From NCBI RefSeq assembly GCF_038405225.1, contig NZ_CP151657.1, positions 2,170,001 to 2,234,000 on the forward strand: DNA of 64,000 nt. Direction: 5' to 3'. Below are positions 1 to 64,000 of this stretch, piece by piece. The position numbers and the translations under genes were made by a program. The notes beneath the pieces are model-generated. The model made no database searches, was not told the origin of the DNA, and worked only from the letters and a program-made list of their open reading frames with translations. Origin of the DNA: Arthrobacter citreus. Lineage in GTDB: Bacteria; Actinomycetota; Actinomycetes; Actinomycetales; Micrococcaceae. Positions within the stretch are counted from its first letter, which is position 1. Every line of letters begins with the position of its first letter.

Positions 1-1450
1 TGTTCAGCATCGCGTTGAGCAGCGGCCAGTCGGCGACGGCGTCGGAGCCGTCCGCCATGGCTTCGGTTTCCCGGTACGGCGAGGCTACGGAACCGGAGTC
101 CAGGTGGTCACGGCCGATCACGATCGGAGCGCTGACCTTGCCCTCGGCCACCAGCTGGTTGAACAGCAGGCCCGCCTTGGCCCGGTCGCCGTACCCCAAC
201 CAACAAATCCGTGCCGGCAGCCCTTCAAACTCGACATGCTCCGCGGCGGCGTCCAGCCAGCGGTGCAGGCGGGTGTTCTCCGGAAACAGCTCCTTCATGG
301 CGGCGTCGGTGACGGCGATGTCCGCCGGGTCACCGGAGAGCGCCACCCAGCGGAACGGGCCCATCCCCTCGCAGAACAGCGGGCGGATATAGGCAGGAAC
401 AAACCCGGGAAACTCAAAGGCCCGCTCGAACCCGCCTTGGCGCGCCTCGTCGCGGATTGAGTTGCCGTAGTCGAACACCTCGGCGCCGGCGTCCTGGAAG
501 CCCACCATGGCCGCCACTTGGCGGGCCATCGACTCGCGGGCCTTCTTGGTGAACCCTTCGGGATCAGCGGCGGCTTCCGCTTTCCATTCCTCCACCGGGA
601 TACCCACGGGCAGGTAGCTCAGCGGATCGTGGGCCGAGGTCTGGTCGGTCACGATGTCCACGGTGATGGTCCCTGCTTCGTGCCGGCGCAGCAGTTCCTC
701 GAACACCTCGGCGGCGTTGCCCACCAGGCCCACCGACAGCGCCCGCTTTTCCGCCTTCGCGGCCATGACCTTGGCGACGGCGGTGTCCAGGTCGGTTTCC
801 ACCTCGTGCAGGTAGCGCTTGCCGGCGCGGCGGCGCAACCGGGTCTCGTCGACGTCGACAATCAGGACCGCTCCCCCATTGAGGGTGACGGCCAGCGGCT
901 GTGCCCCGCCCATGCCGCCGCAGCCGCCGGTGAGGGTCAGGGTTCCGGCCAGGGTGGCGTTCTCATCGGCGAACAGTTTCCGGGCGACGGCGCCGAAGGT
1001 TTCGTAGGTGCCCTGCAGGATGCCCTGCGTGCCGATGTAGATCCAGGAGCCGGCGGTCATCTGCCCGTACATCATCAGGCCTTCGGCCTCGAGCCGGCGG
1101 AACTCGGGCCAGGTGGCCCAGTCCCCCACCAGGTTGGAGTTGGCCAGCAGGACCCGCGGTGCCCACTCGTTGGTGCGGAACACGCCCACGGGCTTGCCGG
1201 ACTGGACCAGCAGGGTTTCGTCATCCTCCAGGGTGGCCAGGGTGCGGGTGATCGCGTCGTAGGCCTCCCAGCTCCGTGCTGCCCGTCCGGTGCCGCCGTA
1301 GACCACCAGGTCCTCGGGGCGTTCAGCGACCTCCGGGTCCAGGTTGTTCATGAGCATGCGCAGCGGGGCTTCGGTCTGCCAGCTCTTGGCGGTCAGGGAG
1401 GTGCCGCGGGCGGCGCGGATGCTGCGGGAGGGATCAGAAGTAGTAGCCAT
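1..1450 (-). CDS. hutU: Urocanate hydratase, 3' end cut by left window edge
   Basis: Urocanase converts urocanate to imidazolonepropionate, the second step of histidine degradation, in the cytoplasm with a tightly bound NAD+. About 483 of the usual ~550 residues are inside the window; the C-terminus lies to the left. The glycine-rich NAD-binding stretch [11 protein letters not shown] sits near residues 175-185, the N-terminal block [14 protein letters not shown] near 51, and [18 protein letters not shown] carries the family cysteine. The ATG at 1450 follows a 5'-region containing a palindrome shared with the regulator/hutH intergenic region. It is transcribed away from the IclR regulator and from hutH. 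The long plus-strand reading frame across it is its antisense shadow. Confidence 0.95.
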
Positions 1451-1500
1451 GTTCCGACCGTAACCGCGCAGTGTTTCCCGGAAGTGAACACCGTCACACT

Positions 1501-1516
1501 GTCTGGTATCCCAGAC
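1501..1516. promoter_or_regulatory. Palindromic operator upstream of hutU
   Basis: GTCTGGTATCCCAGAC is a 16-bp palindrome with one mismatched pair, 51 bp upstream of the hutU ATG. The same core, TCTGGnATCCCAGA, occurs as a perfect palindrome upstream of the IclR gene at 2450. IclR-family proteins bind such sites as dimers; assigning this site to the neighbouring regulator is inference from the shared sequence. A second inverted repeat (stem GGACTG/CAGTCC, 1519-1536) lies immediately upstream and may be part of the same control region. Confidence 0.7.
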
Positions 1517-1604
1517 GGGGACTGTCTGAGCAGTCCCGTGATCCGGGTATTCCGGCCTGCCCTCCGGGGATGACCGGACGACGCCGGGCCGGGTCTATCC
1601 GGAT

Positions 1605-2429
1605 TTATGACGCGTTGTCTGCGCGTCCCGCCCCGGACTGAACGCCCAGCCGGCGGGAGATTTCCGCCGCGCACCTGACCAAAGCCGAAAGCCACTGGTC
1701 TGCAAAGTCGCCGATCTTCCGTCCCGCCGGTCCCGCTGCGGAACCGGCCACCAGGTCATTCGGCGCCGTCAGGGTCACACTGGCAACGGCCCGTCCGGAC
1801 CGGTCCAGCACCGGAACCGAAAGCGAGGAAAAGCCGTCGGTTACTTCATTTTCCTCCCACGCATAACCGACCTCCCGCACCTGTTCCAGCAGGGTGCCCA
1901 AAGGCGGACCGGTCCGGCCTGACCTCATCGACGCCGGATCCGGATACAGCGCATGCAGCTGTGCGTCGGTCATCTGTGCCAGCATGGCCCGTCCGCTGGC
2001 TGTCCGGTGTGCCGGGAGCCGGATGCCGGCGTCGGTCACCAGCGGCAGCTGGTGGGGAGCACGTTCCTCAATCACGTAGATCACGTCGGTTCCCTGCAGC
2101 ACGGCCAGGTGTGCGGTCAGCCGGGTGCGGGCCACCAGATTCCGCAGCGGAAAGCGTCCAATGCGCTGCAGGGGTGCCTGCCGGGCATACCCGGTGCCGA
2201 GCTCATGCGCCGTTGCCCCCAGGGCGTATTTGCGTTCCTCCGGCAAATGCACGGCAAAGCCGTCCGCGACGAGGGCGGCGAGCAGGTGATAGGTGGTGGA
2301 GCGCGGCAGGGCCAAATCCCGCGCAATGGCGGTGGCACTCACTGGTCCGGCCTGCTTCCCCAGGTGGCGCAGGATCGAGAGGACCTGGGCGGCGGCGGGA
2401 ACCTGCACCCGGGAATAGCTTTCTGGCAT
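1605..2429 (-). CDS. IclR-family transcriptional regulator, probable hut regulator
   Basis: 274 residues. The N-terminal winged helix-turn-helix (about residues 10-75) contains the IclR pattern ATAIARDLALPRSTTYHLL. The C-terminal effector-binding domain (about 90-255) contains GTDVIYVIEERAP, RLPAHRTASGRAMLA and the late SLSVPVLDRSGRAVASVTL block. It lies between hutU (same strand) and hutH (divergent), the normal place for a local hut regulator. A perfect palindrome lies 21-34 bp upstream of its ATG and a near copy lies upstream of hutU, so it probably controls both and itself. The ligand, likely urocanate or histidine, is inferred from context only. Confidence 0.9.
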   Translation of the reverse strand: MPESYSRVQVPAAAQVLSILRHLGKQAGPVSATAIARDLALPRSTTYHLLAALVADGFAVHLPEERKYALGATAHELGTGYARQAPLQRIGRFPLRNLVARTRLTAHLAVLQGTDVIYVIEERAPHQLPLVTDAGIRLPAHRTASGRAMLAQMTDAQLHALYPDPASMRSGRTGPPLGTLLEQVREVGYAWEENEVTDGFSSLSVPVLDRSGRAVASVTLTAPNDLVAGSAAGPAGRKIGDFADQWLSALVRCAAEISRRLGVQSGAGRADNAS

Positions 2430-2449
2430 GCCCAGATCCTAGGGCACTG

Positions 2450-2463
2450 TCTGGGATCCCAGA
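2450..2463. promoter_or_regulatory. Perfect 14-bp palindrome between iclR and hutH
   Basis: TCTGGGATCCCAGA reads identically on both strands. It sits between the divergent regulator (ATG at 2429) and hutH (ATG at 2564), where a bound dimer could act on both promoters. It matches the hutU upstream site at 1501-1516 at 13 of 14 positions. Confidence 0.75.
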
Positions 2464-2563
2464 AACAGAATCCGGTGCCGGCATAGGCCGCGCCCGCAAC
2501 TGATGCTTCGATAGGAGGTGCAGCATCAGAATCGGAGACGCATCTCCGCAAAGACGGGGAGAG

Positions 2564-4138
2564 ATGGAAACGACAAAGAGCACCACCACATTCGTAGAGC
2601 TGGGCACCGGCCCCCTGGCCGCCGGGGAGATTGTTGCGGTGGCCCGGCATGGAGCGGCGGTGGCGCTGACCGATGAGGCACTGGCCGCCATGGAATCCTC
2701 CCGTGCAGTGATCGAGGAGCTCGCCGCCGACGAGAAGCCGCACTACGGAGTGTCCACCGGTTTCGGTGCGCTCGCCGTCAAGCAGATTGTTCCGGAACAG
2801 CGCCGGCAGCTGCAGCGCTCCCTCATCCGCAGCCACGCGGCGTCGTCGGGCGCCGAGGTGGACCGTGAGGTGATCCGCGCCCTTATGCTGAACCGGCTCG
2901 CCACCCTGGCCACCGGCCGCACCGGCGTCCGCCCCGCCATCGCCCGCGCCTATGCCGGGCTCCTCAATGCGGGGATCACGCCCGTGGTCGGCGAGTACGG
3001 ATCCCTGGGCTGCTCGGGCGATTTGGCTCCCCTCTCGCACTGCGCCCTGGCCCTTATGGGCGAGGGGAACGTGCGCACGGCCGACGGCGAACTGGTCCCC
3101 GCCGCCGCGGCGCTTGCCGCCGCCGGACTGGAGCCGGTGGAGCTGCAGGAGAAGGAGGGCCTGGCCCTGATCAACGGCACGGACGGGATGCTGGGCATGC
3201 TCACGCTCGCCGTCGCCGACCTGGGCCTGCTGCTGAGCACGGCTGATCTTGCCGCTGCCATGAGCGTGGAGGGGCTGCTGGGCAGCGACGCCGTTTTTGC
3301 CGCCGATCTGCAGGCCCTGCGCCCGCAGCCCGGGCAGGGCGAATCCGCGGCGAACATCCGCTCGCTCCTGAACGGCTCAGCCCTGATCGAGGAGCAGAAA
3401 ACGGGGACGTTCACCCGGGTCCAGGATGCCTACTCGCTGCGGTGCGCGCCCCAGGTTCACGGCGCCGCCCGGTCAACACTGATGCACGCGGCGAATGTTG
3501 CGGAGTGCGAGCGCGCATCGGCCATCGACAATCCGGTGGTGACTCTCGACGGCCGGCTGGAGTCCAACGGCAATTTCCACGGCGCACCAGTGGGATATGT
3601 GCTGGATTTCCTGGCCATCGCCGTCGCCGACGTCGCATCCATGAGCGAGCGGCGCACCGACCGCTTCCTGGACCGCAACCGCAGCCACGGGCTCAACGCC
3701 TTCCTGGCCTTCGATCCGGGTGTGGACTCGGGCCACATGATCGCCCAGTACACGCAGGCCGGGATTGTGTCCGAGCTCAAGCGGCTGGCTGTGCCGGCGT
3801 CGGTGGATTCGATTCCGTCCTCGGCCATGCAGGAGGACCACGTGTCGATGGGCTGGGCAGCGGGCCTCAAGCTGCGCCGGGCGATCGACGGCCTGACCCG
3901 GGTGCTGGCGATCGAACTGCTGACGTCCGCGCGTGCCCTGGACATGCGCGACGGCGGAGTGGACACCTCCCGCAGCGCCCCCGCGGTCACGGCGGTGCGG
4001 ACAGTGATGCGGACGGTGGTTCCGGGACCGGGACCGGACCGGTACCTGGCACCGGAGATCGAGGCCGCACGGCTGCTGGTGGCCGACGGTTCCCTGCTGG
4101 CTGCTGCTGACGCCGCGCTGGGCAGGCCGTTACTCTAG
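2564..4138 (+). CDS. hutH: Histidine ammonia-lyase
   Basis: 524 residues, normal length. It deaminates L-histidine to urocanate, the first step of the hut pathway. The aromatic ammonia-lyase core is clear: YGVSTGFGAL with catalytic Tyr61, the MIO-forming region YGSLGCSGDLAPLSH at 146-159, and the downstream blocks QDAYSLRCAPQVHGA and SNGNFHGAPVG. The MIO tripeptide is Cys150-Ser151-Gly152 rather than the textbook Ala-Ser-Gly; I recall the Cys form from actinobacterial histidases, so this should be a family variant rather than a defect. The start follows a GGGGAGAG ribosome-binding site. The acylphosphatase gene begins 4 bp after the stop. Confidence 0.96.
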   Translation: METTKSTTTFVELGTGPLAAGEIVAVARHGAAVALTDEALAAMESSRAVIEELAADEKPHYGVSTGFGALAVKQIVPEQRRQLQRSLIRSHAASSGAEVDREVIRALMLNRLATLATGRTGVRPAIARAYAGLLNAGITPVVGEYGSLGCSGDLAPLSHCALALMGEGNVRTADGELVPAAAALAAAGLEPVELQEKEGLALINGTDGMLGMLTLAVADLGLLLSTADLAAAMSVEGLLGSDAVFAADLQALRPQPGQGESAANIRSLLNGSALIEEQKTGTFTRVQDAYSLRCAPQVHGAARSTLMHAANVAECERASAIDNPVVTLDGRLESNGNFHGAPVGYVLDFLAIAVADVASMSERRTDRFLDRNRSHGLNAFLAFDPGVDSGHMIAQYTQAGIVSELKRLAVPASVDSIPSSAMQEDHVSMGWAAGLKLRRAIDGLTRVLAIELLTSARALDMRDGGVDTSRSAPAVTAVRTVMRTVVPGPGPDRYLAPEIEAARLLVADGSLLAAADAALGRPLL

Positions 4139-4142
4139 GCCC

Positions 4143-4442
4143 ATGACGCCTTCGGATTCAGGTTCGCCCCGGGCCCGCCGCATGACCGCCCGAATCACCG
4201 GTGAAGTGCAGGCGGTGGGGTTCCGCTACCGGACCCTGCAGCAGGCCATGCGGCTTGGCCTCACGGGGGTGGCGTCCAACAGCCCGGACGGTTCAGTGCA
4301 GGTGGTGGCTGAAGGACCGCAGCCGGCTGTCGACGCACTGCTGGAATGGCTCGGGTCCCCCGCCGCACCCGGAACCGTCCGCGGAATTGAGGAGTCCTTC
4401 TCCGACGCCACCGGTGAGTTTCCGGATTTCACCACGGGCTAG
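4143..4442 (+). CDS. acyP: Acylphosphatase
   Basis: 99 residues, typical size. It hydrolyses carboxyl-phosphate bonds such as acetyl phosphate. The signature GEVQAVGFRYR contains the phosphate-binding loop and catalytic Arg28, and the second signature NSPDGSVQVVAEG supplies catalytic Asn46. The loop has Ala24 where glycine is usual (VQGVGFR), a mild change. The gene starts 4 bp after hutH, and a TACTCT hexamer lies exactly 6 nt upstream of the ATG with no Shine-Dalgarno sequence, so it may be made from its own leaderless transcript as well as by read-through. Confidence 0.92.
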   Translation: MTPSDSGSPRARRMTARITGEVQAVGFRYRTLQQAMRLGLTGVASNSPDGSVQVVAEGPQPAVDALLEWLGSPAAPGTVRGIEESFSDATGEFPDFTTG

Positions 4443-4482
4443 CCACGCGTTTTGCGGCGGTCGGGGTGCGAGGATTCAGGGT

Positions 4483-4869
4483 GTGGACACAGAGCGTGAA
4501 TTTCTCAGGTACCAGGCACAGCATCCGAACCGGCGCGGGGCCAAGGCCGGAATCTTCGGCCTGGCCAACGGGCTGGCCCGGGAGGGGCTGCTGACTGACG
4601 GGGACTATCAGTGGTGGGTCAGCTCCAACGCCTGGTACGACGCCGCGTACCCCGATCCGAACACCGTTGATCCCGCGGTTTATGACCGCGGGATCAACCC
4701 GTATGCCCAGGCCTGGTTCAAGACAACGGCAGGACACCTGCTGGCCCGGATTCCCGGATACCTCGATCTCCTGACCCGCTACGGAATCCGCTGGGAGGAA
4801 GTGCGGTCAACCGACCCGGGGAAGGTCCTCTATGAAGACGATGTCCAAGTGGTGGTAAACCCCCACTAG
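4483..4869 (+). CDS. Conserved-looking hypothetical protein
   Basis: 128 residues from a GTG start (VDTEREFLRYQAQHPNRRGA). The most upstream frame opening lies inside acyP, so I chose the GTG 40 bp after the acyP stop. The protein is soluble and rich in aromatic residues: DYQWWVSSNAWYDAAYPDP in the middle, and a C-terminal half with GYLDLLTRYGIRWEEV. No signal peptide or membrane segment is seen and I do not recognise a domain. It lies at the end of the hutH-acyP direction and faces the convergent gene at 4898. Codon use matches its neighbours, so it is probably a real protein of unknown function. Confidence 0.7.
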   Translation: MDTEREFLRYQAQHPNRRGAKAGIFGLANGLAREGLLTDGDYQWWVSSNAWYDAAYPDPNTVDPAVYDRGINPYAQAWFKTTAGHLLARIPGYLDLLTRYGIRWEEVRSTDPGKVLYEDDVQVVVNPH

Positions 4870-4897
4870 TGAGGCTGCAGCGCCGGATTCGCCGCGT

Positions 4898-5935
4898 TTA
4901 CGGCGCCTCGTCCACCACCGAGGTGGTGATTGCCGTCCACGAGACGACCGTTCCGGCCGGAACCCCGTCCCGCGCTGCGAGCAGGACTTCCCGCTCACCA
5001 ATCACGAGACCGCTTTGCGGATCAATGATGATCTCGGTGCGGGAACCGGAGAACCGGGTGTCCATACCCAGGGAGATCCCCACCCGGCCGTCCATCATGG
5101 CTTGAGGATCAATAACGGAGACACCGGGCACCAGGGCTGCTGCTCCATACAGGGCCGCCCGAAGGTCGGCGGGAATGACCCCTGACCTCAGCGTGTCTGC
5201 AATGGCGTTGAACGCTGCCTCGTCCGTTGTTGGGCCGCTGCCATAGGTTTGCTCGTAGATCAGGTCCAGCAGTTCCCGGGGATCACGCGGGGCGCTGCCG
5301 AGCGCTTCTTCGAGCGGGATGTTTCCCAAGATGCTTGGCCCAGAACCATAGAAGTTACCTGCCGGACCGCGCAGCAGTTCACCGGCGTCCAAACCATCGC
5401 GCAGCTGCGATTCGGCCAGCTGCCGTGATTGCTCGTCAAAAAACTGGACCGGACGTTGGGGTTCCCGGTTCCACACCCATTCAGCGGATAGATCCGCGGG
5501 CACGTACACCTGGCCGTCCTGGCTCTCCAGCCAGACATACTCTCCGGTCTCGTTGCTGGTGTACGCCCCGTAAACGGCCGTGGTGTCCACCAGCAGGTAC
5601 TGCCCCGGACCAACCACCGGGTCCGACGTCGCGATGGTAGCCGTCGCCGCGTCGCCGAGGACTTCCGCTGCCTCCGCGCTCGCTCCCGGATGGTCTCCTG
5701 CGCCAACGACGTCGGCCACGACGAAGGAAGCTGCGATGACCGCCGCAGCGGCCGTGGCCATGGCAGCACGCCGCCACGGCCGCCGCACCGGCAGGGTGCG
5801 GACATTGTGCTGTTTGCCGGCCGCGGCTTCGGCTTCGGCACGGTTCATGAGGCGGTCCCGGCCGCGGGCCAGGACGGCGGGCGGCACGGTGCCGACGTCG
5901 TTACGCGTTTCGCGGAGCAGCTGCAGGTCGTCCAT
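4898..5935 (-). CDS. CU044_5270-type membrane protein, partner of the ECF sigma gene
   Basis: 345 residues. A short cytoplasmic N-terminus (MDDLQLLRETRNDVGTVPPA) with a basic stretch RRPWRRAAM is followed by one membrane segment (about residues 57-78), then a large extracytoplasmic domain with blocks such as GPGQYLLVDTTAVYGAYTS. This arrangement fits the CU044_5270 family found beside actinobacterial ECF sigma factors, where it may act as a sensor or anti-sigma-like partner; that role is inference. The chosen ATG at 5935 has an AAGGAAAG ribosome-binding site and the gene overlaps the sigma gene by 35 bp, indicating translational coupling. Upstream in-frame codons lie inside the sigma gene and lack support. 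Confidence 0.8.
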   Translation of the reverse strand: MDDLQLLRETRNDVGTVPPAVLARGRDRLMNRAEAEAAAGKQHNVRTLPVRRPWRRAAMATAAAAVIAASFVVADVVGAGDHPGASAEAAEVLGDAATATIATSDPVVGPGQYLLVDTTAVYGAYTSNETGEYVWLESQDGQVYVPADLSAEWVWNREPQRPVQFFDEQSRQLAESQLRDGLDAGELLRGPAGNFYGSGPSILGNIPLEEALGSAPRDPRELLDLIYEQTYGSGPTTDEAAFNAIADTLRSGVIPADLRAALYGAAALVPGVSVIDPQAMMDGRVGISLGMDTRFSGSRTEIIIDPQSGLVIGEREVLLAARDGVPAGTVVSWTAITTSVVDEAP

Positions 5936-6494
5936 AGGTGCTTTCCTTACCGGTGAGAAGAGTGGGGCCCAAGTCGGCGCGGAGTTTTCCCCGGGCACGG
6001 TTGATGCGGGACCGGACAGTGCCAAGGGGCACTCCGGTTGCGGCGGCGATGCCCTCATAGGACAGTCCCGCCCAGACATGCAGCAGGATGGCCTCGCGGT
6101 CAATCGGTTTTAGTGCCCGCAGCGCGCGGCCGATATGAGCGCGGTTACCGGCGGCATCGAGCTGTGTTTCCACGGCTTCCATGCCGTCAAACGTGTCCCC
6201 GGGACCGCTTCGTGCCAGGGCACGCAGCATCCGTGCTTCAGCACGGTGGTGCCGGCGCAGCAGGTTCGTGGCTATGCCGAACAGCCATGGCCTCACCGCT
6301 TCGGCAGGGCCGCGGAAGGTGCTGCGGCTTTCAAAGGCGGCCAGGAAGGTTTCCGCCATCACATCCTCGGCGGCGAAGTCACCGGCGCGGCGTGCTGCAT
6401 AGCGGTAGATATCCGGACCGTGCCGGTCATACAGTTCCCCGAAGGCTGCCGGGCCGAAGCGCGACTGCTCGATTATCTCTGCGTCTGTGTTCAC
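5901..6494 (-). CDS. ECF (sigma-70 family) RNA polymerase sigma factor
   Basis: 197 residues. Region 2 (about residues 15-90) contains AFGELYDRHGPDIYRYAARR and DVMAETFLAAF; region 4 (about 125-180) contains KPIDREAILLHVWAGLSYEG and the recognition helix GVPLGTVRSRINRARGKL. It lacks the extra C-terminal NTF2-like domain of SigJ types. The downstream membrane protein gene overlaps its 3' end, so the two are one operon and the partner may modulate the sigma factor. The stimulus cannot be read from the sequence. Confidence 0.92.
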   Translation of the reverse strand: MNTDAEIIEQSRFGPAAFGELYDRHGPDIYRYAARRAGDFAAEDVMAETFLAAFESRSTFRGPAEAVRPWLFGIATNLLRRHHRAEARMLRALARSGPGDTFDGMEAVETQLDAAGNRAHIGRALRALKPIDREAILLHVWAGLSYEGIAAATGVPLGTVRSRINRARGKLRADLGPTLLTGKESTYGRPAAAPRNA

Positions 6495-6661
6495 ACCTGG
6501 TAATGCCCGTTCACCGGAAAAAGTTCACGGGTTCCCCCACATTTCTTAAAAATCTTTTCGGTGCTTCTCTTCACCGGTTGGGGTTTGGCGGCTTACTGCG
6601 TGCCGTCTCCCATCTAACGCTGTTCAGACTAGCCCGGCCTGGCCGGCCCGGCCGTTTATCC

Positions 6662-6723
6662 GGGCAAAGAAAAACGCCGGCAGACTATGGGTTGGTTGGG
6701 GGAACAAACCTAGTCTGCCGGCG
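6662..6723 (-). terminator. Rho-independent terminator with 13-bp stem, in the 389-bp gap 6495-6883
   Basis: CGCCGGCAGACTA (6675-6687) pairs perfectly with TAGTCTGCCGGCG (6711-6723) across a 23-nt loop. Read on the minus strand the stem is followed by TTTTTCTTTG, so it should end transcripts of the gene at 6884-7945. The loop is long for a terminator and contains five consecutive C on the minus strand. The rest of this gap holds the likely sigma-gene promoter region (6495-6660) and a small imperfect inverted repeat (TGACCCGCGG / CCGCAGGTCA, 6848-6870); no coding sequence is apparent. Confidence 0.8.
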
Positions 6724-6883
6724 CCGGATAGGTCACTACGCTATCCATTCATCACTCGCACCCTTATGAGGTACCTACTACGTTAATGTCCTCTGCTGGA
6801 CGGAGACTGTAGGAAAGCTGGCAACTCCCTGAACGCTCCGCCCCTGGTGACCCGCGGATACCGCAGGTCAGGAGGCCAATCCG

Positions 6884-7945
6884 TCAGGAAGCCCGCTTGC
6901 GGCTGTCCGGCACGTGCTGCAGCCGCGGCTGCGGCATTGCGTTGCTGGAGGCCAGCACCAGCGCCGGGCGTGTGGATTTCTGTGCTGTATTGCAGATCTG
7001 AACGACCGGGCCAACAGGTCCGGCGGAGCTGTCCTTGGCCCCCGGCTGCTTCATCCCGGTCTGGCGGTCCGCGGAACCGGCGGTTCGCTTGGCCGCCGCC
7101 GACACCGATCCGCTGTTGTTGGCGGGACGGCCTTTTGCCTGTGTCGTTCTGCCCTGGGGAGCTTTTGACGAGGCCTTGGTCCGCTGCGCGGTTTTCACGC
7201 TGGCCTTACCCGGACCGGATTTCACCGGCGCGGTCTTACCCGGCCCCGGCTTGCCCGCGGTGTTCTTGTTGGGGACTGCTTTGTTGAGGGCCGACTTCGG
7301 CGCCGACTTGGCCGCGCCGGTTTTCTGTTGCGACGGGGACACCCGCTGCGCAGCGGCGGACGTCGTGCCCGTCTTAGCCGTTCCCTTGGCCACGGCCGCG
7401 GTCTTGGTGCTGGCTGCCGGAGTCCCGGTAGCTGACTGAGATTTCGTTGCCTTGGCGGGCTGCTTCTGAGCCTGCGGCTTGGCGTCGGCTGGCTTCGCCT
7501 TGGAAGCCTTGGCCGCGGGAGTGGTCACTGCTGGAGTGTCCACCGCGGGAGGAACGGCCGCGCGGACGGTGCGCGTGCTGACGGCCGACGGGCGTCCGGT
7601 GGCAGCTGCCGGCCGCAGCGCTGCCAGCAGTTCTTCGCTGGCTGATCGTGCCGTATCGACAAACACCACGGCAGCTGTGTCATCCGGCGCCGTTTCGGTC
7701 CGTTTCACCGCCGAGTTCTTCACCAGCCGGTAAACGGCGGCCATCACCACAATCAGCGCCATGCCCGTTCCGTACAGGAGCACCAGGGACAGGGCCAGAG
7801 ATGTTGTTCCGCCGGAAAAGAAACCGAACCCCGTTATCGCCATCAGAAGCCAAATACTGGAAATGACGGTCAGGGCCGTTCGGACTTTTACATAGAGGGG
7901 ACGCTGCTGCACGCCAACCAGCTGTGGCGGCAAAATATCTGGCAC
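6884..7945 (-). CDS. Two-TM membrane protein with histone-H1-like Lys/Ala/Pro-rich tail
   Basis: 353 residues from a GTG start preceded by GAAAGG at 9 nt; a TTG seven codons upstream is possible but lacks such a site. Two membrane segments lie at about residues 24-44 (ALTVISSIWLLMAITGF) and 49-73 (LALSLVLLYGTGMALIVVMAA). From about residue 130 the sequence is low-complexity, made of repeated K, A, P, T and S with motifs such as AAKASKAKPADAKPQ and GPGKTAPVKSGPGK, resembling the basic tails of histone-H1-like actinobacterial proteins. The N-terminus is expected at the membrane and the basic tail could contact DNA, RNA or the wall; this is inference. The nearest downstream element is the terminator at 6662-6723. 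Confidence 0.75.
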   Translation of the reverse strand: MPDILPPQLVGVQQRPLYVKVRTALTVISSIWLLMAITGFGFFSGGTTSLALSLVLLYGTGMALIVVMAAVYRLVKNSAVKRTETAPDDTAAVVFVDTARSASEELLAALRPAAATGRPSAVSTRTVRAAVPPAVDTPAVTTPAAKASKAKPADAKPQAQKQPAKATKSQSATGTPAASTKTAAVAKGTAKTGTTSAAAQRVSPSQQKTGAAKSAPKSALNKAVPNKNTAGKPGPGKTAPVKSGPGKASVKTAQRTKASSKAPQGRTTQAKGRPANNSGSVSAAAKRTAGSADRQTGMKQPGAKDSSAGPVGPVVQICNTAQKSTRPALVLASSNAMPQPRLQHVPDSRKRAS

Positions 7946-8094
7946 TGGGACAGACCTTTCAAGCAAAAAGGTGGATCAAAAAGAAGAGGAAGCCGACTTG
8001 GCTTTGTCCTTCAACTTTAGGCACCGGAGCCAGTAAAAAAGACCATACGCGCCCCTCTGAGCTAATTCGTTACGCAGCAAAGGTGAGATCTTGG

Positions 8095-9198
8095 TCACAG
8101 CGCTGCCCGGCCGGGATTTAGTGCCTGAACCGACGCTGTTTCGGGCGTCTGTCCAAGCAGCAGGGACCCGACAAGTTCGGCTATTCCGGACGATGTCTGG
8201 AAGCCGTATCCGCCCTGGCCGGCGAGCCAAAAGAACCCCGGGACAACGTCGTCGTATCCCACCACCGGCAGCCCGTCGGCCGCTTCGGTCCGAAGCCCGG
8301 TCCAGGACCGCACCACGTCCCTGATGCCCAGGGTGGTGACGGAATTGACGTGTTTGATGAGCGCGTCAATGTCAGCCTGCTGCGGCTGGGCATCCATGGG
8401 ACCGCTCGGGACGGTTTCGGACGGGGAGATCAGCACGTGACTGCCTTCCGGCCGGTAGTAGAAGGATTCATCGGCGGCGGCCACCATCGGAGCGCCAGGC
8501 TCCAGCGGGTGTTCGACGACGACGATGGCGGCCGAGCGCCGGTACGGCTGCAGTCCGCGCGGCCTGGCTCCGTACAGCCCGGCGAGCTGGTCGGCCCAGG
8601 CTCCGGCTGCATTGACCACCACCCGTGACCGGATCTGTTGCGGTCCTGCCGTGGTGACCCAGCCGCCGTCGCCGTCTCCACCGGAATTGGTGGTGGCCCC
8701 GCGCACTGGATGACCGGTCAGGATCTGGCCACCCCGGTCCAGGATGCGCTGCCGGTGGTACTCCATCAGCGCGTCGGTGTTGCAGGCGACGGATGTGGTG
8801 TCCAGCCCGGCGGCTGCAAACCGGCCGGGCCGCAGCTCCGGGGCAAGGGCCTGCATCTGGGCGGCCGTGATCGGGTGCATATGGCCGCTGGCCCGGTCCC
8901 GGACGCCTTCCTCGCTGCCCACCAGCAGGAAACTGCGCGGCGTGAGGACCGGTTCCGGAAGGTGGACTTCCAACGCGCGGATCAGCGCCAGGGTCCGGAT
9001 GGTCAGCTCCTGGATGACATCCGGCCCGTAGCTCGGAATCAGCTGCCGGGCTGATCGTGAGGAGGTGTGATAGCCCAAGGACTGCTCGGCCTCCACCACC
9101 AGCACGCCGGTGCGGCCGGCCAGCGCCGAACCGAGTGACAGGCCGGCGATTCCTCCGCCGACCACCAGGACGTCAACGTCCGTTTCGTTAGTCTCCAC
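8095..9198 (-). CDS. FAD-dependent oxidoreductase, DAO (glycine/D-amino-acid oxidase) family
   Basis: 367 residues. The dinucleotide-binding motif VLVVGGGIAGLSLGSALA (about 10-27) and a C-terminal FAD contact region (SWTGLRTEAADGLPVVGYDD, then WLAGQGGYGFQTSSGIAEL) place it with DadA/GlpD-like flavoenzymes such as D-amino-acid, sarcosine or 2-hydroxyglutarate oxidases. The substrate cannot be told. I chose the GTG at 9198 because GGAGGAGG lies 6 nt upstream; the ATG ten codons earlier lacks such a site. The next gene upstream (9254, same strand) is only 55 bp away, so the two may be co-transcribed. Confidence 0.88.
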   Translation of the reverse strand: METNETDVDVLVVGGGIAGLSLGSALAGRTGVLVVEAEQSLGYHTSSRSARQLIPSYGPDVIQELTIRTLALIRALEVHLPEPVLTPRSFLLVGSEEGVRDRASGHMHPITAAQMQALAPELRPGRFAAAGLDTTSVACNTDALMEYHRQRILDRGGQILTGHPVRGATTNSGGDGDGGWVTTAGPQQIRSRVVVNAAGAWADQLAGLYGARPRGLQPYRRSAAIVVVEHPLEPGAPMVAAADESFYYRPEGSHVLISPSETVPSGPMDAQPQQADIDALIKHVNSVTTLGIRDVVRSWTGLRTEAADGLPVVGYDDVVPGFFWLAGQGGYGFQTSSGIAELVGSLLLGQTPETASVQALNPGRAAL

Positions 9199-9253
9199 CA
9201 GGTGCCTCCTCCGCACGCACGACTGCAAATCCGCTTTGACCGGTGAACCCCGG

Positions 9254-10156
9254 TTACATCCCGCCCCGGCCGTCGGTCAGGATTTCCATCAGGGTCTCCG
9301 ATCCCATCAAATACATGCCCGGATGATCGTCCGAGTTCGCCAGCAGGGCCGAGGCCATGCAGACCGCCCAGCCCTGCGCCCTCCCCCAGATGTGTGGATC
9401 GGCGTCGTACTGGCTGCCCAGGGAGCCGCGGAACTCAGTGCGGCCGGTCTGGTCGAAAACGAGCCACGCCGCGGCCAGGTCAGTGGCCGGATCTCCGGCG
9501 GTCAGATCGCCGAAGTCAATCACGGCCTCCAGTCCCCCGTCCGCACCGCCCACCAGGTTGGCCGGATGCAGGTCACCATGCAGCCACACGGGCGGGCCGG
9601 GCCACAGCGGAAGCTCAAGGCTGGCTTCCCACAGCTCCCGAACCCGGGCTGCGTGCGGCACCATGCCGCTGTCCAGACGGCTGCGAACGGCGTCATCCCG
9701 GCTGGCGAGCGGAACACCGCGCACCGGATTGCGGGGATACCCGGCGGGAGCCGGCTGGTGAAAGGCGTTCAGGAAGCCGGCCAGCGGTGCGGCCAGGGCT
9801 GTGTTGCGGTCCCGCGGCAGCAGGGACACCTCGCAGCCGGAAAACCAGCGGGTGACATTCCAGGGCCAGGGAAACACCTCGGAAGGTGCTCCGGCGAACA
9901 GCGGCGACGATGTCCCCACCGACAGGCCGGCGGTCAGGGCCGGCAACCAGGCCTGCTCATTGGCGGTCAGCTGGGCGGCGGCCAGGCGCCGGGGCAGCCG
10001 GACGGCATAGTCGGTGCCCAGGCGGAAGATGTAGTTGTCCCAGCCGTTGGCCACTGACCGCAGCGGCTGATCCGCCAGGGACGGATGCTGCTCGCGCAGC
10101 AGCTGCCGCACCAGGTCCGCATCCACGGATATCTCGGCAGGAGGATGATTGGCCAT
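9254..10156 (-). CDS. Aminoglycoside-phosphotransferase-fold kinase
   Basis: 300 residues. The catalytic loop HGDLHPANL (193-201; Asp195 and Asn200) and the metal-binding DFGD (214-217) are intact, as is the N-terminal nucleotide-binding region (NGWDNYIFRLGTDYAVRLPR). APH-fold proteins phosphorylate many small molecules, so resistance should not be assumed; sugar or choline-like substrates are equally possible. The ATG has TAGGGT exactly 6 nt upstream and no Shine-Dalgarno sequence, suggesting a leaderless mRNA. It lies upstream of the FAD oxidoreductase on the same strand. Confidence 0.88.
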   Translation of the reverse strand: MANHPPAEISVDADLVRQLLREQHPSLADQPLRSVANGWDNYIFRLGTDYAVRLPRRLAAAQLTANEQAWLPALTAGLSVGTSSPLFAGAPSEVFPWPWNVTRWFSGCEVSLLPRDRNTALAAPLAGFLNAFHQPAPAGYPRNPVRGVPLASRDDAVRSRLDSGMVPHAARVRELWEASLELPLWPGPPVWLHGDLHPANLVGGADGGLEAVIDFGDLTAGDPATDLAAAWLVFDQTGRTEFRGSLGSQYDADPHIWGRAQGWAVCMASALLANSDDHPGMYLMGSETLMEILTDGRGGM

Positions 10157-10180
10157 GCCTGAACCCTACCGTCAACACAA

Positions 10181-10214
10181 AACGCCGGCTCCCGGGAGAC
10201 CCGGAGCCGGCGTT
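10181..10214 (-). terminator. Hairpin terminator after gatB
   Basis: AACGCCGGCTCC pairs with GGAGCCGGCGTT (12 bp) around a 10-nt loop. On the minus strand the stem runs into CGTTTTGTGTT, so it can stop the gatCAB transcript that ends at 10241. A T-rich tract also follows on the plus strand (TTTATTTC), so it may work in both directions, but no plus-strand gene ends here. Confidence 0.8.
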
Positions 10215-10240
10215 TATTTCTGCGTGATTCTTTGCGTCTG

Positions 10241-11758
10241 TCAGCCCTGCACGCCGAGGCGTTCGAGGATCAGCTCGCGCACGCGGCCGGCGTCGGCCTG
10301 TCCGCGGGTGGCCTTCATGACGCCGCCAACGATGGCGCCGACAGCCTGGACCTTGCCGCCGCGGATCTTGTCCGCGACGTCGGGCTGGGCTGCCAGTGCG
10401 GCGTCGATGGCTTCGAGCAGCGGGCCGTCATCGGACACCACGGCCAGGCCGCGCGCCTCGATGACTTCCTCGGGGGTGCCTTCGCCGGCGAGGACGCCGT
10501 CCAGGACCTGGCGGGCCAGCTTGTCATTGATCTTCCCGGCCTGGATCAGGCGGTCCAGTTCAACGATCAGCTCCGGCGTGACGCCAACCTCGGTGGGGTC
10601 CACTTCGGCTTCCTTGGCGCGGCGGGACACTTCGCCCATCCACCACTTGCGGGCCACCTGTGCGGAAGCGCCGGCGGCAATGGTGTCTTCGATGGAGTCC
10701 ATGACTCCGGCGTTGATCACGTCGCGGAACTCCGCGTCCGAGTAGCCCCAGTCGGCCTGCAGGCGCTTGCGGCGCTCGGCCGGCGGCTCGGGCAGGCGGG
10801 AGCGCAGCTCTTCGATCCATTCCTTGGAGGTGACCACGGGAACGAGGTCGGGCTCCGGGAAGTAGCGGTAGTCATCGGCGTCGGACTTGGGCCGGCCCGA
10901 CGTCGTCGAGCGGGTGTCCTCGTGCCAGTGACGGGTTTCCTGGACAATCGAGTTGCCGGAGTCCAGGACGGCGGCGTGGCGCTGGATCTCGTAGCGGACG
11001 GCGCGTTCGACGGCGCGCAGCGAGTTCACGTTCTTCGTTTCCGAGCGCGTGCCGAACTTTTCCTGGCCGTAGGGGCGCAGGGAAACGTTGGCGTCGCAGC
11101 GCACGTTGCCGCGTTCCATCTTGGCGTCGGACACGCCGAGGTTCTTGACGATCTCACGGACCGCGGCCACGTAGGCCTTGGCCAGCTCGGGTGCGCGGGA
11201 TCCGGCGCCCTCGATCGGCTTGGTGACAATCTCGACCAGCGGAACGCCGGAGCGGTTGTAGTCCACCAGGGAGAAGTCGGCGCCCTGGATGCGTCCGGTG
11301 GCGCCGCCCATGTGGGTCAGCTTGCCGGCATCCTCTTCCATGTGGGCGCGTTCGATCTCGACGCGGAACACGGTGCCGTCTTCGAGCTCGATGTCCAGGT
11401 AGCCGTCGTACGCGATGGGATCTTCGTACTGCGAGGTCTGGAAGTTCTTGGGCGTGTCCGGGTAGAAGTACTGCTTCCGGGCAAAGGTGCACGACGGCGC
11501 GATCTTGCAGTTCAGCGCGAGGCCGATCAGGATCGAGTACTCCACGGCGGTCTTGTTGACCACCGGCAGCACGCCGGGCATGCCCAGGCAGACCGGGGTG
11601 ACGTTGGTGTTCGGCTCGTCGCCGAACACGTTGGGCGCATCGGAGAACATCTTGGTGTTGGTGTTGAGCTCCACGTGGACCTCAAAGCCGAGCACCGGAT
11701 CGTACTTCTCCATGGCCTCTTCGAAGGACAGGGTTTCGTCCTGGATGTGCACAGACAT
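10241..11758 (-). CDS. gatB: Asp-tRNA(Asn)/Glu-tRNA(Gln) amidotransferase subunit B
   Basis: 505 residues. GatB holds the misacylated tRNA, phosphorylates the aminoacyl group and receives ammonia from GatA. Hallmarks are [20 protein letters not shown] at the N-terminus, MPGVLPVVN, the [19 protein letters not shown] block, the EIVTKPI region, and a C-terminal YqeY-like tail domain from about residue 360. The ATG at 11758 shares one base with the gatA stop (TAATG) and has GGAGGAG upstream, so I rejected the longer frame opening at 11809. It is the third gene of gatC-gatA-gatB. Confidence 0.97.
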
Positions 11759-13260
11759 TACTTGACTCCTCCGAGTACGGGTGCGGAGGCCAGCAGCGGG
11801 CCGCCCCACTTCTGTTCCAGCAGGCCTTCCAGGGCTGCGCCGGCGCGGTACAGGCGGGCGTCTTCGCGGACCGGAGCCAGGAACTGGATGCCCACGGGCA
11901 GTCCGTCGGCCAGGCCGCCGGGGATCGAGATGCCCGGAACGCCGGCAAGGTTCGCCGGAATGGTTGCGACGTCGTTCAGGTACATCGCCAGCGGATCGTC
12001 GAGCTTCTCGCCGAGCTTGAACGCCGTGTTGGGCGAGGTCGGGGAGATCAGCACGTCGGCCTGGGCAAACGCGGCGTTGAAGTCGCGCTGGATCAGGGTG
12101 CGCACCTTCTGGGCCGAGCCGTAGTAGGCGTCGTAGTAACCGGCGGACAGCGCGTAGGTGCCCAGGATGATGCGGCGCTTGACCTCTTCGCCGAATCCGG
12201 CGGCGCGGGTAGCGCCCATGACGCGTTCGATGGTCATCGGACCGTCGGCCGGCAGGGCACGCAGGCCGTAGCGGACGCCGTCGTACTTGGCCAGGTTCGA
12301 GGAGGCCTCGGACGGCATGATCAGGTAGTAGGCGCCCAGGGCGTACTTGAAGTTGGGGCAGGAAACCTCAACAATTTCCGCTCCGGCGTCCTTGAGGAGT
12401 TCAAGGCTCTCCTGGAAACGGGCCAAGACGCCGGCTTCGTAGCCTTCGCCCTGCAGTTCCTTGATGACGCCAATGCGCATGCCTGCCACGTTGCCGTTGC
12501 GGGCAGCCTCCACGAGGTTGCCCACGGGATCGGGCAGCGAGGTGGAGTCGCGGGGATCATGACCGCCGATGACTTCCTGCAGCAGGGCAGCATCCAGCAC
12601 GGTCCGGGACACCGGGCCGATCTGGTCCAGGGAGGAAGCCATGGCAATGGCGCCGTAGCGGGAAACCCCGCCGTAGGTGGGCTTCACGCCAACGGAACCG
12701 GTGACAGCGGCGGGCTGGCGGATGGAGCCGCCGGTGTCCGTGCCCAAAGCCAGCGGTGCTTCAAAGGCAGCAACTGCAGCAGCCGAACCGCCGCCGGAGC
12801 CGCCGGGAATGCGGTCCAGGTCCCACGGGTTGCGGGTGGGGCCGAATGCGGAGTGCTCCGTGGAGGAGCCCATGGCGAATTCGTCCAGGTTGGTCTTGCC
12901 CAGCATCGGCATGCGTGCGGCCCGGATGCGGGTGATCACCGTGGCGTCGTACGGGCTCATCCAGCCCTCAAGCATCTTGGAACCGGCCGTGGTGGGCTGG
13001 CCCTTGGTGACGATGAGGTCCTTGATGGCAATCGGCACGCCGGCGAGGGTGTGCAGCGTTTCGCCGGCGGCGCGGGCCTTGTCGACGTCGGCCGCAACCT
13101 GCAGCGCTTCGTCGGTGTTCACGTGGAGGAAGGCGTTGACGGCGCCGTCGACCTCCGAGATGCGGTCCAGGTGGGCCTGCGTAACTTCTACGGCGGATAC
13201 CTCGCCGGATGCGAGCTTGTCCGCCAGGGCGGCGGCGCTCGAGGTGATCAGTTCATTCAT
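11758..13260 (-). CDS. gatA: Asp-tRNA(Asn)/Glu-tRNA(Gln) amidotransferase subunit A
   Basis: 500 residues. This amidase-signature subunit releases ammonia from glutamine for GatB. The Ser-cisSer-Lys triad is visible as Lys80 (GVPIAIKDL), Ser155 ([14 protein letters not shown]) and Ser179 ([10 protein letters not shown]). Length and the [20 protein letters not shown] region match bacterial GatA. It starts 8 bp after gatC and ends in a one-base overlap with gatB, so the three are co-translated. Confidence 0.97.
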
Positions 13261-13268
13261 GGAAGTCT

Positions 13269-13565
13269 TTACTCCTCATCCAGGATGGCAGGGACCTTGA
13301 AGCGGCCGGCGGCATTATCGGGTGCACCGGAGAGCGCTTCTTCATTGGTCAGTGTCTGCCCCACGACATCCTCGCGGAACACATTGGTCAGCGGGATCGG
13401 GTGGGAGGTGGCCGGGATGTCCTCACCGGCAACTTCGCTTACGGATTTGATCGAATCAACAATGACATCCAGTTCGCCGGCCATTTTGGCCAGTTCGTCC
13501 TCGGTCATCTCAATGTGGGCCAGATGCGCCAGGTGCGCCACAGCCTCACGATTGATCTCAGACAT
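13269..13565 (-). CDS. gatC: Asp-tRNA(Asn)/Glu-tRNA(Gln) amidotransferase subunit C
   Basis: 98 residues. GatC is the small belt-like subunit that stabilises the GatA-GatB interface. The family N-terminus ([20 protein letters not shown]), the central [11 protein letters not shown] helix and the C-terminal LREDVV-like stretch ([13 protein letters not shown]) are present. It is the first gene of the operon, and a 632-bp repeat-rich intergenic region lies upstream. Confidence 0.95.
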
Positions 13566-13704
13566 GAGTCTCCCATGCGTCTTTTACGGATAAAAAGGTA
13601 TCCGTTCCAGTCTACGGCGTTTGGTGGCGCGGTTTTCCGTGTGCCGGGGCCGGACGGGTGCCTGGCTGCGGGGGCCGGACCGGGAGCCGGTTCCGGGCCG
13701 GGCC

Positions 13705-13734
13705 GGGGGCGGGGGCGGGGGCGGGGGCGGGGGC
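13705..13734. repeat. (GGGGGC)5 hexanucleotide tract
   Basis: Five perfect tandem GGGGGC units lie 140 bp upstream of gatC, preceded by more imperfect G-rich sequence from 13670. The plus strand could form a G-quadruplex and the tract may vary in copy number. It adjoins the direct repeat at 13735. No coding sequence is apparent anywhere in 13566-14197; the frames that cross it encode only Gly/Pro/Arg low-complexity sequence. Confidence 0.85.
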
Positions 13735-13842
13735 AAAATGCGCCAGGGCCCCAACGACGGTAGCTGCGGTCCGGGCCGGGGGTGGGGCGGGGGTGGGCCA
13801 AAATGCGTCAGGGCCCCAACGACGGGAGCTGCGGTCCGGGCC
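13735..13842. repeat. 43-bp direct repeat, two copies
   Basis: Copies at 13735-13777 and 13800-13842 begin AAAATGCG, contain AGGGCCCCAACGACGG and end GGTCCGGGCC. They differ at only two positions and start 65 bp apart, separated by G-rich sequence. The copies are not part of a gene I can support. Confidence 0.85.
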
Positions 13843-13945
13843 AAGTCCGTTGCGGGCTGCAAACCAAGGGCTGCAATCCAAGGGCCGACGGCGCCCCTTT
13901 CCCCCGAATCATGCCTGCGGCTCATCTCGGGGACAGCATCCCCAC

Positions 13946-14078
13946 ATCCATCGTGCAGATAACGGGGCTTCCCCGCATCCATCGTGCAGATAAGGGGCTC
14001 AAAAGGGCCGATTCCGACGTTTTGAGCCCCTTATCTGCACGAGAGAATTCCCCAAGGCCCGTTATCTGCACGAAAGAT
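13946..14078. repeat. Palindromic intergenic element, copy 1 (four-box, 31/57/31 geometry)
   Basis: Four copies of a core GTGCAGATAACGGG occur as two forward boxes (13953, 13984) and two reverse boxes (14033, 14064). The inner pair extends to a perfect 23-bp inverted repeat (13982-14004 with 14020-14042, 15-nt loop) and the outer pair is a perfect 16-bp inverted repeat (13951-13966 with 14058-14073). Box spacings are 31 bp on each side and the two inner boxes span 57 bp. The element lies after the 3' end of the GNAT gene at 14198 (minus strand) and upstream of gatC, and matches elements at 43796-43922 and 49211-49346. It could act as a strong terminator or RNA-stabilising hairpin. Confidence 0.9.
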
Positions 14079-14197
14079 CCGGCCTAAGCCGAATCACCCG
14101 CAAACGCGTCACCAGGACCTGACCCGTTGTGACCCGGAGGACCGCCGTGACTAAACGTTATGGGCCCGCGGGACGGGACGGGCCCCGGGGTTGAGTG

Positions 14198-14692
14198 CTA
14201 GAGCTCCAGGCAGAAGACCCAGAGAATGATGTCCTCGTTCGGCACGTACCAGTCGCGCTCGGGCACACGCTTGAAGCCCATGGACTTATACAGGGCATGC
14301 GCGTTGGTCATCGGGGTCATGCTGGTCAGGCTGACGGTGTGGATTCCGTCGAGGCTGCGCGCGTGCTCGATGACGGCGGCAACCAAAGCCCGGCCGACGC
14401 CGCCGCGCTGAAGCTGGGGGTCCACGGCGAGCATGCGGAATTCCAGCTCACCCTCGATGGCGATGTCAGTGTAGGGCTGACCGGCGAAGGTGATTGCGGT
14501 CGATGCCGCCACCTTGCCGTCCAGTTCGGCAACCCAGACCAGCGCGTTGGCCGCACGGTCTTCCACGTTTTCAAGTTCCTTGACGTAGGGGTTGTCTGCT
14601 TCGATGAACCCGGCGCTCAAATACGCATCACGGGTGATCCGGCGGATGTCGTCAAAGTCTGCCTCGGTGGCCTGCCGGACGGTAATGCTCAT
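14198..14692 (-). CDS. GNAT-family N-acetyltransferase
   Basis: 164 residues, a single GNAT fold. The acetyl-CoA-binding motif LQRGGVGRALVAAVIEHA and the preceding FRMLAVDPQ strand are clear, and ALYKSMGFKRVPERDWYV is motif B. The substrate is unknown. The gene stands alone, with a four-box palindromic element after its 3' end and the DksA-type gene upstream on the same strand. Confidence 0.88.
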   Translation of the reverse strand: MSITVRQATEADFDDIRRITRDAYLSAGFIEADNPYVKELENVEDRAANALVWVAELDGKVAASTAITFAGQPYTDIAIEGELEFRMLAVDPQLQRGGVGRALVAAVIEHARSLDGIHTVSLTSMTPMTNAHALYKSMGFKRVPERDWYVPNEDIILWVFCLEL

Positions 14693-14799
14693 GCGTGTTA
14701 CGAATCCTTACGTGGGGTCTTGATTTCCAACGTAGATTCTAGCCCCGCCAAACCATGACCATGCACCGGTGGTGACCCCGGACACGGCACGACGCCGGG

Positions 14800-15246
14800 T
14801 TACCGCCGTCGTGCCGCTGCGGCGCAGGAGACGCAGAACCGGGCTTCGGGCCGAATCTCCAAGCGCTCGGCGGGGATCGGATTCCCGCAGTTCTCGCACA
14901 CTCCGTAGGTTCCCCTATCCAGGCGGATGCGGGCATCCATCAATTCCACGAGGGATGATTCCGCCGCCGCCAGCAGCGCCATTTCGTTGTTCCGCTCCAC
15001 GGAGACCGTGGAGCCCTCCGGGTCGTGCTCGTCATCGGCGGGGGTATCTTTCGCGGCGAGAGTCACTTCGCGGATGTCGGCCAGGACGGACTCGATTTTC
15101 TCCCGCGCCTCGGCGATGCGTTCGTCCAGGAGCTGTGCAAAGTGCGTCGTGTCCAGATCAGCCGGGGTGGCGGGCCGGGGAGCCGGGGCTCGCGTGCCTG
15201 CCGCAGCCGGGGCCTTGTGGGCAGCAGCGGTTACTTTACGGGTCAT
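14800..15246 (-). CDS. DksA/TraR-type C4 zinc-finger protein
   Basis: 148 residues from an ATG with GGAGGAA upstream. An Ala/Pro-rich N-terminus (about 1-35) is followed by a helical coiled-coil-like region (FAQLLDERIAEAREKIESVL) and a C-terminal zinc finger: CENCGNPIPAERLE followed by ARFCVSC, with all four cysteines. DksA-like proteins bind the RNA polymerase secondary channel; in actinobacteria related proteins include RNA-polymerase modulators, but this protein's exact partner is inferred. The coiled-coil tip lacks an obvious DxxDxA motif (ARIRLDRGTYG), so classical DksA activity is uncertain. Confidence 0.88.
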   Translation of the reverse strand: MTRKVTAAAHKAPAAAGTRAPAPRPATPADLDTTHFAQLLDERIAEAREKIESVLADIREVTLAAKDTPADDEHDPEGSTVSVERNNEMALLAAAESSLVELMDARIRLDRGTYGVCENCGNPIPAERLEIRPEARFCVSCAAAARRR

Positions 15247-15457
15247 GGGATTCCTCCGGTCCATGAGTGGCAAGTTTCACCAATTATCCGCGCTCACCTG
15301 CTCAAACACCCGGTATCGGCAGGCCGCTTTCCTCAGGGCTTAATCGCGGCCGCGGCCGGAGCTTTACCGCTGGCCCCCACCGGGATCAATTAGCATGGCG
15401 GAAACCAAGACGAAGGCCGCCCGGACCTCTTTCAGCCGGCCGCACAGGGGGAACAGC

Positions 15458-16207
15458 ATGGTCGACGCGCACTACAACGAGCCGCGCCTGGTGGCGCTCT
15501 ACGACGAGGACAATTCCGGCCGTTGGGACACCGACTTCTACACCGGGCTCATGGGGACCGAACCGCTGCGCGTGGCCGACGTCGGCTGCGGCACCGGCAG
15601 TTTCGCCGTCCTGCTGGCGCAGGCCGGCCACGCCGTCACGGGCATCGATCCCGCGGAAGGGATGCTGGACGTGGCCCGGACCCGCGACGGCGGGGAGCTG
15701 GTGGCATGGCTGCCCGGCACCGCCGTGGACCTGCCCGAAGGACCTTTTGACGCTGCCGTCATGACCGGCCACGCGTTTCAATGCCTGCTGACCCAGGATG
15801 AAATCCTCGAAACGCTGCAGGCGGTGCGGTCCCGGCTGGCTCCGGGCGGCACCTTCTACTTCGAAACCCGCAATCCCGCGGCCAGGGCCTGGCTCGATTG
15901 GGACAGCGCCGCCGCCGGGCCCGAAGTGCAGGAGTCATCGGCCGGAACGCTGGAGGTTGAGTGGGAACTGATCTCCGTCCGGGAGATGCCCGACGGCGTC
16001 CTGGTCACCTTTGAGGACCGGACCCGGTTCCTGGCCGACGGCGCGGCGTTTGCCAGCCGCAGCACGCTGAAGTTCGTGCCGGCTGACCTGCTGGCTCAGC
16101 TGCTTCAGCATGCGGGCTTCACTTCCGCGGACTGGTACGGAGACTGGCAGGGCGGCCCGTTCGATCCCGCAGCCAGCCGGGAAATTATCGTCGCCGCCCG
16201 GCGGTAG
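15458..16207 (+). CDS. Class I SAM-dependent methyltransferase
   Basis: 249 residues from the ATG at 15458, which has AGGGGGA upstream; an ATG at 15395 would add 21 residues but has no ribosome-binding site. Motif I (LRVADVGCGTGSFAVLLA), the acidic end of strand 2 (VTGIDPAEGML), and a later FYFETRNP strand define a Rossmann-type methyltransferase of the small-molecule group. The C-terminal half (about 130-240) has a beta-rich insertion resembling family members that act on small acceptors. The substrate is unknown. Confidence 0.88.
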   Translation: MVDAHYNEPRLVALYDEDNSGRWDTDFYTGLMGTEPLRVADVGCGTGSFAVLLAQAGHAVTGIDPAEGMLDVARTRDGGELVAWLPGTAVDLPEGPFDAAVMTGHAFQCLLTQDEILETLQAVRSRLAPGGTFYFETRNPAARAWLDWDSAAAGPEVQESSAGTLEVEWELISVREMPDGVLVTFEDRTRFLADGAAFASRSTLKFVPADLLAQLLQHAGFTSADWYGDWQGGPFDPAASREIIVAARR

Positions 16208-16263
16208 ACGAGTGGCTTTACCGCCAGGCGCGTCCGGGGAACCGGATAGGCCATCATGGTGCC

Positions 16264-16878
16264 ATGACCGCGAATCCCACCGGCCCCCGTTGGCCCGTCA
16301 TCACGCCCCGCCTCACCATCCGTCCCGCCGAAGCCGAAGACCTGCCGCGCATGTTTGAGTACCGGCGGAAGCCCGAGGTCGCGCAATGGATGACAGCCCA
16401 GCCCACGGACGTTGACGCCTTCGTGGAGCGGCTCCGGCAGCCGGAGCAGATGGCGGCCACCTTTGCCGTGGAACAGGCCGGAGCCCTGGTCGGTGACCTT
16501 TACCTTGCCCGCCAGGACGCGTGGGCACAGCAGGAGGTAGCGGAGTTGGCGCGCGGCACGCAGGCCGAGATCGGTTACGTCATTGCACCGGAGTTCGCCG
16601 GGCGGGGGTACGCGAGTGAAGCCGTAGCCGCACTCATGCGCGTCTGCTTCGAGGACCTGGGCCTGCGCCGGGTGGTGGCGGAGTGTTTCGCCGACAACAC
16701 CGCTTCCTGGCGGGTCATGGAAAAAGCGGGGATGCGGCGTGAGGGGCGGTTCCGCCAGGGGTCCCTCCACCGTTCGGGGCGCTGGCTGGATGACCTCCGC
16801 TACGCGCTCCTGGCCGATGAATGGCGTGCTTCGCGGGCCGGCGGAAGTGCCGTGGCAGAACCGCCCCTCCACACCTAA
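16264..16878 (+). CDS. GNAT acetyltransferase, RimJ/RimL-like
   Basis: 204 residues. The N-terminus TPRLTIRPAEAEDLPRMFEY and the C-terminus RVMEKAGMRREGRFRQGSLH are typical of the RimJ/RimL-like group that acetylates N-termini or small molecules. The acetyl-CoA loop is IAPEFAGRGYASEAVAAL. It follows the methyltransferase by 56 bp on the same strand, so the two may be co-expressed. The natural substrate is not evident. Confidence 0.9.
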   Translation: MTANPTGPRWPVITPRLTIRPAEAEDLPRMFEYRRKPEVAQWMTAQPTDVDAFVERLRQPEQMAATFAVEQAGALVGDLYLARQDAWAQQEVAELARGTQAEIGYVIAPEFAGRGYASEAVAALMRVCFEDLGLRRVVAECFADNTASWRVMEKAGMRREGRFRQGSLHRSGRWLDDLRYALLADEWRASRAGGSAVAEPPLHT

Positions 16879-16889
16879 CCCAGCAGCTG

Positions 16890-17387
16890 TTACTCCTCGG
16901 AATCCTCGGCATCCGTGAGCTGGTCCAGGCCCAGGGAGCTAACGGCGGCCATGGCCGCCATCACGAGCCGGGGCCGGGCTACCCCGCGCCGGACGAGCCA
17001 CGTTTCGAGCCATTCGTCCAGCGCCAGGGTCAGGGCCAGGACCCCGCTCACGGTGACGCCCACCGTCGCAGCCAATCCGGTCACCGCGAGGACCGGCACC
17101 CGTGCGGGTGCGTCCGCACGCACGTACGAGGGAAGGGGTGCGGTGCCCGCAGCGCCATCGCCGGATCTGGAAGCGGCCGGAGAAACAAGATCCACTCGTC
17201 CGGCGGCAGCAAGTTCCCGGCCCTTCCGGCTGCCCTTCAGCACGGCGACGCCGCTGGTAACGCCGAGGACTGCCCCGGGGACGAGGACGAAAGCGCGGCG
17301 CCAGGCCGGCGACCAGTCGGCCGGGCTTCGCAGGGTGAGCGCGCCGGATAGGGCGGCGAGCGTGAGCGACAGCGGAAGATTCTTCAT
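16890..17387 (-). CDS. Small membrane protein of unknown function
   Basis: 165 residues. Hydrophobic segments lie at about 4-22, 30-50 (AFVLVPGAVLGVTSGVAVL) and 97-122 (PVLAVTGLAATVGVTVSGVL), with a further weak one near 140. An Ala/Gly/Pro-rich linker separates the halves, and the C-terminus is acidic (LTDAEDSEE). The ATG has TAGCGT 7 nt upstream. It lies downstream of the inositol-monophosphatase gene on the same strand. I do not recognise the family. Confidence 0.7.
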   Translation of the reverse strand: MKNLPLSLTLAALSGALTLRSPADWSPAWRRAFVLVPGAVLGVTSGVAVLKGSRKGRELAAAGRVDLVSPAASRSGDGAAGTAPLPSYVRADAPARVPVLAVTGLAATVGVTVSGVLALTLALDEWLETWLVRRGVARPRLVMAAMAAVSSLGLDQLTDAEDSEE

Positions 17388-17419
17388 GGCCTACACGCTA
17401 CATGCCGCCGGCGGCTGCC

Positions 17420-20442
<3,023 letters not shown>

Positions 20443-20561
20443 CTATCCAATCTTGCCCCATGACGCCTGCCTGCGGGAGCCGTGCGGCGCTGTGGAGCCG
20501 GACTTGAGCACCCCGGTGGGCTGTTCCTCCAGGAGTACGGGATCCCCGGGGCATTCCGGCA

Positions 20562-20593
20562 GGGCCGGGAACAACCGTTGCTGTTCCCGGCCC
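20562..20593 (-). terminator. Probable hairpin terminator between the ESAT-6-like gene and ligA
   Basis: GGGCCGGGAACA (20562-20573) pairs perfectly with TGTTCCCGGCCC (20582-20593) around an 8-nt loop. It lies after the stop of the minus-strand gene at 20649 and before ligA. No U-tract follows on either strand, so it may act as a weak or factor-assisted terminator. Confidence 0.55.
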
Positions 20594-20648
20594 CCCGTCC
20601 GGAGGGGGTGGGAATGGCTGAGCCGGCGCCGACGCATGGCTGCCGGTC

Positions 20649-20954
20649 CTAGCCAATGTTCTGCACGGCGCCCCTGGCACGGGCCCCCGCACTGGACGCC
20701 GTCTGGTCATTGAGGTTCAGGGTCTGCTTGACGAGGGCAATGATGTTCCTGGTCTCATTGGCTGCATTCCTAAACCGGTTCTCCACTGACTGGTATTCGT
20801 CGGAGACACCATCGGCCTGAAAATCCGACATGGCGGAATTCACCGATTTCTCCCGCTCGCCGATCAGGGATTCCAGTTGCCCCACCAGGGACTGGATATC
20901 CCCCTGCACTGCGGCGGAGGTGTCAGTGTCATAGCTCAAACGATCCTGGGACAT
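20649..20954 (-). CDS. ESAT-6/WXG100-like small protein
   Basis: 101 residues, all-helical, with two amphipathic helices broken near the middle (SAMSDFQADGVSDEY), the hairpin layout of WXG100 substrates of type VII secretion. The W-x-G turn is replaced by ADG, a common variation in the pore-forming ESAT-6-like subgroup. The C-terminal half (NAANETRNIIALVKQTL) is the second helix. It is the closest gene to another small helical protein at 21084 and lies about 4 kb from the eccD/eccC genes, so it is a likely secreted substrate. Export is inferred, not shown. Confidence 0.75.
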   Translation of the reverse strand: MSQDRLSYDTDTSAAVQGDIQSLVGQLESLIGEREKSVNSAMSDFQADGVSDEYQSVENRFRNAANETRNIIALVKQTLNLNDQTASSAGARARGAVQNIG

Positions 20955-21024
20955 GGCATACCTTTCAAAATCAGTCGGAAAATCAGGTCAGGCAGAACGA
21001 AGGGACAGAACTCGTCACCGTGGC

Positions 21025-21096
21025 GCGGTCAGCTCAATATGCTGCGGTCAGCTCAATGTGCCGCCGTCAGCGCGAGGCTGCCGTCAGCGCGAGGAA
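21025..21096. repeat. Four tandem copies at the 3' end of the WXG-like gene
   Basis: Two 19-bp units (GCGGTCAGCTCAATATGCT and GCGGTCAGCTCAATGTGCC) are followed by two 17-bp units starting GCCGTCAGCGCGAGG. The stop codon of the gene at 21084 lies in the fourth unit, and every unit carries TCA at the matching position (TGA on the minus strand). It looks like a small tandem amplification of the gene end into the intergenic region. Confidence 0.75.
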
Positions 21097-21419
21097 CCGA
21101 AACGCGCAGCATCAAAGGCGGCGGCCCCCTGCTGCTGCTGGGCGTTGTCCGCGCTTTCCTGGTCACCCAGGTGAAAGGACCGGTCCATCTCGGACTGCCC
21201 CATGAGAATGGCGGCCAGGGATACGTTCAGCTCGTTGGCCACTTCGTCGGTGCGGGCCTTGAACTCGTCAAACTTCACCCGGCCTGAGCCGTTGAACTTT
21301 CCCTCCAGCGGAGCCACCGCCTGCACCAGCGCGCGCACCAGCTGACCGAGGTCCTGGTTGGAGGCGCCCGTCTGCTGCGTCAGCGTTCCAAGTGTCTGGG
21401 AACCCATATCGAATTTCAT
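21084..21419 (-). CDS. WXG100-like small helical protein, probable type VII substrate
   Basis: 111 residues from the ATG at 21419, which has AAGGTGG six bases upstream; an adjacent GTG at 21422 is the only alternative. Two helices flank a central KFNGSGRVKFDEF turn, resembling WXG100 proteins with F-N-G in place of W-x-G. The C-terminus is a Gln/Ala-rich flexible tail (ADNAQQQQGAAAFDAARF). It pairs with the similar gene at 20649, and such pairs often form heterodimers before export. The stop codon sits within a small tandem repeat. Confidence 0.75.
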   Translation of the reverse strand: MKFDMGSQTLGTLTQQTGASNQDLGQLVRALVQAVAPLEGKFNGSGRVKFDEFKARTDEVANELNVSLAAILMGQSEMDRSFHLGDQESADNAQQQQGAAAFDAARFGSSR

Positions 21420-21714
21420 CACTGCCCACCTTCAGCGCCTCTGCGCCATCGTCCGGTTCGGTCCGGCGGTAACCCGGGCTCCCCTGCGGGATGCCGTTGG
21501 CTCTCCCCCGCTGGCTGCCCGTTGGCCTGCCGATGGCTATATCCAACGCGGACGCCCGGGGAAACACCATGCAAGCGCCCAGCCTGTGGATAACTGCGGA
21601 AAGCTGCTGCAGCAGGTGTGCGGGGCCCCGCAACCGCACGCCGGGGAACCGCTTAACCGCCGCCTGTGAAACTGCCGCCGGCAGAATGGCCTTCCGCCGC
21701 GCGCGGGGTAAACC

Positions 21715-21743
21715 TTGCTATGGTGTGGCGCACCTGCTAGGCC
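21715..21743 (+). promoter_or_regulatory. Candidate promoter for the molybdopterin oxidoreductase gene
   Basis: TTGCTA and TAGGCC are separated by 17 bp and lie 82 bp upstream of the GTG at 21825, a plausible sigma-70-type promoter. The rest of the 405-bp gap (21420-21824) is GC-rich and shows no gene or strong repeat. Confidence 0.5.
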
Positions 21744-21824
21744 TATTCGTACGGATGTGGCGGGCCGGCCGGGATGATCCCGGACCGGAGACCGCCGACG
21801 GCGGATGGTGAAGGGAAGTGCAGA

Positions 21825-24167
21825 GTGGCACGGAAGGAACCACGCGTTGAAAACGTGGATGAAAAGGACATCGAGGTCAAGGCGCCTAAATCCTGGGCGG
21901 CGGGCATCCCGGGGGTCTACAACTCGCTGAAGCCGGCCCTTCAGCACATGGGCGTAAAGCGGACGCTCGAAGCCACGTTCAAAATGAACCAGAAGGACGG
22001 CTTCGACTGCCCCAGCTGCGCCTGGCCGGATCCAAACCACCGCAGCAAATTCGAGTACTGCGAAGAAGGCGTCAAGGCAGTCACTTGGGAGGCCACCCCC
22101 GTGGTCATCTCATCGGAATTCTGGGCAGAGCACAGCATCAGCGAGCTTCGCAGCCGCACGGAATACTGGCTGGGCATGCAGGGCCGCCTCACCGAGCCCG
22201 TCTACAAGCCGGCCGGATCCGACCACTACCACCCCGTCAGCTGGGACGAGGCCTTCCGTCTTGTGGCGGACAAGCTCAACAGCCTGGAATCCCCGCACGA
22301 GGCTGCTTTCTACACCAGCGGCCGAACCTCCAACGAGGCAGCCTTCCTGTACCAGCTCATGGTGCGCGGTTTCGGCACCAACAACCTTCCGGACTGCTCC
22401 AACATGTGCCATGAGTCCTCCGGCTGGGCCATGGGCCAGACCATCGGAATCGGCAAGGCAACCGTCACTTACGATGACTTCGGCAAGGCGGACCTCATCA
22501 TCCTGATGGGACAGAACCCCGGAACCAACCATCCGCGCATGCTCACCGCCCTCGAGGGCTGCAAGCGCAACGGCGGCAGCATTGTGGCCGTAAACCCGCT
22601 CCCCGAAGCCGGCCTCCGGCGGTACAAGAATCCGCAGAAGGTCCGCGGCATTGCGGGCAAGGGAACCGAGCTCGCCGATCAGTTCCTGCAGGTCCGCCTC
22701 GGCGGCGACATGGCGCTGCTGCAGGCCATCTCCAAGCGCGTCCTGGAAGCGGAGGAGCGCAACCCCGGCACGGTCCTGGACCACGATTTCCTGGAAAAGC
22801 ACTGCGAAGGCCTGGAAGACCTCAAGCAGCACCTTGTCCATCTTGATGACGCCACGGTGGTGGAGGCCACCGGCCTGCCGATCGAGGAGATCAATGAACT
22901 CGCCGACCGGTATCTGAAAGCCGAGAAGGTCATCATTACCTGGGCCATGGGCATTACCCAGCAGAAAAAGGCAGTGCCCACCATCAAGGAAATGATCAAC
23001 CTGCTGCTGCTGCGCGGGAACATCGGCAAGCCGGGTGCAGGCGCAGCTCCCATCCGCGGACACAGCAACGTTCAGGGCGACCGCACCATGGGCATCTGGG
23101 AACAAATGCCCCCTGCCTTCCTGGACGCGCTCGGCAAGGAATTCAACTTCGATCCCCCGCGGGACCACGGCACCGACGCCGTCGAAACCTTTTACCGCAT
23201 GCAGGACGGACACATCAAGGTTTTTGTTGCCCTCGGCGGCAACCTCATTTCGGCCATCTCCGATACGCACTTCGCCGAAGCCGCAATGCAGAAAACCGAA
23301 ATGACGGTCCAGATCTCCATCAAGCTCAACCGGTCACATCTCATCACCGGAGAGGAAGCGCTCATTCTGCCCACAAAGGGCCGGACGGAGCTGGACATCC
23401 AGGAGAGCGGGCCGCAGTTTGTTTCGGTGGAGGACACCGTGTGCGCTGTTCACGCATCCAGGGGAAACCTGACGCCGGTCTCTGACAACCTGCTGTCCGA
23501 ACCGGCCATCGTGTCCCGGCTGGGCGCCCTGATCGTCGGGGACAGGATCGACGCCGACTGGGCAGGCTTTGAGAAGAACTACGACCTGATCCGCGATCAC
23601 ATCGGCCGGGTGGTGGAAGGCTGCGACAACTACAACGAGCGAATCAGGCACGAGGGCGGGTTTGTGCTGCCCAACGGTCCCCGGGATTCGCGGACGTTCC
23701 ACACGCCGACGGGCAAGGCAGTGCTGACGGTTAATGATTTGGAAGCCGTGGAGCGCCCCGAGGGTACCCTCATCCTGCAGTCGCTGCGCTCCCACGATCA
23801 GTGGAACACCACCATCTACGGACACAATGACCGGTACCGGGGTATCCGCGGCGGACGCCACGTGCTCTTCATGAACGCTGAGGACATCACGGAACTGGGC
23901 CTGAGCGACGGACAGTACGTGGACATTCACGGCGTCCACCACGACAACGCGGAGCGGGTGCTGCGCAAATTCCGTGTCGTCTCCTACCCCACGCCGCGGG
24001 GCTGCGTTGCCGCCTACTATCCCGAGGCCAACGTCCTGGTGCCGATGGACCACGTCGCGGAGGGCAGCAACACTCCCGTGTCGAAAACGGTGCTGGTGCG
24101 GGTGGAGCCCAATCTCGATCCGGCAGCGGAGCAGCGCGAGGATTTCAAGACGCGGACGCCCGCCTAG
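21825..24167 (+). CDS. FdhF/YdeP-family molybdopterin oxidoreductase
   Basis: 780 residues from a GTG with AAGGGAAG upstream. It belongs to the DMSO-reductase superfamily using bis-MGD. The N-terminus has only CPSCAW (Cys62, Cys65) in place of the four-cysteine Fe-S motif of classic formate dehydrogenases, a trait of the YdeP group. Molybdopterin-contact blocks include HPVSWDEAFRLVADKL, YTSGRTSNEAAFLYQLMVRG, NMCHESSGWAMGQTIG, GANLI-like LIILMGQNPGTNHPRML, and the C-terminal SHDQWNTTIYG. The physiological substrate of YdeP-type enzymes is not established; the symbol is therefore left blank. A DUF6457-like gene just downstream on the opposite strand suggests a molybdenum-cofactor link. It separates the two ESAT-6-like genes from the rest of the type VII locus. 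Confidence 0.88.
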   Translation: MARKEPRVENVDEKDIEVKAPKSWAAGIPGVYNSLKPALQHMGVKRTLEATFKMNQKDGFDCPSCAWPDPNHRSKFEYCEEGVKAVTWEATPVVISSEFWAEHSISELRSRTEYWLGMQGRLTEPVYKPAGSDHYHPVSWDEAFRLVADKLNSLESPHEAAFYTSGRTSNEAAFLYQLMVRGFGTNNLPDCSNMCHESSGWAMGQTIGIGKATVTYDDFGKADLIILMGQNPGTNHPRMLTALEGCKRNGGSIVAVNPLPEAGLRRYKNPQKVRGIAGKGTELADQFLQVRLGGDMALLQAISKRVLEAEERNPGTVLDHDFLEKHCEGLEDLKQHLVHLDDATVVEATGLPIEEINELADRYLKAEKVIITWAMGITQQKKAVPTIKEMINLLLLRGNIGKPGAGAAPIRGHSNVQGDRTMGIWEQMPPAFLDALGKEFNFDPPRDHGTDAVETFYRMQDGHIKVFVALGGNLISAISDTHFAEAAMQKTEMTVQISIKLNRSHLITGEEALILPTKGRTELDIQESGPQFVSVEDTVCAVHASRGNLTPVSDNLLSEPAIVSRLGALIVGDRIDADWAGFEKNYDLIRDHIGRVVEGCDNYNERIRHEGGFVLPNGPRDSRTFHTPTGKAVLTVNDLEAVERPEGTLILQSLRSHDQWNTTIYGHNDRYRGIRGGRHVLFMNAEDITELGLSDGQYVDIHGVHHDNAERVLRKFRVVSYPTPRGCVAAYYPEANVLVPMDHVAEGSNTPVSKTVLVRVEPNLDPAAEQREDFKTRTPA

Positions 24168-24224
24168 CCGGCGGCGCCGGTCCCGCGCGCCCGCCCGTCC
24201 CGGTCACTGGCCGGAGCGGCGGGC

Positions 24225-24262
24225 GCCCGGGCCACCCGCGGTGTCACAGCGGGTGGCCGGGC
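24225..24262. terminator. Convergent-gene hairpin terminator
   Basis: CCCGGGCCACCCGC pairs with GCGGGTGGCCGGG with one bulged G around a 9-nt loop, between the plus-strand oxidoreductase and the minus-strand gene at 24276. There is no long T-tract; it is placed to serve both genes. Confidence 0.55.
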
Positions 24263-24275
24263 AACCCTCGGCTGG

Positions 24276-24593
24276 CTACTGGGCCGAGTCCTTCCAGCCC
24301 GGCTGGTCCGGGCCATCAAGGCCGGTGGCCGCAAGCTGGAAAGCCGTATCCGCTGCACTGCGGACAGCCTCATCCGCTGCCTTCCGGCCACTGGTCTTGG
24401 ACAGCCCGGCCGCGTACCCCACCACAAACGTGCTGATCAGCCCGGCGTTGTTTCCAACCGTCTTGGATGACTGTTCCGCGAGCTCCACGAGCATCTTGTG
24501 GTCCACTTCCAAGTCCAGAATCTGCAGTGCCTGGGTTAGGCGCCGGCTCCATTCACTCAGCGTGCGTTCTTCGGTATCAGGGTTCGAACTCAT
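24276..24593 (-). CDS. DUF6457-like small protein
   Basis: 105 residues from the ATG at 24593 with AAGGAG six bases upstream; a frame opening 18 codons earlier lacks this. It starts with a short helical segment (TLSEWSRRLTQALQILDLEV) and contains VDHKMLVELAEQSSKTVGNN and GLISTFVVGYAAGLSK. I recall this pattern as DUF6457, found beside molybdenum-enzyme genes such as fdhD and mobA. Position next to the FdhF/YdeP-type gene, in convergent orientation, agrees with a role in molybdoenzyme function, but its mechanism is unknown. Confidence 0.7.
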   Translation of the reverse strand: MSSNPDTEERTLSEWSRRLTQALQILDLEVDHKMLVELAEQSSKTVGNNAGLISTFVVGYAAGLSKTSGRKAADEAVRSAADTAFQLAATGLDGPDQPGWKDSAQ

Positions 24594-24779
24594 GGCATCT
24601 CCTTCGGTGCGGACTGGTGCATCAAGGATTAGCACCGGGCGCTGCATTGCACAACGTCCGCGCCACCGCGCGTCGCCGTCCTGATTTCCGGAGTTATCCC
24701 CAGACCTAGAATCCCCCGGGCAGGACAGCCCCGCCGGTGCAAGGATGTACGCAACGTGTCCAAGGGCGAGGGGACCTCA

Positions 24780-25058
24780 GTGGCCAGCGACTATGACAAC
24801 CAGCTCATCGAATCCGTCACCGTGCGCCGGCACCGGCTGCTGGCGGCCCTTCTCTTCGGGGGAAATCCGCATGAACGCCGCTGGATGGACAGCCTCCGGT
24901 TGTTTATCCTCAGCGTCGCAGCCGCAGCGGTCATCGCCTCGGTCTGTGTCGGATACTCCTTTGTCAGCAACCTGCTCGCCGACAACCGCGCCAAACAGGA
25001 ACACGCCGCGGTCCCGGCCTCCGTCAGTTCCACGCTTTTGCACCGGGCCGGTGGCTAA
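24780..25058 (+). CDS. Single-TM protein resembling an EccB N-terminus, type VII locus
   Basis: 92 residues from the GTG at 24780, which has GAGGGG upstream; the GTG eight codons earlier is weaker. One membrane segment lies at about 40-62 (LFILSVAAAAVIASVCVGYS). The preceding stretch VRRHRLLAALLFGGNPHERRWMD and the TM resemble the cytoplasmic tail and membrane anchor of EccB, but the large extracytoplasmic EccB domain is missing. It sits 5 bp before eccD and is transcribed with it. EccB homology is inference from pattern and position. Confidence 0.6.
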   Translation: MASDYDNQLIESVTVRRHRLLAALLFGGNPHERRWMDSLRLFILSVAAAAVIASVCVGYSFVSNLLADNRAKQEHAAVPASVSSTLLHRAGG

Positions 25059-25063
25059 CAGCC

Positions 25064-26401
25064 ATGGCGCACCCCTTTACCCGAGTCACGCTGATTGGCA
25101 CCCGCACGCACGTTGACCTGTTGCTGCCCTCGAATCAGCCCGTCGGACTGCTTCTGCCCCAGGTGCTGAATATCTTGGATGACCCACCCGCCCAGGCGGT
25201 CGCAGCCAAGGTGTTGGTGGCGGCGGACGGTACGGAGCTTAATGCTGAGGCGTCCCTGAACCAGGCCGGAGTCCTGGACGGAACGTCCCTGCTGCTGTGC
25301 AATGCCTCTGAAGCCCCTCCCGCAGCCGTCGTCTACGATGTCAACGACTTGGTCGTTAGCGGGGCGGGGTCGGTCACCGGCCGGTGGAATCGCCGGTGCC
25401 GGGACATCACCGCAGGGACCTATGTTGCGCTGAGCATCTGGGCCGGGGCCGAAATTCTGCTGGCCTTTCTCGCACCGGATGCGGCCTGGTGGATGCTTTT
25501 TGTGTTGTCCCTGCTCGGGCTGGCCGCAGGGACAGCGGTGAATCACGGTCCCCGCCGCTCCGCCATCGGTTCCGCGTTTCTGGGCGCCGGCTGGCTGACC
25601 GGCCTGGGCGGGGCCATCCATCTGTACGGCGGCGTTCCGGAACGTTTTCCGCCGGCTGCCGTGGCGCTGGCGGGGTTGACAGTCCTGACTCTGGCCGCGC
25701 TCGGAGCCGGTGCGGCCCAGCCGCGCGCGTGGTTCAGCGGTGCCGCCACCCTGGCCCTCGCCGCCGGGCTGTGGACGGCCGCCGGTGCCTTCAGCGGCGA
25801 CTCCGTGCGGGCCGCAGCCCTCGCAGCGCCGGCAAGTGTGCTGCTGCTGGGACTGCTGCCCAAAATGGCCCTGGCCTCCTCGGGGCTGGCCACGCTGGAT
25901 GATCAACGCGCGAAGGGCGGTTCCATCGCCCGCAGCAATGCGGTGGACGCCCTTGCCGCCGCCCACCGCAGCCTGACGCTCGGAACAGTCGTCGCCGCAC
26001 TGTCCCTGGCACCGGGCCTGTGGCTTCTCGGCACCGACACGAACCGCCAACACTGGACGCTTCCCCTGCTGCTGGCGCTGACGCTGGCGGTTTTTCTGCG
26101 CACCCGCTCCTTTCCCCTGGTGGCACAGCGCAGTGCGCTGTACCTGGCCGCCGCCGTCGGCCTCAGCGCAGCAGTGCTGGCTGCGCTGCGGTTCCTCCCC
26201 CACCAGCCGTGGGCGGTGGGTTTGGCCGTCCTGGGAACCGCGGCCGGCGCCGCCATGGCACTAACCCTGGTGTTCCCCGACCATACGCTGGCCCGTCTCC
26301 GGCTGCTGGCCAAGCGGCTGGAATCGGTGGCCATCCTGGCTTCTGTTCCGCTGGCCGTCGGACTTTTTGGCGTATTCGCCCAACTTCTGGGGAGTTTCTA
26401 A
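25064..26401 (+). CDS. eccD: Type VII secretion integral membrane protein EccD
   Basis: 445 residues. The N-terminal ubiquitin-like domain (about 1-85: FTRVTLIGTRTHVDLLLPSN through DGTSLLLC) precedes about 11 membrane segments from residue 115 to the end. EccD forms the membrane cavity of the ESX translocon. The gene starts 5 bp after the EccB-like stub and its TAA stop overlaps the next ATG (TAATG), so the three ORFs are translationally coupled. The length is close to mycobacterial EccD. Confidence 0.9.
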   Translation: MAHPFTRVTLIGTRTHVDLLLPSNQPVGLLLPQVLNILDDPPAQAVAAKVLVAADGTELNAEASLNQAGVLDGTSLLLCNASEAPPAAVVYDVNDLVVSGAGSVTGRWNRRCRDITAGTYVALSIWAGAEILLAFLAPDAAWWMLFVLSLLGLAAGTAVNHGPRRSAIGSAFLGAGWLTGLGGAIHLYGGVPERFPPAAVALAGLTVLTLAALGAGAAQPRAWFSGAATLALAAGLWTAAGAFSGDSVRAAALAAPASVLLLGLLPKMALASSGLATLDDQRAKGGSIARSNAVDALAAAHRSLTLGTVVAALSLAPGLWLLGTDTNRQHWTLPLLLALTLAVFLRTRSFPLVAQRSALYLAAAVGLSAAVLAALRFLPHQPWAVGLAVLGTAAGAAMALTLVFPDHTLARLRLLAKRLESVAILASVPLAVGLFGVFAQLLGSF

Positions 26402-27558
26402 TGCACGGTGTCTTCACCCCACTCCCATCCGAGTCCTACGGCGCCCCGGCGCGCGCCTCCGGCGACGGCTTCGAATCGGATCCACAACGGATACGGCGCG
26501 TCCTGCGGACCCGGCCGGCGCAGTCACCCCTGCACCGTTTTCTGGCCGGTTCCGCTGGCCTCTTCCGCGGCGACGACTATCCGCAGCGGCTGGCCGGAGA
26601 AGCCGCCGGAACACAGCACCCGGTGACAACGGGGCGCCGCATCGCAGTGGTCGGCACACGCGGCGGGGCGGGAAAAACCACGGTCGCCGCACTGCTGGCA
26701 CGTATTTACGCCGCCATGCGCAGCGACACCATCGCCGTCGTCGATCTGGCTCCTGGAGCCGGAACCCTTGGCCTGCGCCTTGGGGTTCCCCATGCGCCGC
26801 CGCTCGAGACCGCCGCCGCCCGGCTGCAGGCAGGAACTCCCGAATCCCTGCGCGGGCTCACCGCGCTCCTGTCCGTCGCCGAGCCGGGAAACCTTCTCGT
26901 GGCAGGCCGCCGGGCGCAGAAGAACCACGGAGGAGAGAGCACCAGCCATCCCGCCACCACCGTGTGGGTTCCCGCCGGGCCCCACACGCCGCCGGAGTGG
27001 ACCCCGGACGGCCCACCTGATGCCGGTGGCCCCGGACAAACCCGCAGCGCACGAAACACCCCGCCGGAAGTGCCCGACGGCGCCTCCCGGATGTCCCGGG
27101 TCATCTCCCGCTACTGTCCCGTCACCATCTTCGACTGCGGTTCGGGACTAACTGATCCTGCCACGCTGTGGGCGGCCGGACACTCGCATGTGGCGGTCTT
27201 CGTCACCCCTGCCAGTGTTGCCGGGCTGGACGACGCCCTGGAGTATGCCCACGCCTGGCGGCGCAACCCCGGGCACTCTGCAACGCCCTTGTTGGTACTG
27301 GTGGTCCAACCTGCCTCCGACCGGTATTTCACGGCATCGCGGGAAGCAGACCGGCTGAGTCTTGCCGGAGTGCCGGCCCTTCATCTGGGCCGGGACCGGC
27401 ACCTGGCCGCCGGGGTTGAGGTGAGTCCGCCCCTGTTATCCCGCCGCACCCGCCTGGAGGCGGTCACCGTGGCCTCGCGGGTCCTGACCGCCGCCGTCTC
27501 CAGCCCGGGGCCGCAGCTGCCCGTTGAACAGATTACTCACGGAAACCTCCGCCTATGA
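26401..27558 (+). CDS. MinD/ParA-like (EspI-like) ATPase of the type VII locus
   Basis: 385 residues. A deviant Walker A loop, GTRGGAGKTTVAALLA (about 85-100), has Arg in place of the first Lys. The Walker B-type strand is CPVTIFDCGSGLTDP, and HVAVFVTPASVAGLDDALEY follows. A disordered N-terminus (1-75) and a Pro/Gly-rich insert (about 180-230) are unusual. MinD-like proteins accompany ESX loci (EspI in mycobacteria) and may regulate secretion in response to nucleotide state; the exact role is unknown. It overlaps eccD by 1 bp and eccC by 4 bp (ATGA). Confidence 0.8.
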   Translation: MHGVFTPLPSESYGAPARASGDGFESDPQRIRRVLRTRPAQSPLHRFLAGSAGLFRGDDYPQRLAGEAAGTQHPVTTGRRIAVVGTRGGAGKTTVAALLARIYAAMRSDTIAVVDLAPGAGTLGLRLGVPHAPPLETAAARLQAGTPESLRGLTALLSVAEPGNLLVAGRRAQKNHGGESTSHPATTVWVPAGPHTPPEWTPDGPPDAGGPGQTRSARNTPPEVPDGASRMSRVISRYCPVTIFDCGSGLTDPATLWAAGHSHVAVFVTPASVAGLDDALEYAHAWRRNPGHSATPLLVLVVQPASDRYFTASREADRLSLAGVPALHLGRDRHLAAGVEVSPPLLSRRTRLEAVTVASRVLTAAVSSPGPQLPVEQITHGNLRL

Positions 27559-30500
27559 GCACGAGAATCCTGCACCGTCCAGCGCGCACCACTGCCCCGG
27601 CAAGAACCATGGATGCCTTTACCCTGGATGCCCCTCCTCCCCTGGAAGGCGGCAAAACCGGCATGAACATGATGTCCCTCGTTCCCCTTCTGGGCGCCGG
27701 AGTCTCGATGACAGTCATGATGCTCTTTCGGGGATCACCGCTGGCCGCCGTGGGAGCCCTGATGATGATCGTGACCATCATTGCGTCGGTGATCATGATG
27801 CTCAGCCAGCGGGGCCGGCAGGGTAAACAGCGCCGGGAACAGCGGGAAAACTATCTGGAATATTTGGAGCGTTCACGGGCCGCCCTTCGAGCCGATGAAC
27901 TCAAGGCGCTTGCCGTCGCACGGGTTGCCAGTCCGCCGCCGGACGCCCTGTTCGACATCCTCCGCAACCCGCAGCGCATCTGGGAACGCCGCCGCTCCAA
28001 CGAGGATTTCCTGCACGTGCGGATCGGAACCGGCCCGCGCCGCAACCGTGACATCACGATAATGAATCCCGGATCGGCGCTTGCCCAGACTGACACCTTC
28101 ATGACCACCGAGCTGGAAATCCTCAAGCGCCGCTATGAGTCCAGCCCCGAGTTGCCGCTGACCGTGCCCCTGGACGGTGCCGGCAACGTTTCGGTGGTCG
28201 GATCCCGCAGCTTCGTAACCACGGTGGCACGGCTCCTGCTCACTGAAGGCACGGCTTTCCATTCCCCCGAAGACCTCCATCTGGCGCTGATCCTTCCGGA
28301 GGAGCGGCGGGATGATTGGGAATGGACCGCGTGGCTGCCACACCTGGCGGACCAGAAAAGTACGCACCCAACTGGTCCCGTGCGGCGGCTCGCTCCCACG
28401 GCCGATGCCCTGGCCGAGGTCCTCGCCGAGGACCTGGACCTCCGTTCATCCCTCGCCGCGGAATCCCGGAAGAACTTCCTGCGCGGCGGCGTTGGCGCAT
28501 CCCTGCCCCGCCTGCTGGTGGTCAGCGATTCGTACGGCATGCTTCCGGCGGAGCTGCAGCTGCCGGATCAGCAGGCCTCGGCTGGGTCGCTGGGCATCAC
28601 CACGCTTTTCCTCGTTGCCGACCGGCGGCAGGAACCGGGCGAAGTGGCGGTGCGCATCAGTGAGGAGCCCGGCGAGGGGTTCATCCTGGAGAACTACCGC
28701 GGCGATCCGGTGAACCCCACCGTCGAGCACGGAACCCTGGACAGCCTCCCCGTGCCGCTGGCCGAAGCCCTGGCCCGGGAACAGGCACCGCTGCGGCTTG
28801 CTCCCGATTCGCTGGAACACGACGCGTCCGGGAACGCCCAGGGCTTCCTCGAGATGCTGGGACTCTCGGCCAATCTGGACGAGGCGGACATCAGGCGGTT
28901 GTGGAAGCCCCGCGGCGAGGTGGATTTCCTCCGGGTTCCGCTGGGCCCCGATGACCGCGGCCGCCCGGCACTGCTGGATCTGAAGGAATCGGCACAGTTC
29001 GGCCACGGGCCGCACGGTCTCTGCGTTGGTGCTACCGGATCGGGCAAATCGGAGCTTCTGCGCAGCATGGTGGTGGGGCTGCTGGCCACCCACTCCCCCG
29101 AAGTCCTCGCCATGGTGCTGGTGGACTACAAGGGCGGCGCCACCTTCGCGCCGTTTACCGGGGCGCCGCAGGTAGCCGGCGTCATCACCAACCTGTCCGA
29201 CGACGTCAGCCTCATCGAGCGCGTTTACGCCAGTCTCTCGGGCGAAATACAGAGGCGGCAGGAAGTGCTCAAGGCGGCCGGGAACCTCGCCAACATCACC
29301 GACTATCAGCTGCACCGGCAGGAGCTGAAAGCCAGCGGCCGGGATCTGGCGCCCCTGCCGCATCTGGTGGTGATCATCGACGAGTTCGGTGAACTGCTCA
29401 CTGCCCGCCCGGATTTTATCGAACTCTTCCTGTCCATCGGCCGCATCGGACGCTCCATCGGGGTTCACCTGCTGCTGTCCAGCCAGCGGATCGAAGGCGG
29501 AAAGCTGCGCGGCCTGGATACCTACCTCAGTTACCGGATTGGACTGCGCACGCTCTCCGAAGCCGAATCCCGGACGGTCCTGGACACTGCCGATGCCTTT
29601 CATCTGCCTCCGGTCCCCGGGTTCGGCTACCTGAAGGTGGACACCACCACCTATACCCGGTTCAAGGCCGGCTACGTGTCCGGGCCGCTGGAGTCGGCAC
29701 AGCAGGATGAGCAGCCGGAGTATAAAAATGATCATCCCGTTGTCCTGCCGGTGCCACGCTATGCAGCGTCCCTCGCTGGTCCCGCGGAGGCCCGCGGCCG
29801 TGCGGCCGGCGGCCACGAGGCGGGCGACGGCGACGGCGAAGGCGTGGCCCCCTCTGCGCCGTCATCGACGCCGTCGTCCAAACGCACCACGGGGCCGACG
29901 GTGCTCTCCACGCTCATGGACACCCTCTCCGCGTTCCCGCGCGCCGTGGCCCCCATCTGGCTGCCGCCGCTGCCCCGCGGCATTTCCCTTGACCAGGCGG
30001 CCGGCGGGCTCTCCGGGGACAACGGGCCTTCCGAGAACAGAGGGCTGAGGCTCGCCAGCGGCGGATCGCTGCGGATCCCCGTGGGCCTGCTGGATGACCC
30101 GGCCAAGCAGTGGCAGGGAATCTGGGAACTGGACCTGGCCGCGAACGGCGGCAATGCGGCCATCGTCGGCGGGCCGCAGACCGGCAAGAGCACCGCCCTG
30201 CGCACCATCGTGGCGTCGCTGTCGCTGACGCACAGCCCCGCCGAGGTGGGCATCTATGCCGTTGACCTGCTGGGCAGCAGCCTTCTGCCGCTGGAAGGAC
30301 TGCCCCATGTGGGCGGGGTGGCGGTGCGCACCAATCGGGAGATCGTGCGCCGGACCGTGGACGAGCTGCTGGCCATGCTCGCCCACCGCGAGCAGGTGTT
30401 CGAACAACACCGGGTGGATTCGCTGGCAAGTCTGCGACGGCGGTGCCTGGCGGGGGAAATCCCTGAATTGCCCAGCGCCGACATCGTTCTGGTCCTGGAC

Positions 30501-31598
30501 GGATATGGTCAGCTCAGCGATGAGTTCGAGGACATTGAGAAATCAGTCCACGCGCTGATCAGCCGCGGCGCCGGTTACGGGATCCACGTGATCGCGACCT
30601 GTTCGCGGATGAACGAAATCCGCATTTCCCAGCAAAGTTTCTTCGGCAACCGCATCGAGCTCAGGCTCGCCGATCCGGGAGAATCCGCCCACGGCCGCAA
30701 ACCTGCTGAGGCCGTGACCACGGACAGTCCGGGCCGGGCGCTCATGGACCGGAAGCTGCAGGGGCACTTCGCGCTGCCGCGGGTGGATTCAAACCCCGAC
30801 GGCGGTTCGGCCACCGAGGGACTGCGTGAACTGGTGGCTGCGGTGGCCGCGTCCACCATTGAACGGGCCATGCAGGTCAGGGTCCTTCCGGGGATGGTTT
30901 CCGCGGCCGCTGCTCCCACCCCCAGTGCTGCGGCTGCCGTTCCGCTCGGTCTCCGCGAAACTGATCTGGGCACGGAAATCCTGGATCTGGACGGGCGGGA
31001 ACGGCACCTGCTGATCATGGGTGATGATGGCTCCGGCAAGACCAATGTCATGCGCTCGGTTATCCGGCGGCTCATGGAACAGCACCGGCCCGAGGACATA
31101 GTCTTTGCTGTCTTCGACCCGCGCCGGAGCCTGACCGGGGAAGTTCCGGCCGAGTCCCTGGGCGGCTACGCGACAAGCGCCGCACTGGCTGATCAGCTCG
31201 CCGCCGCCGTCGCCGGAGAACTGCAAAAACGCAGCACGGCGGCTCCGGCGGAACTGGCCGGCCTGCCGCGCATCGTGCTCGTGATTGACGACTACGATGT
31301 CCTGACCGCCGGCGGAGCGTCACCGCTGAGCCGGTTGACCCCGTTCCTTCCGTTGGCACCGGAGATTGGCCTGCACGCGGTGCTGTCCCGGCGGGTGCGC
31401 GGGGCCAGCCGCGGCATGTACGAGGCGTTTTTCACCGCGCTGCGGGATTCCGGCAGCGGAGCGTTGATTCTCTCCGGAGACCGGGCCGAAGGGACCCTTA
31501 TCAACGGCATCAGGGCGCGGACGCTGCCCCCGGGGCGGGCCCAGCTGATCCAGCCGGGCAAGCCGGTCCAGGTGCTCCAGCTGTTCCACAATGATTAG
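27555..31598 (+). CDS. eccC: Type VII secretion FtsK/SpoIIIE ATPase EccC (fused Ca-Cb form)
   Basis: 1347 residues, the size of EccCa plus EccCb fused. Two N-terminal membrane segments (about 38-57 and 60-80) precede three FtsK-like ATPase domains with Walker A loops at about 491 (GATGSGKSE), 870 (GGPQTGKST) and 1154 (GDDGSGKTN). Only domain 1 has a full Walker B with glutamate (LVVIIDEFGEL); domains 2 and 3 read VLDGYGQL and VIDDYDVL, as in EccC proteins where domain 1 drives secretion and the others bind substrate. A low-complexity linker (about 745-780) separates domains 1 and 2. Its stop overlaps the convergent PP2C gene by 4 bp. Confidence 0.95.
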   Translation: MSTRILHRPARTTAPARTMDAFTLDAPPPLEGGKTGMNMMSLVPLLGAGVSMTVMMLFRGSPLAAVGALMMIVTIIASVIMMLSQRGRQGKQRREQRENYLEYLERSRAALRADELKALAVARVASPPPDALFDILRNPQRIWERRRSNEDFLHVRIGTGPRRNRDITIMNPGSALAQTDTFMTTELEILKRRYESSPELPLTVPLDGAGNVSVVGSRSFVTTVARLLLTEGTAFHSPEDLHLALILPEERRDDWEWTAWLPHLADQKSTHPTGPVRRLAPTADALAEVLAEDLDLRSSLAAESRKNFLRGGVGASLPRLLVVSDSYGMLPAELQLPDQQASAGSLGITTLFLVADRRQEPGEVAVRISEEPGEGFILENYRGDPVNPTVEHGTLDSLPVPLAEALAREQAPLRLAPDSLEHDASGNAQGFLEMLGLSANLDEADIRRLWKPRGEVDFLRVPLGPDDRGRPALLDLKESAQFGHGPHGLCVGATGSGKSELLRSMVVGLLATHSPEVLAMVLVDYKGGATFAPFTGAPQVAGVITNLSDDVSLIERVYASLSGEIQRRQEVLKAAGNLANITDYQLHRQELKASGRDLAPLPHLVVIIDEFGELLTARPDFIELFLSIGRIGRSIGVHLLLSSQRIEGGKLRGLDTYLSYRIGLRTLSEAESRTVLDTADAFHLPPVPGFGYLKVDTTTYTRFKAGYVSGPLESAQQDEQPEYKNDHPVVLPVPRYAASLAGPAEARGRAAGGHEAGDGDGEGVAPSAPSSTPSSKRTTGPTVLSTLMDTLSAFPRAVAPIWLPPLPRGISLDQAAGGLSGDNGPSENRGLRLASGGSLRIPVGLLDDPAKQWQGIWELDLAANGGNAAIVGGPQTGKSTALRTIVASLSLTHSPAEVGIYAVDLLGSSLLPLEGLPHVGGVAVRTNREIVRRTVDELLAMLAHREQVFEQHRVDSLASLRRRCLAGEIPELPSADIVLVLDGYGQLSDEFEDIEKSVHALISRGAGYGIHVIATCSRMNEIRISQQSFFGNRIELRLADPGESAHGRKPAEAVTTDSPGRALMDRKLQGHFALPRVDSNPDGGSATEGLRELVAAVAASTIERAMQVRVLPGMVSAAAAPTPSAAAAVPLGLRETDLGTEILDLDGRERHLLIMGDDGSGKTNVMRSVIRRLMEQHRPEDIVFAVFDPRRSLTGEVPAESLGGYATSAALADQLAAAVAGELQKRSTAAPAELAGLPRIVLVIDDYDVLTAGGASPLSRLTPFLPLAPEIGLHAVLSRRVRGASRGMYEAFFTALRDSGSGALILSGDRAEGTLINGIRARTLPPGRAQLIQPGKPVQVLQLFHND

Positions 31599-32428
31599 CC
31601 GGCGTTCCCTGGGGCACCGCCGGAGTCTGCGGCACCGGGAAGGGTTGCCACTGCCGGCACGCTGCCCGTGAGGGAACCTTCCACATAAATGACCAGGACG
31701 GTGACATTGTCGCGCCCGCCGGAGCGCAGGGCCGCCTCAACCATTGCGGCGCAGGCGTCCTGGGGGTTGGCGACGGAGGAGAGGATCTGCTGCAGTTGCC
31801 CGTCGCTGACCTCGCCGGTCAGCCCGTCTGAACACACCAGCAGACGGTCCCCGGGCTCCACCGGAATCAGCCAGTAGTCAGCCTCGGTGTCGCTGCCTGT
31901 TCCCAGGGCGCGGGTGACAACGTGCCGGCGCGGGTGAATCAGCGCTTCATCCGGCGTAATCTGCCCCATGTCCACCAGTTCCTGGACTTCGCTGTGATCC
32001 ACGGTGATCTGTTCCAGCAGCCCGTTGGTCAGGCGGTATGTCCGGGAGTCCCCCACATTGAAGACCAGCCAGCACGGCCGGCCAGCGTCATCACGGACGA
32101 GGACGGCGCCGGTCAGGGTGGTGCCTGCGCGGCCGCCGGTCGCTTCCCGGATTCCGGCATCGGCTTCACGGAGGAGCAGCTGCAGGTCGGACGCGCTGAC
32201 CTCGGGAAGATGCTCGCCCACAAAAGGTGCGTCGCCCAGCGTCCGGACGCAGATGCTGCTGGCCACTTCCCCGGCTTCGTGGCCGCCCATGCCGTCCGCA
32301 ACGGCGAAGACCGGATCCGCAGCGATCAACGAATCTTCGTTTTGGTCACGGCGCAGACCGCGGTCGGAGGCGTAGCCAAAGACGGCACGGACCTCCAGGT
32401 CCGGGGATGTCGTTTCGTCGGAGTTCAT
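31595..32428 (-). CDS. PP2C-family Ser/Thr protein phosphatase
   Basis: 277 residues, soluble, without the C-terminal membrane segment of PstP. The metal-binding motifs are complete: RDQNEDSL, VFAVADGMGGHEAGEVAS, NVGDSRTYRL, LLVCSDGLTGEV and GGRDNVTVLVIY. It dephosphorylates Ser/Thr in proteins; the partner kinase is not in the window. The tail-to-tail overlap with eccC may cause antisense interference. GATAGG lies 6 bp upstream of the ATG. Confidence 0.93.
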   Translation of the reverse strand: MNSDETTSPDLEVRAVFGYASDRGLRRDQNEDSLIAADPVFAVADGMGGHEAGEVASSICVRTLGDAPFVGEHLPEVSASDLQLLLREADAGIREATGGRAGTTLTGAVLVRDDAGRPCWLVFNVGDSRTYRLTNGLLEQITVDHSEVQELVDMGQITPDEALIHPRRHVVTRALGTGSDTEADYWLIPVEPGDRLLVCSDGLTGEVSDGQLQQILSSVANPQDACAAMVEAALRSGGRDNVTVLVIYVEGSLTGSVPAVATLPGAADSGGAPGNAG

Positions 32429-32586
32429 TCACGCCCTATCCGGAAGCTGCCCGCTGTGGTGGTCCACAGTAGTGACACATATTACGCATTTCTCCTGCTT
32501 ACCCTAGCGGAATGCGCAGGCCCTCCGCCCTATCCGGAACTGGCAAGCCTCTGTGACACGCGCTGCGGCGGCCCGGCGGCGAAGGG

Positions 32587-33765
32587 TCAATCGAGGATCA
32601 GTCCCGGACCCGTCCCCCGCGCCAGGGTTACCGGATGGATTTCTCCAAACCCGCGGACGTTGCGCGGCTGGTGCGGGATCAGCACAAACCGGTCATTGTT
32701 CCGCAGGGCCGCCGCCGTCGAGGCATCGGTCAGGACGGTGCCCGGTTCCGCGAGCGAGGTCAGCCGCGATGCCAGGTTCACGGTGGGCCCGTAAATGTCC
32801 CCCAGCCGTGACAGCACCCTTCCCCAGACCAGGGACACACGGGCGGCGGGCAGCAAGTCATCCTCGGTGAAGGCCTTGGCCAGGGCCAGGGAAATCTCAG
32901 CTCCCGCTTCCGGAGTTTCGGCATTGAACAGCACTTCATCACCGATGGTCTTGACCAGCCTGCCACCGCCAACCGAAATGATCTCGGCGCACTTGTGCTC
33001 AAACCGCTGGACCATGTGAGCCAGGGTCTTCTCATTCATCTGGCGTGACAGGGAGGTGTAGGACACCAGGTCCGCAAAGCCGACGGCGCGGGCCAGCGGC
33101 AGCGGGTTGTCGTCGGAGGCCGAGCCATCGTGGCTTGCCAGTCCTGCCTCGGCGCGCAGCGCCAACCGCTGCACCGCAGAGTTCATCTGCCGCTTCCAGG
33201 CATACACGAGCGTCTTTTCCAACGGTTCAATCAGCCCCGGCAGGGCGGCCACCAGCGCTTTGCGGGCCTCGGCGTCGGGAATTCCCCGCTGGACCACCAT
33301 TTCCTCCACCAGGGCTTCAATCTGCCACACCACCATGCGGTCCGTCATTTGCCCAATGGAGCGCATGATCGAAATAGCCGCTTCTTCGGTCAGCTGCTCG
33401 TCGCGGACCAGTTCAATCACGGTGGTCAGCGCTTCGCGGTCCTGCTCGGTGAAGAACACGGCGTCGTCGTCCAGATTGGGAAAGCCCATCGCCCGCCACA
33501 GCTTGCGGGCCGAGAGAAGCGAAACCCCCGCCTCGGCGGCGGCCTCGCGCCGCTTGAGGGTGCGCGGTCCGCCGATCAGCTGGGCCTCGAGCCTGCGCAC
33601 GTCCTCGCGGTCGATGGCGGCCGAGGACTGGGCATCGCCGGTTGTCTCGGCGTCGCCGGAGGATCCGCCTGCAGCGGGCTGGGCCCGGGGAGAAACGGCG
33701 GGCATGGACAGGGTCATGGGTTCAGGATCCACTGCCGGATCGGAATCCCGGTGTTCCTCACTCAT
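32587..33765 (-). CDS. Class III adenylate/guanylate cyclase with N-terminal regulatory domain
   Basis: 392 residues from the ATG at 33765, which has GGGAGGGG upstream. The N-terminal half (about 45-215) contains a helix-rich regulatory region with RRLEAQLIGGPRTLKRREAA and FFTEQDREALTTVIEL, similar to the autoinhibitory domain of Rv1264-type mycobacterial cyclases. The catalytic domain has metal-binding Asp in VGFADLVSYTSLS, the second in KTIGDEVLF, and the transition-state pair in GPTVNLASRL. Substrate choice (ATP expected) is inferred. It overlaps the PH-domain gene by 8 bp. Confidence 0.9.
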   Translation of the reverse strand: MSEEHRDSDPAVDPEPMTLSMPAVSPRAQPAAGGSSGDAETTGDAQSSAAIDREDVRRLEAQLIGGPRTLKRREAAAEAGVSLLSARKLWRAMGFPNLDDDAVFFTEQDREALTTVIELVRDEQLTEEAAISIMRSIGQMTDRMVVWQIEALVEEMVVQRGIPDAEARKALVAALPGLIEPLEKTLVYAWKRQMNSAVQRLALRAEAGLASHDGSASDDNPLPLARAVGFADLVSYTSLSRQMNEKTLAHMVQRFEHKCAEIISVGGGRLVKTIGDEVLFNAETPEAGAEISLALAKAFTEDDLLPAARVSLVWGRVLSRLGDIYGPTVNLASRLTSLAEPGTVLTDASTAAALRNNDRFVLIPHQPRNVRGFGEIHPVTLARGTGPGLILD

Positions 33766-34333
33766 TTCCCCTCCCTTCGTAGTCGTAATCCCCATCTCCT
33801 TCCATATCTACACCATCAAACATGGCGGTCAGCGGCAGCTCCCCAATGGCAGCCAGCACAATGGCCTTGAACTTGTGGACCTCGGGAACGTGTTCGTAGT
33901 GGACCACCCGTTCATACCCAACGTCCACAGCCAGCGTCCCGGAACGCTGCATCCGGTCCGTCACGGTCTGCCACGCCTCCAGCTGGAACACCGAGGCCAG
34001 CGCCAGTTCGCGTTCCCGCCGGCGCAGCACCCCCTGCCGGTGGATCAGGCGGCGGTTCGTCACGATGTACCGGGCAAAGGCCCAGCGCAGCACCGGCGGC
34101 AGGCAGAACCGTGCCATCAGCACCACGGCGACGGCGACGACGGCGGCCTGAAGGTAGGCGTGCCAGTCGGCGACCTGCGCAGGCAGCGAGTCCCGGTCCA
34201 GATAGCCGAAGCCGAACCCGGCGGCGGCGCAGATAAGCACTGCCAGGATAACGGGCCACACCAGCTGGCGGGCGTGCGGCCTGCTGGCCACGATGATCCG
34301 TTCCCCCGGCGCCAGTTTAAGCCGGATGCTCAC
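33758..34333 (-). CDS. Membrane PH-domain (YdbS/bPH2-like) protein
   Basis: 191 residues. Two membrane segments at about 25-45 and 60-80 are followed by a bacterial PH domain (ARYIVTNRRLIHRQGVLRRR, then LASVFQLEAWQTVTDRM and GTLAVDVGYERVVHYEHV). Such proteins are membrane-associated and of uncertain function. The C-terminus is acidic (MEGDGDYDYEGRGNE). Its ATG overlaps the birA stop by 4 bp and its end overlaps the cyclase start by 8 bp, so birA, this gene and the cyclase form one coupled operon. Confidence 0.85.
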   Translation of the reverse strand: MSIRLKLAPGERIIVASRPHARQLVWPVILAVLICAAAGFGFGYLDRDSLPAQVADWHAYLQAAVVAVAVVLMARFCLPPVLRWAFARYIVTNRRLIHRQGVLRRRERELALASVFQLEAWQTVTDRMQRSGTLAVDVGYERVVHYEHVPEVHKFKAIVLAAIGELPLTAMFDGVDMEGDGDYDYEGRGNE

Positions 34334-35214
34334 GCCTGCACGGCGCGCAGGTGCACCACGTCGCCGGCCACGACCGCATGCCGTTCGCCGAGTTCATCAA
34401 CCAGGATCAGCGATCCGTACGGATCCAGGGCGACGGCGCGCCCTGACAGGGCTTTCCCTCCGGGCAGCTCCGCCCGAACGTCCTGGCCCAGGGTGACCAT
34501 GCGTGACGTGATTTTCTCCAGCAGCGAGGTACCGTCGGCCCACACCTGGGACGCGTCGCCGTCGACGGCGCGGAACTCCCGGTACTTGGCGGCCAGTTCA
34601 CGCAAATAGTCTTCCAGCAGGATGTTGCGGTCAGTGGTGGAGGCATACTCCATCAACAGCGATGTGGCCGTGGGAACGGGCAGGTCCTCATCGGTCAGTG
34701 ACACGTTCATGCCGGCGCCGACGACAACGGCGGGAGGAGCGCCGCTTGAATCCATCACGAGCTGGGCCAGGACGCCGGCGAGCTTGCGCCCGTCCACCAT
34801 GACGTCGTTGGGCCATTTCAGCCGCGCTTCGACGCCGGTGCGGCGGGCCACGGACTCGGACAGTGCCAGGGCAGCCAAAAGGGACAGCCAGCCGTAGGAC
34901 TGGGTGGGCAGCGGCCGCCCGCCGGCATTGACCGGACGGAGCAGGACGCTGACAAACAGGGACGAGCGCGGCGGTGCCTGCCAGGTGCGGCCCAGCCGTC
35001 CCCTGCCGGCAGTCTGCATTTCAGCGGTCAGGACTGAGAGGTCCGGAACGTCCGACGGGCGCAGCCGCGCCTCATCAGCCAGGTCCGAGTTAGTGGATCC
35101 GGTTTCGGCGACAACATCCAGGCGGGACAAGGGTCCCCCGGGCGCCACGAGGGCAGCCCTCAGACGCTCCTGGTCAAGCCCTGGTCTTTCCATGCTGGAG
35201 TAACGCAAATGCAT
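34330..35214 (-). CDS. birA: Biotin--[acetyl-CoA-carboxylase] ligase
   Basis: 294 residues without the DNA-binding domain of E. coli BirA. The biotinyl-AMP loop GRGRLGRTW (70-78) and the catalytic KWPNDVMVDGRKLAGVL are intact, and the C-terminal SH3-like cap (GRAVALDPYGSLILVDE) is present. It biotinylates the lysine in the EAMKMEQ motif of the carboxylase alpha subunit encoded at 45771. I chose the ATG at 35214; an ATG seven codons later (35193) is equally possible. Confidence 0.94.
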   Translation of the reverse strand: MHLRYSSMERPGLDQERLRAALVAPGGPLSRLDVVAETGSTNSDLADEARLRPSDVPDLSVLTAEMQTAGRGRLGRTWQAPPRSSLFVSVLLRPVNAGGRPLPTQSYGWLSLLAALALSESVARRTGVEARLKWPNDVMVDGRKLAGVLAQLVMDSSGAPPAVVVGAGMNVSLTDEDLPVPTATSLLMEYASTTDRNILLEDYLRELAAKYREFRAVDGDASQVWADGTSLLEKITSRMVTLGQDVRAELPGGKALSGRAVALDPYGSLILVDELGERHAVVAGDVVHLRAVQA

Positions 35215-35350
35215 GCTTCCGATCTTACGCGGGGTGCCGGACATTACAGCCTGCGCGCACATCGGGGCCCGGCCGGGAGGCATCGGGGCCGGCGGCATCG
35301 GCGCCGGGGAGAGCCGCTGACTCCAGTTCCCGCCGGCGCCGTGTTGCTTC

Positions 35351-36199
35351 TTAGAGGAAGAAGTCCTGCATCAGCTGGTCCTCCGGCGCGCCAAGCGAAT
35401 ACGGACGGAAGTCGGTGATGCCTTCTTCGGCCAGCACCTGCTCGTCAGTGTAGAAGTTCCCGGTGGACTCCCGGCTGGGCCGGGTCAGGATGGCGTGGGC
35501 CGCATCGGCCATGATGTCGGCGCTGCGCGAAGCAGCTGCCATCTTTTCGCCGCCAAGGTTGCGGATGGCCGCGGTGTCGATCGCGGTGACGGGCCACAGC
35601 GAGTTCACCGCGACGCCGTCGTTCTTGAGTTCCTCCGCGAGACCGAGCGTGGTCAGGGACATCCCGTACTTGGCCATCGTGTAGGCAAGGTAGGAGCCGG
35701 CCCACTTTGGATCGAGGTTCAGCGGCGGGGAAAGCGTCAGGATGTGCGGGTTTTCGGAGCGGCGCAGGGCATCCAAGGAGAATTTGGAGAGCATGAACGT
35801 GCCGCGGACATTGATGTCCGCCATCAGGTCGTAGCTCTTCATCGTCACGTCGTCAGTGTTGCGCAGATCAATGGCCGAGGCATTGTTGACCACGATGTCG
35901 ATGCCCCCGAAACGCTCCACGGTTTCCGCCACGGCGCGGGCGACGTCGTCGTCGTTGCGCACATCGCCAATGATCGGCAGGGCCTTGCCGCCGGCTGCCT
36001 CCAGCTGCTCGGCAGCGGTGTAGACCGTGCCCTGCAGCTTCGGGTGCGGTTCTGCGGTCTTGGCCATGATGGCAATATTTGCGCCATCGGCCGCGGCGCG
36101 CAGCGCAATGGCCAGCCCAATGCCGCGGCTGCCGCCGGACATCAGGATGGTGCGGCCGGCAAGGGAACGGGTCTGGGCATCAGGTGTGGGAGAAGTCAT
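35351..36199 (-). CDS. Short-chain dehydrogenase/reductase
   Basis: 282 residues. NAD(P)-binding GGSRGIG (22-28), GDVRNDDDV, NNASAIDLRNTDD and the active-site YLAYTMAKYG (Tyr-xxx-Lys) define the SDR fold; the sequence ILTLSPPLNL supplies the catalytic serine region. It resembles the HSDL2-like subgroup. The substrate is unknown. A perfect 9-bp-arm palindrome 30 bp upstream of the ATG suggests control by a TetR-type repressor. Confidence 0.92.
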   Translation of the reverse strand: MTSPTPDAQTRSLAGRTILMSGGSRGIGLAIALRAAADGANIAIMAKTAEPHPKLQGTVYTAAEQLEAAGGKALPIIGDVRNDDDVARAVAETVERFGGIDIVVNNASAIDLRNTDDVTMKSYDLMADINVRGTFMLSKFSLDALRRSENPHILTLSPPLNLDPKWAGSYLAYTMAKYGMSLTTLGLAEELKNDGVAVNSLWPVTAIDTAAIRNLGGEKMAAASRSADIMADAAHAILTRPSRESTGNFYTDEQVLAEEGITDFRPYSLGAPEDQLMQDFFL

Positions 36200-36228
36200 G
36201 GGAACAGGCTAATACATGCGCGCCGCTT

Positions 36229-36248
36229 ATGTTACTGACCAGTAACAT
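36229..36248. promoter_or_regulatory. 20-bp palindromic operator upstream of the SDR gene
   Basis: ATGTTACTG and CAGTAACAT are perfect 9-bp arms separated by AC. The TTACTnnnCAGTAA form is like TetR-family operators. It lies 30 bp upstream of the SDR start, between the SDR and the divergence-free neighbour at 36276; a regulator is not encoded nearby. Confidence 0.7.
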
Positions 36249-36275
36249 CGTGTCCCAGGTCCGCACGAGGTAGTC

Positions 36276-37154
36276 CTAGGTCCGCACGAGATACACGGCA
36301 AGCAGCACCGCGGCCGTGGTCAGCGCCAGCCGCAGCAGAAAGAACGCCTGGGGGTACCGGCGCGCGGCGCGGAGCCACAGCCCCGATTCCCCGGCGGGCC
36401 AGGACCGGGATTCGCAGCGGATCACGGTCAAAGTGAACACGACCGCCCCGGCCACCCCGCACACCGAGGTCAGGGCACCGACCAGGTTGGCGTTGCCCGC
36501 CAGACCGCCGGCCAGCAAAACGCCCACCGCCAGGCCAAGCGAGCTGCCGCGGCCGACAAAATCCAGGTACCTGGCCATCCCCGGCATGAAGGCCACCAGG
36601 AAACGCCGCGGGATCTCCCGGCGCAGCAGGCGGCCGGCGGAAGCGCGCAGCACCTTCCGGGTGCCCGCGAGCTCTCCGACGGTGCCGGCGGCGGCGACAG
36701 CTGCCATCAGCCCGGAAACCGCTTCGTCGACGGCGGGCCTGCCAGCGGCCCCCAGCGCGGGACGGTTGAGGAGACGCAGCAGGGCCTGCTGCGAAGCTGC
36801 CCGCTCCGCCGGCGATGGCCGGGACCGCAGGGCGCGCCGGGTCCGGCGAACGTACTCCGCTTCCTTCCGCCCGAGGGAGCCCGACGGCGCACTGCCGGAG
36901 TCCAGCGCCGGAGTGCCGCCGGAACCGCCCCTCGGCCGGTCACCGCCGACAAGGACCGCCCGAAATCCAAGGCCGCGGGACGGGAGCACCGCGTCCAACT
37001 CCCGCAGCCTCCGCTCGACCGCCTGCAGGTACGCATCGTGGACGGAGGGCAAGCCTGCATAGTCCCAGCAGGCCCGCGCCAGGATCCACACGCCGAAGCC
37101 GGCAGTGACCAGCGCCGCAGTCTGGACGACCACCCAAAAGTCCGTTTCAAACAC
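36276..37154 (-). CDS. Membrane protein of unknown function
   Basis: 292 residues from the GTG at 37154, which has AAGGAG ten bases upstream; a GTG 11 codons earlier is possible. Membrane segments are seen at about 7-27, then after a basic and Ser-rich cytoplasmic stretch (about 45-165) several more from about 200 to the end (GLAVGVLLAGGLAGNANLVG and later). No catalytic motif is visible. It starts 334 bp from accD and runs the other way, so its promoter shares the intergenic region with accD. Confidence 0.75.
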   Translation of the reverse strand: MFETDFWVVVQTAALVTAGFGVWILARACWDYAGLPSVHDAYLQAVERRLRELDAVLPSRGLGFRAVLVGGDRPRGGSGGTPALDSGSAPSGSLGRKEAEYVRRTRRALRSRPSPAERAASQQALLRLLNRPALGAAGRPAVDEAVSGLMAAVAAAGTVGELAGTRKVLRASAGRLLRREIPRRFLVAFMPGMARYLDFVGRGSSLGLAVGVLLAGGLAGNANLVGALTSVCGVAGAVVFTLTVIRCESRSWPAGESGLWLRAARRYPQAFFLLRLALTTAAVLLAVYLVRT

Positions 37155-37361
37155 GCCGCTGAGACTCCTTCGGAAAAGGACCCGCACCCGCTGCAGGCCG
37201 GAAGAATCCTTTCACGGGCCCCCTCTGTTACACGGAATTTGTTTCATCAAAAGCCCCGGGCACGGCCCGCGGCGCCGCCCGAACCGACACCGGCCGGGCC
37301 GGCTAACAGGCCCGCCACTCCATCCCCGGCATCCTCCGCGGCCAAGCACGGCAGCGCGAAA

Positions 37362-37378
37362 TTGTAGGATCCCTACAC
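37362..37378. promoter_or_regulatory. Operator-like palindrome upstream of accD (gap 37155-37487)
   Basis: TTGTAGGATCCCTACAC contains perfect arms TGTAGG and CCTACA around ATC. It lies about 110 bp upstream of the accD ATG, and 14 of 17 positions match a site at 45656 lying about 100 bp upstream of accC. The shared sequence and spacing point to one regulator for the acyl-CoA carboxylase subunits. The rest of the 333-bp gap has no other gene. Confidence 0.7.
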
Positions 37379-37487
37379 CGGGACTCGGCACAGGGCCTCA
37401 CTAGACTGGACTAATTGCCGTGCGCTTTGTGCAATTCCTACTTAACGCGCAGTGACCGCCCCATCCACTCAGCACTCCGGAGACCAG

Positions 37488-39079
<1,592 letters not shown>

Positions 39080-39083
<4 letters not shown>

Positions 39084-39343
39084 CGGCCTGGGACCTGCCG
39101 GACCCCTGGAGCCGCACCCCGGAGCCGGCCGCGCCGAAGCCGCCGCTGTTCTCCGTCCTGGGCGGCAATCCGTCAGCCGAGGAACTCGCGGCCCTCACCG
39201 CCGTCGTCATGGGTTTGGACGCGGCTGCGGGTGCGTCCACGGGCGCCACGCCGGAGTCGGCGCGCCGGGCCTGGAACCGGCGGCGGATGCTGAGCCTGGC
39301 GCCCAAGCCCGGCCCCGGCTCGTGGCGGCGCAGCTTCCGCTAA
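39080..39343 (+). CDS. accE: Acyl-CoA carboxylase epsilon subunit
   Basis: 87 residues. The N-terminal block [20 protein letters not shown] and the C-terminal W-x-R-x-x-x-L region ([13 protein letters not shown]) match the small actinobacterial epsilon subunit, which stimulates and stabilises the alpha-beta complex. The GTG start overlaps the accD stop (GTGA), giving translational coupling. Confidence 0.9.
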
Positions 39344-39437
39344 GCAGCCTCGGCTCCCACCGGCCCCGGCGGGACAGAAGTTACACGTGTGACTCATGAA
39401 CACGTTGTGCAGGCGGCGTTGGCGTTAGGCTTCACCT

Positions 39438-41162
39438 GTGACCCAACAGACTCCTTCATCAGATCCCCTGTCCTTCGGCAGCGCGCAGTACCGCCAGCCG
39501 ACCGCCATCGACGCCGTCGCCGATGCCTTCACCGAGACTCTGCTGCAGCTGGATCCCTCCCTCGCCACATCCCTGGGTATTCCGGGGTATGAGACCGAAT
39601 ACGCCGATTACTCGCCCGCGGGCCAGGAATCCGGAGCCGAAGCCATCCGCGAGACGCTGGAACGGCTCGACGGGCTGCAGCCGGCCGACGACGTCGACCG
39701 CGTTACCCTCGATGCGATGCACGAGCGCCTCGGCCTGGCACTGGAAATCCATGAGTCCGGCTGGAACCTCTCGGACCTGAACAACATTGCCTCCCCCGCG
39801 CAGGAAATCCGTTCGATCTTCGACCTCATGCCCACCGCCACGGTGGAGGACTGGCAGAACATCTGCGGCCGGCTGAATAACGTTGATGACGCAGTCTCGG
39901 GCTACATCACCTCACTGCGCGCCGGCAAGGAGCGCGGCCTGCTGCCCGCAAGCCGCCAGGTCCAGATCGTCATGGAACAGACCGCCAAGTACGCCGAGGA
40001 CGGCGGCTTCTTCGACGACTACGCCGCCAAGGCCGCACTGTCCGGCGGCGAATCCCTTCCGGACAAGCTGGCCGCAGAGGTGCGCGCCGCCGCCGAATCC
40101 GCCCGTGCCGCCTACCGCAGCCTTGCCGCATTCCTGGAATCCGAGCTGCTGCCCGCTGCCCCTGAAAAGGACGCCGTCGGCAAGGACCGCTACGCCCTGA
40201 TGTCCCGCCTGTTCCTGGGTTCGGCCGTGGACCTGGAGGAGACCTACCAGTGGGGCGTGGAGGAACTGGACCGCATCATCGCCGAGCAGGAGGCCGTTGC
40301 CGAACAGATCAAGCCCGGCGCCACCGTCGAGGAGGCCATGGCGATCCTGGACGAAGATCCCGAGCGGCAGCTGCACGGCACCGCTGAACTGCAGGCCTGG
40401 ATGCAGGGCCTGGCCGACCGCGCCGTCGCCGACCTGGCCGGAACCCACTTCGAGATCAACGGCCCGATGCGGCAGATCGAGTGCATGATCGCTCCCACGC
40501 AGGAGGGCGGCATCTACTACACCGGCCCCAGCGACGACTTTTCCCGCCCGGGCCGCATGTGGTGGTCCGTTCCCGCCGGCGAGGACACCTTCACCACGTG
40601 GAAGGAAACCACCACCGTTTATCACGAGGGTGTTCCCGGCCACCACCTGCAGATTGCGACGGCGACGGCCGCCCGCGGGCTGCTGAACAACTGGCGCCGC
40701 AACATCTGCTGGGTCTCAGGCCACGGCGAGGGCTGGGCGCTGTACGCCGAGCGGCTGATGGACGAGCTGGGCTACCTCAGCGATCCCGGCGACAAGATGG
40801 GCATGCTCGACGCCCAGCGCATGCGCGCCGCCCGCGTGGTCTTCGACATCGGCGTCCACCTGGAGCTGGAGATCCCCGAGCGCTGGGGCTCCGGCACCTG
40901 GACGGCGGATAAGGGGTATGAGTTCCTGCGGAAGAACCTTGCCATCTCCGAGGGGCAGCTGAACTTCGAGTTCACCCGCTACCTCGGCTGGCCCGGGCAG
41001 GCTCCGGCCTACAAGCTGGGCCAGCGGCTCTGGGAGCAGATCCGGGACGAAGTCCGCAGCCGCGAGGGTGAGGACTTTGACCAGAAGGACTTCCACACCC
41101 GCGCCCTGGCCCTGGGGTCCGTAGGTCTGGACACCCTGCGGCGGGCGCTGCTGGACGCATAA
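39438..41162 (+). CDS. DUF885 family protein
   Basis: 574 residues. The HExxH-like block TTVYHEGVPGHHLQIATA and the downstream SGHGEGWALYAERLMDELGY are the defining DUF885 motifs, which suggest a zinc-dependent hydrolase fold; the substrate is not known. There is no signal peptide, so it should be cytoplasmic. The GTG start has TAGGCT exactly 6 nt upstream and no Shine-Dalgarno sequence, so the transcript is probably leaderless. Confidence 0.9.
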   Translation: MTQQTPSSDPLSFGSAQYRQPTAIDAVADAFTETLLQLDPSLATSLGIPGYETEYADYSPAGQESGAEAIRETLERLDGLQPADDVDRVTLDAMHERLGLALEIHESGWNLSDLNNIASPAQEIRSIFDLMPTATVEDWQNICGRLNNVDDAVSGYITSLRAGKERGLLPASRQVQIVMEQTAKYAEDGGFFDDYAAKAALSGGESLPDKLAAEVRAAAESARAAYRSLAAFLESELLPAAPEKDAVGKDRYALMSRLFLGSAVDLEETYQWGVEELDRIIAEQEAVAEQIKPGATVEEAMAILDEDPERQLHGTAELQAWMQGLADRAVADLAGTHFEINGPMRQIECMIAPTQEGGIYYTGPSDDFSRPGRMWWSVPAGEDTFTTWKETTTVYHEGVPGHHLQIATATAARGLLNNWRRNICWVSGHGEGWALYAERLMDELGYLSDPGDKMGMLDAQRMRAARVVFDIGVHLELEIPERWGSGTWTADKGYEFLRKNLAISEGQLNFEFTRYLGWPGQAPAYKLGQRLWEQIRDEVRSREGEDFDQKDFHTRALALGSVGLDTLRRALLDA

Positions 41163-41205
41163 CCCAGCAGTCTCAAGGGACATTGATCACAGTGTTCCAG
41201 GGAAT

Positions 41206-41256
41206 AACCCCCGGGGTGCGGCGACTGGCCGCCACATTCCGGGGGTTTTGCCTTTC
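41206..41256 (+). terminator. Terminator after the DUF885 gene
   Basis: AACCCCCGG pairs with CCGGGGGTT (9 bp) over a loop that itself contains GGCG and CGCC segments, followed by TTGCCTTTC on the plus strand. Confidence 0.75.
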
Positions 41257-41342
41257 TGCGGCGCGGAATGCGCTGCGGGCTCCACGTAATATTTCGCAAT
41301 AGGCAATCTTCTCTGATAAGCGGCGCGGTCTAGTATTTTCAA

Positions 41343-42890
41343 GTGACCTCACAGACTTCCTCCCCCAAGACCTTCACCGGCCGCAGGCTGCCCCGGTGGG
41401 CTACTGCCTTCGGACCGCAGATCATTGCCGCCCTCGTGGCGGGCCTGCTGCTGGGCCTGTTGGCCAAGAGCATGGGTACTGTCGGCGACGGCGAGCCCAA
41501 CTGGCTGACCACCACCCTGAACACCATCGGCACGAGCTACGTCTCGCTGCTGAAGGCCGCCGTCGTACCCCTGATCTTCACCGCCGTAGTCAGCTCCATT
41601 GCCAACCTGCGCGCCGTCTCCAACGCCGCACGGCTGGCATGGCAGACCCTGCTCTGGTTCGCGATCACGGCTCTGATCAGTGTGGTCATCGGCATCCTGC
41701 TGGGCGTCATCCTGCAGCCGGGCAACACCTCAAACGTTCCTGAGAAGGAATTTACGGGCAGCCAGGGCAGCTGGGTAGGATTCCTCACCGGTCTGGTGCC
41801 GGGCAACTTCCTCGGCCTGGGCGCCAGCTCCAAGGTTGCCGAGAGCGGTGATGTCAGCACCAGCATCAGCTTCAATGTGCTCCAGATCCTGGTCATCGCC
41901 ATCGCCGTCGGCATTGCCGCCCTGAAGGTGGGCAAGCCCGCTGAACCGTTCCTGGCCCTGAATGCGTCGGCTCTGGCCGTCATCCAGAAGGTTCTGTGGT
42001 GGATCATCCGCCTCGCCCCGGTGGGCACCATCGGCCTGATCGGCACCGCCGTGGCCACCTACGGCTGGGACACCATCGGTTCGCTGGGCATGTTTGCCGT
42101 GACCATCTACATCGGCCTGTTCCTGGTCCTGTTTGTTGTCTACCCGGTCCTGATCAAGGCGCACGGCCTGTCCGTCCGCCAGTGGTTCTCCGGCGCCTGG
42201 CCCGCCATCCAGCTGGCCTTCGTCTCCCGCTCCTCGGTGGGAACCCTGCCGCTGACCCAGCGGGTCACGGAGCGCAACCTCGGCGTCTCCCGCGCCTACG
42301 CCTCCTTCGCCGTGCCGCTGGGCGCCACCACCAAGATGGACGGCTGCGCCTCGATCTACCCGGCCGTCTCCGCGATCTTCGTGGCACAGTTCTTCGGCAT
42401 CGATCTGGGCTTCACCGATTACCTGCTGATCGCCCTCGTGTCGGTGCTGGGCTCGGCCGCAACCGCCGGAACCACCGGCGCCGTCGTCATGCTGACCCTG
42501 ACGCTGTCCACCCTGGGCCTGCCGCTGGCCGGCGTGGGCCTGCTGCTCGCCATCGACCCGATCCTGGACATGGGCCGCACCGCGGTCAACGTGGCCGGAC
42601 AGACCGTGGTCCCGGCGATCGTCGCCAAGCGCAACGGCCTGCTGGACCTGGCCATGTACAACGCCAAGCGCAACGGCGATCCGTTCGCCGACGACTCCTC
42701 CGAGGTTGAGGTGCCGGTGCTGGTTCCGGCCGGCGCTTCGGCTCGTGCCGAGGGTGCCGAGGGTGCCGCTACGGATGGAACGACTACCGCCGCTGCTGAC
42801 GGAACTCCTGTCGCTGGCATCAACCGTCCGGGAGCAGACGGAGGCGCGCGCGCAACCGATGCGGCGCCGTCGTCTTCCAACAAGCGCTAA
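41343..42890 (+). CDS. Dicarboxylate/amino acid:cation symporter (DAACS family)
   Basis: 515 residues. The core of eight membrane segments with two hairpin loops is seen. Hairpin 1 carries SRSSVGTLPLT and the later TM7 motif is GATTKMDGCASIYP (usually NMDGT); TM8 has DPILDMGRTAVNVAGQ with the substrate-contacting Asp and Arg. It transports C4-dicarboxylates or acidic/neutral amino acids with Na+ or H+; the substrate is not settled. A long Ala/Gly/Pro/Ser tail (about 460-515) is atypical. TAGTAT lies 6 nt upstream of the GTG start, suggesting a leaderless mRNA. Confidence 0.9.
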   Translation: MTSQTSSPKTFTGRRLPRWATAFGPQIIAALVAGLLLGLLAKSMGTVGDGEPNWLTTTLNTIGTSYVSLLKAAVVPLIFTAVVSSIANLRAVSNAARLAWQTLLWFAITALISVVIGILLGVILQPGNTSNVPEKEFTGSQGSWVGFLTGLVPGNFLGLGASSKVAESGDVSTSISFNVLQILVIAIAVGIAALKVGKPAEPFLALNASALAVIQKVLWWIIRLAPVGTIGLIGTAVATYGWDTIGSLGMFAVTIYIGLFLVLFVVYPVLIKAHGLSVRQWFSGAWPAIQLAFVSRSSVGTLPLTQRVTERNLGVSRAYASFAVPLGATTKMDGCASIYPAVSAIFVAQFFGIDLGFTDYLLIALVSVLGSAATAGTTGAVVMLTLTLSTLGLPLAGVGLLLAIDPILDMGRTAVNVAGQTVVPAIVAKRNGLLDLAMYNAKRNGDPFADDSSEVEVPVLVPAGASARAEGAEGAATDGTTTAAADGTPVAGINRPGADGGARATDAAPSSSNKR

Positions 42891-42910
42891 TCCCGCTGCA
42901 CTGCCTCTCG

Positions 42911-42967
42911 AAGGCCGCTCCGGATGTCCGGGGCGGCCTTTGTGCTGCCGGGGCGGCCTTCGTGCTG
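42911..42967 (+). terminator. Terminator after the symporter, with a 20-bp tandem duplication
   Basis: AAGGCCGC (42911-42918) pairs with GCGGCCTT (42933-42940) and is followed by TTTG. The right arm is part of a 20-bp unit, CCGGGGCGGCCTTTGTGCTG (42928-42947), that is repeated directly at 42948-42967 with one change. Confidence 0.7.
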
Positions 42968-43002
42968 TCCGGGCGCTCCCGCGGGCGCACTAGGCTGGAG
43001 GG

Positions 43003-43635
43003 GTGACTGACCTGAACCTGATCCTCGCTTCCGCCTCCCCCGCCCGCACCAAGTTGCTGACCAACGCGGGAATCGCCCATTCCGTGCTCGTGTCCGACGT
43101 CGACGAAGACGCCGTGACCGCCCGCTACGGCCTGACCGATCCGCACGACACCGCCCTGCTGCTCGCCCGTGCCAAGGCCGAAGCGGTGGCCTCACTGCCC
43201 GAGGCTGACGGCGCCCTGGTCATCGGCTGCGACTCGGTCTTCGAGTTCGACGGCGAGGCGCACGGCAAGCCGTGGGAGCCCGAAGTTGCCCGTGAACGGA
43301 TCCGCCGGATGAGCGGCCACGTGGGCGTGCTGCACACCGGCCACTGGCTGGTGGACTGCCGGGATACCGACGACGACGGGTCGGGTGCAACGCTCGGCGG
43401 CGTCAGCTCCGCGTCGGTCCACTTTGCGAAGCTGACCGACGAGGAAATCGATGCCTATGTTGCAACCGGCGAGCCGCTTCAGGTGGCCGGTTCCTTCACG
43501 ATCGATTCCCTTGGCGGCGCCTTCATCGAGAAGGTCGACGGTGATCCGCATGCCGTCGTCGGGCTCTCCGTGTCGATGCTCCGCGAGCTGCTCGCCAGTG
43601 CCGGTGTGAAGATCACGGACCTCTGGGACCGGTAA
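43003..43635 (+). CDS. maf: Nucleoside triphosphate pyrophosphatase, Maf family
   Basis: 210 residues. The N-terminal LILASASPARTKLLTNAGI signature, the catalytic VIGCDSVFEFDG and the KAEAVASL region are typical of Maf, which hydrolyses non-canonical or modified nucleoside triphosphates. The GTG start follows GGAGGG, and TAGGCT is 6 nt upstream. The gene stands in the acc cluster, the same position as maf (Rv3282) in mycobacteria. Confidence 0.93.
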   Translation: MTDLNLILASASPARTKLLTNAGIAHSVLVSDVDEDAVTARYGLTDPHDTALLLARAKAEAVASLPEADGALVIGCDSVFEFDGEAHGKPWEPEVARERIRRMSGHVGVLHTGHWLVDCRDTDDDGSGATLGGVSSASVHFAKLTDEEIDAYVATGEPLQVAGSFTIDSLGGAFIEKVDGDPHAVVGLSVSMLRELLASAGVKITDLWDR

Positions 43636-43695
43636 TTCCGCTTTCCTCTGAAGTCCCTAGGTTTATCTGATGTCCCAAGTCTGGTGGCGGGCGCC

Positions 43696-44079
43696 AAGCC
43701 CCTGATCTGCACAATAGATCCACCCCGGGGCCGGCTGACCCCACAAACGTCATCCTTCGTGCAGATAACGGGCCATCAGCACCGTCCGAGCAATCCTTCG
43801 GACAGATAACGGGACATCAAAACATCCTTCGGGCACATAACGGGACCAAGACCCCGAAAAACGCTTTTTTGAGCCTCTGATCTGCACGAAGGATTCCGGG
43901 AAAGCCCCTGATCTGCACAATGGATCCACCCCGGGGTCGGCAGACCCCTCAAACGTCATCCTTCGCGCAGATAACGGCCCATCAGCACCGTCCCAGCGAT
44001 CGTTCGTGCAGATAACGGGCCATCAGCACCGTCCAAGCGATCCTTCGTGCACATACCTGGGCCATCACCACCGATTGAA
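43696..44079. repeat. Repeat array with palindromic element, copy 2, and 41-bp tandem units
   Basis: Nine cores of the GTGCAGATAACGGG family are seen. Forward copies are at 43759, 43800, 43831, 43965, 44006 and 44047; reverse copies at 43705, 43880 and 43911. Forward copies 43759-43800 and 43965-44006-44047 are exactly 41 bp apart, sharing ATCAGCACCGTCC in between. A 105-bp segment (43696-43800) is directly repeated at 43902-44006 with only a few changes. The boxes 43800, 43831, 43880 and 43911 keep the 31/57/31 layout of the elements at 13946 and 49211. No coding sequence is seen between maf and the convergent gene at 44093. Confidence 0.9.
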
Positions 44080-44092
44080 GCCGGTACCCTGC

Positions 44093-45049
44093 TCAGCCGG
44101 GGTTCCTTGAGTTTGGGGTTGGACGCCAGCCGCCTAGAACCAAACCACGACGAACTTTGTCCACGACAAACTCCTTGCCCCGCCGGAAATCGTCCCGGGC
44201 AATCTTCACCTGAATCCACCCTGCTTCTGCGGTTGCCAGATCCCGCTGATGGTCGCTGGCCTGCTGCTCCGGAGTCAGGTGGTGTCCGCCGTCGTACTCC
44301 AGGCAGGTGCGAAAACGTGCGCAGGCAAGATCCGTCCACACCACCGGCAGCCCTCTCCTGTCCGTGATGGGGAAGTTCGGGACAAACTCGGGCAGCCCGG
44401 CGTGATGAAGCAGCAGCCGCAGCCAGGATTCCGGCGGCGAGTCCACCCCCACGCGCACCAGTCCGAGTGCGGCACGGGACGGTTGAAGGTTCGGCAGCCA
44501 CCGTTTGGACTCCACATAGGCGGTCAACTCCGCCAGAGAAAAAATGGACTGCCGGGGCGGACCGAACGAACGGCGGTACTCGCTGACAATATGGTCCCCG
44601 GCGACAACCAGCTCGTCCAGGGTGAGCAGGCCAGCCAAGTCCAGCCAGGTCCGTGCCACTGACGTCACCTGAATTCCGGCGACCGGCATAACCTCGGAAG
44701 CGTCAAGGGCGAGCCGGTGGCCCTGGACGCCGCGCCGCCGTGGTGCTGCCTCAGTGGGTGGTCTGCTCAGATGAATGGCCGCGTCAGTTTCCAGCCGGGC
44801 GGGCAGCGGTAAGTTGTGGATCCGGGCTGCCGTCGTATGGCTGACCACCACCCCGGGGAGGAGCACCACGTACGGTCGGCAGCGGTCGATCAGCGTCGGT
44901 TCGGCTCCGTGCGGCACTCGGATCGCCCGGCTCGATACGGCAAGATCCCTGCCCCGCAGCCGGTCCCGCGTCAGTCCGGCAGCCAGTCCTTGCGGCAGGG
45001 TGAAGGGCAGGGTCAGAGGGGGCGGCAGTGGACGACGTCGGGCAGGCAT
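44093..45049 (-). CDS. AbiEi-like / DUF559 nuclease-fold protein
   Basis: 318 residues from the ATG at 45049; a GTG five codons upstream is possible. The N-terminal region (about 25-130) has a helix-rich domain with VVVSHTTAARIHNLPLPARL, as in AbiEi antitoxin-like proteins. The C-terminal part has a very-short-patch-repair/DUF559 type pattern: ESWLRLLLHHAGLPEFVPNF, then WTDLACARFRTCLEYDGGHH and QRDLATAEAGWIQVKIARDD, giving candidate catalytic Glu/Asp residues. These proteins are widespread in actinobacteria; nuclease activity is inferred. The stop lies immediately next to the repeat array. Confidence 0.75.
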   Translation of the reverse strand: MPARRRPLPPPLTLPFTLPQGLAAGLTRDRLRGRDLAVSSRAIRVPHGAEPTLIDRCRPYVVLLPGVVVSHTTAARIHNLPLPARLETDAAIHLSRPPTEAAPRRRGVQGHRLALDASEVMPVAGIQVTSVARTWLDLAGLLTLDELVVAGDHIVSEYRRSFGPPRQSIFSLAELTAYVESKRWLPNLQPSRAALGLVRVGVDSPPESWLRLLLHHAGLPEFVPNFPITDRRGLPVVWTDLACARFRTCLEYDGGHHLTPEQQASDHQRDLATAEAGWIQVKIARDDFRRGKEFVVDKVRRGLVLGGWRPTPNSRNPG

Positions 45050-45127
45050 GCCTCTATTAGGCACCGTTTAGGCCGGCTGCAGGGGTTATCCACAGGCGCC
45101 GGACTCCTCAAGCTCCGGACGACAGCT

Positions 45128-45436
45128 TCAGGAGCTGCGGGTGTTCCTCTGAGCCTGGCCGCCGACCCTCCGGGCGCCTTCGTTGTGCCGCATGACCAGC
45201 GAGGCACCGACCAGGGCCGCGGAGAATGGCACGCAGAACTGCACCAGGAGGGAATAGACGGTCGACACCGTCATGCCCACGGGTGCCACCACCCACAGCT
45301 GCGTCGTGGATGCGGAAACGCCTCCCACACCGAAATTCCCGATGATGATTGGACCCAGAACAATCAGCGCTGCCCCCGTGATTCCCAGGACGACGCCGAC
45401 CCGCATGACGGTGCTCGAAAGCGAACGTTCAGACAT
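45128..45436 (-). CDS. Small two-TM membrane protein
   Basis: 102 residues from the ATG at 45436, which has GAGGAG upstream; the long frame extension to 45625 is low-complexity and unsupported. Hydrophobic segments lie at about 12-35 (VGVVLGITGAALIVLGPIII) and 50-80 (WVVAPVGMTVSTVYSLLVQF). The end is basic (RRVGGQAQRNTRSS). No family is recognised. Confidence 0.7.
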   Translation of the reverse strand: MSERSLSSTVMRVGVVLGITGAALIVLGPIIIGNFGVGGVSASTTQLWVVAPVGMTVSTVYSLLVQFCVPFSAALVGASLVMRHNEGARRVGGQAQRNTRSS

Positions 45437-45655
45437 GACACTCCTCTGGTAGCTGGCCGGACTTGTCCGCTCAGCCAACCACACTTCGTCCCCGTACGGT
45501 CCTGCGCGGGAACGGCCTGTTGCACCGACGGCGATGCCCGGTCCCGGAACCACCCGCAACCCCGGTCCAGGAACCACCGGCGATCCAGCCCCCGGACCCG
45601 CCGCACGGACCGCCCTGAACCCCACCGGTGCAGACCGTCACGAAACACGCACGAG

Positions 45656-45672
45656 TTGTAGGGTCCCCACAA
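45656..45672. promoter_or_regulatory. Operator-like palindrome upstream of accC (gap 45437-45770)
   Basis: TTGTAGGGTCCCCACAA is palindromic with two mismatched pairs, and 14 of 17 positions match the site at 37362 before accD. It lies about 100 bp upstream of the ATG at 45771. A TAGGCT -10-like hexamer occurs at 45734. No other gene is seen in the 334-bp gap, although the 45540-45600 stretch contains two imperfect copies of a CCGGTCCnGGAACCACC unit. Confidence 0.65.
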
Positions 45673-45770
45673 CGAAATGCTTCTTCCCACGCACAAACAG
45701 CACGCAATATGGCCGGAGACCACAAAACCGCGCTAGGCTCCGAAGAGATCAAAAGGAGCCAGTGCATTCA

Positions 45771-47615
45771 ATGAGCCAGTTCAACCCCGCGCCCGCCGGC
45801 GACCAGCAGCACACACAGCAGAGCCGCACCATCACCAAAGTCCTGATCGCCAACCGCGGCGAAATCGCAGTTCGCGTCATCCGGGCCGCCCGCGACGAGG
45901 GCCTGACTTCGGTTGCTGTCTACGCCGATCCGGACCGCGATGCACTGCACGTCCGCCTCGCCGATGAGGCCTACTCCCTGGGCGGCAGCACGGCTGCCGA
46001 GTCCTACCTGGACATGGGCAAGATCCTCGACGCCGCCCGCAAGTCCGGCGCCGACGCCATTCACCCGGGCTACGGTTTCCTCTCCGAGAACGCCGAGTTT
46101 GCCCAGCGCGTCATCGACGCCGGCCTGACCTGGATTGGCCCGTCCCCGCACGCCATTTCCCAGCTCGGTGACAAGGTGCAGGCCCGCCATATCGCCGCGA
46201 AGGTTGGCGCACCGCTGGTTCCCGGCACCGCCGATCCGGTGAAGAATGCCCAGGAGGTCCTTGACTTCGCTGACGCACACGGCCTGCCGCTGGCCATCAA
46301 GGCTGCCTTCGGCGGCGGCGGCCGCGGCATCAAGGTTGCCCGCACCCGCGCTGAAATCCCCGAAATGTTCGAGTCCGCCGTCCGCGAGGCCACGGCAGCC
46401 TTCGGCCGCGGCGAGTGCTTCATCGAGCGCTTCCTCGATGCCCCGCGGCATGTCGAAACCCAGTGCCTGGCCGACGCGCACGGCAACGTCGTCGTCGTCT
46501 CCACCCGCGACTGCTCGCTGCAGCGCCGCAACCAGAAGCTTGTGGAGGAGGCTCCCGCTCCGTTCCTGACCGAGGAGCAGAACGAGCGCCTGTACACGGC
46601 ATCCAAGGCGATCCTCCGCGAGGCCGGCTACCAGGGTGCGGGTACCTGCGAGTTCCTGGTCGGCACCGACGGGACCATCTCCTTCCTCGAGGTCAACACG
46701 CGGCTGCAGGTTGAGCATCCCGTGTCCGAGGAAGTCACAGGCCTTGACCTGGTCCGTGAGCAGTTCCGGCTGGCCCGCGGCGAAGAGCTCGGCTACGGCG
46801 ATCCCGAGATCCGCGGCCACTCCTTCGAGTTCCGCATCAACGGCGAAGATCCGGGCCGCAGCTTCATGCCCGCCCCCGGAACCGTGGACACCTTCAAGCT
46901 GCCCTCCGGCCCCGGCGTCCGCGTCGATTCCGGCATCGAGGCCGGCGAGACGGTTGGCGGCAACTTCGATTCGATGCTGGCCAAGCTGATCATCACCGGC
47001 GCCACCCGCGAGCAGGCACTGCAGCGCGCCCGCCGGGCCCTGGCCGAAATGGAAATCACCGGCATGCCCACCGTGCTGCCGTTCCACGCCGCTGTGGTCG
47101 CGCATCCCGATTTCGCCCCCGCGGCCGGCCCCTTCAGCGTCCACACGCGCTGGATCGAAACTGATTTCGTCAACGAGATCCCGGCCTGGTCGGGCGAGCA
47201 AAACACACGGCACGACGACGACGCCGGCAACCGCCAGCGCGTCACCGTTGAGGTGGGAGGCAAGCGGCTCGATGTCGTGCTGCCAGCCGGCCTGGGCGGA
47301 TCCGGAAATGGAAGCAACGGGTCCGGTCGCGGCGCCGGAGCCAACGGAAAGTCCCGCAAGTCATCCCGCACCCGCGGCGGAGCCAACCCGGCCGCCACCG
47401 GCGATGACCTGACGTCCCCGATGCAGGGCACCATCGTCAAGGTGGCCGTCCAGGAAGGCGCGCAGGTTTCCGAGGGCGATCTCGTCGTCGTACTCGAAGC
47501 CATGAAGATGGAGCAGCCGCTGACCGCGCACAAGTCCGGAACGGTCTCCGGGCTCAGCGCCCTCCCCGGCGCAACGGTTTCCGCCGGCGCAGTGATCGCC
47601 TCGATCCTGGACTAG
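45771..47615 (+). CDS. accC: Acyl-CoA carboxylase alpha subunit (biotin carboxylase plus BCCP)
   Basis: 614 residues. The biotin carboxylase half carries [17 protein letters not shown], the ATP-grasp loop [11 protein letters not shown], and the [10 protein letters not shown] and [14 protein letters not shown] blocks. After a Gly/Ser/Arg-rich linker (about 505-545) the C-terminus has the biotinyl domain with EAMKMEQ, the lysine modified by BirA. It is an AccA3-like fused subunit. The ATG at 45771 follows AGGAG, and the long upstream frame extension lacks support. With accD and accE it forms the acyl-CoA carboxylase feeding fatty acid or propionyl-CoA metabolism. Confidence 0.95.
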
Positions 47616-47649
47616 GCTCAGCCGGACCCCAGAAGGTCCGCAAACGCCA

Positions 47650-47690
47650 AACGGCCCGATCCCCGCACTGCGGGGACCGGGCCGTTCTGC
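47650..47690. terminator. Bidirectional hairpin terminator after accC
   Basis: AACGGCCCG pairs with CGGGCCGTT (9 bp), with a further inner TCCCCGC / GCGGGGA pairing (7 bp) and one mismatched pair between. It lies between convergent accC and the MFS gene. Confidence 0.8.
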
Positions 47691-47705
47691 TTGTACTGGA
47701 GCCGC

Positions 47706-49109
47706 TTAGCTCGAGTGGTTCGCGTAGTCGACGTCCTTGGTGTCCTTGGTGACGAACAGCGCGATCAGCGTCAGCACCGCCATCGAGGACAGGTAGACGC
47801 CCACCAGCCACGGGCTTCCATCGGCCGCCTGCCACAGCGCCACGGCGATGAACGGAGCCACAGCGGCACCGAGGATGGAAGAGACGTTGTAGGCAATGGC
47901 CGAGCCGGTGTAACGCACGTTGGTCGGGAAAAGCTCCGGCAGCATGGCGCCCATCGGCCCGAAGGTCAGGCCCATCAGCGTGAAGCCGATGATCAGCAGG
48001 GCCATGACACCCACCGTTCCGCCGTCGAACAGCGGAGAGAAGGTGAAGCCGAAGACGAAGATACCGGCGGTGACAACCAGCAGCGTCTTGCGGCGGCCGA
48101 ACTTCTCGGCCAGCGGACCGGAGACGAGCGTGAAGATTCCAAAGAACACCACGCCGATGATCAGCATGATCAGGAAGTCGTTGCGGGCATAACCCAGGCC
48201 TGCGGCGAAGGTTTCCGGATCGAAGGCCTTACCGGCCTTTTCGGCTGCGGCGCGGGCCGCTTCCTCGCTCTTGGCGGCGGTGCCGTAGGAGAGCGTGAAC
48301 GTGGTCATCAGGTAGAACAGCACGTAGGTGGCCAGCATGATGAACGTGCCGGCAATCATCGGACGCCAGCTGTACTTAAACGCACGGCTCAGCGGCAGCT
48401 TGCTCACTTCACCGGAGTCCACAACCTTCTGGAAGGCCGGGGTCTCCACCAGCTTCAGCCGCACGTACAGGCCAATGATCACCATGACGGCGCTGGCCAG
48501 GAACGGAATGCGCCAGCCCCAGGAATCGAACTGATCGGCGTCCAGCTGGAAGCTCAGCAGCAGGAACAGGCCGTTGGCCAGGATGAACCCGATCGGCGCC
48601 CCCAGCTGCGGGAACGTTCCCCAGACGGCGCGCTTGTTGGCCGGCGCGTTCTCCGTTGCCAGCAGTGCGGCGCCGGACCATTCCCCGCCGAGCGCGAGTC
48701 CCTGGGCGAAGCGCAGTACCACCAGCATTGCCGGGGCCAGGATCGTCCAGCCGTCGACGGCGGTGGGCAGGCAGCCGATGAGGAAGGTTGCAATTCCCAT
48801 GGTCAGCAGCGATGCCACGAGGGTTCCCTTGCGGCCAACCTTGTCACCGAAGTGCCCAAAGATGATCGAACCCAGCGGGCGGGCAATGAACGCCACACCA
48901 AAGACGGCGAAGGAGCTCAGCAGCGCGGTGACGCCTTCGGCGTTCGGGAAGAAGAGGCGCGGGAACACGAGGACTGCGGCGGTGGCGTAGACGTAGAAGT
49001 CATAGAACTCAATGGAGGTTCCAACCAGGCTGGCAATGATCACCCGGCCCTTGGAGTTGGCCTTGGCCGGTGCCGATGCCGGCTCCGCGGAGGGATTCGT
49101 AGTAGACAT
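47706..49109 (-). CDS. MFS transporter, metabolite:H+ symporter (MHS) family
   Basis: 467 residues, 12 membrane segments. The loop 2-3 signature GHFGDKVGRKGT and the WGWRIPFLASAVMVIIGLYV region match the MHS family (ShiA, PcaT, KgtP and proline/betaine-type carriers). The substrate is an organic acid or osmolyte, not determined. The N-terminus is short and Ala-rich before TM1. Two direct-repeat operator half-sites lie upstream at 49164 and 49184. Confidence 0.9.
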   Translation of the reverse strand: MSTTNPSAEPASAPAKANSKGRVIIASLVGTSIEFYDFYVYATAAVLVFPRLFFPNAEGVTALLSSFAVFGVAFIARPLGSIIFGHFGDKVGRKGTLVASLLTMGIATFLIGCLPTAVDGWTILAPAMLVVLRFAQGLALGGEWSGAALLATENAPANKRAVWGTFPQLGAPIGFILANGLFLLLSFQLDADQFDSWGWRIPFLASAVMVIIGLYVRLKLVETPAFQKVVDSGEVSKLPLSRAFKYSWRPMIAGTFIMLATYVLFYLMTTFTLSYGTAAKSEEAARAAAEKAGKAFDPETFAAGLGYARNDFLIMLIIGVVFFGIFTLVSGPLAEKFGRRKTLLVVTAGIFVFGFTFSPLFDGGTVGVMALLIIGFTLMGLTFGPMGAMLPELFPTNVRYTGSAIAYNVSSILGAAVAPFIAVALWQAADGSPWLVGVYLSSMAVLTLIALFVTKDTKDVDYANHSS

Positions 49110-49163
49110 TTGGGGGTCTTTCGGAAGGTGGGAGTGACGTTCTCGACAATGTTAGGACTGCCG

Positions 49164-49199
49164 GTCCACCATCCGGACATGCTGTCCACCATGTGGACA
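49164..49199. promoter_or_regulatory. Duplicated operator upstream of the MFS gene
   Basis: GTCCACCATCCGGACA and GTCCACCATGTGGACA begin exactly 20 bp apart, two turns of the helix. The second is a palindrome (TGTCCAC / GTGGACA) and both hold the GTCC...GGAC half-sites. They lie about 55-90 bp upstream of the start codon, overlapping the likely promoter region. A regulator is not encoded nearby. Confidence 0.7.
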
Positions 49200-49209
49200 G
49201 GACGGTCAA

Positions 49210-49346
49210 TCCATTCACAGTGCAGATAACGGGACAACCCAGAATCTATCGTGCAGATCGCGGGACCAAAAGGGTCAAAATCCGGCTTTTGCGGCCTTTA
49301 TCTGCCCGAAGGATCCATGGAAGGCCCAGTATCTGCCCGAAGGATT
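49210..49346. repeat. Palindromic intergenic element, copy 3
   Basis: Forward boxes at 49220 and 49251 (GTGCAGAT) and reverse boxes at 49300 and 49331 (ATCTGCCC) reproduce the 31/57/31 spacing of the elements at 13946 and within 43696-44079. The flanks are ATCCTTC-like in the reverse half (GAAGGATCC, GAAGGATTC). The loop between the inner boxes (49259-49299) also contains AAAA...TTTTG, as at the other loci. It lies between the MFS gene start and the terminator of lpdA. Confidence 0.9.
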
Positions 49347-49431
49347 CATCAAGAGCGCTCAGGGCTAGGCGTACCCGTCCCTCGACCGGACATCCGGCCT
49401 CAACAGCGAAGCCACCGCGCCCCGGCGGCAC

Positions 49432-49492
49432 AAAAAAGCCCGCACCCGGAACGAAACCACCGTATGAACGGCGGCTCCGCCCGGATGCGGGC
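49432..49492 (-). terminator. Rho-independent terminator after lpdA
   Basis: GCCCGCACCCGG pairs with CCGGATGCGGGC (12 bp with one G-U pair) around a 31-nt loop. On the minus strand the stem is followed by TTTTTTGTG, a strong terminator for the lpdA transcript, which ends at 49510. Confidence 0.85.
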
Positions 49493-49509
49493 CTGAGAAT
49501 TGCGGGAAC

Positions 49510-50913
49510 CTACATGTGCACGTGCAGCCGGCGGGCTGCCTCGGAAATGGAACCGGTCAGCGAGGGGTACACGGTGAAGGTGTTCGCCAGGTCGTCGACG
49601 TGCAGCTTCTGGGTCACGGCGATGGCAATCGGGAAGATGAGCTCGGATGCACGCGGTCCCACCACCACCCCGCCGATCACGGTGCCGGAGCCCTTGCGGG
49701 AAATGACCTTCACGAAGCCCTCCTTGACCTCCATCATCTTGGCGCGCGCGTTCGTGTGCAGCGAGAGTTTGATGACGTCGCCCTGGTACCGGCCGTCGGC
49801 AATGTCCTGCTCGGTTACCCCCACGGAGGCGATCTCGGGCGAGGTGAAGATGTTCGAGGCGACGTTCTTGAGCTTTAGCGGCTTCACGCCGTCGCCCATC
49901 AGGTGCGCAATGGCAATCCGGCCCTGCATGGCGGCCACGGAGGCCAGGTTGAACACTCCGGTGCAGTCGCCGGCGGCGTAGACGTTGGAGGCGGTGGTGC
50001 GGGAAACGCCGTCGACCTTGATCTGTCCGCGCTCGTCCAGGGTCACTCCGGCCTCTTCGAGCCCGATGTCGGCGGTGTTGGGGATTGCTCCCACGGCCAC
50101 GAGGCAGTGGCTGCCCTCCACCACACGTCCGTCTTCGAGCCTGACCACCACTCCGTCGCCGGTGTTCTTCACGGATTCGGCGCGCGAGCGGTTGAGCACC
50201 GTCATGCCGCGGGCCTGGAAGACGTCCTCAAGGACGACGGCGGCGTCGGCGTCTTCGCCGGGCAGCACGCGGTCGCGGCTGGAGATCAGCGTGACCTTGG
50301 TGCCCAGGCCGTTGTAGGCGGAGGCGAATTCAGCGCCGGTTACACCGGAACCGATGACGATCAGGTGCTCGGGAACCTCGGTGAGGTTATAAATCTGCTT
50401 CCAGGTGAAGATGCGTTCGCCGTCGGGCATCGACGTTTCGAGCTCGCGCGGCCGGGCACCCACTGAAATCAGCAGCGCCTCGGCTTCAACGGTTTCGGTG
50501 CCCTTTTCGGTGACAACCTCAATGGTCCTGTTGTCCAGCAGCCGGCCTTCACCGATCTTGACCTTCACGCCCACCCGCTCCAGCGTGCGGCGGATGTCGT
50601 TGGACTGTTCCTTGGCCAGGGCCAGGAGGCGGTTGTTGACCATCTTCAGGTCGGCCACCGCGGGCTGCCCGTTGTCGCGGAAATCAACGCCCAGGGACGA
50701 GGCGGAAGCGAAGCGTGTCATCACGTCCGCGGTGGCGATCAGGGTCTTGGAGGGTACGACGTCGGTCAGCACGGCTGATCCGCCCAGCCCGTCGCGCTCC
50801 ACGATGGTTACGTCGGCGCCGAGGGAGGCAGCCACCATCGCGGCTTCGTATCCGCCGGGGCCGCCGCCGAGGATGGCAATTTTTCGGGCAGTAAAATCAA
50901 GTTGGGTCGTCAC
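49510..50913 (-). CDS. lpdA: NAD(P)H-quinone dehydrogenase, LpdA type
   Basis: 467 residues with the flavoprotein disulfide-reductase fold: FAD site ILGGGPGGYEAAMVAASLG, second dinucleotide site IVIGSGVTGAEFASAYNGLG and the C-terminal dimerisation region. The usual redox pair GGTCLNVGC is replaced by GGSAVLTDVVPSK, so it cannot be a dihydrolipoamide dehydrogenase. This is the Rv3303c (LpdA) type, which reduces quinones and protects against redox stress. The GTG start has CAGAAT 8 nt upstream. Position next to pnp and the phosphohexomutase also matches the mycobacterial order. Confidence 0.9.
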   Translation of the reverse strand: MTTQLDFTARKIAILGGGPGGYEAAMVAASLGADVTIVERDGLGGSAVLTDVVPSKTLIATADVMTRFASASSLGVDFRDNGQPAVADLKMVNNRLLALAKEQSNDIRRTLERVGVKVKIGEGRLLDNRTIEVVTEKGTETVEAEALLISVGARPRELETSMPDGERIFTWKQIYNLTEVPEHLIVIGSGVTGAEFASAYNGLGTKVTLISSRDRVLPGEDADAAVVLEDVFQARGMTVLNRSRAESVKNTGDGVVVRLEDGRVVEGSHCLVAVGAIPNTADIGLEEAGVTLDERGQIKVDGVSRTTASNVYAAGDCTGVFNLASVAAMQGRIAIAHLMGDGVKPLKLKNVASNIFTSPEIASVGVTEQDIADGRYQGDVIKLSLHTNARAKMMEVKEGFVKVISRKGSGTVIGGVVVGPRASELIFPIAIAVTQKLHVDDLANTFTVYPSLTGSISEAARRLHVHM

Positions 50914-51041
50914 AGTTGTCCATTCTGTCCCATCCCCGGCCGCCGCTCAAACGCCGGGACAAACGCCGGCTGGGCGCATGGACAATCGCGGAGAGCCGGG
51001 ACGCTCCTGCAGAGCAGGCTAACTCGCGGTAGGTTGGATCA

Positions 51042-51842
51042 GTGAGCAACGATCCCTTTGAACTAGCCCAGCAGGCCGCCAAGTACATTGCCGAGAAAAC
51101 CGGCGTGCCTAACCATGACATTGCCCTGGTCCTCGGAAGCGGCTGGGGCGAGGCCGCCGAACTGATCGGTGAGACCACAGCCACCCTGAACGCCAGTGAC
51201 ATTCCGGGCTTCTCGGCTCCGGCCGTGCAGGGGCATGTGGGCACCATCCGCTCCGTGCTGACGCCGTCGGGCAAGCGCGCGCTGGTCCTGGGCGCCCGCA
51301 CCCATTACTACGAAGGCAAGGGCGTACGCGCCGTTGTCCACGGTGTGCGCACCGCGGCAGCTGCCGGGGCCAAGGTCATGGTCCTGACCAACGGCTGCGG
51401 CGGCCTGAACCCGGATTGGAAGCCCGGCACTCCGGTGCTGATCAGCGACCACCTCAACCTCACCGCAGCTTCCCCGCTGGAAGGTGCCACGTTTGTGGAC
51501 CTGACGGACCTGTACTCCTCCCGTCTGCGCGAGCTGGCCCGCACCGTGGACCCGACCCTGGATGAGGGCGTGTACGCGCAGTTCACCGGCCCGCACTACG
51601 AAACCCCGGCCGAGGTCCGCTACGCCAAGACCATCGGCGCGGACCTGGTGGGCATGTCCACCGCGCTTGAGGCCATCGCGGCCCGGCACGCCGGCATGGA
51701 GGTCTTCGGCATCTCCCTGGTCACCAACCTGGCCGCCGGCATCAGCCCCGAGCCGCTCAGCCACGCCGAGGTCCTGGAATCCGGCGCCGCAGCCGGCCCG
51801 CGGATTTCCCGCCTGCTGGCTGACATCATCGGCAAGCTCTAG
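51042..51842 (+). CDS. Purine-nucleoside phosphorylase
   Basis: 266 residues, the trimeric type. It splits purine nucleosides with phosphate. The N-terminal [19 protein letters not shown], the [13 protein letters not shown] and [14 protein letters not shown] blocks and the late [11 protein letters not shown] signature are present. TAGGTT is 6 nt upstream of the GTG start, so the mRNA is probably leaderless. The phosphohexomutase follows after 42 bp on the same strand, as in mycobacteria (deoD-pmmB). Confidence 0.94.
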
Positions 51843-51883
51843 CCAGCTGCCGCTCCCTCTTCCCCGATCCGTAGGTACACTCC

Positions 51884-53644
51884 ATGACGTTGAATCCCAC
51901 CGAGCTTGACGAGCTCGTGACCGCCGCCCAGAGCTGGGCCGCTGAAGATCCCGACCCGGCCACAGCCGCGGAGCTGCGGGCACTGCTCACATCCGCAGCG
52001 GGTGCAGGGGCCGCGGCAGTTGCCGCCGCCGAAGAACTGGAAGACCGCTTTACGGGCACCCTGGAGTTTGGCACCGCCGGCCTGCGCGCTGCCCTGGGCG
52101 CCGGCCCGCGCCGCATGAACCGGGTGGTGGTGCGCCGCACCGCCGCCGGCATCGCCTCTTTCCTGCAGGACACGTCCGGTGACCGGTACACCCCCAGCGC
52201 CGTGATCGGCTACGACGCGCGGCACAACTCCCACGCGTTCGCACTGGAGACCGCCGCCGTGTTCAGCGCCGCTGGCATCGAAACCTTCCTGCTCCCCTGC
52301 ACGCTCCCGACGCCGGTGCTCGCCTACGCGGTCCGCGCCCTGGACACCGATGCGGGAGTGATGGTCACCGCCAGCCACAACCCCGCGGCGGACAACGGCT
52401 ACAAGGTCTACCTCGGCGGCCGCACGGTGAAGGGCCCGGGCAAGGGGGCGCAGATCGTCGCTCCGTACGACGCCGAGATCGCCTCCCGCATCAACTACGC
52501 CGTGCCGCTGAAGAGCATCGACACCGCGCCGGAGGGCTGGACCGACGTGTCCGAGTCCATCGTTGCCGATTACATCAACGCCGTGGACCGGCTGGTGGCC
52601 CGCGACCGTTTCCCGGAGCGGGACCTGAAAATCGTCCTGACCTCCCTGCACGGAGTCGGCGGGGAAACCATGAAGTCCGTGCTGAGGGACGCCGGCTTCC
52701 GCAAGGTCATTCCGGTGGCCGCGCAGGCGGAGCCCGATCCCGACTTCCCCACCGTCGCCTTCCCCAACCCGGAAGAGCCCGGTGCGCTGGACCTGGCGCT
52801 GGAAACCGCCGTCGAGCACGACGCCGATCTGGTCATCGCAAATGATCCCGACGCCGACCGCGTGGCCGTGGCGGCGAAGAACCCGGCCGACGGACAGTGG
52901 CGGATGCTGCGCGGAGATGAAGTCGGCGCCCTGCTGGGCGGGCACCTGACCCGCCGGATCGCCTCCGGCCATTGGAAGGTCCGGGGCGAAAAGACCCGCA
53001 GCGGCGTCGTCTTCGCCAACTCCATCGTGTCGTCACGGCTGCTGGCCCGGATTGCCGAGGCTGCCGGCTTCGCCCATGTGGAGACCCTCACCGGGTTCAA
53101 GTGGATTTCCCGTGTTCCGCACCTGACCTTCGGCTACGAGGAAGCGCTGGGCTACTGCGTGGCTCCGGGCATGGTGCGCGACAAGGACGGCATTTCGGCT
53201 GGCCTGCTCGTCGCGGAGATGGCAGCGGCGCTGAAGGCCACCGGCCGCACCCTCTTTGATGAACTCGATGATCTTGCGGTGCAGCACGGCCTGCACCTGA
53301 CCGATCAGCTCTCCGTCCGGGTTTCCGACCTGGGCCTGCTGGGCTCCATGATGGCGCAGCTGCGCGTGGAGCCCCCGGTGTCCTTCGCCGGATCTGCGGT
53401 GGAGAAGGCAGTGGATCTGTCCCAGGGCAGCGCCGAGCTGCCGCCCACCGACGGTCTGCTGTACCTGACCCGGGACAACACCCGCGTGATCATCCGGCCC
53501 TCCGGCACCGAACCCAAGCTCAAGTGCTACCTCGAGGTGATTGTTCCGGTCGAGTCCGCAGCGGATCTTCCCGCCGCCCGCGAGGCCGGGCGTGCGCAAC
53601 TCGATGCGGTCCTCGCCGATGTCAACGCAGCCCTGGGGTTGTAG
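51884..53644 (+). CDS. Phospho-sugar mutase (phosphohexomutase/phosphopentomutase type)
   Basis: 586 residues. It interconverts hexose or pentose phosphates by a phosphoserine. The active-site serine lies in GVMVTASHNPAADNGYKVY, the Mg2+ site in ANDPDADRVAVAA, the sugar-binding loop in TFGYEEALGYCV and the phosphate-binding loop in RPSGTEPKLKCYLE. The PmmB/PgcA group fits; whether it uses mannose, glucose or ribose phosphate is not clear. Its coupling to the nucleoside phosphorylase suggests a role in converting ribose-1-phosphate. Confidence 0.93.
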   Translation: MTLNPTELDELVTAAQSWAAEDPDPATAAELRALLTSAAGAGAAAVAAAEELEDRFTGTLEFGTAGLRAALGAGPRRMNRVVVRRTAAGIASFLQDTSGDRYTPSAVIGYDARHNSHAFALETAAVFSAAGIETFLLPCTLPTPVLAYAVRALDTDAGVMVTASHNPAADNGYKVYLGGRTVKGPGKGAQIVAPYDAEIASRINYAVPLKSIDTAPEGWTDVSESIVADYINAVDRLVARDRFPERDLKIVLTSLHGVGGETMKSVLRDAGFRKVIPVAAQAEPDPDFPTVAFPNPEEPGALDLALETAVEHDADLVIANDPDADRVAVAAKNPADGQWRMLRGDEVGALLGGHLTRRIASGHWKVRGEKTRSGVVFANSIVSSRLLARIAEAAGFAHVETLTGFKWISRVPHLTFGYEEALGYCVAPGMVRDKDGISAGLLVAEMAAALKATGRTLFDELDDLAVQHGLHLTDQLSVRVSDLGLLGSMMAQLRVEPPVSFAGSAVEKAVDLSQGSAELPPTDGLLYLTRDNTRVIIRPSGTEPKLKCYLEVIVPVESAADLPAAREAGRAQLDAVLADVNAALGL

Positions 53645-53647
53645 GAA

Positions 53648-55237
53648 CTATCCGGTCAGCTGACCGGGAAGCCCGACGGCGGCCTGCGGGAGGGTGCTGC
53701 CCTCCCGCAGGAGCCCGCTCACCTGTTCCGGCGGCAGTGGCCGGCTGAAATAGTAGCCCTGGCCGCTGCAGCAGCCCATCTTGTGCAGCTGCGCGGCCTG
53801 GGCTGCGGTTTCAATGCCTTCAAAAACGGCTTCCATGCCGGCGGCCCGGATCAGGTTGTGCACCGCGTCCACAAACCGCAGCTGGCCGTCGTCGTCGTCG
53901 ATGTCCGCAATCAGCGACCGGTCCACTTTCACCGTGTCCACCGGCAGTCGCCGCAGGTAGCTGATGGAGGAATAGCCGGTGCCGAAGTCATCGATTTCCA
54001 GCCCGACTCCCAGCGCTTTGAGGGACTTCAGGGAATAGGTTTCCACCTCTCCCCCGGTAATGAACGCGCTTTCGGTGATTTCCAGGATCAAGGCCGAAGC
54101 GGGGATGCCTGTCTCCCGCAGCGCCCGGCGGACATGGTCCACCAGGTCCATGCTCTGCAGCTCGGACGCCGCCAGGTTGACGTGCAGCTGGAAGTCTCCC
54201 TCGGCCGGCAGCAGGTCCCGCCACCCTGCCAACTGCTCAAGTGCCGCCCGCAGCACCCAACGGCCAATGCCGACAATCAGCCCGGTGTCTTCGGCCAGCG
54301 GAATAAACGCATCCGGCATGATGAGCCCCCGGGCGGGATGGTTCCAGCGCACCAGTGCTTCCACCCCCTGCAGCCGTCCCGTTTCCAGCTCCACGACCGG
54401 CTGGTAGGCCAGCTGCAGTTCACCGCGCTCCACGGCGTGGCGCAGTTCCCCGGCCAGGTCCCGGCGCAGCTGCCGGCTGTACAGCATTACGGGTTCAAAA
54501 AACTTGATCCGCTGCTGGGCATCATCCTTTGCCGCATACATCGCGGTGTCGGCGCGCAGCAGGATGTCATTTCCATCCTCTCCCGGCGCGGCCAAATGGA
54601 TGCCGATGCTCGCGCGCGGCCAAACATCCAGGTCATCCAGTGTGATCCGGCGCTTCAGCGCTTCCATGATTCTGGTTGCGGCGGTGCGCGACTGCTGCAC
54701 CGTTGAGACGGGGAGCAGCACAGCGAATTCGTCGCCGCCCAAACGGGCAACCTCATTGTCCGTTCCCGCTGCTGCGACGAGTCGAACGGCAATTTCCATC
54801 AGGACCAGGTCTCCGGCGTGGTGGCCGAAGCTGTCGTTGATGTCCTTGAAGCCGTCCAGATCGATCATCAGCACAGCTGGCCCTGGCTCGCCGTCTTTCC
54901 GGGCGCTGACCGCGGCGTCGAGCGCCTCCCGCAGCGATGACCGGTTCCCGACGCCGGTGAGTGGATCGGTCATGGCCATGTGCTGCATTTGTTCGTGGGC
55001 TTCGCGCAGCTCCTGCGTGCGGGTTTCCACCCGTTCCTCGAAGTCGGCATAAACCTCGCTGAGCTCGCCGGCGAGCAGATTGATGCCGGTGATTACGGCG
55101 TCCACCTGGTCCCGGGCCTTCGACGTGGGAATATAGGTGCTCAGGTCTCCCGACGCCATCCGGATAATGCCTTCGACCACCTGGCTTAGCCGGTCGTCCT
55201 CAGGGCCCTCGACGGTGCGGACGGCAGGTTCAGGCAA
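53648..55237 (-). CDS. GGDEF-EAL cyclic-di-GMP protein with HAMP-like N-terminus
   Basis: 529 residues. The first 70 residues look like a HAMP-like helical linker (VVEGIIRMASGDLSTYIPTS and VDAVITGINLLAGELSEV). The GGDEF domain (about 95-260) has an intact RLGGDEFAVLLP, and the EAL domain (about 275-510) has QGVEALVRWNHP and VEIDDFG-like LEIDDFGTGYSS, so both activities are possible. There is no membrane segment. The TTG start lies inside the end of the STAS-like gene upstream (8-bp overlap), and the two are translated together. Confidence 0.9.
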   Translation of the reverse strand: MPEPAVRTVEGPEDDRLSQVVEGIIRMASGDLSTYIPTSKARDQVDAVITGINLLAGELSEVYADFEERVETRTQELREAHEQMQHMAMTDPLTGVGNRSSLREALDAAVSARKDGEPGPAVLMIDLDGFKDINDSFGHHAGDLVLMEIAVRLVAAAGTDNEVARLGGDEFAVLLPVSTVQQSRTAATRIMEALKRRITLDDLDVWPRASIGIHLAAPGEDGNDILLRADTAMYAAKDDAQQRIKFFEPVMLYSRQLRRDLAGELRHAVERGELQLAYQPVVELETGRLQGVEALVRWNHPARGLIMPDAFIPLAEDTGLIVGIGRWVLRAALEQLAGWRDLLPAEGDFQLHVNLAASELQSMDLVDHVRRALRETGIPASALILEITESAFITGGEVETYSLKSLKALGVGLEIDDFGTGYSSISYLRRLPVDTVKVDRSLIADIDDDDGQLRFVDAVHNLIRAAGMEAVFEGIETAAQAAQLHKMGCCSGQGYYFSRPLPPEQVSGLLREGSTLPQAAVGLPGQLTG

Positions 55238-55682
55238 TGGGGCACTTTCTTTGTAGCCAGTCGAGTGCTTCGGCTTCGGTGGAGAAGTAGCGCGTGGGAC
55301 AGGGCTGGGCGTTTCCGCCGAGCAGGAAGTTGGCGATCACCCGGTCCACAGGCGAGACACCAAGAACGGCGACGGCTTCAAGTGAACGGGCGTTGCTGAA
55401 CACCGTTCGTGCGCTTCGGGTGATGGCCTCTACCCCGGTCAGGACCAGCAGCACCGGCACCTTTCCGGAGGCGGCGAGACGCTCAATCTCCTCATCGGCG
55501 GTGGCTGCCATGGACCCGGTGATAACTTCACCGGCGGGCAGAACCAGGACGACATGACCCTCCGGCGCCCGGGTTATCTCCGGTCTGCATAGGGGAACCT
55601 CAAGAAGTTCGCCGGTGACGGGCGGCCCAGAGATTTCCGGGTCCATTGAGCTGGATACGTCCGTGCAGTCCTGCTGTGTCAT
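55230..55682 (-). CDS. STAS/SpoIIAA-like protein (DUF7793-like)
   Basis: 150 residues, a single alpha-beta domain with strands VVLVLPAGEVI, VPVLLVLTGVEAITRSAR and AVAVLGVSPVDRVIANFLL. I recall this type as DUF7793, a STAS-like fold. The C-terminus is helical (TEAEALDWLQRKCP). Eight bases of overlap with the GGDEF-EAL gene imply the STAS partner may modulate cyclic-di-GMP turnover. The gene faces away from the TPR gene. Confidence 0.75.
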   Translation of the reverse strand: MTQQDCTDVSSSMDPEISGPPVTGELLEVPLCRPEITRAPEGHVVLVLPAGEVITGSMAATADEEIERLAASGKVPVLLVLTGVEAITRSARTVFSNARSLEAVAVLGVSPVDRVIANFLLGGNAQPCPTRYFSTEAEALDWLQRKCPIA

Positions 55683-55787
55683 GCTTCCCCCAGAAGCGTC
55701 TCGACATCTCTGCGCGCTGGCTCCGCTGTATCGATCCGCACCGTTCCTTAGTAATACTGCATTAATCCCGAATTCTTGCCGGCATCA

Positions 55788-56831
55788 TCATCGGAGGTTC
55801 TCACTAATACTCTCCATGAGGCCGCGGAGTTGCAGTGCCCGGCGCTGTGCGCCATGCCCAATGAAGACCTTTTCAGAATGGGCCGCCGCAACCAATGCTT
55901 CATCATTCCGCCCCAACTCGTGCAAAGCAAGAGCGGATACAAACTCGACTTCAGCAAGGGTGTGTTCGGGCAGCAGTTCCCGATGATCGAGGATGTTCTG
56001 CAACCTCACCGAGGCTTCATCTGCATTCCCTGTCAGCAGCAGCCAATGGGCCCTGGCCATCGAGATTTCCAGCTCCTGAAGAGGGCTCCCACCCGTCACT
56101 GAATTCGCGAGCTCTGCCCGCTCAATGCACTCAAGCGTTTCATCGTTGGCAATCCCCGCGGACAATCGGACGAGCGCGGACCCCTTATTGAAGAGTGCCC
56201 ACGTGTTCACGTCGTTTCCCGGCGCGAGATTTTCGGCCGCCAGTGCGTGGTAATGCAGACCGTTTGCGGCATCATCCTGGAAGAAAGCCACGTTGCCCAC
56301 CGCCCAGTACGCCTTGCCAGCTACCTCCTGGTCATCTTGCTCAGCGGCTAAACGTGCCATTTCCTGCGCGTGGCGCCAGGCCTCCTTTTCTTCACCACTT
56401 TCAGTGAGTGCGGCCACGAGACTGTGCAGCATCTCAATTTCACCGATCACATCGTCAGTACCTTCCCCCCTTAGCGCCGCAACTTCCTGAGCCAAAACCA
56501 GGGCTTCTCCCACATGCCCTAGTGCCTCAAGGGCGCGGGAATACATGGCCTTAGCCCTTGCCACCATCCGGGGGTCGCTCTGCAACGCCGGGTGCTCGGA
56601 TAGAGCTTTGACACTGGCAGCAAACTCCTGCATCTGCCCCAGCTCCAGCTGACACTCCGCAAGAAGAAGTGTCATTCGCCAGTAACCGATGACATCCGCC
56701 TCGGTCAGCGCTTTTTCCGCAGCCTCGGCTGCGTGCTCCAAAGCAGCCTTATATTCGCGGCGCTCCCAGTGCTGGCGCGCCTTATATTCGCTTAATATCT
56801 GATCAACGGAGTTGTCCAAGTTCCTGGGCAC
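55788..56831 (-). CDS. TPR protein resembling RRNPP (Rap-like) peptide receptors
   Basis: 347 residues from a GTG start. Almost the whole chain is tetratricopeptide helix pairs; examples are AKAMYSRALEALGHVGEALV (near 110), AKAYWAVGNVAFFQDDAANG-like KAYWAVGNVAFFQDDAANGL, and ALALHELGRNDEALVAAAHS near the end. There is no helix-turn-helix and no membrane segment, so it resembles Rap-type TPR receptors rather than PlcR/Rgg regulators. The GC content is visibly lower than the neighbours and it has a rare TTA codon at residue 13. It is divergent from the 45-residue secreted peptide gene at 57051; only 219 bp separate the starts. A receptor-peptide pair is inference. Confidence 0.85.
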   Translation of the reverse strand: MPRNLDNSVDQILSEYKARQHWERREYKAALEHAAEAAEKALTEADVIGYWRMTLLLAECQLELGQMQEFAASVKALSEHPALQSDPRMVARAKAMYSRALEALGHVGEALVLAQEVAALRGEGTDDVIGEIEMLHSLVAALTESGEEKEAWRHAQEMARLAAEQDDQEVAGKAYWAVGNVAFFQDDAANGLHYHALAAENLAPGNDVNTWALFNKGSALVRLSAGIANDETLECIERAELANSVTGGSPLQELEISMARAHWLLLTGNADEASVRLQNILDHRELLPEHTLAEVEFVSALALHELGRNDEALVAAAHSEKVFIGHGAQRRALQLRGLMESISENLR

Positions 56832-56915
56832 CCTTACTACGCGCTTATCTAAGATGTGGTGAGATTCAGCGTACTCCAGGACCTTCCAACAGTGCCCCCT
56901 CCCGGAGAATTATGT

Positions 56916-56929
56916 CTGTGTAGACACAG
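56916..56929. promoter_or_regulatory. Inverted repeat between the TPR and peptide genes
   Basis: CTGTGTAGACACAG has perfect 6-bp arms around AG. A second palindrome, GGTCAGGATGACC (56977-56989), lies about 60 bp nearer to the peptide gene. Both could bind regulators of the divergent promoters. The 219-bp region is AT-rich compared with the rest of the window and holds no obvious gene. Confidence 0.5.
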
Positions 56930-57050
56930 TCAGGCACCTGACGCCATCATATGGGACAAAGATTTTCGTTTTTTCCGGTCAGGATGACCTTTCTATCAGT
57001 AGTATTTCTATTGCTCGTTGTCGACCGTAAATACTTATTTGGAGGAACAA

Positions 57051-57188
57051 ATGAAGAAACTTGGATCAGCTCTACTTCTTGCCGCGACAATCGCCGTTGC
57101 CGGTGCTGCCGCTCCCGCTGTGGCAGCGACGCCCAGCGCGGCTCCTGCAGTCCAGAAGCCGGTAAGCGTTTGGCCGATTATTCTTTAA
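57051..57188 (+). CDS. 45-residue secreted peptide precursor, candidate signalling peptide
   Basis: 45 residues with GGAGGAAC seven bases upstream of the ATG, one of the best ribosome-binding sites in the window. The N-terminus is a Sec signal peptide: MKKLGSALLLAATIAVAGAA followed by APAVAA, with cleavage expected after residue 25 or 26. The remaining ~19 residues, TPSAAPAVQKPVSVWPIIL, end in a hydrophobic Trp-containing stretch like known pheromones. A hairpin terminator follows at 57208, so it makes its own short mRNA. It is divergent from the TPR protein gene. Peptide-signal function is inference; a small secreted antimicrobial or wall peptide is the alternative. Confidence 0.7.
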   Translation: MKKLGSALLLAATIAVAGAAAPAVAATPSAAPAVQKPVSVWPIIL

Positions 57189-57207
57189 TTTGCCGGCAGT
57201 CCCGCTT

Positions 57208-57250
57208 ATGGCCGGCCCCTCCTCGCGGAGATGTCCGGCCATGAGCTTTT
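57208..57250 (+). terminator. Terminator after the peptide gene
   Basis: ATGGCCGG (57208-57215) pairs with CCGGCCAT (57235-57242) and is followed by GAGCTTTT, 20 bp after the peptide stop and 41 bp before deoC. Confidence 0.7.
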
Positions 57251-57290
57251 AAGCGCCCTGGGCAATCCTCTCTGTGGCAAGATAGTGGGC

Positions 57291-57965
57291 ATGTCTACAC
57301 CCATTGCGTCCTACATTGACCACACGCTCCTTAAGCCCGAGGCCAGCCGCGAGGACATCCTGAAAGTCTGCGCCGAAGCAGCCGAATACGGATTCAAGTC
57401 CGTCTGCGTGAACCCGCTCTGGGTCGGCACCGTACGCAATGCCCTCAAGGGCAGCGGCGTGCTCACCTGCTCCGTCATCGGTTTCCCGCTGGGAGCCACC
57501 ACCACCGAAGTAAAGGTCGTTGAGGCCCGCGGCGCCCTGCAGGACGGCGCGGATGAAATCGACATGGTCATCGACATCGCCGCAGCCCGCCGCGGTGATC
57601 ACGACGCCCTGGTCCGGGACATCGCAGCCGTGGCCGACGAGGTCCACACCGGCGGCGGCATCCTGAAGGTCATCATCGAAACATCCCTGCTCACTGACGA
57701 GCAGAAGGTCCTGGCCTGCAAGGCGGCCGTGGAAGCCGGCGCCGATTTTGTCAAAACATCCACCGGCTTCAACGGCGGCGGCGCCACTGTGGAAGACGTC
57801 GCACTGATGCGCCGGACGGTTGGTCCGGACCTGGGCGTGAAGGCTTCCGGCGGCGTCCGGTCGCGTGAAGACGCGCAGGCAATGATCGACGCCGGAGCCA
57901 CGCGTATCGGGGCCAGCTCAGGTATCGCTATTGTTAAGGGTGGGAACGCCGCGTCGGACTACTGA
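57291..57965 (+). CDS. deoC: Deoxyribose-phosphate aldolase
   Basis: 224 residues. It cleaves 2-deoxyribose-5-phosphate to acetaldehyde and glyceraldehyde-3-phosphate. The Schiff-base lysine is in [10 protein letters not shown] and the second active-site lysine in [11 protein letters not shown]-terminal [11 protein letters not shown] and VCVNP are also typical. I chose the ATG at 57291 over a start 20 codons earlier that would run into the terminator region. Together with the nucleoside phosphorylase and the phosphohexomutase it completes nucleoside salvage. Confidence 0.95.
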
Positions 57966-58004
57966 TCCGCCGGCTACTGAAAACTTTTTGAAACGGAGAA
58001 CACC

Positions 58005-58256
58005 ATGGCAGGAACACGGTCCAAGCAGCCCACGCACTCGGGTGAAGGGCACCTTGTCAGCAACCTCGTCACCTTTGTCATCTTCCTGGCGATCTTCCTG
58101 GTTGGGCTTTACTCCCTGACCTGGCTGTCCCTGGACAACGTCTGGCCGATGGTCATCTGCCTGGCGCTGGCCACCCTGGCGTACTTTGTTCCGTTCCTGA
58201 TGGGACGCTCGGACACCGCCGAGGTCATGGCCGAAGGCCGCGTACCCAGCGAGTAA
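58005..58256 (+). CDS. Small two-TM membrane protein
   Basis: 83 residues with ACGGAGAAC upstream of the ATG. Hydrophobic segments lie at about 19-44 (LVTFVIFLAIFLVGLYSLTW) and 48-66 (WPMVICLALATLAYFVPFL). It begins 39 bp after deoC on the same strand and may be co-transcribed. No family is recognised. Confidence 0.8.
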   Translation: MAGTRSKQPTHSGEGHLVSNLVTFVIFLAIFLVGLYSLTWLSLDNVWPMVICLALATLAYFVPFLMGRSDTAEVMAEGRVPSE

Positions 58257-58275
58257 ACGCGCTTCAGCAGGTTTT

Positions 58276-58307
58276 CGTCCACGCAACCATGTCAGGTTGC
58301 GTGGACG
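58276..58307. terminator. 13-bp perfect hairpin after the small membrane protein gene
   Basis: CGTCCACGCAACC pairs with GGTTGCGTGGACG around a 6-nt loop. There is no clear T-run, but position after the stop codon at 58256 suggests a terminator or RNA-stabilising stem. Confidence 0.6.
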
Positions 58308-58391
58308 AGTGCTTTAACGAGTAGTCGCCGCAGAGAAGGCACGTACTGATTACGCTAAAACCGCAGCACCGGCCCGTTCTATATTCGACCC

Positions 58392-58538
58392 ATGAGTACC
58401 ACTATGACGCGCCGCGAATGGCGCCAGGACCGGGCACGTCAGCAGCGCATCAGCCGCATCGGATATGGAATCGTGGTGGCCACGGCGCTGATGTGCGTGG
58501 CGGTGCTCATCGTGGCCCTCACGCAGGGCGCCGGCTAA
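58392..58538 (+). CDS. 48-residue single-TM peptide
   Basis: 48 residues: a basic N-terminus (MTRREWRQDRARQQRISRIG) and one membrane segment (YGIVVATALMCVAVLIVALT). TATATT lies exactly 6 nt upstream of the ATG with no Shine-Dalgarno sequence, the leaderless pattern seen at six other genes of the window. The function is unknown. Confidence 0.6.
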   Translation: MSTTMTRREWRQDRARQQRISRIGYGIVVATALMCVAVLIVALTQGAG

Positions 58539-58555
58539 TCCCAGCAGGCACCCTG

Positions 58556-58570
58556 CCCCCCCCCCCCCCC
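58556..58570. repeat. 15-C homopolymer
   Basis: Fifteen consecutive C lie between the small peptide gene and the 3' end of mfd (58589). This is the longest homopolymer seen in the window. Length may vary between cells or reads. Confidence 0.9.
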
Positions 58571-58588
58571 AATCCCTGAACGCCCCGT

Positions 58589-61500
58589 CTATTCCTTGAA
58601 AACCGCGTCCACAACCTGCTGCGCCCAGGCCAGGATTTCGGCGTCGACCAGGTCCCGCCCGCCAATCCGGGCGGTCTTGGGCTTGGGCACCAGCACCGCG
58701 TTCAGCGCCGGCTTGACCTGGGCGCCGGGGTACATCCGCTGCAGCCGCATGGTGCGCGATTCGGGCAGGTCCGCCGGGGCGAACTTGATGAAATTCCCCT
58801 GCAGGGCGACGTCGGTCAGACCGGCTTCGCGGGCGTTGACCCGGAACCGGGCCACCTCAATCAGGTTCTTCACGGCCTGCGGCGGCTCGCCGTAGCGGTC
58901 CACCAGCTCCGCGAGCACCTCGTCGATCGCCTCGTAGGTGACCGCGGAGGCCAGCTTGCGGTACGCCTCCAGCCGCAGCCGCTCCCCCGGCACGTAGTCA
59001 TGCGGCAGGTGCGCGTTGACCGGCAGCTCGATCTTCATCTCGGCGGCCTTCTCCTCGGCCTCGCCGCGGTAATCAGCCACCGCCTCGCCGACCAGCCGGA
59101 TGTACAGATCAAAGCCGACGCCGGCTATGTGTCCGGACTGCTCCCCGCCGAGCAGGTTGCCCGCGCCGCGGATTTCCAGGTCCTTCATGGCCAGCTGCAT
59201 GCCGGCGCCGAGTTCGTTGTGCGTGGCCACGGCCTTGAGCCGTTCCAGCGCCACCTCGCCCAGCGGCTTCTCCGACGGATACAGGAAGTACGCGTAGGCG
59301 CGCTCCCGGCCGCGGCCCACGCGTCCGCGCAGCTGGTGCAGCTGGGAGAGGCCAAAGTGGTCCGCGCGGTCCACAATCAGGGTGTTGGCGTTGGAAATAT
59401 CCAGTCCGGTTTCAATGATGGTGGTGCACACCAGCACGTCGAAGCGCTTTTCCCAGAAGTCGACAATGATCTGCTCAAGCCGGGATTCACTCATCTGCCC
59501 GTGTGCGACGGCGATGCGCGCTTCCGGGACGAGCTCCTGCAGGTGCGCGGCAGTGCGGTCGATCGAGGACACCCGGTTGTGCACGAAGAACACCTGCCCT
59601 TCACGCATCAGTTCGCGGCGGATTGCAGCCGAAGCCTGCCGGTCCGTGTATGGACCCACATAGGTCAGCACCGGATGCCGTTCCTCCGGCGGCGTCGCCA
59701 GCGTGGAGGTTTCGCGGATGCCGGTCAGGGACATTTCCAGGGTGCGGGGAATCGGCGTCGCACTCATGGCCAGGACGTCCACGTTGGTGCGCATCTTCTT
59801 CAGCGCTTCCTTGTGCTCGACGCCGAAGCGCTGCTCCTCGTCCACGATCACCAGGCCCAGGTCCTTGAACTGGACCTCCTGCGACAGCAGCCGGTGCGTG
59901 CCGATGACCACGTCCACCGATCCGCTCCTGACGCCCTCGATGGTTTCCTTGGCCTGCTTGGCGGTCTGGAAGCGGGACAGTGACTCCACCCGCACGGGGA
60001 AGCCGGAGAAACGCTCGCCGAAGGTTTCCATGTGCTGCTGGGCCAGCAGCGTGGTGGGCACCAGGATGGCCACCTGCTTGCCGTCCTGCACCGCCTTGAA
60101 CGCGGCGCGCACCGCAATTTCGGTTTTGCCGTACCCCACGTCGCCGGAGACCAGCCGGTCCATGGGAACTTCCTTCTCCATGTCGGCCTTGACCTCGTTG
60201 ATGGTGGTCAGCTGGTCGGGGGTTTCCACGTAGGGGAAGGCTTCCTCCAGCTCGCGCTGCCAGGGGGTGTCCTTCGCAAAGGCATGGCCCTTGGACGCCA
60301 TCCGGGCCGAGTACAGCCGGATCAGCTCGCCGGCAATTTCCTTGACGGCCTTCCGGGCCCGGGACTTGGTCTTCGCCCAGTCCGAGCCGCCCATCTTGGA
60401 CAGCACCGGCGTTTCCCCGCCCACGTAGCGGGTGATCTGGTCCAGCTGGTCGGTCGGCACAAAGAGCCGGTCGCCGGGGCCGCCGCGCTTGGCCGGTGCG
60501 TATTCGAGCACCAGGTATTCACGCACGGTCTTGTTTTGCCCGGCGCCGGTGGCCCGCTGGATCAGCTCCACAAACTTGCCCACACCGTGCTGCTCGTGCA
60601 CCACAAAGTCACCTTCGTGCAGCTGCAGCGGGTCGACGGCGTTGCGCCGCTTCGAGGGCATCTTGCGCATGTCGCGGGTTGAGTAGGCGCTGGCCCGGCC
60701 CAGCAAGTCCGCCTCGGTCAGCAGGCCCGTCTTGAGCCCGTCAAAAACGTAGCCGCGGCCGGCGCTGGCGGTGGTGATCGAGATGATGCCCGGCACCGGT
60801 TCGGTATCCAGAGATTCGGTGAGCGACGCCGGAATGTCGTTGTCGCGGAACAGCTCGGCCAGGCGGGAGGCCGGGCCGGGACCTTCGGTGACGACGACGA
60901 CGCGCCAGGCGTCGCGGACGCGGGATCCGATGAACTCCATCATTTCCGCGACGTCGCCCTGGTAGCCGCGCGGTTCGCGGGCGTTGATGGTCAGGGTGTC
61001 GATGTCCAGGACGGTCTCGTCGTCCGGGTTGAAGGAGGTGATGGACCACCAGCCCACCGAGTTCGCGAGCGCCGCGGAGCGGGTGTCGGCCAGGGACCGG
61101 AAGCTCGCCGCTTCCAGGTCCGCACTGATGCCGGCGGACAAATCCAGCGGTGCCGCACCGCCGTCGGACGCTGTGGCCCAGGCTGCGGCGAGGAACTCCT
61201 CATTGGTGGCGGCCAGGTCATGCGCGCGGGCCCGGACCTTCTCGGGTTCAACCACCACGGAGAGCGATCCGGCGGGCAGCTCGCCCATCAGCGGCACCAT
61301 TTCATCCACCAGCACCGGGGCCAGGGATTCCATGCCCTCAACGGCAATGCCGCCGGCGATCTTCTCCAGCATGTCCGCGGCGGCGGGCATCTGGCTCTGC
61401 AGCTTCGCGGCGCGGCTCATGACCGAGGGGGTGATGAGGATTTCCCGGCAGGGCGGCGCATACAGTTCGGTGGGATGCGTGATGTGCGGTCCGGTCAGGG

Positions 61501-62206
61501 TCCGCTGGTCCGCGACGGCGAACCAGCGCATCGAATCCACCTCGTCACCGAAGAAGTCGATGCGGATCGGATGGTCCTCGGTGGGCGGGAAAACATCGAG
61601 AATGCCGCCGCGCACGGCGAACTCGCCGCGGTGCGAGACCATGTCCACCCGCGCGTAGGCGGCTTCCGAGAGCTGCTTGACGACGGCGTCGAACTGGCGC
61701 TCCTCCCCCACCTTCAGGGAAACCGGCTGCAGGTCACCGAGCCCAGCCACCAACGGCTGCACGACGGCGCGCACCGGGGCCACGATCACGGAGATCGGGT
61801 GACCCTCGGGGTGGGCGAGGCGGCGCAGCACCGACAGGCGGCGGCCCACGGTGTCCGAGCGCGGGGAAAGGCGTTCATGCGGCAGGGTTTCCCAGGAGGG
61901 GAACTCCTCGATGCCGGCCAGCGGCAGGTAGGAGCGCAGGGCAGCGGCAAGATCCTCGGCCTCGCGGCCCGTCGCGGTAATGGCCAGCACCACGGGAGGT
62001 GCGGTGGCCTCGTTGGTGGTTCCGGCGTCGTCGGCCGCAGCCGCGAGACCATCAACCATCTCCGCCAGCAATGCCGCCCGCATGCCCTGCGGTGCGCCGA
62101 TCTGCAGATCCTCGCTGCGCCGCTCGGGCGTGCGTGATGCGAGGGTTCGCACCCGTGCGTAGGACGGGTCTTCGGCCAGTGCGGCGCGCAGTCCGTTCAG
62201 ACTCAT
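58589..62206 (-). CDS. mfd: Transcription-repair coupling factor
   Basis: 1205 residues. Mfd removes stalled RNA polymerase and recruits UvrABC. The N-terminal UvrB-like half includes SVIVAPVRAVVQPLVAGLGD and GGILDVFPPTEDHPIRIDFF. The RNA-polymerase-interaction domain carries HEGDFVVHEQHGVGKFVELI. The motor shows Walker A SGDVGYGKTEIA, the DEEQ box VIVDEEQRFGVEH and motif VI-type QLRGRVGRGRERAYAYF, then the C-terminal TRCF domain. I chose the ATG at 62206 with AAGGAGAG upstream; the longer frame extension is not supported. Confidence 0.96.
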   Translation of the reverse strand: MSLNGLRAALAEDPSYARVRTLASRTPERRSEDLQIGAPQGMRAALLAEMVDGLAAAADDAGTTNEATAPPVVLAITATGREAEDLAAALRSYLPLAGIEEFPSWETLPHERLSPRSDTVGRRLSVLRRLAHPEGHPISVIVAPVRAVVQPLVAGLGDLQPVSLKVGEERQFDAVVKQLSEAAYARVDMVSHRGEFAVRGGILDVFPPTEDHPIRIDFFGDEVDSMRWFAVADQRTLTGPHITHPTELYAPPCREILITPSVMSRAAKLQSQMPAAADMLEKIAGGIAVEGMESLAPVLVDEMVPLMGELPAGSLSVVVEPEKVRARAHDLAATNEEFLAAAWATASDGGAAPLDLSAGISADLEAASFRSLADTRSAALANSVGWWSITSFNPDDETVLDIDTLTINAREPRGYQGDVAEMMEFIGSRVRDAWRVVVVTEGPGPASRLAELFRDNDIPASLTESLDTEPVPGIISITTASAGRGYVFDGLKTGLLTEADLLGRASAYSTRDMRKMPSKRRNAVDPLQLHEGDFVVHEQHGVGKFVELIQRATGAGQNKTVREYLVLEYAPAKRGGPGDRLFVPTDQLDQITRYVGGETPVLSKMGGSDWAKTKSRARKAVKEIAGELIRLYSARMASKGHAFAKDTPWQRELEEAFPYVETPDQLTTINEVKADMEKEVPMDRLVSGDVGYGKTEIAVRAAFKAVQDGKQVAILVPTTLLAQQHMETFGERFSGFPVRVESLSRFQTAKQAKETIEGVRSGSVDVVIGTHRLLSQEVQFKDLGLVIVDEEQRFGVEHKEALKKMRTNVDVLAMSATPIPRTLEMSLTGIRETSTLATPPEERHPVLTYVGPYTDRQASAAIRRELMREGQVFFVHNRVSSIDRTAAHLQELVPEARIAVAHGQMSESRLEQIIVDFWEKRFDVLVCTTIIETGLDISNANTLIVDRADHFGLSQLHQLRGRVGRGRERAYAYFLYPSEKPLGEVALERLKAVATHNELGAGMQLAMKDLEIRGAGNLLGGEQSGHIAGVGFDLYIRLVGEAVADYRGEAEEKAAEMKIELPVNAHLPHDYVPGERLRLEAYRKLASAVTYEAIDEVLAELVDRYGEPPQAVKNLIEVARFRVNAREAGLTDVALQGNFIKFAPADLPESRTMRLQRMYPGAQVKPALNAVLVPKPKTARIGGRDLVDAEILAWAQQVVDAVFKE

Positions 62207-62462
62207 GGGCAGGGGCTCTCCTTGGCTGTGGCGGCGCAGCCGGGGTGCGGCTGCAACATGGATGAGGCTAAGCAACGCAAATACCCGAAGTTCACTAAGG
62301 AACCCCGGGGCTTTTCTTCCAGACTACCCGCTGTGCAGGGGCTGGAAATGCCCCGTCCGCTCCCGGCGGATGCGGCTGACCGGGGGCTGGGGTGGTCCCG
62401 GATGTGCCGGCCGGAGTGGCGCCCGATCGGAGGATTACCAACTTGGCTGCTGCTGCCGGTCT

Positions 62463-62590
62463 GGGATTCTGCTGCCGTTTAGGGATTCTGCTGGCGCTAG
62501 GAAGACTTCACCGCCCTGACTGGCCCGGTTTTCCTGCCATTCCGAGCAATCCCTGCCGTTCCGGGCAGTTTCTGCCGGTCCGCAGTGGCA
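62463..62590. repeat. 19-bp-period imperfect tandem repeats, in the 641-bp gap 62207-62847
   Basis: GGGATTCTGCTG occurs at 62463 and 62482 (19 bp apart), then CCTGCC or TCTGCC starts occur at 62533, 62552 and 62571 (again 19 bp apart). The units share CTGCCGTT, and CTGCCGTTCCGGGCAG is a palindrome. They lie upstream of the lipoprotein gene, between it and mfd. The rest of the gap has no gene that I can support, though AACCCCGGGGCTTTTC (62301-62316) may be a small terminator. Confidence 0.7.
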
Positions 62591-62847
62591 GGAAATGCTC
62601 CAAACGGACGGTTCCGCCCAAAACGGAGGGTTCTCCACGCGGACCCCAGATTCAAGCTGGGTTGCTCGACGCGGGCTGGACTTCGGGCCGGACAGGAACA
62701 CGGACAGGCCCCCATGCCTGGAGGCAGCAGAAACGCGGACGGCCAAATGCACGGGCCTCCCATGGATTTTCGCCGGACCCCCTGCCACGCTTGAAAGGCA
62801 CGGGCACTCACCAAGCTGCAGACCCCACGCCACGTAAGGATCGGCCC

Positions 62848-63573
62848 ATGGCACGCAAAATTCTTCTGCTGATTTCCGCGCTTACCCTCTCGCTGATGGC
62901 CCTGACCGGGTGCAACAACGACAACGAGTCCGGGGGCAACTCGTACTCAGCCGACAATGAAGAATCGAACCCCACCGCCAGCCCGGAGTCCTCCGGCGGG
63001 GACACGGCTGCGGCCTGCGCTTCCGCGTCTCCGGGCAGCGCGGCGCAGGAAAGCTGCGAGGCCCAGGGCGTGCCGGGAGTAACGGAAAACCCGGAGCGGT
63101 GCGGCAGCACCACTCCCAGCCCGATCGCCAGCGGCATCATCCAGGGGACCTTCGGCCCGTGGTGTGAGAACGCCATTGCCAGCAGCTATGACTCCTCGGC
63201 CGTGCCGGATGGAGCGGACACCACCATCACAATCTCCGAAACCGAGGCTGACACCACGCTGGAGATGATCGCGCGCGGCTTCGCGCCCAACACCGAGTTC
63301 AGCGCCAGCTTGCGTCAGCGGCTGTGCGGCGCGTCCCCCGCGGATGCAGGCGAAGAGTACGAAGACACCCGGAGCCAGGAGTCTGATGACCTGGACCTGG
63401 ACTTCACCACCGATGAAACCGGCGGCTCCACTGCCAGCGTCACGGTGCCGTGGGTCCTGCCCGACGACGGCATCGGACGGTCGCTGCTGATCACCCTTGA
63501 CGACGGCGAGACCGCGAGCCCTGACGCGGCCGACGATGACCGCGCCGTGGCCTGCGTCAGTCTGGAGCGCTAG
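62848..63573 (+). CDS. Putative lipoprotein, acidic
   Basis: 241 residues from an ATG with TAAGGA upstream. The signal peptide ends in the lipobox LTGC (ISALTLSLMALTGCNN, Cys21), so the mature protein should be acylated and attached to the outer face of the membrane. The next 40 residues are disordered (Asn/Ser/Glu). Several further cysteines (ACAS, ESCEAQG, PERCGS, WCENA, RLCGAS) could form disulfides. The C-terminus is highly acidic (DLDLDFTTDETGG, DAADDDRAV). I recognise no family. Confidence 0.8.
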   Translation: MARKILLLISALTLSLMALTGCNNDNESGGNSYSADNEESNPTASPESSGGDTAAACASASPGSAAQESCEAQGVPGVTENPERCGSTTPSPIASGIIQGTFGPWCENAIASSYDSSAVPDGADTTITISETEADTTLEMIARGFAPNTEFSASLRQRLCGASPADAGEEYEDTRSQESDDLDLDFTTDETGGSTASVTVPWVLPDDGIGRSLLITLDDGETASPDAADDDRAVACVSLER

Positions 63574-63594
63574 CGGCCCCACCGGAGCTGGGGA

Positions 63595-64000
63595 TTACCG
63601 GCTCTCCCGGAAAGAGGCAATCATCGCCTGGATTTGCCGGTGCTCATCCGATGCAACATAGGCCTTCGCTTCCTGCAGCGTCCCGAAGTCCCGGTTGGAA
63701 ATAAAGAGGACCGTCCGCCGGATCGAACCGTTGCTGTCCAGCACTCCAGTGTCCACTTGGACCATCCCGTACATCAGCATGGGAGTCCTGGTGCTCTGCG
63801 GCGGCACCGCGGTTGCGGTGAGGGAGGTAACCATACGGACGTTGTCCGGCCACTCGTATTTGGCCCGTTCCGACGGGTTCTCAGACAGGTCCATGGCTAT
63901 GGTGCGCGCGGCAATGGTTCCGGTTACAGAGAGCGGGTCCGGGCCTGCCCAGTCCCCGAGATAAACCACTGGCTGTTCCGGGCAGCCGTCCTGCATGCAG
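63595..64000 (-). CDS. Hypothetical protein, may continue beyond the right edge
   Basis: At least 133 residues. An ATG lies at 63996, 4 bp from the end of the window, so the true start may be outside. The sequence begins MQDGCPEQPVVYLGDWAGPD and ends SDEHRQIQAMIASFRESR; a strand-rich middle (VTSLTATAVPPQSTRTPMLM) and no clear membrane segment are seen. It converges with the lipoprotein gene (21-bp gap). Function is unknown. Confidence 0.6.
   Translation of the reverse strand, partial: CMQDGCPEQPVVYLGDWAGPDPLSVTGTIAARTIAMDLSENPSERAKYEWPDNVRMVTSLTATAVPPQSTRTPMLMYGMVQVDTGVLDSNGSIRRTVLFISNRDFGTLQEAKAYVASDEHRQIQAMIASFRESR

Follow-up and report, generated by a model that had tools for sequence, protein, structure and literature searches.

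What are the regularly spaced boxes that fill several intergenic gaps in the 64,000-nucleotide stretch of Arthrobacter citreus DNA analyzed here (the window), and which protein, if any, would recognize them? A first-pass annotation had placed elements at 13946, 43796, and 49211, and all three were present, each with four 14-mer boxes, two forward and then two reverse. The 31/57/31 geometry that it described was also recovered: box starts lie 31, 43, and 31 bp apart in each element, which gives spans of 57 bp for the inner pair and 119 bp for the outer. Element 2 had been read as four boxes; those four are there, but they belong to a larger set of nine (43699-44060) that combines 41-bp with 31-bp spacings. 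Similarly, an AAAA...TTTTG loop claimed for all three elements occupies the same position in elements 1 and 3, whereas element 2 has CCAAGA at that place, with an AAAAA run deeper inside and TTTTTTG at the right. At up to three mismatches, GTGCAGATAACGGG gave 24 matches in the window, against a mean of 4.68 and a maximum of 11 in shuffles. Most window boxes are inexact copies, and all four core boxes of element 2 carry two to three mismatches. Across species, the slot of array 1 also holds an array in genomes G010, G003, and G019, and an array orthologous to array 2 is present in G010; the array 3 site of G010 has no array.

Table 1. Positions of the arrays and of the genes beside array 2 in the window
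Feature	Position	Strand	Details
Array 1	13946..14078	.	Boxes 13953+, 13984+, 14027-, 14058-; center 43; between the GNAT gene 3′ end and the 5′ side of gatC
Array 2	43690..44067	.	Nine boxes (43699-, 43759+, 43800+, 43831+, 43874-, 43905-, 43965+, 44006+, 44047+); core 43793-43925; between maf and the DUF559 gene
Array 3	49213..49345	.	Boxes 49220+, 49251+, 49294-, 49325-; between the lpdA 3′ end, which has a terminator-like hairpin of its own, and an MFS transporter gene (5′ side)
maf	43003..43635	+	Slowly changing neighbor, used as yardstick for the DUF559 gene
DUF559 gene	44093..45064	-	323 aa; candidate partner protein
DUF559 protein stretches	residues 72-148; 244-306		AbiEi-like; DUF559 nuclease-like

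The layout is not confined to the window. A full-genome search returned 24 array clusters, 23 of them built from 78 places at no more than one mismatch (reversed control, 0) and one further cluster contributed by an array model. This model matched 18 of 29 Arthrobacter genomes at E ≤ 1e-4, three of these only at about 4e-5, and the places in other genomes, resting partly on the matches listed, are lower bounds. Additional box families in the genus have different sequences and mostly the same spacing rule. Arrays of GTGCAGCTCTGGCGG represent a box type other than that of the GTGCAGATAACGGG arrays. Arrays have been gained and lost between species, and as clusters across species are not independent, p values are nominal. 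Within one genome, the best non-tandem match among 64 cores was only 87%, which argues against recent dispersal. In nine orthologous array pairs, boxes had changed at 71 of 714 positions and linkers plus center at 51 of 428, a similar rate. Among the clusters listed in five genomes, just 1 of 57 lay within 0.5 Mb of dnaA, where 15.0 were expected. A phage or plasmid origin was rejected: the one array core searched against phages and plasmids had no match, and viral contigs contained no tandem box pair.

Spacing proved to be the most regular property of the arrays. The boxes of one unit face a common center, with 105 of 170 tandem pairs set 31 bp apart, 45 set 41 bp apart, and some at 51/52 bp. 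Convergent pairs fell at 43 bp in 55 of 67 cases, and a free-gap scan found 33 bp in 30 of 31. For divergent pairs (n = 19), the best-fit period was 10.4, a fit equaled by none of 10,000 random sets. The 31/57/31 arrangement, once taken to be invariant, is therefore the most frequent case of a more general rule in which spacings of 41 and 51/52 occur and a center of 33 replaces 43 in other box types. The two arms show no covariation, pairing at 78.3% compared with 79.3% after shuffling. Of the two forms of selection proposed earlier, on structure or on spaced binding, the lack of covariation speaks against the former, and helical phasing together with that lack supports the latter in the form of spaced protein binding. 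These sequence patterns support a view of the arrays as double-stranded DNA platforms for candidate protein binding, the phasing implying a protein without naming which.

The proposed placement after gene 3′ ends and the intergenic bias were both upheld on a wider sample. Of 58 clusters that each had three or more good boxes, a threshold below which window element 3 falls, 36 stood between tandem genes, 19 between convergent genes, and 3 between divergent genes, as judged from gene calls made with a home-made codon model. Only one of the 58 overlapped a gene end, by 37 bp. The 48 nearest proteins flanking the 24 clusters of genome G000 are products of ordinary genes, including a few common regulators; 44 had a Pfam match, and none of the 48 matched a transposase family. 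A search for gene families shared between different G000 arrays in their flanks yielded only three distant paralogue pairs at 30-33%. One gene between two neighboring G000 arrays flanks both and was set aside in that search. Next to the lpdA array, and likewise at 2052250, stands a GC hairpin plus T run distinct from the array; the hairpin is kept in G010, which is without the array. A terminator function, one of the roles first suggested, thus finds no support at the two sites examined, each of which has its own terminator-like hairpin beside the array.

Listed before merely as a neighbor of the second element, the DUF559 gene does adjoin array 2, and it also emerged as the best candidate for a partner. 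In the DUF559-maf slot, which was singled out only after arrays had appeared there in several species, most species have their own version of the boxes. Strict convergent pairs occurred there at 14 of 28 loci; two other slots gave 7 of 29 and 3 of 29, and shuffles none. A motif-free search found inverted pairs in 20 of 27 DUF559 3′ flanks, compared with 4 of 27 5′ flanks and 24 of 100 control genes, the controls coming from one genome and indicating that such pairs are common at that threshold. Between most species, the DUF559 proteins are 51-58% identical, and maf is mostly above 87%. With maf taken into account, DUF559 identity still correlated with box identity (partial r 0.573, 0 of 5,000 permutations; Mantel test, 25 genomes, with boxes picked and aligned by hand). 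Of the 28 slot loci, this test left out G024, in which maf is absent from the locus, G023, which has no stretch, and G006, which is broken; G012 is represented by fragments only. Part of this correlation could reflect linked replacement of the gene and its neighboring array.

Boxes also accompany DUF559 homologues elsewhere. A single 16-mer (at least 15 of 16 positions) bracketed 4 of 9 paralogues and, among homologues on other replicons, 6 of 7, while control genes gave 1 of 97; maf-slot orthologues were bracketed on both sides in 2 of 27 cases. The homologues on other actinobacterial replicons are mostly bracketed by boxes of their own, and several DUF559 homologues have boxes upstream. In G001, the slot box GAACAGGTAACGGG is unlike the dispersed family-1 boxes of that genome. 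Some species with DUF559 genes have no array-model match, and the gene alone therefore does not disperse arrays.

The protein itself has two recognizable parts. The PADLOC AbiEi model matched all 26 orthologues at E ≤ 0.001, and PF04480 and PF18741 matched 17 and 11 of the 26, respectively, at E ≤ 0.01. PF04480 finds zero to two proteins per genome, and the nuclease-like residues of the DUF559 protein are invariant. An NCBIfam search with the protein gave no match, and a PDB profile search gave best hits to glucokinases at E 0.11, with 3hrl, an "Endonuclease-Like Protein," at E 0.21; the predicted structure had a pLDDT of 30.3. Beside the gene in the window lie maf, an ORF whose BrkB match stayed below threshold, and a biotin carboxylase. 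None of the neighbors scanned matched an AbiEii (DUF1814) toxin family.

From these patterns, we consider the arrays to be probably the cognate sites of the adjacent AbiEi-DUF559 protein, serving as phased platforms within a nuclease-and-array pair. By analogy with the AbiEi family, the DUF559 protein is the most likely binder of the boxes. Each box of ~21 bp would bind one protein unit, and boxes 3, 4, or 5 helical turns apart would align the bound units along a single face of the double helix, the two arms meeting at the dyad in a compact nucleoprotein complex. The bound protein would be the one encoded beside array 2, and its recognition and the boxes would have changed together, lineage by lineage. 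The nuclease-like domain might nick or cut at or near arrays, with repair then lengthening or copying them, and the outcome would be a selfish nuclease-and-array pair; this cutting and copying is speculative. A broader claim is more tentative, and we lean slightly against it: that a new class of element exists in Actinobacteria, in which an AbiEi-DUF559 nuclease gene is accompanied or bracketed by helix-phased inverted boxes and copies them to further intergenic locations, the specificities of protein and box co-evolving so fast that they are nearly species-specific.

The closest competitor, unlikely but to be taken seriously, would have the DUF559 protein do no more than autoregulate through boxes at its own gene, the dispersed arrays being a regulon or relics and no nuclease-driven copying taking place. 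AbiEi proteins control their own expression through inverted repeats of 23 bp, as outlined in PMC7319586, and the upstream boxes at several DUF559 homologues agree with such a role; maf-slot arrays, however, lie mainly at the 3′ side of the gene (20/27) rather than at its 5′ end (4/27), divergent-promoter contexts are few (3/58), and the nuclease-like residues are invariant. A rather improbable alternative gives the arrays to another protein, a nucleoid-associated or regulatory factor, and treats the DUF559 link as one often-recombining slot. Phasing needs some protein and leaves its identity free, and the ordinary genes beside the arrays, the scarcity of listed clusters near dnaA, and the G001 mismatch between slot and dispersed boxes all fit this alternative. 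Against it stand the co-variation of DUF559 and boxes given maf and the fact that homologues elsewhere, at other loci as well as in other families, are bracketed too. The first-pass proposal of a site for a nucleoid or mobile protein accordingly keeps a nucleoid protein among the possible binders, with the DUF559 protein the better candidate.

Very little probability attaches to a passive mobile element, either a MITE or a transposon end, that some unrelated transposase mobilizes. Complex transposon ends have several oriented, phased boxes per arm, as the arrays do, and gain and loss between species would suit mobility, but the 87% ceiling on within-genome matches indicates no recent dispersal, and the nearest G000 flanking proteins include no transposase family. 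Nor was a clean target duplication junction seen at lpdA or the other sites compared, where intergenic flanks are badly eroded. We rejected an element that acts as RNA or as a single-strand hairpin, whether REP-like or a terminator, as the least probable reading of all: the arms are complementary enough for folding and arrays often lie downstream of genes, but the arms do not covary, an Rfam search of the window gave 0 matches, and terminator-like hairpins stand separately at two sites. A strict REP relationship with a RayT-type transposase, raised at the outset, also fails, as Y1_Tnp (PF01797) was found in 0 of 29 genomes and in 5 of 14 controls.

If the pairing of arrays with the AbiEi-DUF559 protein is true, it would supply DUF559/AbiEi proteins with a target on DNA and a mechanism that can be tested, neither of which the literature found offers them, and would provide a second answer, unrelated to REP/RAYT, to the question of how short repeats spread between genes and are maintained. 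Strict spacing combined with box types that change from one close species to the next would form a natural series for studying protein-site co-evolution.

Among open-licence PMC articles, whose titles and abstract openings were covered for these repeats and for DUF559, none describes the element, and the literature found at that level assigns no DNA site to DUF559/REase_MTES_1575 proteins. To these Vsr-like proteins, the orthologues are tied by their PF04480 and PF18741 matches. STAR-type interspersed repeats are likewise intergenic and have been compared across related species (PMC3532100), but they are described as direct repeats, and no phased convergent layout was seen in the parts of that source at hand. 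A further comparison is with the AbiEi antitoxins (AbiE; Rv2827c), as the AbiEi model matches every orthologue. According to PMC7319586, the inverted repeats bound by AbiEi proteins are 23 bp long and stand 3 or 13 bp apart, so that the gap differs by 10 bp between proteins, and as many as four can follow one another. Those operators are found next to a toxin gene, within the promoter of the protein that binds them, whereas the arrays here are mostly on the 3′ side and genome-wide; unlike the antitoxins, the DUF559 protein has a nuclease-like domain, and AbiEii is unmatched among the neighbors scanned. REP/BIME elements with RAYT share an intergenic, dispersed, and composite organization, with units in both orientations and a 3′-end bias, and, on our reading of PMC2817692 and PMC3733652, linkage to a gene that has its own repeats on its flanks. 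A REP unit is a short palindrome with a GTAG or CGTC tag, and the array box (A1 consensus) is without such a tag at its end; unlike REP, the boxes are helix-phased, their arms lack covariation, and the 29 genomes hold no Y1 transposase. The best reading is that the arrays and DUF559 are REP/RAYT-like in logic but unrelated.

The three elements of the window proved to have the invariant 31/57/31-bp geometry that the first-pass annotation had claimed, as judged from box positions. In each unit, boxes (motifs of ~14 bases within sites of ~21 bp) point toward a centre, with one to several boxes per arm, and in some arrays whole units are repeated in tandem. The inner boxes of family 1, the box type of the window arrays, mostly read ...AACGGG on one side and ...CAGGGG on the other. 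The elements are not confined to the window: in the single-contig, 3.88-Mb genome (G000), of which the window covers bases 2170001–2234000, the box at ≤1 mismatch occurred at 78 places (reversed control, 0) that formed 23 clusters, and a sequence model added one more, giving 24 arrays. Their nearest neighbours are ordinary genes, for example those for the gyrase/topoisomerase IV A subunit, thymidylate synthase, and histidinol dehydrogenase, and gatC. The suggested intergenic placement was borne out among 58 clusters with ≥3 good boxes in seven genomes, of which, by home-made gene calls, one overlapped a gene (37 bp at a gene end); 36 lay in tandem, 19 in convergent, and 3 in divergent gene contexts. 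Family-1 clusters were rare near the origin in five complete genomes (G000, G001, G003, G004, and G019), with 1 of 57 among those listed ≤0.5 Mb from dnaA against 15.0 expected, an expectation that ignores the usual conservatism near origins. In G013, three additional short stretches matched the DnaA domain with identical scores; we presume they might be copies of a transposition ATPase.

Positions of arrays, genes, protein regions, and side loci
Feature	Position	Strand	Remark
Array 1, GNAT-gatC	13946..14078		window
Array 2, maf-DUF559	43690..44067		window
Array 3, lpdA-MFS transporter	49213..49345		window
maf	43003..43635	+	window
DUF559 gene	44093..45064	-	window; 323-aa protein
DUF559 domain	residues 244-306		match just over cut-off
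AbiEi-like region	residues 72-148		AbiEi models match 26/26 orthologues
DUF559 fragment, G006	C8:223782-224255		maf slot
DUF559 fragment, G012	C1:1150944-1151254		maf slot
Additional stretch, G004 (L156)	C1:1132315-1133454		GNAT-gatC slot
DnaA-domain matches, G013	C1:1639685, 2291849, 3403340

Spacing was then measured start to start. Among 170 adjacent same-strand pairs ≤130 bp apart in the fetched arrays, the distance was 31 in 105 and 41 in 45, with the remainder at 30 (7), 51/52 (4), or other distances (9). Convergent pairs (n = 67) lay at 43 in 55 cases and 33 in 4, and the 19 divergent pairs were best fitted by a period of 10.4 bp (random sets equally good, 0/10000). Scans with free gaps were concordant. 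With 26–56 bp allowed, tandem boxes were found in five stretches of an 84,980-species collection, at 31 (three) or 41 (two). With a gap of 8–38 allowed, convergent CAGATAACGGG pairs numbered 31 across the family's 295 genomes; the 11 genomes that carry them all belong to this genus, and the gap was 19 (33 start to start) in 30 pairs and 21 in one.

The distances depend on box type. A CAG or CAA box in a convergent pair went with a distance of 43 (21/21); between two AAC-like boxes the convergent distance was 33 (8/12), 43 (3/12), or 35 (1/12). Tandem distances of 40–42 occurred in 0/15 CAG-type versus 23/48 AAC-like pairs (p = 0.0004). Arrays of GTGCAGCTCTGGCGG, mainly from G003, G004, and G019, had tandem distances of 41/42 in 54 of 68 and 31 in 8, and convergent distances of 32 in 22/25. 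Those of GTACAGCTAACGGG (G013) were at 41 in tandem (3/3) and 33 when convergent (4/4), and GTGCAGYAGATGCT boxes were at 33 in 8 of 9 convergent pairs, with scattered tandem distances (n = 12). Inverted TTCATAGTGCAGTAGATGC...GCATCTACTGCACTATGAA pairs, which as boxes are GTGCAGYAGATGCT, also adjoin other-clade arrays near position 1500 in six fetched stretches (L090, L091, L093, L096, L097, and L098). Across families, spacing thus persists longer than box sequence, a pattern that favours a bound protein over descent from a single master copy.

The search of related genomes proposed beforehand returned family-1 model matches in 18 of the 29 genomes of the genus. Of 119 genomes, 16 contained box GTGCAGATAANGGG: 15 from this genus plus G037 from another. 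No match was found in phages or plasmids (both searched with one core) or in viral contigs (searched with a tandem pair). Some array slots are common between species and many are not. At GNAT-gatC, family-1 arrays occupy G000, G010, G003, and G019, and other box types G013 and G001; at this slot G004 has an additional stretch with, by eye, an apparent P-loop (GGSSSGKSS-like) CDS beside boxes. Eight G000 sites compared with G010, the nearest genome found, had kept the array in 3 cases, a single box in 1, and none in 4; the lpdA site is empty in G010. Because non-tandem copies within one genome were ≤87% identical among 64 cores, dispersal was not recent; three orthologous core pairs reached 95–98%, the rest being lower. 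In nine orthologous pairs, boxes (71/714) and linkers plus centre (51/428) had changed at about equal rates, counts that go against a simple selection story. Gap columns numbered 98 in the nine 133-bp elements (five with none) versus 1133 in the 150-bp flanks of nine pairs.

A REP/BIME-like element, a terminator, and a protein site had all been suggested. Arm complementarity in 28 cores was about that predicted from single columns, and two positions per box were unpaired in most copies. No covariation between arms was detected in a 24-sequence alignment (78.3% of cells paired versus 79.3% shuffled; 497/500 shuffles paired at least as well). We set the hairpin reading aside, as the arms pair no better than shuffled ones, and take the boxes to be double-stranded sites. 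The array fails a defining feature of REP, of terminators (at the two sites compared), and of known RNA families, and the window gave no Rfam matches at gathering scores. Target duplication or a clean junction, a MITE feature, was not seen at the G000/G010 site comparisons, where the intergenic flanks are heavily eroded.

Array 2 lies between maf and the DUF559 gene, whose protein was matched in 29/29 genomes. In G006 and G012, the maf-slot gene seems dispensable because it is reduced to fragments. Identity to the window protein was 85% in G010, 67% in G021, and 51–58% in the others (G006 fragment left out), and that of maf, a slow-changing yardstick, 87–99% (G009, 80%). Species-specific box versions could be read by eye in most of 27 DUF559-maf stretches, those of G002, G005, G016, G017, G022, and G025 being doubtful. 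Under a strict rule (a convergent pair at 32, 33, or 43), 14/28 DUF559 loci qualified versus 7/29 at GNAT-gatC and 3/29 at lpdA (shuffles 0, p = 0.002), the three slots having been chosen for their G000 array and the DUF559 slot singled out afterwards. Under a motif-free rule, 20/27 orthologues versus 24/100 control genes had an inverted pair within the 350 bp on the 3′ side (p = 3e-6), and 4/27 orthologues had one in the 5′ flank; among nine DUF559 paralogues, the counts were 3 (3′) and 1 (5′).

With maf identity removed, DUF559 and hand-picked box identity were correlated across 25 genomes (partial r 0.573; 0/5000 permutations), and of four DUF559 stretches tested, the AbiEi-like part gave the highest value (0.64). 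G021 has the GNAT furthest from G000 among eight array-rich genomes and the second closest DUF559; in G019, which is close to G000 by gatC and GNAT, the DUF559 is distant and the boxes are of the second family. Boxes unlinked to the slot agree in part: G003, G004, and G019 carry 21, 23, and 23 copies of the second-family pattern (3, 3, and 7 at the slot itself), no other genome of the genus has more than 4, and the DUF559s of the former three cluster at 66–81% identity. An exception is G001, where the slot box is unlike the dispersed family-1 boxes, which may be relics.

Away from the slot, a 16-mer common to both flanks (15/16 or better) was found for 4/9 DUF559 paralogues, 6/7 homologues on other replicons (Arthrobacter ERGS1:01, StoSoilB13, Tsukamurella, and Nonomuraea), 2/27 maf-slot orthologues, and 1/97 control genes. 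In total, 10/16 paralogues and homologues are bracketed (p = 1e-9), the homologues coming from few organisms and not being independent; the sole unbracketed other-replicon homologue, Nonomuraea, has 14/16. The ERGS1:01 upstream boxes recur every 31 bp, and a permissive scan (E ≤ 10) of the 754-kb replicon with that upstream stretch gave 14 matching places. A purine-gene neighbourhood is also recurrent: distant paralogues (~36% identity) adjoin, by eye, a purL-like gene in L312, L315, L317, and L318, those of L314 and L316 adjoin a purH-like gene, and a homologue in Tsukamurella is flanked by a purC-like gene and purB.

All 26 sequences compared share D245, E256, H261, H262, Q285, and V286, a set of residues that would fit a Vsr/PD-(D/E)XK nuclease. 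We read the arrays, whose phasing, spread, DUF559 link, and co-variation were directly observed, as likely a genus-wide helix-phased binding array with the DUF559 protein as its probable partner. Judging by its family, the AbiEi-like part would bind the boxes, and the architecture suggests that units on one DNA face may cooperate across the dyad; more speculatively, the nuclease-like part might break DNA at the array, with repair then copying or lengthening it. The chief rival reading would give DUF559 and the arrays an operator-only role. AbiEi recognises 23-bp inverted repeats in its own promoter that are separated by 3 bp, and a mycobacterial homologue has repeat pairs 13 bp apart, with four repeats in a row (PMC7319586).

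AbiEi operators are the closest biochemical parallel to ~21-bp boxes with pair spacing differing by 10 bp. Unlike AbiE, of which a neighbouring toxin is a defining feature, the window DUF559 gene has none found beside it. The AbiEi-like and DUF559 parts are known families, and we rate the system as a whole as categorically new; as a nuclease and array pair, it would follow a logic like that of RAYT and REP.
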